From NCBI GenBank assembly GCA_020634495.1, contig JACKBR010000072.1:1-17407 (forward strand): DNA of 17,407 bases, written 5' to 3'. The DNA comes from Ardenticatenaceae bacterium (GTDB taxonomy: Bacteria > Chloroflexota > Anaerolineae > Promineifilales > Promineifilaceae). Under the pieces are notes generated by a model. The model ran no database searches. It saw nothing but the letters and a program-made list of their open reading frames with translations, and was not told where the DNA came from. Every line of letters begins with the position of its first letter. The stretch's first letter is position 1. The translations under genes were made by a program, and so were the position numbers. Positions 1 to 17,407 of this stretch are shown one piece after another.

Positions 1-155
<155 letters not shown>

Positions 156-2489
156 TTAATTTCTACCAATTTTACCATTCACATTAAGATTATGAAGTAG
201 CTCGTCAGCCTGGTTTATTTCATATCTCATCAACATGCGTTCAAATTGATCTTGCGCACTCATTGCCATATGTCTGGCATCTGCAAGTCTACCCTGTTTA
301 GCGTACACACGCGCCATCCCAAATTCTGCATGGGCAATATTTTCTTGCCGATAAACCTTCTTGCTGCTTTCTAAGGCGGCCTCAAAATAGGCAGCAGCCT
401 TCGCATAATCTCTTTGGGCCAAAGCTACGTTTCCCAAATCAATTTGCCGACTACCAAAGCTAATTTCTTTCCCTTCCCTTTTTAGAATATTCAAAGCTTT
501 TAGCAGTAACTCTTCAGCCTTCTCATATTCATTTTCCCGTAGTGCCAGTTTTCCCTTGGCTGATAAGAGAACAGCATCATCTTCTCCGAATGTTCGTACA
601 ATTTCATCAATAATCGACTGGGCTTCATCAAGCTTGTTTTGAGAAATAGCGATGCGCGCTCGTGTTGCTTGAATCAATGCCGCCTGTTCAGTATCCCCAA
701 TACTAAAATATAGATCAAAGCTTTTTTGAAGGATTTCATCAGCTTCTTGATGCTTGTCCTGTCTGTATAAGATCCATCCAATTGAGTATTGAACCTCAGC
801 CGTCGCCTTTATATCATTTGCCAGTTCTGCAACCTTTAGTGCCATTTGGCCATAGGTAAGACGCTCCTCCCAATAACCACGTGTTCCTAAAAAGAAGTAA
901 ATGCAATAAAACATCTTAGTAGCAAGTGACAACTCCTTCTCTTTACTTGCCCACTCAAGGGAAGCCAATATGTTTGGCAGTTCTGCCTCGAACCAGGGAA
1001 AACCAGATACATCACCCCAAGTTCCTCTTTCTTGACAGCTTCGCTCTAAATAATATTTAGCCAGGCGGAGGCGTGCTTCTTGCTCTAATGACGGACTTTT
1101 GGCGAGCTGAGCTCTGGCGAAGGAGCGACATAGGGGGTGGATGTCGTATCGTCTATGTATCAAGTCTAGCTCATCTATTGCATTGACCAAGGACATCTCG
1201 ACCAATTGGCCGATTCCCTCAACCAATTGCGAATTATTAACATTGCTCGCTGCCTCAATATCAGCTTGATCGGCTGGTGTGGTAAAGAGGGGTAATGTGG
1301 TTAGAATCGCACGTGCATTATCCGAAAGCAGGTTCCAAGAGCGTGAGAATATCGTTTCAAAAATAGCCCCTTCTGCATTCTGCAATGCACCAATAACTGT
1401 TTCCAGCGATTGACCTTTTTGTTTAATTTGCCCCGTTGCCCACTTGATTGCCAATGGTGCCCCACCGGTTGCATTATAGAGCGGCAATAAAGTTTGCTCA
1501 GAAGCACGTGCCAAAGCTTTCAAGCCAAGGCGTCTTCCTTCTTCACGCATGAGGGTCAGGGCATCATCTTGGCGTAATTTTTGCAGTGCGATCACATGCG
1601 CATTGCGTAACCTTTGTTCGCGTGTTGTAACTAAGCATTGAGAAGGCTCAGGTAAATCGTGTAAAAAAGTACGAACTCCCTCATCATGAATTGTCTCGAA
1701 GTTATCAACGATAATCAGATAGGATTTTGACTGGAGCAACTGGCGTAACTCAAGCTGCTTATTTTCAAGTGGGAGTTGGGCTATGCCTCGGTAATTTAAT
1801 GTGCGGGCAATGGTATCTACCAGATTGTTGAGTGTGAGCTCTTGAGCCTTTGCCGATGCCCAGACAAATCCATCAAAGGCAATTCCATCTTCGTCGAATT
1901 CTGATGCTAAACTGGCTTCCAGGCAAATATAGGCTACCTCAAGAGCCAGCGTAGATTTTCCAATACCACCGAAGCCCTCAATGCTAATCAGGTAATCTTT
2001 AGCTTTCAGTGCTTCAAGAACGGCCGCTTTTTCTGCCTCTCGTCCCACAAATTTTTGTCGTCGTGGCAGATTGTGTAAGATTTCTGGTGGGCTGAGGTGT
2101 GGTACAGGTGTTTCTTCATCCCATTTGGCGTGTGGGCGCAGGCTTTTTCCGGCAGCAATTAGGTCTGGTAAACGGCCGTTGCGATTCATAAAGGCTACTA
2201 ATTCTCGCGCTTTATCAACTTTACCATTTCCAGATAAGCTTTCGTAATCAATACCAAGATCAAATGATAAGGTTTGCAATTCGCTATCATTGAAAAGCAC
2301 TGAAAATTGATAGCGTAAATGCGCCAAATTAGCGGAATCCTGTTCCATCTTTGGAATCAGATTTATTATCTTTTTATTTGCTTCATTGACTTTTTGTCGC
2401 CTATTTTGAAGATAATCAATGACTTGAACAAGCCCGGCAATAATTCCAACAATGCCGCCAATTATTGCTAGTATAGTTAGAAAATCCAT
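156..2489 (-). CDS. Membrane-anchored STAND NTPase: EAD-like domain, NB-ARC ATPase, TPR repeats
   Basis: 777 residues. Residues 4-24 form a hydrophobic anchor, followed by a short coiled stretch. Residues 55-118 (LRYQFSVLFND, FDLGIDYESL, GKARELV-like and GRLPDLI segments) resemble an effector-associated (EAD) death-fold-like adaptor domain. The NB-ARC core has Walker A GFGGIGKST (172-180), Walker B LIIVD (258-262), a sensor-like TTR (288-290), GAPLA (343-347, the GLPL equivalent) and an MHD-like DIHPLCR (449-455). The C-terminus from about 540 to 760 is TPR-like (repeated A/G-x-x-Y/L helices), probably the sensor. Proteins of this build act as signal-triggered oligomerising switches, often in conflict or programmed-death systems; EADs recruit effectors carrying the same EAD type. 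No partner effector with an EAD is visible in the window. The gene is AT-richer than its core neighbours and sits directly upstream of mnmA. Family assignment is firm; the biological role is inferred. Confidence 0.85.
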   Translation of the reverse strand: MDFLTILAIIGGIVGIIAGLVQVIDYLQNRRQKVNEANKKIINLIPKMEQDSANLAHLRYQFSVLFNDSELQTLSFDLGIDYESLSGNGKVDKARELVAFMNRNGRLPDLIAAGKSLRPHAKWDEETPVPHLSPPEILHNLPRRQKFVGREAEKAAVLEALKAKDYLISIEGFGGIGKSTLALEVAYICLEASLASEFDEDGIAFDGFVWASAKAQELTLNNLVDTIARTLNYRGIAQLPLENKQLELRQLLQSKSYLIIVDNFETIHDEGVRTFLHDLPEPSQCLVTTREQRLRNAHVIALQKLRQDDALTLMREEGRRLGLKALARASEQTLLPLYNATGGAPLAIKWATGQIKQKGQSLETVIGALQNAEGAIFETIFSRSWNLLSDNARAILTTLPLFTTPADQADIEAASNVNNSQLVEGIGQLVEMSLVNAIDELDLIHRRYDIHPLCRSFARAQLAKSPSLEQEARLRLAKYYLERSCQERGTWGDVSGFPWFEAELPNILASLEWASKEKELSLATKMFYCIYFFLGTRGYWEERLTYGQMALKVAELANDIKATAEVQYSIGWILYRQDKHQEADEILQKSFDLYFSIGDTEQAALIQATRARIAISQNKLDEAQSIIDEIVRTFGEDDAVLLSAKGKLALRENEYEKAEELLLKALNILKREGKEISFGSRQIDLGNVALAQRDYAKAAAYFEAALESSKKVYRQENIAHAEFGMARVYAKQGRLADARHMAMSAQDQFERMLMRYEINQADELLHNLNVNGKIGRN

Positions 2490-2712
2490 GAAATTTGTAC
2501 CTGGATTGTTTTATGAAGTAAAGGACTGGCAAGTTTATCGGCCGTTCACCGAGAAAAATTACGAGTCAATAGTTAGCCTCACCACTTTATGCTTCGATTG
2601 AATTGTCAGCACAATACATGTTGTATAGTTAACTTGCGTTATCTCACTCATGATGAGCCTAATGTACATCTTTCTGAGTTTTTATCAAATGCTTTAATTC
2701 CATTAATCACGC
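2490..2712. other. Non-coding spacer between Nudix and STAND genes
   Basis: AT-rich spacer of 223 bp. It holds one near-copy of the window-wide octamer (TCGGCCGT, near 2538) and small dyads such as the one around ACAATACATGTTGT. I found no convincing promoter, terminator or small ORF with a ribosome binding site. Confidence 0.4.
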
Positions 2713-3384
2713 TCACTTCCAGGCGAAGTAAGGCTGTTCAAAGTGGGCCACGCGGGTTTGTTTGCCCAGGAGGCAAACTTCGCGGAATTGGTACAGCATG
2801 GCGGCGGTGGGCGCGGCAATCCAGCTTGTGCCAATGGGCATCAGCAGGACGGGGTGTTTGCTTTCGGGGATGTTGTGCAAGATGGGTGCATCGCCGCGCA
2901 GCAGCTCCGCCAGGGGGATGCGGTGGATGGATTGTACTTCGGCGGGATTGGGGTGTAGGCCGGTCACGTGGCCGCCCCACACCACCACCGGTTTGATGGT
3001 GAAGCCGGAGCGGGTGGTGTAGTCATCCAAACGGCCGATCACATTCTCCATCTCCAACTTTAGACCCACTTCCTCGGCCAATTCGCGCACGGCCGTTTCC
3101 TCTGGCGTTTCCCCCGCGTCCATGCGCCCCCCAGGCAAGGCCCACTGTCCTGCATGTTTTTTTAGTTTAACCGAGCGACGTGTTAGCAAAACGGCCGCAT
3201 GATCTTCACAACCGTCTGCAAAGGGAATATCAAACAGGTCTGGCTTGTGCGCCACGTGAACAATCGTGATGGCCACGGCCGCAGCCCGCTTGCCGTCTTG
3301 CAGCTTGCCCGATTGGAACGGAAAACAACGTAGATTTGTGGTGATTTCTTGGCGCAATTTGTCATTGCATTGCAGCTGGCTCAT
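2713..3384 (-). CDS. Nudix hydrolase, resembling the CoA-pyrophosphatase (NudL-type) group
   Basis: 223 residues from the ATG at 3384. The Nudix box is complete: G86-x5-E92-x7-R100-E101-L102-x-E104-E105-x-G107-L108. It is preceded by LLTRRSVKLKKHAGQWALPGG (67-86 region), which resembles the UPF0035 signature of CoA pyrophosphatases (LLTxRSxxLRxHxGxxxFPGG). Nudix enzymes hydrolyse nucleoside diphosphates linked to another moiety using Mg2+ held by the box glutamates. CoA or a related dinucleotide is a plausible substrate, but specificity cannot be read from sequence. A longer reading from TTG at 3432 exists, but it has no ribosome binding site and adds a non-conserved 16 residues; the ATG at 3384 also lacks a clear one. 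The C-terminal segment (about 140-200) is typical of Nudix proteins predicted to hydrolyse pyrophosphate bonds near a hydrophobic base. It is divergent to the LRR gene. Confidence 0.85.
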   Translation of the reverse strand: MSQLQCNDKLRQEITTNLRCFPFQSGKLQDGKRAAAVAITIVHVAHKPDLFDIPFADGCEDHAAVLLTRRSVKLKKHAGQWALPGGRMDAGETPEETAVRELAEEVGLKLEMENVIGRLDDYTTRSGFTIKPVVVWGGHVTGLHPNPAEVQSIHRIPLAELLRGDAPILHNIPESKHPVLLMPIGTSWIAAPTAAMLYQFREVCLLGKQTRVAHFEQPYFAWK

Positions 3385-3564
3385 GTGGCCAATGGTAGCG
3401 AATTTTTGCGTAACTGCACATAGATGATTCAATTTTAATTTGGATTTAACTGCTTGTACAAGAGTCGGTGAGGAAGAGTCAGGGAGGCGTTGTCTATATC
3501 GGGAATTCTTTTGCTACGCTGAAACAAGACATTTTCGCAGGAGACTTCATGAGCGCAAGCTCAA
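3385..3564. other. Divergent intergenic region, left part
   Basis: Together with the repeats to 3778 this forms a 394-bp gap between divergently transcribed genes (Nudix minus, LRR plus). I see no clear promoter consensus in the first 180 bp. Short ORFs crossing it have no ribosome binding site and no recognisable protein, so I treat it as non-coding regulatory or spacer DNA. Confidence 0.4.
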
Positions 3565-3663
3565 CACCATGAATGAAAATCAGCAGATTGCGCAGATTTA
3601 CCAGATTTTTCTCTGCGTTCTCCGCGTTCTCGGCGGTTAAATTATTTTCAAAGGAGACGACAC
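3565..3663 (+). repeat. Direct repeat copy A (CGCAGATT-type intergenic repeat)
   Basis: A roughly 99-bp unit beginning CACCATGAATGAAAAT, passing through iterated GCAGATT and CTCTGCGTTCTCCGCG, then GGTTAAATTATTTTC, and ending AAAGGAGACGACAC. It aligns almost end to end with copy B, 113 bp downstream. The unit contains internal short iterations (ACGCAGATT, TCTGCG) and ends in a Shine-Dalgarno-like AAAGGAG. Confidence 0.85.
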
Positions 3664-3677
3664 CAACTCTTGTTGAC

Positions 3678-3775
3678 CACCATGAATGAAAATCCGCAGA
3701 TTACGCAGATTACGCAGATTTTCTCTGTGTTCTCTGCGCTCTCCGCGGTTAAATTATTTTCGAAGGAGAAGACAC
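3678..3775 (+). repeat. Direct repeat copy B, carrying the ribosome binding site of the LRR gene
   Basis: A 98-bp copy of the same unit: CACCATGAATGAAAAT, three successive GCAGATT iterations, CTCTGCGCTCTCCGCGG, TTAAATTATTTTCGAAGGAG and AAGACAC. Its terminal AAGGAG (about 3763-3768) lies about 10 bp before the ATG at 3779, so the repeat itself appears to supply the ribosome binding site of the downstream lipoprotein gene. The reading frame through the repeat is open (IRRLRRLRRF) but low-complexity and is not considered part of the protein. Confidence 0.85.
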
Positions 3776-3778
3776 AGA

Positions 3779-5410
3779 ATGAGACGATACCTTTTGGTTG
3801 CTCTGACTTTATTGATGTTGAATGCTTGCACAGTGTCGGAGATGGATACAGTCACAGTTGTGCCGTCAGAACCGGCCCAGGTGGCCGCAGAAACAGTGAT
3901 TACCACCAATTCACCCAAACCCACCTCTGTCTATACCCCAACTTTAACAACTGAAGACACGGCCGATCTCGACTTCTCCACGACAGAGATTTCGCCATCG
4001 ACATCTTTACCTGACGTAAATGTTTGTAATGATGTCTTTGAAATCCCAATGTCTGAATGTACAGCGCTCGTTGCCATTTACCAGGCAACTGAGGCCTATG
4101 GTGAAAGCTTGCATGGTAAAAACTGGTGGTATTACCAGAGTTGGTTACAAACAAATAAGCCTTGTTCTTGGTATGGCATTACCTGCGCTCATGGGCATGT
4201 CACAAAAATAGACCTACAGTTAACAGCCATTCTCGGCCCGGTAAATTCAGAAACGCACAGGTTGGTTATATCAATGGAACAACCGGAAAATAGGGTGAAT
4301 TTACCTGCTGAAATAAGTAACCTGATCTACCTGACAGAACTTAGTTTACCGACCAGCATTTTGACAACCGTGCCGCCAGAAATCGGCACTCTAACAAGTT
4401 TAACAACCGTCGTCATAGGCGGTGATTTTAGCAGCGTGCCGCCGGAGCTTGGTAGTTTGTCACAGCTTACGGAATTAACCTTGTATGCCCCTCAGTTGAC
4501 CACGCTTCCCCCGGAATTGAGTCACTTAACAAATTTAACGGAACTAACCCTGGCAACCAGTGATCCCGCGGTTATAACGGCCGTTCCCACCTTACCTTCA
4601 GTCACCAAATTACATCTGGTAGGAAGCGCTATTGACACGTTACCACCGGAAATCGGCAACTTAGCCAATATTACCTACCTTGAAATACGCGCTGGGCTGC
4701 ATTCTTCAGCACTAACGGCACTACCGGCAGAGATTGGCAATCTGACAAACCTGGTACATTTTGAATTACACGATACATCTTTAGAAGCGCTTCCCCCAGA
4801 GATCGGTCAGTGGAGCAAACTGGAAAGCTTTGTATTAAGCGGCAATTTTTCACTCGCACAAATTCCCAAGGAGATTGGGAACTTAGTCCAATTAAAACAG
4901 CTCTCTATAAAAGACAGCCAATTGGGCGAACTGCCCCAAGTTCTGGGACAGCTCAGTAATTTAACGCATTTGGATTTGATTTTAACCGGAGCCAACGAGC
5001 TGCCGTCACAAATCACTCAGCTAGAAAATCTGCAACATCTCATGTTTGGCCCCGGTTTTTCAAGCGAAGGTGTCGTCGCAATTGAGCGCTTGAAGAACTT
5101 GACAAGCCTTTCCTTGGTCGGAGGAAATCTAAGCAATTCGTTCCCGGAAGTTTGGCATCTGACCAATTTAACCCATCTCGATTTGACTTCTACCGAAGTA
5201 ATAAACCTGCCAGCGGAGATTGGCCTGTTTACCAACCTGATCACATTAGCGTTGCCCAATACCGGACTGCACAACCTGCCACCAGAAATCAGCAATCTGG
5301 CTAATCTCACCACACTAGATTTAAGCGGCAACCCATTGAGCAGCCTGCCACCAGAAATATGCGAATCATTGGGCGAAGCGATTGAACCTGAGTCCCTTTG
5401 CACCCCTTAG
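3779..5410 (+). CDS. Leucine-rich-repeat lipoprotein (cell-surface, LPPEIGNL-type repeats)
   Basis: 543 residues from the ATG at 3779, chosen because AAGGAG lies just upstream and the protein then begins with a lipoprotein signal peptide: MRRYLLVALTLLMLNAC, lipobox LNAC with Cys17 as the lipidation site. A Thr/Ser/Pro-rich linker (about 18-80) is followed by a cap region with Cys pairs (SWLQTNKPCSWYGITC, 121-136) resembling LRR N-terminal caps. From about 173 to 527 there are roughly 14 leucine-rich repeats of 22-25 residues with the core LPxEIGNLTNLTxLxL. A C-terminal Cys541 may pair with Cys528 to cap the solenoid. Such proteins bind other proteins or ligands at the cell surface; the target is unknown. 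The frame is open upstream to 3686 but that part is the repeat. AT-richer than core genes. Likely an accessory gene. Confidence 0.85.
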   Translation: MRRYLLVALTLLMLNACTVSEMDTVTVVPSEPAQVAAETVITTNSPKPTSVYTPTLTTEDTADLDFSTTEISPSTSLPDVNVCNDVFEIPMSECTALVAIYQATEAYGESLHGKNWWYYQSWLQTNKPCSWYGITCAHGHVTKIDLQLTAILGPVNSETHRLVISMEQPENRVNLPAEISNLIYLTELSLPTSILTTVPPEIGTLTSLTTVVIGGDFSSVPPELGSLSQLTELTLYAPQLTTLPPELSHLTNLTELTLATSDPAVITAVPTLPSVTKLHLVGSAIDTLPPEIGNLANITYLEIRAGLHSSALTALPAEIGNLTNLVHFELHDTSLEALPPEIGQWSKLESFVLSGNFSLAQIPKEIGNLVQLKQLSIKDSQLGELPQVLGQLSNLTHLDLILTGANELPSQITQLENLQHLMFGPGFSSEGVVAIERLKNLTSLSLVGGNLSNSFPEVWHLTNLTHLDLTSTEVINLPAEIGLFTNLITLALPNTGLHNLPPEISNLANLTTLDLSGNPLSSLPPEICESLGEAIEPESLCTP

Positions 5411-5623
5411 CCATACGTTATGGTACTAACTTAAGACTTTGTGAAACGGCCGTTTTCAACCCAGAATAGACCTTCCCTTGTCATGTTGAGCGCAGCGAAA
5501 CATCCCCACGGCGCATCAATTACCAGAACCTGCCTTCGCGGGCAAGCGTGTCAATTATTGGCGTTCAGAGGGGTTCTTCGCTGCGCTCAGAAGGATAATT
5601 AAGGTTTGCTTGGGTACCAGAAT
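5411..5623. other. Convergent spacer between LRR and cysteine desulfurase genes
   Basis: The spacer contains a perfect 12-bp palindrome AAACGGCCGTTT at 5444-5455, which could fold as a small hairpin for either convergent transcript, and the inverted repeat pair at 5480-5597. No gene is supported here. Confidence 0.5.
5480..5597. repeat. Inverted repeat pair with TGAGCGCAGCGAA arms
   Basis: The left arm at 5487-5499 reads TGAGCGCAGCGAA; the right arm at 5577-5589 is its exact reverse complement, TTCGCTGCGCTCA. Flanking bases also match partially (GTCATGT.. and ..AGAAGGAT; ACATCCCC and GAGGGGTT). The spacer between the arms is about 77 bp. The arm resembles the dispersed GTCATTCTGAGCGCAGCGAAGAATC-type intergenic repeats I know from several phyla; that link is from memory and unverified. 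Confidence 0.75.
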
Positions 5624-6802
5624 TTACATCGTGAAGAGCTGGCTAACTTTGCGGACTTTTTCAACAACCGAGGGCATGGCCTGGATGACGCGCTTGATGT
5701 CTGCCGGGCTGTTTTGGCTGCCGACGGTGAAGCGCAAACCACCTGTGGTCCAGGCGGGGCCAAGGCCAATTGTTTCCAGAATGGCAGATGGCTTGGGATC
5801 GCCGGTTTTGCAGGCGGAGCCGCTGCTGGCGCAGATGCCCGCCATGTCCAGGTGCATCAGCAAATCGTTGCCGCTGAGGTTTTTCAGGGCGAAGCTGGCG
5901 TGGTGGGGCAGCCGCTCGGTGGGATGCCCGGTGAGAATGATCTCGTCGGTTGGCACGGCGGCCAGCACGCCTGCGATGAGCTGATCGCGCAAGGTGGTGT
6001 AGTGGGCCACGTGCGCCTCAACATTTTCCTGGGCCAGCTTGAATGCCTCGGCCGCACCGACGGCAAAAGCGACGTTAACCGTGCCGGAGCGACGGCCGTC
6101 TTCCTGCCCGCCACCCGTCAATGAAGAAATCAGCTCAATCCCCTCCCGCACGTACAGCATCCCCACGCCCTTGGGGCCGTAAAATTTGTGCGGGGCCATG
6201 CTGAGCAAATCAATAGGCATGGTGGCCATGTCCCAGCGGGTGGTGGCCGCTGCCTGCACCGCGTCCGTGTGGAACAAAATGCCGTGCTGGCGGGCCAACG
6301 CGCCAATCTGCTGAATGGGCTGCATCGTGCCAATTTCGTTGTTGGCAGCCATGATGGAGATGAGGGCTGTGTCGGGCCGGATGGCGGCGGCGACGTCGTC
6401 TACGGAGACACGGCCGTATTCATCCACGCCTAAAATTGTCAGGTCAAAATTGAAATGGTCGCGCAGTTGAACGGCCGTTTCCAAAACAGCCTCATGCTCA
6501 ATGGCGCTGGTGATCAGGTGGTTGCCCCTGTTGTGTTTACGCGCAGCCCACATCACGCCGCGCACCGCTAAATTGTCGCTTTCTGAGCCGCAGCCGGTGA
6601 AGACAATCTCTTTGGCCTGGGCGTTCATCAGCTCAGCAACGGTGCGGCGAGCTTCTTCCAGGGCAAATCCAGCGGAACGGCCGTGCGCGTGCGACGACGA
6701 CGGATTGCCGTAATGATCCGTCCAGAAAGGCACCATTTTTTCAATAATTTGGGGATTAACTGGCGTGGATGCGCCGTGATCGAGGTAGATGTGTGTTGAC
6801 AT
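5624..6802 (-). CDS. iscS: Cysteine desulfurase (IscS/NifS family, PLP-dependent)
   Basis: 392 residues, a normal length. It converts cysteine to alanine and carries the sulfur as a persulfide for Fe-S clusters and tRNA thiolation. Visible features: N-terminal YLDHGASTPVNP (6-17), YGNPSSSHAHGR (31-42), GSESDNLA (72-79), H104 stacking on PLP, D180 and Q183 in HTDAVQAA, the Schiff-base lysine K206 in SMAPHKFYGPKGVG, R238 in GRRSGT, and catalytic C331 in ASSGSACKTG. The Cys loop matches the IscS/NifS (group I) type rather than SufS. An ATG at 6802 gives the canonical N-terminus, but no good ribosome binding site precedes it. The gene is 77 bp downstream of a histidine kinase, with a 60-bp palindromic element between. 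The likely sulfur acceptor MnmA is at the left edge on the same strand. No iscU, iscA or regulator is adjacent. The function is confident; NifS versus IscS naming is not. Confidence 0.93.
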   Translation of the reverse strand: MSTHIYLDHGASTPVNPQIIEKMVPFWTDHYGNPSSSHAHGRSAGFALEEARRTVAELMNAQAKEIVFTGCGSESDNLAVRGVMWAARKHNRGNHLITSAIEHEAVLETAVQLRDHFNFDLTILGVDEYGRVSVDDVAAAIRPDTALISIMAANNEIGTMQPIQQIGALARQHGILFHTDAVQAAATTRWDMATMPIDLLSMAPHKFYGPKGVGMLYVREGIELISSLTGGGQEDGRRSGTVNVAFAVGAAEAFKLAQENVEAHVAHYTTLRDQLIAGVLAAVPTDEIILTGHPTERLPHHASFALKNLSGNDLLMHLDMAGICASSGSACKTGDPKPSAILETIGLGPAWTTGGLRFTVGSQNSPADIKRVIQAMPSVVEKVRKVSQLFTM

Positions 6803-6817
6803 ACGCTAGGACCAGAC

Positions 6818-6878
6818 AGGCCCCAAGGGTTTTGCTTGTTTATGTTTTGAATTTAGACAAATCAAACCCTTGGGGTCT
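6818..6878. repeat. 60-bp palindromic element, copy 1
   Basis: Stem of about 15 bp: AGGCCCCAAGGGTTT at 6818-6832 pairs with AAACCCTTGGGGTCT at 6864-6878 with one mismatch, around a 31-nt loop. On the plus strand the stem is followed by TTTTAT, terminator-like, although no plus-strand gene precedes it. Read on the minus strand, the loop contains GTCTAAATT and AAACA, shared with copy 2 read on the plus strand. It lies between the histidine kinase and cysteine desulfurase genes. Confidence 0.8.
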
Positions 6879-6879
6879 T

Positions 6880-8967
6880 TTATACTTCGGCGATGGGTAG
6901 CTTCACTGTGAAGGTTGTGCCCTTGCCCGCCGTGCTTTTGACCTGAATGGTGCCATTATAATTCTCGACGGCGACTTTGACCATGTAGAGACCCAGCCCG
7001 GTGCCCGCAATGCCCCGCTCAACGGCCGTTTGCGCTCGAAAAAAACGGCCGAACAAATTGGGTAAAGCCTGTCTCGGAATGCCGATGCCGTCATCTTTCA
7101 CCTGCACCACAATCTGGCCGTTTTCAGGAAATGCTTCTACGCGCACCGTGCCAGACAGAGTGAACTTCACGGCGTTGTCGATGAGGTTTTTGAAGATGAG
7201 ATGATACGTTTCCTGGTTGCCCAGAACCGGCGACATGTCGGCAGCAATGCGCTGGCGGAAAGTGAGTCCTTTTTCGGTGGCCCGGTCGGCCAAAGGGGGC
7301 AAAATTTCGTCGAACAGGTCGTTGAGGCTGACCAGATCGTTGCTGCGCTGGAATTCGCTGGCTTCCATCTTTACCACTTCCAGCATCTGGCGCACCATCT
7401 TTTGCAGCCGGTCGCTTTCCCGCTCGATGACGCCCAGGAAGCGGTCGGCTTTCTCTTTTTGCTGGGCTTTGCCTTCGCGCAGCAAGCGGGCGTACATCAA
7501 AATGGTAGCCAGCGGCGTGCGCAGTTCATGGATGATGCCGTGGAAAAAGTCGTCGCGCAGCCGCTCCACTTCCCGAATCTGGCTGAGATCGCTAAAAACA
7601 AAAATCAATTCGGTAACGGCTCCGTTCTCATCCCGGATGGGTGCGCCGCTGAGCAGCACCGGCACCGTGCCGCCACCGCTTTGGCTCATTTCGGTGGCCA
7701 ACTGCGGGTAATCGTCGCTGGTAGAGAGGATGCGCTGCATAAAATCGTTCAGGCTGCCGCTGGTGAGGCGGATCATGTCGTTGGCTTTTTGGCCCAGCAG
7801 TGAGGGCAAATCGCGGAAGAGTAGGCTGAGCAGGGAGTCGTTGGCATGGGTGATGAGTCCATCGGCGTCTACGGTCATCATGCCTTCAGACATGTTGGCG
7901 AAGATGGTTTCGATGCGGCGCTTTTCGGCCAGTACGGCCGTATGCAAACTGGCATTCTCAATGGCTGCGGCCAACGGCCCGCCAATGGCTTGCAGCAGCC
8001 GCAAATCGTTCTCGTTAAAGTCGCCATTCTGCTTGTTAATCGCCTGCAAAATTCCAATCACCCGGTCTTCAATTTGCAGGGGAATACAAATCATGTTGCT
8101 TGTCTGAAAGCCCGATTGTCGGTCCACGCGGGAATAAAAACGTTTGTCGGAGTAAACATCATTAATAATGACCGATTGGCGATTTTCCGACACCCAGCCA
8201 GCAATGCCCTGGCCCTTTTTCAGGCGGATCGTGGGCAAATCCTTAAACAATTCCCCCATGAGAATATCGACAAAAATGATGTCGCCAGAAGGCGGCTCAA
8301 TGAGCCCCACGGAAACAGAGCCGACGTTGAGCGTGCGGCGCACCGGCTCCATGAGCTGCCGGTAAATATTTTGCAGGCTCAGGGTGGAGGTGAGGGCGTA
8401 GCTAATTTCGGAAACGACAGCAAATTCAATATCCTGCCGGTCAACGGTTTGCCGCAGGTAAGCGCGGTCTAGCGCGGTGGTGACGTGTGTGGCCAGCGCG
8501 GCCATATTGTCCAGATCGGTCAGCGGCAGGCTGTCGTTGGGGTCGATAAGGCACAGGATGCCTGGCGGCGTAACCGGGGCATAACGCCCTGGTGCGGGCA
8601 GCGGCACCGCCAGAATGCGCTCACGGGGTATCTGCCACAGTTCGCTGCGGATGAGTTCAGCTGGTGGCTGATTAAATTTTTCTTGCAAGGTGGGTTTTTC
8701 GGCAGCTAAAAAGCTGTCAAAGGAGGCGTGTTGTTTATTCCAGCGGGTTTGTTGGATACGGCCGTCTTTATCACAAATCCACACGTCGTAATATTTTCTT
8801 TGGGGATCGCTGACTCCGACAACGGTGGTAGTTTGGGCGAATACGGCCGTTTCGTTTGCCACCACAGCACAAACGCCATGCGCGTCAAAAATGTTTAATA
8901 ATTCCTCAGCCAGCTTCTGCCACAAACTGTGAATTTGGTTGGAGTCAATGGATAATAAATCGCTCAT
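6880..8967 (-). CDS. Soluble multi-sensor histidine kinase (GAF-GAF-PAS-HisKA-HATPase)
   Basis: 695 residues, no membrane span or signal peptide, so a cytoplasmic sensor. Residues about 15-170 look like a divergent GAF-like domain. Residues 185-345 form a clear GAF domain (KKGQGIAGWVSEN, DRVIGILQAINKQ). Residues 350-465 form a PAS domain (RRIETIFANMSEGMMTVD, ITHAND). The dimerisation/phospho-acceptor box is FFHGIIHELRTPLATI with H480. The ATPase domain shows the N-box KNLIDNAVKF (593-602), G1 DDGIGIP (625-631), F-box LFGRFFRA (638-645) and G2 GTGLGLYMVK (655-664). All catalytic motifs are intact. No response regulator is in the window, so this is an orphan kinase here. The ligand is unknown; GAF domains may sense small molecules, redox state or light. 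The start ATG at 8967 has no strong ribosome binding site. Co-transcription with the downstream desulfurase is possible but interrupted by a palindromic element. Confidence 0.92.
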   Translation of the reverse strand: MSDLLSIDSNQIHSLWQKLAEELLNIFDAHGVCAVVANETAVFAQTTTVVGVSDPQRKYYDVWICDKDGRIQQTRWNKQHASFDSFLAAEKPTLQEKFNQPPAELIRSELWQIPRERILAVPLPAPGRYAPVTPPGILCLIDPNDSLPLTDLDNMAALATHVTTALDRAYLRQTVDRQDIEFAVVSEISYALTSTLSLQNIYRQLMEPVRRTLNVGSVSVGLIEPPSGDIIFVDILMGELFKDLPTIRLKKGQGIAGWVSENRQSVIINDVYSDKRFYSRVDRQSGFQTSNMICIPLQIEDRVIGILQAINKQNGDFNENDLRLLQAIGGPLAAAIENASLHTAVLAEKRRIETIFANMSEGMMTVDADGLITHANDSLLSLLFRDLPSLLGQKANDMIRLTSGSLNDFMQRILSTSDDYPQLATEMSQSGGGTVPVLLSGAPIRDENGAVTELIFVFSDLSQIREVERLRDDFFHGIIHELRTPLATILMYARLLREGKAQQKEKADRFLGVIERESDRLQKMVRQMLEVVKMEASEFQRSNDLVSLNDLFDEILPPLADRATEKGLTFRQRIAADMSPVLGNQETYHLIFKNLIDNAVKFTLSGTVRVEAFPENGQIVVQVKDDGIGIPRQALPNLFGRFFRAQTAVERGIAGTGLGLYMVKVAVENYNGTIQVKSTAGKGTTFTVKLPIAEV

Positions 8968-9313
8968 GGGTGCCTAATTGGTGGAGATTGTAGGACGAGT
9001 TTTACCAGATAGTATCATATGATGAAATTTATAACCGGGCGTTGCCGTATTGGCAAGAGGACATTCGGTGTAATTTTATGACATTTAGCACATAAATTAG
9101 GGTTCATTTTGTTTGCCCGAACTTGTGAGCTTCTGTATAGTTTTCAATGTTGTCCACTGTAACTGCAAACGCACAAATTAACAATACTGGGATATTGTGT
9201 TCGGCCAGATAATTTATGCTGAATAGCAAGGTGTGGCGGAACACGTAAACTGGAGCAATGCGTCCTAATACTATCTGACAAAAGAAGATTGCTTCAGTGA
9301 AAATCCTGTTTAT

Positions 9314-9363
9314 GTAATTCACAAAGAATTTACTGACTAAACGTATCAGAATTTGTGAATTAC
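9314..9363. repeat. Perfect 12-bp inverted repeat, 26-bp spacer
   Basis: GTAATTCACAAA at 9314-9325 and its exact reverse complement TTTGTGAATTAC at 9352-9363. It could be an operator, the end of a decayed element, or a hairpin in the enolase leader region. Nothing in the sequence decides which. Confidence 0.7.
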
Positions 9364-9372
9364 TTAAATACC

Positions 9373-9463
9373 TATCCGAAAATTAGCCACAGGGTACACA
9401 GAGGTTTTTGAGTTTAGGGTCAATGCCTCTGAATTCTCTTTTTCCTCTGTGGCTTTTCGGATA
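9373..9463. repeat. Imperfect inverted repeat TATCCGAAAA...GCCACAG / CTGTGGC...TTTTCGGATA
   Basis: The left arm (9373-9403) reads TATCCGAAAA, an extra TTA, GCCACAG, an extra GGTACAC, then AGAGG. The right arm (9444-9463) is CCTCTGTGGCTTTTCGGATA, the reverse complement without the two insertions. The CACAGAGG core resembles common dispersed intergenic repeats. It sits 80-170 bp upstream of the enolase start. Confidence 0.7.
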
Positions 9464-9505
9464 GATTCTAAGTGATTGCGCAAAAATGGGTCTAGATTAG
9501 CCTAA

Positions 9506-10831
<1,326 letters not shown>

Positions 10832-10841
10832 AAATTAATCA

Positions 10842-10899
10842 GTATTCAGTAATCGGTGATCAGTTGCTGACTGATTACCGATTACTGTTAACTGAATAC
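10842..10899. terminator. Large imperfect hairpin after enolase (CAGTAATCGGT dyad)
   Basis: GTATTCAGTAATCGGTGATCAG.. (10842-10864) pairs with ACTGATTACCGATTACTG..CTGAATAC (10870-10899), with one mismatch and a TTAACTG insertion, around the 5-nt loop TGCTG. It begins 10 bp after the enolase stop. There is no long T-run, so it may be a dispersed hairpin repeat, an mRNA 3'-end stabiliser or a weak terminator. Confidence 0.5.
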
Positions 10900-10906
10900 C
10901 GTTTAC

Positions 10907-10933
10907 TTGAATCTAATCTTTACCCGGTACACT
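10907..10933 (+). promoter_or_regulatory. Possible clpP promoter
   Basis: TTGAAT (10907-10912) and TACACT (10928-10933) with a short 15-bp spacer, about 37 bp before the clpP start. The spacing is suboptimal, so this is a weak candidate. Confidence 0.3.
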
Positions 10934-10969
10934 CTGCCCACTTAGCTAACTAACATGAAGGAAACAGCC

Positions 10970-11581
10970 ATGATTCGATTTGACGAAGAGTATGAATTTG
11001 ACGAAGAACAAGAAGAAGTAGAAGAAAAAGAAAAGCCTAAAAAGAGTATGCTGGACAGGCTGCTAGAAACCCGCACCATCACTATTTTTGGCGAAATTAA
11101 TATGAAGTTGGCACAAGAAGTGACCGAAAAGCTGATGCTGCTGGCGGCCGATTCTGATGATGACATCAAAATTTTCATTAATTCCCCAGGTGGGCACGTG
11201 GAATCTGGCGACACCATCTTTGACATGATTCGCTTTGTCAAGCCAACGGTGAAGATTGTTGGCACGGGTTGGGTGGCCAGCGCTGGCGCTTTGATTTATG
11301 CAGCCGTTGAGCGAGAAAATCGGTACAGCCTGCCCAATACCCGCTTTTTGCTGCACCAGCCCATGGGCGGCGTTCGCGGCCAGGCGCAGGACATCAAAAT
11401 TGAGGCGGAAGAAATCATCAAAATGCGCGAGCGGCTAAACCGTATTTTTTCCGAGCAAACCGGCCAGCCGTTGGCAAAAGTGACCAAAGACACCGAGCGC
11501 AACTTCTGGATGTCGGCGAAAGAAGCGATTGAGTACGGTCTGGTGGGGCAAATCATCAATACTGCTGGCGAAGTTGAATAA
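10970..11581 (+). CDS. clpP: ClpP-family serine protease subunit with acidic N-terminal tail
   Basis: 203 residues from ATG 10970, chosen because AAGGAA lies about 8 nt upstream; the in-frame ATG at 10955 overlaps that site. ClpP forms the proteolytic barrel used by Clp AAA+ unfoldases. The family core is clear: NSPGGHVESGDTIFD (71-85), nucleophile S104 in WVASAGAL, H129 in RFLLHQPMGG, IEAEEI (144-149) and EAIEYGLVGQII (185-196). Two oddities exist. The position aligned with the catalytic Asp (TERD in E. coli ClpP, D185) is Asn178 (TERNFWMSA). The N-terminus (5-25) is extremely acidic, dominated by Glu/Asp with Lys at its end, in place of the usual axial-loop motif. From memory, TERN/DRN-FWMSA forms occur in a widespread second ClpP clade, so this may be a paralog. 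No clpX is adjacent. Confidence 0.9.
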   Translation: MIRFDEEYEFDEEQEEVEEKEKPKKSMLDRLLETRTITIFGEINMKLAQEVTEKLMLLAADSDDDIKIFINSPGGHVESGDTIFDMIRFVKPTVKIVGTGWVASAGALIYAAVERENRYSLPNTRFLLHQPMGGVRGQAQDIKIEAEEIIKMRERLNRIFSEQTGQPLAKVTKDTERNFWMSAKEAIEYGLVGQIINTAGEVE

Positions 11582-11587
11582 CGCATT

Positions 11588-11617
11588 TGTAGGTCAATTT
11601 TACAAAATTGACCTACA
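11588..11617. terminator. Perfect 14-bp hairpin just after clpP
   Basis: TGTAGGTCAATTTT, loop AC, AAAATTGACCTACA: a perfect inverted repeat 6 bp after the clpP stop and immediately before a second, stronger terminator. There is no T-run, so it may stabilise the transcript end or be a dispersed palindrome. Confidence 0.6.
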
Positions 11618-11626
11618 GGCAAACGC

Positions 11627-11665
11627 AGACCTCAAAAGTTTGTCAAAACTTTTGAGGTCTTTTTA
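11627..11665 (+). terminator. Rho-independent terminator of clpP
   Basis: AGACCTCAAAAGTTT (11627-11641), loop GTCA, AAACTTTTGAGGTCT (11646-11660) followed by TTTTATTT. This is a 15-bp perfect stem with a T-tract, 45 bp after the clpP stop on the same strand. Its end overlaps the stop codon of the small minus-strand ORF. Confidence 0.9.
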
Positions 11666-11773
11666 TTTCTGCCGCCGGGCCAGGGCGTTCATCACCATGA
11701 CAAAGGCAGTAATCATCCCCAGCATGAAGGTGATGGCGATGATGATGAGTAGCGTTGTGAGCGGGATGAACAT
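11663..11773 (-). CDS. Small single-span membrane peptide (36 aa), hypothetical
   Basis: The minus strand reads MFIPLTTLLIIIAITFMLG (1-19), then MITAFVMVMNALARRQK and TAA. About residues 4-29 form one continuous hydrophobic helix, followed by a positively charged tail (ARRQK), consistent with a small inner-membrane protein with an N-out, C-in topology. A GGAG Shine-Dalgarno sequence lies 7 nt before the ATG (CTGGAGTACGACC). It is third in the minus-strand series nicotinamidase, vWA, this ORF, each separated by a 60-bp palindromic element. No family is recognised; coding status rests on the ribosome binding site plus the membrane-helix composition and is not proven. Confidence 0.55.
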   Translation of the reverse strand: MFIPLTTLLIIIAITFMLGMITAFVMVMNALARRQK

Positions 11774-11786
11774 GGTCGTACTCCAG

Positions 11787-11846
11787 AGACCCTAAGGGTT
11801 TAATCGTCTAAATTGGAAACAATTAGAAGGAAAACCCTTAGGGTCT
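11787..11846. repeat. 60-bp palindromic element, copy 2
   Basis: AGACCCTAAGGGTTT at 11787-11801 and AAACCCTTAGGGTCT at 11832-11846 form a perfect 15-bp inverted repeat around a 30-nt loop containing GTCTAAATT. It lies between the vWA gene and the small membrane ORF. On the minus strand the GGAG ribosome binding site of the small ORF starts only a few bases past the stem, so folding could affect its translation. Confidence 0.85.
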
Positions 11847-11857
11847 AGACATTGTGT

Positions 11858-12643
11858 TTAGCTAAACATGCCAGCAGGCATGGCTCCTTGCTGGCTCATG
11901 CTGATGGTGGATTGGGAAACCAGGTTGAAGATGCGGCGCAGTTCCTGGTGGTCCAGGCCAGCGGCCAGCACGTCGGGAAAGCCAATCTCATCGGCTAGCT
12001 GGCGCAGCTCGGCCGGGTTGATGCCGCCGGAACGAAAGCCGACGTAGGCCAGGGTGTAAATTTCGTGCTTGAGCAGCTCGGTGGCTGCCCGACGAATTTG
12101 CGCAGCGCGTTGTTTGGAAACGTTGTCGCCGCCGTCGGAGTAGACGATGACGATGCAGCGCACCATGACGCCACTTTGGCGCAGCTGTTGGGCATAGAGC
12201 ACCATGTTGGTCAGCCCGCCAGCGACGGCGTCGTAGAGGGCGGTGGAACCGCTGGGTACGTAGCTGCCTCTGCTGAGCGGGGCGATATCTTTGAGCGGCA
12301 TGTAGCCGTGCAGCAGGGTGACGTCCTGGTTGAATAAAATGGTGCTCATGAGGATGTCATCGGCGGCGCTGGAGCCGAGCATGGCGGCCAGGTAGTCATT
12401 GTTGTAGGCGGTGATGAGGTCGGCGGCGTGGGGGGCCATGGAGCCGCTCATGTCGATGATGTTCATGGCCAGGGTGACTTCGTTGCTGGCGATTTGGTTG
12501 AGGGGCGTGCCAACGGCCGTTGCCATCGTTGGCCCGTTCAAATTCGACACCACCAAATCCATTGTGTTGTTTGTCAGGCCATCGGCCTGGGCGGATTGAA
12601 ATAAATTATCCAGGTTGCCAAGTCCGTTATTGTTTGTGTTCAT
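11858..12643 (-). CDS. Stand-alone von Willebrand factor A (vWA) domain protein
   Basis: 261 residues with no signal peptide or membrane span. An Asn-rich N-terminal leader (1-50) precedes a vWA domain (about 55-245) with a complete MIDAS metal site: D64-x-S66-x-S68 in IDMSGSM, T134 in SGSTALYD and D170 in YSDGGDN. Intracellular vWA proteins of this kind usually act as protein-protein scaffolds, often with AAA+ ATPases or in stress or conflict modules. No MoxR-type ATPase is nearby. AGGAG, 6 nt before the ATG at 12643, supports the start. The Gln/Met-rich C-terminus (SMSQQGAMPAGMFS) may be flexible. It is flanked on both sides by copies of the 60-bp element and follows the nicotinamidase-like gene by 91 bp. 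The function is unknown beyond the fold; the fold is firm. Confidence 0.85.
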   Translation of the reverse strand: MNTNNNGLGNLDNLFQSAQADGLTNNTMDLVVSNLNGPTMATAVGTPLNQIASNEVTLAMNIIDMSGSMAPHAADLITAYNNDYLAAMLGSSAADDILMSTILFNQDVTLLHGYMPLKDIAPLSRGSYVPSGSTALYDAVAGGLTNMVLYAQQLRQSGVMVRCIVIVYSDGGDNVSKQRAAQIRRAATELLKHEIYTLAYVGFRSGGINPAELRQLADEIGFPDVLAAGLDHQELRRIFNLVSQSTISMSQQGAMPAGMFS

Positions 12644-12662
12644 GATGATCTCCTGAAGTTAA

Positions 12663-12722
12663 AGACCCTAAGGGTTTGGTACTGAAAGGGCTTGCTTTAC
12701 TCAAGTTAAACCCTTAGGGTCT
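12663..12722. repeat. 60-bp palindromic element, copy 3
   Basis: AGACCCTAAGGGTTT (12663-12677) and AAACCCTTAGGGTCT (12708-12722), a perfect 15-bp stem identical to copy 2, but with an unrelated loop of the same 30-nt length. On the minus strand it is followed by CTTTAAC and then the ribosome binding site of the vWA gene, and it begins 12 bp after the nicotinamidase stop. Confidence 0.85.
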
Positions 12723-12734
12723 GCTCCGTTTGGG

Positions 12735-13664
12735 TTAAAAAGGCAGCTTGTCGGTGCTGTCGATGAAGTTGACGCCCTGTTTGGCGAAGTCGGCGAAGCG
12801 GGCCTGGGCGATGGCGTGGAAATCGACGTCCGGGTGCAGCACAGGTGAGGTGCAGTCACGCAGAAAATAAATCTTCTGTAACGCCTCCGGCTGGCTGCTG
12901 AAATCTTCGACCAGGTCTTCCACCGTTTCCAGCACGCAGTGGCTTTCGGCCTCCCCGGCGATGACGACCACGTCTGCCTGGGCCAGCGTGTCCAGGAACG
13001 GTTTGTTTTTGCCGCCCATCGGGTGGTTGGGCACGGGGACTTCTGGCTGGATGATGGAGTAATGTTCGGTGAGCGGGATGCTGCCTTTGGTGAGCCATGT
13101 CGGTTGTGTTTTCCTGGCGATGCTGTGGTAGAGAACGGCCGTAAACAGTTCCGGGTCCAGCGCATTGCCAATGCTGCCAATCATCACATGATAGGGCCAG
13201 ATGGTGAGCTGCTTTTTGGCTTCCTGCTCCAGCTGCTTCACGTAGTTGGTCGATTGCACCGGGGCTACCAGCGGCCGCCATTTGCCCTGCTTAATGTCGT
13301 CGTAGGTGATGAGCGTGAACGGTGCCGGATGGTTGCCGTTTGCATCGGCCCACCAGGCGGGATGAAATATTTGGTGGGGCAGGTGGGAATCCAGCGAGCA
13401 GGTGATGTTGGTGATGCGCTCGGCGTTGTTATAGATAAATTCAATCGTTCGCTGAATGTCGCCCATCGCGCCGGGGACAAAGAGGCTGCCATTTTTATGG
13501 CAAAAATCAACCTGCATGTCGATGATGACCAGATGCACATCTTCTTTGTCCTCAACGGCGGGCTTTAAACCTGCGCTGGTTGCTTCAGCAGCGATAGTGG
13601 CGACATCGGGATAATGTAGCGTGCCGATGCGGCTGGGATCATAAAAACTGGGGAATTTGCCCAT
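12735..13664 (-). CDS. Nicotinamidase/isochorismatase-like cysteine hydrolase
   Basis: 309 residues from ATG 13664, chosen because AAAAGGAG lies 8 nt upstream; an upstream in-frame GTG at 13691 has no such site. The catalytic triad of the isochorismatase-like fold is visible: D49 in VIIDMQVDFCHKNGSL, K193 in TKGSIPL and C243 in GEAESHCVLET. SLDSHLPHQIFHPAWW (90-105) supplies the Asp/His set that binds metal in nicotinamidases (PncA), so an amidase acting on nicotinamide or a related amide is likely. PncA releases nicotinate for NAD salvage. The protein is about 100 residues longer than typical PncA, with extra segments at 1-43 and about 120-190, so another substrate cannot be excluded. It is the first gene of a possible minus-strand unit with the vWA gene. 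Its promoter carries two AGTGT-N7-ACACT dyads, indicating tight repression or activation. Confidence 0.82.
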   Translation of the reverse strand: MGKFPSFYDPSRIGTLHYPDVATIAAEATSAGLKPAVEDKEDVHLVIIDMQVDFCHKNGSLFVPGAMGDIQRTIEFIYNNAERITNITCSLDSHLPHQIFHPAWWADANGNHPAPFTLITYDDIKQGKWRPLVAPVQSTNYVKQLEQEAKKQLTIWPYHVMIGSIGNALDPELFTAVLYHSIARKTQPTWLTKGSIPLTEHYSIIQPEVPVPNHPMGGKNKPFLDTLAQADVVVIAGEAESHCVLETVEDLVEDFSSQPEALQKIYFLRDCTSPVLHPDVDFHAIAQARFADFAKQGVNFIDSTDKLPF

Positions 13665-13695
13665 AATTGAGGCTCCTTTTCGGCTACTCACAATA

Positions 13696-13712
13696 AGTGT
13701 TATTATTACACT
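13696..13712. promoter_or_regulatory. Downstream operator-like dyad AGTGT-N7-ACACT
   Basis: AGTGTTATTATTACACT, a 17-bp dyad with the same arms as the promoter-spacer dyad 37 bp away. It lies just downstream of the predicted transcription start, in the leader of the nicotinamidase-like gene. Confidence 0.7.
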
Positions 13713-13727
13713 AACTAAGATGTGGGA

Positions 13728-13756
13728 AGTATAGTGTATTTATTACACTTTGTCAA
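13728..13756 (-). promoter_or_regulatory. Near-consensus sigma-70 promoter of the nicotinamidase-like gene
   Basis: On the minus strand TTGACA (13756-13751), a 17-bp spacer and TATACT (13733-13728). This is a full-consensus -35 and a one-mismatch -10 at ideal spacing, giving a predicted start near 13721 and a leader of about 57 nt to the ATG. Such a strong core promoter usually needs a repressor. Confidence 0.8.
13733..13749. promoter_or_regulatory. Operator-like dyad filling the promoter spacer
   Basis: AGTGTATTTATTACACT occupies the spacer between the -35 and -10 boxes. The same 5-bp arms with a 7-bp AT-rich centre recur at 13696-13712. Bound protein would block polymerase, consistent with repression by a dimeric HTH regulator; the adjacent ArsR-type proteins are candidates only by proximity. 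Confidence 0.75.
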
Positions 13757-13773
13757 GCGCTAATTTTAGGACT

Positions 13774-13823
13774 GGCACTCCTTCAACTGAAGGGCCAAAC
13801 TTTCGAAGCAGGACTGCAAGTCC
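13774..13823 (-). terminator. Hairpins between the HTH regulator and the nicotinamidase promoter
   Basis: Two small stems: CCTTC-AACT-GAAGG (13780-13793, extended by GGC/GCC) and GGACT-GCA-AGTCC (13811-13823). They lie downstream of the regulator gene on the minus strand, before the next promoter. There is no long T-run; this is a weak terminator candidate. Confidence 0.3.
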
Positions 13824-13834
13824 ATAAATTTATG

Positions 13835-14404
13835 CTATTTTGGGGGAGGAATGCGCCAGTAGATGTTATTTTCGCGGGCCATGAGCTGGTGGTCGATGAG
13901 GTAGCGGCGCAGGGAGGCAAAATCGGGATTGAGCTGCTTGAGCCGTTCATTGAGGTCTGCTTCTGGATAGCGCACGTCATACTCAAAATGCTCCACAACC
14001 CAGTTCATGATGACCAGTTGTTTTTTGCGGCGGGCGGGGAGTTGGGTGATACGGCCGTTTTCCACAAACGTTCTCAACACCTTCTGCTCCCAACGATTCT
14101 CCTCATCTGCCGGGGCCAGCTCCGCCAGCTGCGCCTGCGACAAAATATCCTTGCTCATGCTTTCCAGGAACTTCACATCGAGCCAATAAATGCGCGTGTT
14201 GCCTTCCGCCCGCACGTTCACCAGCCCCAGCTTTTTCATGGTAGCTAGATGATGGGAGACGGTTGGCTCACGCAGTTCCAGGAGTGCAGCTAGTTCGCCC
14301 ACGCTGCGCTCCTGGTTGGCCAGCAGCCCTAAAATTTTCAGGCGGCTTTCGTTGCCCAAAACCTTAAAGAAGCTCAATAATTTTTGAAACTGTTCCTCAC
14401 TCAT
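13835..14404 (-). CDS. ArsR-type HTH regulator with C-terminal DUF2087 domain (second of tandem pair)
   Basis: 189 residues. Residues 8-80 form an ArsR-like winged helix: LGNESRLKILGLLAN, then the recognition helix region VGELAALLELREPTVSHHLATMKKLGLV and the wing RAEGNTRIYWLD. Residues 118-186 match DUF2087: RITQLPARRKKQLVIMNWVV, YPEADLNERLKQ, DFASLRRYLIDHQLMARE and IYWRI. The arsenic-type ELCVCD cysteine motif is absent (ELAALLEL instead), so it is probably not a metal sensor of that type. Its ATG at 14404 overlaps the stop of the preceding paralog by 8 bp (ATGAGTGA), implying translational coupling. The two proteins may form a heterodimer or oppose each other. The target is unknown; the nicotinamidase promoter just downstream is a candidate. 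Confidence 0.85.
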   Translation of the reverse strand: MSEEQFQKLLSFFKVLGNESRLKILGLLANQERSVGELAALLELREPTVSHHLATMKKLGLVNVRAEGNTRIYWLDVKFLESMSKDILSQAQLAELAPADEENRWEQKVLRTFVENGRITQLPARRKKQLVIMNWVVEHFEYDVRYPEADLNERLKQLNPDFASLRRYLIDHQLMARENNIYWRIPPPK

Positions 14405-14942
14405 GATGGTTTGTTACCTTTTGATAAATGCCTCGACTGCGTGTCATGGTGCCAAAATCAACCATCAAGCGGCGCATTTCGGCGTAGTCTGGATGGGCCT
14501 GCTGTAGTCGTTTGTTCACCTCTTTTTCTGGATAGCTCACATTGTCGTCAAAGCGTTCTGCTAGCCAGCCCGCGATTTCTCGCAGTTCGGCTTCATTTTC
14601 TGGCAGCTTTTTTAGCTGTGAGCCGTTTGTGTAGTGGCGCAGCACGCGCTGCCGCAAAGTTTCCTTGTTTTGCGAATCGCCCCGGTGAAAAACGGTGCGG
14701 TTGATTTGCTCCAGCGCATTTTGGTTGAGCTGAAAAGTGTAGGGTGCTATTTCTTTTACCAGGCGAGCGCGCTTGAGGCGGTTTAGATGTTTGATTACGG
14801 CCGTTTCCTTCAATTTCGTCCGCCGGGCCAACTCTGGCACAGAGCAGGTAGCTTCAGCCAAAATGCCTAAAATATGCAGCCGCTCCCGCTGCCCGGCTGC
14901 CTGTAAAAAAGTCACCAATGTGTCAATTTGCTGTGTTTTCAT
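14397..14942 (-). CDS. ArsR-type HTH regulator with C-terminal DUF2087 domain (first of tandem pair)
   Basis: 181 residues from ATG 14942, chosen because GAGGA lies about 9 nt upstream; ATG 14951 and TTG 14957 are alternative in-frame starts. Residues 10-72 are a winged helix (RERLHILGILAE, CSVPELARRTKLKETAVIKHLNRLKRARLV), and residues 106-175 are DUF2087 (GSQLKKLPENEAELREIAGWL, YPEKEVNKRLQQ, DYAEMRRLMVDFGTMTR). It is clearly a diverged paralog of the next gene (same domain order and length) and the promoter-proximal member of the pair. It lacks arsenic-type cysteine ligands, having a single Cys33 at the domain start. The promoter at 14992-15020 contains ATTTAGA half-sites consistent with autoregulation. 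The C-terminus ends TNHHE. It is divergent from methionine aminopeptidase. Confidence 0.83.
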   Translation of the reverse strand: MKTQQIDTLVTFLQAAGQRERLHILGILAEATCSVPELARRTKLKETAVIKHLNRLKRARLVKEIAPYTFQLNQNALEQINRTVFHRGDSQNKETLRQRVLRHYTNGSQLKKLPENEAELREIAGWLAERFDDNVSYPEKEVNKRLQQAHPDYAEMRRLMVDFGTMTRSRGIYQKVTNHHE

Positions 14943-14966
14943 AACCGCCATCCTCAATACGCGAAA

Positions 14967-14990
14967 CTATTTAGACGAAAATCTAAATAG
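14967..14990. promoter_or_regulatory. Operator-like dyad CTATTTAGA-N6-TCTAAATAG
   Basis: Perfect 9-bp arms at 14967-14975 and 14982-14990 around CGAAAA, placed between the -10 box and the start codon of the first HTH gene. This is the classic location for an autorepressor site. Confidence 0.75.
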
Positions 14991-14991
14991 A

Positions 14992-15020
14992 AGAATATCT
15001 AAATAGATAGCATCTGTCAA
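14992..15020 (-). promoter_or_regulatory. Sigma-70 promoter of the HTH/DUF2087 pair
   Basis: On the minus strand TTGACA (15020-15015), 17-bp spacer, TATTCT (14997-14992). Full-consensus -35, a two-mismatch -10 and ideal spacing, 50 bp before the chosen start. The design parallels the nicotinamidase promoter. Confidence 0.75.
14996..15009. promoter_or_regulatory. Second operator-like palindrome TATCTAAATAGATA in the promoter spacer
   Basis: TATCTA and TAGATA arms around AA, overlapping the spacer and the last bases of the -10. It contains the same CTAAATAG/CTATTTAG core as the dyad at 14967-14990, so three or four half-sites line the promoter. Confidence 0.65.
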
Positions 15021-15080
15021 CGGCAGTTTGCTGCGCAAAAAAACCAGTTCGCTTCAAACTGGCAGGCTCTTTTTCTTGTG

Positions 15081-15089
15081 TGCTATACT
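15081..15089 (+). promoter_or_regulatory. Extended -10 promoter candidate for methionine aminopeptidase
   Basis: TGCTATACT, an extended -10 (TGn plus TATACT), about 100 bp before the MetAP start; no good -35. It is preceded by a small CCAGTT/AACTGG hairpin near 15044-15062. Confidence 0.45.
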
Positions 15090-15190
15090 TCGCCTCTTCA
15101 TATTTTTACAATCAATTGTCATGATCCTTTCTGCAAGTTTGCCCAGGCAACCTGCCCGGACAACCGGCAGAATGTATTTGGGGATGTTTT

Positions 15191-15955
15191 ATGAGATTAA
15201 AAAATGCCAAGGCCATCTCTCGTATGCGAGACTCTGGCCGCATGGTGGCCGAATGCTTTGCCCTGCTAGAGGAAAATATTCGCCCTGGGGTTAGCATCCG
15301 TATGCTGGACCAAATAGTAGAAAATTATATTGCGGATCGCGGGGCCGAGCCGTTGTACAAGGGGTATCAGGGCAGCGGCGGCAGCCATCCGCCATTTCCT
15401 GGCGTGATTTGCGCGTCGGTGAATCATGAAATTTGCCACGGGCTGCCGGATGATCGCATTTTGCATGAAGGCGATGTGATCGGCATTGATATTGGTTTGA
15501 AGTACAAAGGTTATTGTGGAGATGCCTGCTATACGTTTCCAGTTGGCACAGTATCACCGGCAACGGCGCGCTTGCTAGAGATTGGCAAAGAGGCGCTTGA
15601 GGTTGGCGTTCAGGCGGTGAAGCCGGGCGGCTACTTGAACGATATTGGTCGGGCCATTCATGATTTGGCCGATGCGCGGGGCGTTTCTGTGGTGCGTGAA
15701 TGGGGTGGGCACGGCATCGGCCGTATTTTGCATGATTCGCCGTCGGTGCTGCACATTCGCCAGTCTGGGCGGGGGCCAAAGCTGCGGCCTGGCATGACGT
15801 TTACCATCGAGCCGATGATTAACCAGGGCGGGCATCAATGGATTTTGTTGCAGGATGGCTGGACGGTGATTACGAAGGATGGGTCGCTTTCGGTACAGTT
15901 TGAGCATACGGTGGCGGTGACGCAGACGGGGGTTGAAGTTTTAACGAAGCTGTAG
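15191..15955 (+). CDS. map: Methionine aminopeptidase, type I
   Basis: 254 residues, a normal bacterial length. It removes the N-terminal methionine from nascent proteins in the cytoplasm. All five metal ligands of the pita-bread fold are present: D100 (VIGIDIG), D111 (GYCGDACYTF), H174 (GGHGIGR), E207 (FTIEPM) and E238 (QFEHTVAV); substrate-side H83 is in HEICHGLPDD. The start ATG 15191 begins MRLKNAKAISRMRDSGRMVAE, the expected opening helix. The upstream GGGGAT offers only a modest ribosome binding site. It converges with the AI-2E-type gene, separated by 20 bp containing a 16-bp palindrome. MetAP often neighbours secY/adk/infA; here it stands alone. Confident. Confidence 0.96.
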   Translation: MRLKNAKAISRMRDSGRMVAECFALLEENIRPGVSIRMLDQIVENYIADRGAEPLYKGYQGSGGSHPPFPGVICASVNHEICHGLPDDRILHEGDVIGIDIGLKYKGYCGDACYTFPVGTVSPATARLLEIGKEALEVGVQAVKPGGYLNDIGRAIHDLADARGVSVVREWGGHGIGRILHDSPSVLHIRQSGRGPKLRPGMTFTIEPMINQGGHQWILLQDGWTVITKDGSLSVQFEHTVAVTQTGVEVLTKL

Positions 15956-15957
15956 GC

Positions 15958-15973
15958 GGATACGGCCGTATCC
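15958..15973. terminator. 16-bp perfect palindrome between convergent genes
   Basis: GGATACGGCCGTATCC, built around the window-wide octamer ACGGCCGT, fills almost the whole 20-bp gap between the stop codons of metAP (15955) and the AI-2E-type gene (15976). It may serve as a shared weak bidirectional terminator; no T-run follows. Confidence 0.5.
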
Positions 15974-15975
15974 CC

Positions 15976-17133
15976 TCAATCAGTCGATTTGAGCGCGGTG
16001 TTGCCTGGGGATTCGGCCGTTTTTTTATCACCCGCATCAATGATTCTGGCCGCCAGGGTCTGGTTATCTGCCCACGGATCCATCTTAAACAGTTTGAAAT
16101 ACGTGTACCGGCTAATCACAGCAATCGAGCCAAGAACCGGCACAATGATCAGAGCGGTTAAGACCCCCGCCAAAGAAAGCGAACCGACAATGGCAATAAA
16201 AATAATCGCCGGATGGATGCGCACGCTGGAGCTCATGATGCGGGGCCGGAGCCAAATATTTTCAATGCCCTGAATCGCCAGATAAAACGTGAGCACAACC
16301 ACCGCAAACAGGCCGTTGGAAACATCCAACGTGTTTGACCCGGCCAGCAGAGCCACAATCGTGGCAATGGCCATGATAATGGCTGGCCCCACCGAAAGCA
16401 GCACATCAAAAATGGCGGCGAAAACCCCAAACAGCAGCGCCCCAGGCAACCCCATAATGAGTGATCCCGCGCCAGTTAGTAAGCCAACGATAATGGACAG
16501 GCGCAGCTGACCCCGAAAATAACGATTCCAAACTAGCTTAATTTGCTCATACAGCTTACGAACATCCGATTCAAACGGTTCTGGCGCCCAGCTAAACAGC
16601 CAGTCACGCAGTTTTCCCCAATCTTGCAGCAAATAATAGGTGGCCACCAAAACCACCAAAATCCAGCCCAGATTGGTGGTGCTGGTTTGCAGCAGCTCCA
16701 CAATGATGTCGGCGCGAATGAAAGAAGAAACCAGTTCAGACAAATCGGCTTCTGGCATCAAGCCGTTCAGGTCGATGCTGGTGTTTAAGACGGTGATTGG
16801 TTCCGAGAAGTAATCTTCCTGGGCCTGGGTCATGATGACCTGCATATCAGCCAGGAAGCTGGCTGTTTGTTCGGGGATGGCTGGGACAAAGATGATAGTG
16901 ACGGTGACGATGGCCCCCAATGAGAGCAAATAAACAAGAAAAACGACAAGTGAGCGGGCAACGCGTGCCCGTTCGTTGACCAGGGTGACAATGGGGTTAA
17001 GTAGATAAGCCAAAAGGGCTGAAATGGCAATGGCGCTAATAAGGGCTTGAGCGGCCGTTATAAACCAGATACAACCGGCCAAAACCAGGGCAAATACAAA
17101 ATATCGGGTTGTTGTACTCCACTCTTTATTCAT
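15976..17133 (-). CDS. AI-2E (PerM/TqsA) family membrane transporter
   Basis: 385 residues with the hydrophobicity layout of the AI-2E transporter family: two N-terminal spans (about 10-30 and 31-48), a third (60-85), a long extracytoplasmic or amphipathic segment (86-150), then spans near 155-170, 210-263, 272-290 and 305-345. The conserved C-terminal stretch ENIWLRPRIMSSSVRIHPAI (291-310), then IVGSLSLAGVLTALIIVPVLGSI (316-338 region), is diagnostic. Family members export autoinducer-2 or act as Na+/H+ antiporters, and many have no assigned substrate; none can be assigned here. The acidic/polar C-terminal tail (350-385) is probably cytoplasmic. ATG 17133 gives the first span directly after a short polar start; no clear ribosome binding site is seen. 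Confidence 0.9.
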   Translation of the reverse strand: MNKEWSTTTRYFVFALVLAGCIWFITAAQALISAIAISALLAYLLNPIVTLVNERARVARSLVVFLVYLLSLGAIVTVTIIFVPAIPEQTASFLADMQVIMTQAQEDYFSEPITVLNTSIDLNGLMPEADLSELVSSFIRADIIVELLQTSTTNLGWILVVLVATYYLLQDWGKLRDWLFSWAPEPFESDVRKLYEQIKLVWNRYFRGQLRLSIIVGLLTGAGSLIMGLPGALLFGVFAAIFDVLLSVGPAIIMAIATIVALLAGSNTLDVSNGLFAVVVLTFYLAIQGIENIWLRPRIMSSSVRIHPAIIFIAIVGSLSLAGVLTALIIVPVLGSIAVISRYTYFKLFKMDPWADNQTLAARIIDAGDKKTAESPGNTALKSTD

Positions 17134-17208
17134 ACAGTTAACAATTTTTTCCAGGAGTTTTGCAATCGGCTTGTAATAGTTTAACAGTTCACGAAAAAAC
17201 GTAGGTGG

Positions 17209-17238
17209 ATTCTAGCGAATTTAGAGCTAAATGTACAA
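17209..17238 (-). promoter_or_regulatory. Promoter candidate for the AI-2E-type gene
   Basis: Minus strand TTGTAC (17238-17233), 18-bp spacer, TAGAAT (17214-17209). The -10 is one mismatch from consensus; the spacer contains a small TTTAG/CTAAA dyad. It lies about 75 bp upstream of the start codon. Confidence 0.5.
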
Positions 17239-17312
17239 TTTTTTTTGCTGCGGTGGTTTTTTCTGTACGTTCGCCAGCGTTGATCTGTTGCAGATTTTTG
17301 GGGATTGATCTT

Positions 17313-17341
17313 AAGGACAGGCTAAATACCTGTCCTTTTTG
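17313..17341 (+). terminator. Orphan rho-independent terminator (plus strand)
   Basis: AAGGACAGG (17313-17321), loop CTAAATA, CCTGTCCTT (17329-17337) followed directly by TTT. A classic terminator with a 9-bp stem, but no plus-strand gene ends nearby: the closest upstream gene on either strand is the minus-strand AI-2E-type gene, transcribed away from it. Confidence 0.8.
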
Positions 17342-17407
17342 TTGGCTGGTGTTCTGGCCCGTTGCCGGATGTGGGTAAACGGCCGTTTCCCTACAATCTC
17401 TTCATCA

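Follow-up and report, generated by a model that had tools for sequence, protein, structure and literature searches.

The window, by which we mean the whole 17,407-nt stretch of DNA analysed, was placed in the uncultured Chloroflexota order around Promineifilum. Its open reading frames (ORFs, longest-ORF calls) include a STAND protein (EAD7/NB-ARC/TPR), a NUDIX protein, an LRR protein, a class-V aminotransferase, a GAF/PAS histidine kinase, an enolase and two ArsR-HTH/DUF2087 proteins. Across these genes and the DNA between them lies the octamer ACGGCCGT, a perfect palindrome, i.e., its own reverse complement. An earlier note on this DNA had listed 20 exact copies, and our recount found ACGGCCGT at every one of these positions:

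2172..2179, no strand: NGR in the STAND (EAD7/NB-ARC/TPR) ORF
3089..3096, no strand: TAV in the NUDIX ORF
4577..4584, no strand: TAV in the LRR ORF
5446..5453, no strand: intergenic
6092..6099, no strand: DGR in the class-V aminotransferase (cysteine desulfurase-like) ORF
6410..6417, no strand: YGR in the class-V aminotransferase ORF
6471..6478, no strand: TAV in the class-V aminotransferase ORF
6677..6684, no strand: HGR in the class-V aminotransferase ORF
7022..7029, no strand: TAV in the GAF/PAS histidine kinase ORF
7934..7941, no strand: TAV in the histidine kinase ORF (GAF/PAS)
8758..8765, no strand: DGR in the histidine kinase ORF (GAF/PAS)
8843..8850, no strand: TAV in the histidine kinase ORF (GAF/PAS)
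9749..9756, no strand: TAV in the enolase; core in the same column of 14 of 32 aligned enolases
10622..10629, no strand: TAV in the enolase; octamer aligned at this column in 22 of 32 enolases
12513..12520, no strand: TAV in ORF 11858-12643
13135..13142, no strand: TAV in ORF 12735-13691
14051..14058, no strand: NGR in the first ArsR-HTH/DUF2087 ORF
14797..14804, no strand: TAV in the second ArsR-HTH/DUF2087 ORF
15962..15969, no strand: intergenic
17379..17386, no strand: intergenic

The reading frames also agreed with those claimed: 11 sites were read as TAV and six as [NDYH]GR, and three were intergenic. At a density of 1149/Mb, ACGGCCGT exceeded every other octamer of the window in over-representation under a third-order Markov model (20 observed, 0.75 expected), and 200 dinucleotide-preserving shuffles gave a mean of 0.21 and a maximum of 3 copies. 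When synonymous codons were shuffled, pooled over the 13 ORFs taken as genes, 1.6 ± 1.2 copies were obtained (maximum 6 in 2000 shuffles) against the 17 observed. The "about a dozen" one-mismatch forms of the earlier note were counted as 11, and 10 of them carried the mismatch at the outer base.

Spread, core and dialects of the octamer

The genome-scale test was performed on relatives from the window's order. ACGGCCGT was present at 900–2102 copies/Mb in 27 of the 56 genomes of the order, referred to here as high genomes (per-Mb figures were computed from sizes given to 0.1 Mb), with one site per ~500 to 1000 bases and ~15,000 sites per genome; none of 361 sampled genomes of the class outside the order exceeded 120/Mb. 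The over-representation found in the window extended to these relatives. In 440 kb of G015, 864 sites were counted against 30.6 expected (order 3). ORF readings numbered 779, whereas 20 shuffles of synonymous codons within genes gave 101 ± 11; in two long contigs the order-3 Markov expectation was surpassed 26- to 28-fold. Site density was similar inside and outside ORFs, with an excess in coding and intergenic DNA alike, and the gaps between sites were near Poisson.

In a palindrome survey based on 3–452 kb per genome, several contributing <10 kb, the CGGCCG core was enriched at least 2-fold in 51 of the 56 genomes. The outer base was A/T in most high genomes, which carry ACGGCCGT, while G017 and G035 used the dialect TCGGCCGA, G051 used GCGGCCGC, and some other genomes had no fixed flank. 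One-offs at the outer base reached 5.1, 2.4 and 1.3-fold of expectation; inner one-offs stayed at 0.5–1.0-fold with one exception at 1.9 (12 vs 6.4). The reversed core GCCGGC was itself enriched, about 2-fold or more in G001, G053, G060, G061, and G063 and 1.8-fold in G044, G046, and G059, and the weak core enrichment in these genomes (above all G044, G046, and G001) is therefore of little weight. The tree drew on enolase and a section of RpoB, had gaps in its data and no support values, and left out G017 and G035.

Protein footprint and conservation of single sites

Over 25 ACGGCCGT genomes the tripeptide TAV was enriched 6.6-fold, and the octamer spelled 1414 of 1466 TAVs. In G015 it accounted for 426 of the 436 TAVs and in G013 for 279 of the 286, as against 13–15% predicted from codon usage outside the octamer; the log odds for the octamer spelling of TAV were ~5.2–5.6. 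These counts show that synonymous opportunities for the octamer are almost fully used. The tripeptides SA[DE] and AAA took the role of TAV in other dialects. The earlier note had suggested that selection acts on DNA, not protein. This is right insofar as DNA drives the pattern, be it by selection or by biased repair, but proteins change as well, as the TAV enrichment shows.

With a GC-rich core, and with TAV possible in many proteins, the excess could in principle follow from base composition, from codon usage or from a preference for the tripeptide. We consider this to have practically no chance of being correct, as both the order-3 Markov expectation and the synonymous shuffles fall far short of the counts, the reversed octamer, which matches it in composition, has low counts in the high genomes, and sites are equally dense outside ORFs. 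The other five arrangements of T, A, and V occurred only 45–112 times each, compared to 436 TAVs, and composition or codon usage as the cause is also contradicted by the way TAV is spelled.

In ten congener pairs of 84–94% identity, 80–94% of sites were common to both members, compared to 37–72% of permuted octamers, and the mismatch rate was 1–5% within the octamer and 7–20% beside it. Sorted by distance to the nearest neighbour, 158 of 176 sites were conserved at <150 bp, 106 of 116 at 150–500 bp, and 27 of 29 at >500 bp; conservation does not depend on the distance to the next site, the isolated class comprising these 29. We infer that the force behind the octamer is local and sequence-directed. 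Octamer columns common to the enolases and rpoB may in part represent independent gains where the protein permits the octamer.

Candidate enzymes and possible mechanisms

The earlier note had pointed to a matching methyltransferase; none was identified in the genomes of the order. An m5C methylase (PF00145) was rejected as a common cause, being present in only 14 of the 27 high genomes. The same applies to a by-product of very-short-patch repair by an m5C methylase and Vsr, neither of which tracks the octamer: Vsr was found in 6 of the 27, and the C-to-T variants ATGGCCGT and ACGACCGT were not depleted (1.01 and 1.03 of expectation). The m5C enzymes of the core-only genomes G018 (one locus), G056, and G057 were 68–76% alike and 65–70% identical to an enzyme of G042 that adjoins a Vsr gene; they appear Dcm-like.

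A conserved orphan methylase of 658 aa weakly tracked the octamer, with strong matches in 25 of the 27 high genomes vs 18 of the 29 others; relatives under the name Candidatus Leptofilum possess it too. It had initially appeared as weak, split PF01555 matches in six of seven genomes re-examined, and its further matches to DUF1156 and type II methylases were sub-threshold in NCBIfam and loose in PADLOC; the one PDB match was weak. It was absent from the high genomes G048 and G049; since completeness of the genomes is not given, gene absences may be gaps. It was present also in weak-core genomes. Beyond the order, 21 of the 361 genomes of the class had strong matches, and these 21 hold at most 42 octamers/Mb. 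One scoring covered three candidates per genome. Its tree was not sorted by dialect. The DPPY motif points to adenine methylation, yet the CGGCCG core and the GCGGCCGC dialect lack any A.

The cause that we favour, at slightly less than even confidence, is an enzyme that acts on a specific DNA sequence and works together with biased repair or conversion. It would recognise the core CGGCCG, touch the outer base through a contact that differs between lineages, and most likely be a modification enzyme acting with mismatch repair or conversion. Alleles completing the palindrome would be favoured and its loss resisted, and each site would therefore be gained and kept individually. A new dialect would arise by a change in the outer-base contact, and the palindrome may or may not serve a further use in the cell. 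The site excess in coding and intergenic DNA, the dialects, the octamer spelling of TAV, the sharing and autonomy of sites, their near-Poisson spacing, the one-offs raised almost exclusively at the outer base and the strong methylase matches in 25 of the 27 high genomes speak for this enzyme. Against it stand the search for the enzyme, which identified none, the distribution of the m5C methylases, Vsr and the orphan methylase, the tree and DPPY motif of the latter, and the undepleted C-to-T one-offs; moreover, site-by-site selection would give nearly the same patterns.

Nearly as likely, if somewhat doubtful, is that a dimeric protein of chromosome organisation, recombination or repair binds the palindromes, each of which would be kept by selection alone (population-scaled strength ~5) without mutational or repair bias. 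The strong conservation of sites, their palindromic form and their similar density inside and outside ORFs are consistent with such a protein, and a statistical study, as cited in the available part of PMC6604393, concluded that HIP1 of cyanobacteria is maintained by selection and linked it to chromosome structure. However, selection would have to be effective at every one of the ~15,000 sites of a genome and powerful enough to change proteins, and there was no sign of a selected density or spacing, neither in the gaps nor as a drop in conservation beside a close neighbour (isolated sites, n = 29).

An improbable third explanation takes the octamer for a DNA uptake sequence with lineage dialects, spread by molecular drive via competent cells. 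Many copies, a conserved core and lineage dialects are common to the palindrome and the uptake sequences of Neisseriaceae, whose dialects follow phylogeny and which reach thousands of copies in some genomes, according to the accessible text of Frye 2013 (PMC3630211). Uptake drive, however, should make near neighbours redundant, which was not seen. Moreover, DNA uptake sequences are oriented, and those of Neisseriaceae are non-palindromic, unlike the octamer.

Comparison with HIP1 and other known systems

ACGGCCGT is a highly iterated palindrome, the Chloroflexota counterpart of cyanobacterial HIP1 (GCGATCGC), with a CGGCCG core and a lineage-dependent outer base pair. The analogy drawn in the earlier note was borne out by the abundance of the octamer in many genomes, by outer bases that vary around a constant core, by positional conservation and by a protein footprint. 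To our knowledge HIP1 itself is still unexplained. Both are GC-rich palindromic octamers at hundreds to thousands of copies per Mb; in other lineages both have derivatives with an altered outer base around the unchanged core, and most of their one-offs deviate at an end position. In the sections available of Elhai 2015 (PMC4390886), HIP1 is given at 300–2700/Mb in most cyanobacteria outside one group, HIPs switch the outer base around a fixed core (GCGATCGC, TCGATCGA), their one-offs lean to the outer base, and some sporadic genomes have another palindrome or none. HIP1 also leaves a tripeptide footprint comparable to TAV: in two cyanobacterial plasmids AIA was enriched 3.2- and 2.9-fold, and GCGATCGC spelled 60 of 64 and 26 of 37 AIAs. 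ACGGCCGT differs from HIP1 in its CGGCCG core, its phylum, the A/T outer base of most high genomes and the lack of a clearly tracking methylase, and GCGATCGC was counted 0 times in the window and in the stretches examined of G015 (440 kb) and G013 (259 kb).

The chances are about even that this is a second palindrome system, independent of HIP1, with heritable dialects and a sequence-directed DNA process, not protein function, dictating thousands of codons and amino acids, in which the outer base switched more than once within one order, dragging TAV, SA[DE] or AAA with it. No report of the octamer was found in the literature searched; matches listed by a string search were unrelated by title, and a search for Chloroflexi with over-represented palindromes yielded only work on a mycobacterial regulator. 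A case in a second phylum helps to tell what such palindromes generally require from what is accidental to cyanobacteria, and the fixed core, the dialects and the relatives without the octamer provide natural comparisons in the search for the gene behind it. A DNA-level force that reshapes proteins also bears on codon-usage and dN/dS studies in this Chloroflexota group, and the octamer can serve as a marker when contigs from these uncultured bacteria are binned.

ScmA/VsrA of Caulobacter provide another likeness, a GC-rich palindromic octamer (YGCCGGCR) with a solitary recognising enzyme; in the part of PMC12907096 available, this motif is only slightly above its expected frequency. Within the order, neither an m5C methylase nor Vsr was found in G030, which contained 3665 copies of TGCCGGCA, an octamer that fits the Caulobacter motif as given there.

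Octamer frequency in the window and its relatives

All 20 exact copies of ACGGCCGT reported for the window in the earlier note were found at their positions, against an expectation of 0.2 (dinucleotide shuffles) to 0.75 (order-3 Markov). The reading frames were as described there (TAV, 11 sites; [NDYH]GR, 6; intergenic, 3), and the "about a dozen" one-mismatch forms amounted to 11, 10 of them altered at the outer base. The proposed excess over synonymous codon choice was borne out: pooled over the 13 window ORFs taken as genes, 17 copies were observed vs 1.6 in synonymous-codon shuffles (largest value 6 in 2000), and 11/11 TAV tripeptides of the window ORFs were spelled ACGGCCGT. The excess over an order-3 Markov background also held in long stretches of two related genomes, with 864 vs 30.6 copies in 440 kb of G015 and 587 vs 22.3 in a 259-kb contig of G013.

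G015 contained 1971 copies/Mb within ORFs vs 1724/Mb outside; corrected for composition, coding sequence showed a 73-fold excess and intergenic DNA a 122-fold one. Gaps between sites were near Poisson, with too few below 25 bp and slightly too many above 2.5 kb. Pooling the window with 26 high genomes (at least 900 copies/Mb) gave 987 octamers vs 13.7 expected. In the same set the outer-base one-offs reached 5.1-, 2.4-, and 1.3-fold of expectation and the inner ones 0.5- to 1.0-fold, except ACGTCCGT (12 vs 6.4).

GCCGGC was absent from the window (10.1 expected). It was also rare in G037 (2 observed/29.5 expected), G038 (5/27.1), G051 (0/21.9), and G018 (0/12.8), with a milder shortage in G036 (9 vs 11.8); this scarcity perhaps reflects restriction-site avoidance. 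Two 60-bp elements (11787–11846 and 12663–12722) flank the ORF at 11858–12643, one per side, with the same 15-base inverted arms (AGACCCTAAGGGTTT/AAACCCTTAGGGTCT) and unlike 30-base middles. The window further encodes a STAND-type protein with an effector-associated domain EAD7, NB-ARC, and TPR repeats (156–2489) and two neighboring, overlapping regulator ORFs, each with an ArsR-type HTH and DUF2087 (13835–14957).

Distribution and dialects

The window enolase shared 97, 95, and 96% identity with the enolases of G036, G037, and G038, and the enolase/RpoB tree placed the window beside these genomes and G039. G036–G038 belong to the same order as Promineifilum (G001) and carry 1470, 1671, and 1577 copies of ACGGCCGT/Mb, respectively. 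Among the 56 genomes of the order, 27 contained at least 900 copies/Mb (maximum 2102), 3 contained 400–900, 3 contained 150–400, and 23 fewer. In a class-wide sample of 396 genomes (35 belonging to the order by our count), none of the 361 outside it exceeded 120/Mb, the highest having 430 copies in 3.6 Mb. The reversed octamer TGCCGGCA, used as a composition-matched control, was scarce in the high genomes. It is possibly an alternate palindrome in two genomes poor in ACGGCCGT: G030 (4.0 Mb) contains 3665 copies of it and 14 of ACGGCCGT, and G031 (4.7 Mb) contains 886 copies.

The core CGGCCG was at least 2-fold enriched in 51/56 order genomes (exceptions G002, G024, G030, G031, and G054), compared with 0- to 1.5-fold in seven other Chloroflexota genomes. 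Dialects were determined from de novo palindrome counts and flank counts. The outer pair was A..T in a large clade and G021, T..A in G017 (41/64 cores) and G035 (57/63), and G..C in G051 (66/78), while G018 and G055–G058 showed 12- to 24-fold core enrichment without a dominant pair (G058 from 3 kb only). The genomes around Promineifilum, with 2- to 3-fold core enrichment, are weak cases: they lack a fixed outer pair, and GCCGGC, the core reversed, is almost equally enriched in some. A DNA uptake sequence would have dialects in common with the octamer but not its palindromic form.

Protein footprint and conservation of sites

In G015, TAV occurred 436 times vs 64 expected from amino-acid composition, whereas the five alternative permutations of these residues occurred 45–112 times each; 426/436 TAVs were spelled ACGGCCGT, a share that codon usage away from the motif would put at 13%. 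Over 25 ACGGCCGT genomes, TAV was enriched 6.6-fold (1414/1466 as octamer) and [DNHY]GR 3.3-fold (915/1098). The footprint followed the dialect: in two TCGGCCGA genomes TAV was at an ordinary level (n = 12, 0 as octamer) and SA[DE] was enriched 4.2-fold (51/57 spelled TCGGCCGA), and in the GCGGCCGC genome AAA was enriched 4.2-fold (39/51 spelled GCGGCCGC). The TAV pattern was not found in seven genomes outside the order, where AAA was 1.6-fold.

Individual sites were compared in ten aligned congener pairs among G012–G016 (84–94% identity in aligned blocks); five additional pairs, all with G011, yielded no alignment. Congeners had 80–94% of ACGGCCGT sites in common, vs 37–72% for permuted octamers. 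Six of the pairs, which overlap, provided 307 sites without gaps; the octamer was identical in 280 of them, with mismatches of 1–5% per position within it and 7–20% beside it. Conservation was similar whatever the distance to the nearest neighbor: 158/176 (<150 bp), 106/116 (150–500 bp), and 27/29 (further). The enolase site at 10622 occupied the same column in 22/32 enolases, and at three rpoB columns 12–13 of 14 ACGGCCGT genomes had the octamer. Because of this site autonomy, the near-random spacing, and the near-complete synonymous occupancy, a local sequence-directed bias fits better than selection for site density; selection on each site, with log odds of about 5, would look much the same as local bias.

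Candidate enzymes and comparison with HIP1

m5C methylases (PF00145) were present in 26/56 order genomes (14/27 high) and Vsr in 8/56 (6/27 high). Vsr-like repair was rejected as the cause, since it would have depleted one C-to-T variant of ACGGCCGT, and both were near expectation (1.01 and 1.03; 26 high genomes plus the window). PF01555 matched in 52/56 genomes, above cut-off in 45; weak, split matches in 6/7 re-examined high genomes represented one conserved methylase of about 660–690 aa, in which motif I precedes DPPY. This orphan methylase matched strongly (E < 1e-60) in 43/56 genomes, 25/27 high vs 18/29 others (p 0.01 by Fisher test, with no phylogenetic correction). It was missing from G018 and G055–G059, which have the core without a fixed flank, and present in G061, which resembles them on this point. 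It is only a candidate for an enzyme behind the octamer: against a causal role, it is absent from G048 and G049, both high genomes, and present in weak-core genomes; 21 of the 361 class genomes outside the order match it strongly (E < 1e-100) and have no more than 42 octamers/Mb; and its tree is unsorted by dialect.

The analogy to cyanobacterial HIP1 drawn in the earlier note stands, the pattern agreeing with Elhai's account of HIP1 (PMC4390886), but the sequence differs: HIP1 (GCGATCGC) had 0 copies in the window, the 440 kb of G015, and the 259 kb of G013. HIP1 leaves the same protein footprint, with AIA 3.2-fold enriched (60/64 as HIP1) in a Pseudanabaena plasmid (150 kb analyzed) and 2.9-fold (26/37) in a Nostoc plasmid (100 kb); the footprint of the remaining frames was weaker. 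A literature search, with most subscription papers outside its scope, found no paper linking iterated palindromes with Chloroflex- names or Promineifil- with palindrom-; for Chloroflexi with over-represented palindromes it returned one unrelated paper, and the HIP1 papers found concern cyanobacteria. In 15 kb of Bacillus sp. IITD106, the palindrome ACAATTGT occurred 8 times vs 0.67 expected and is perhaps another over-represented octamer.
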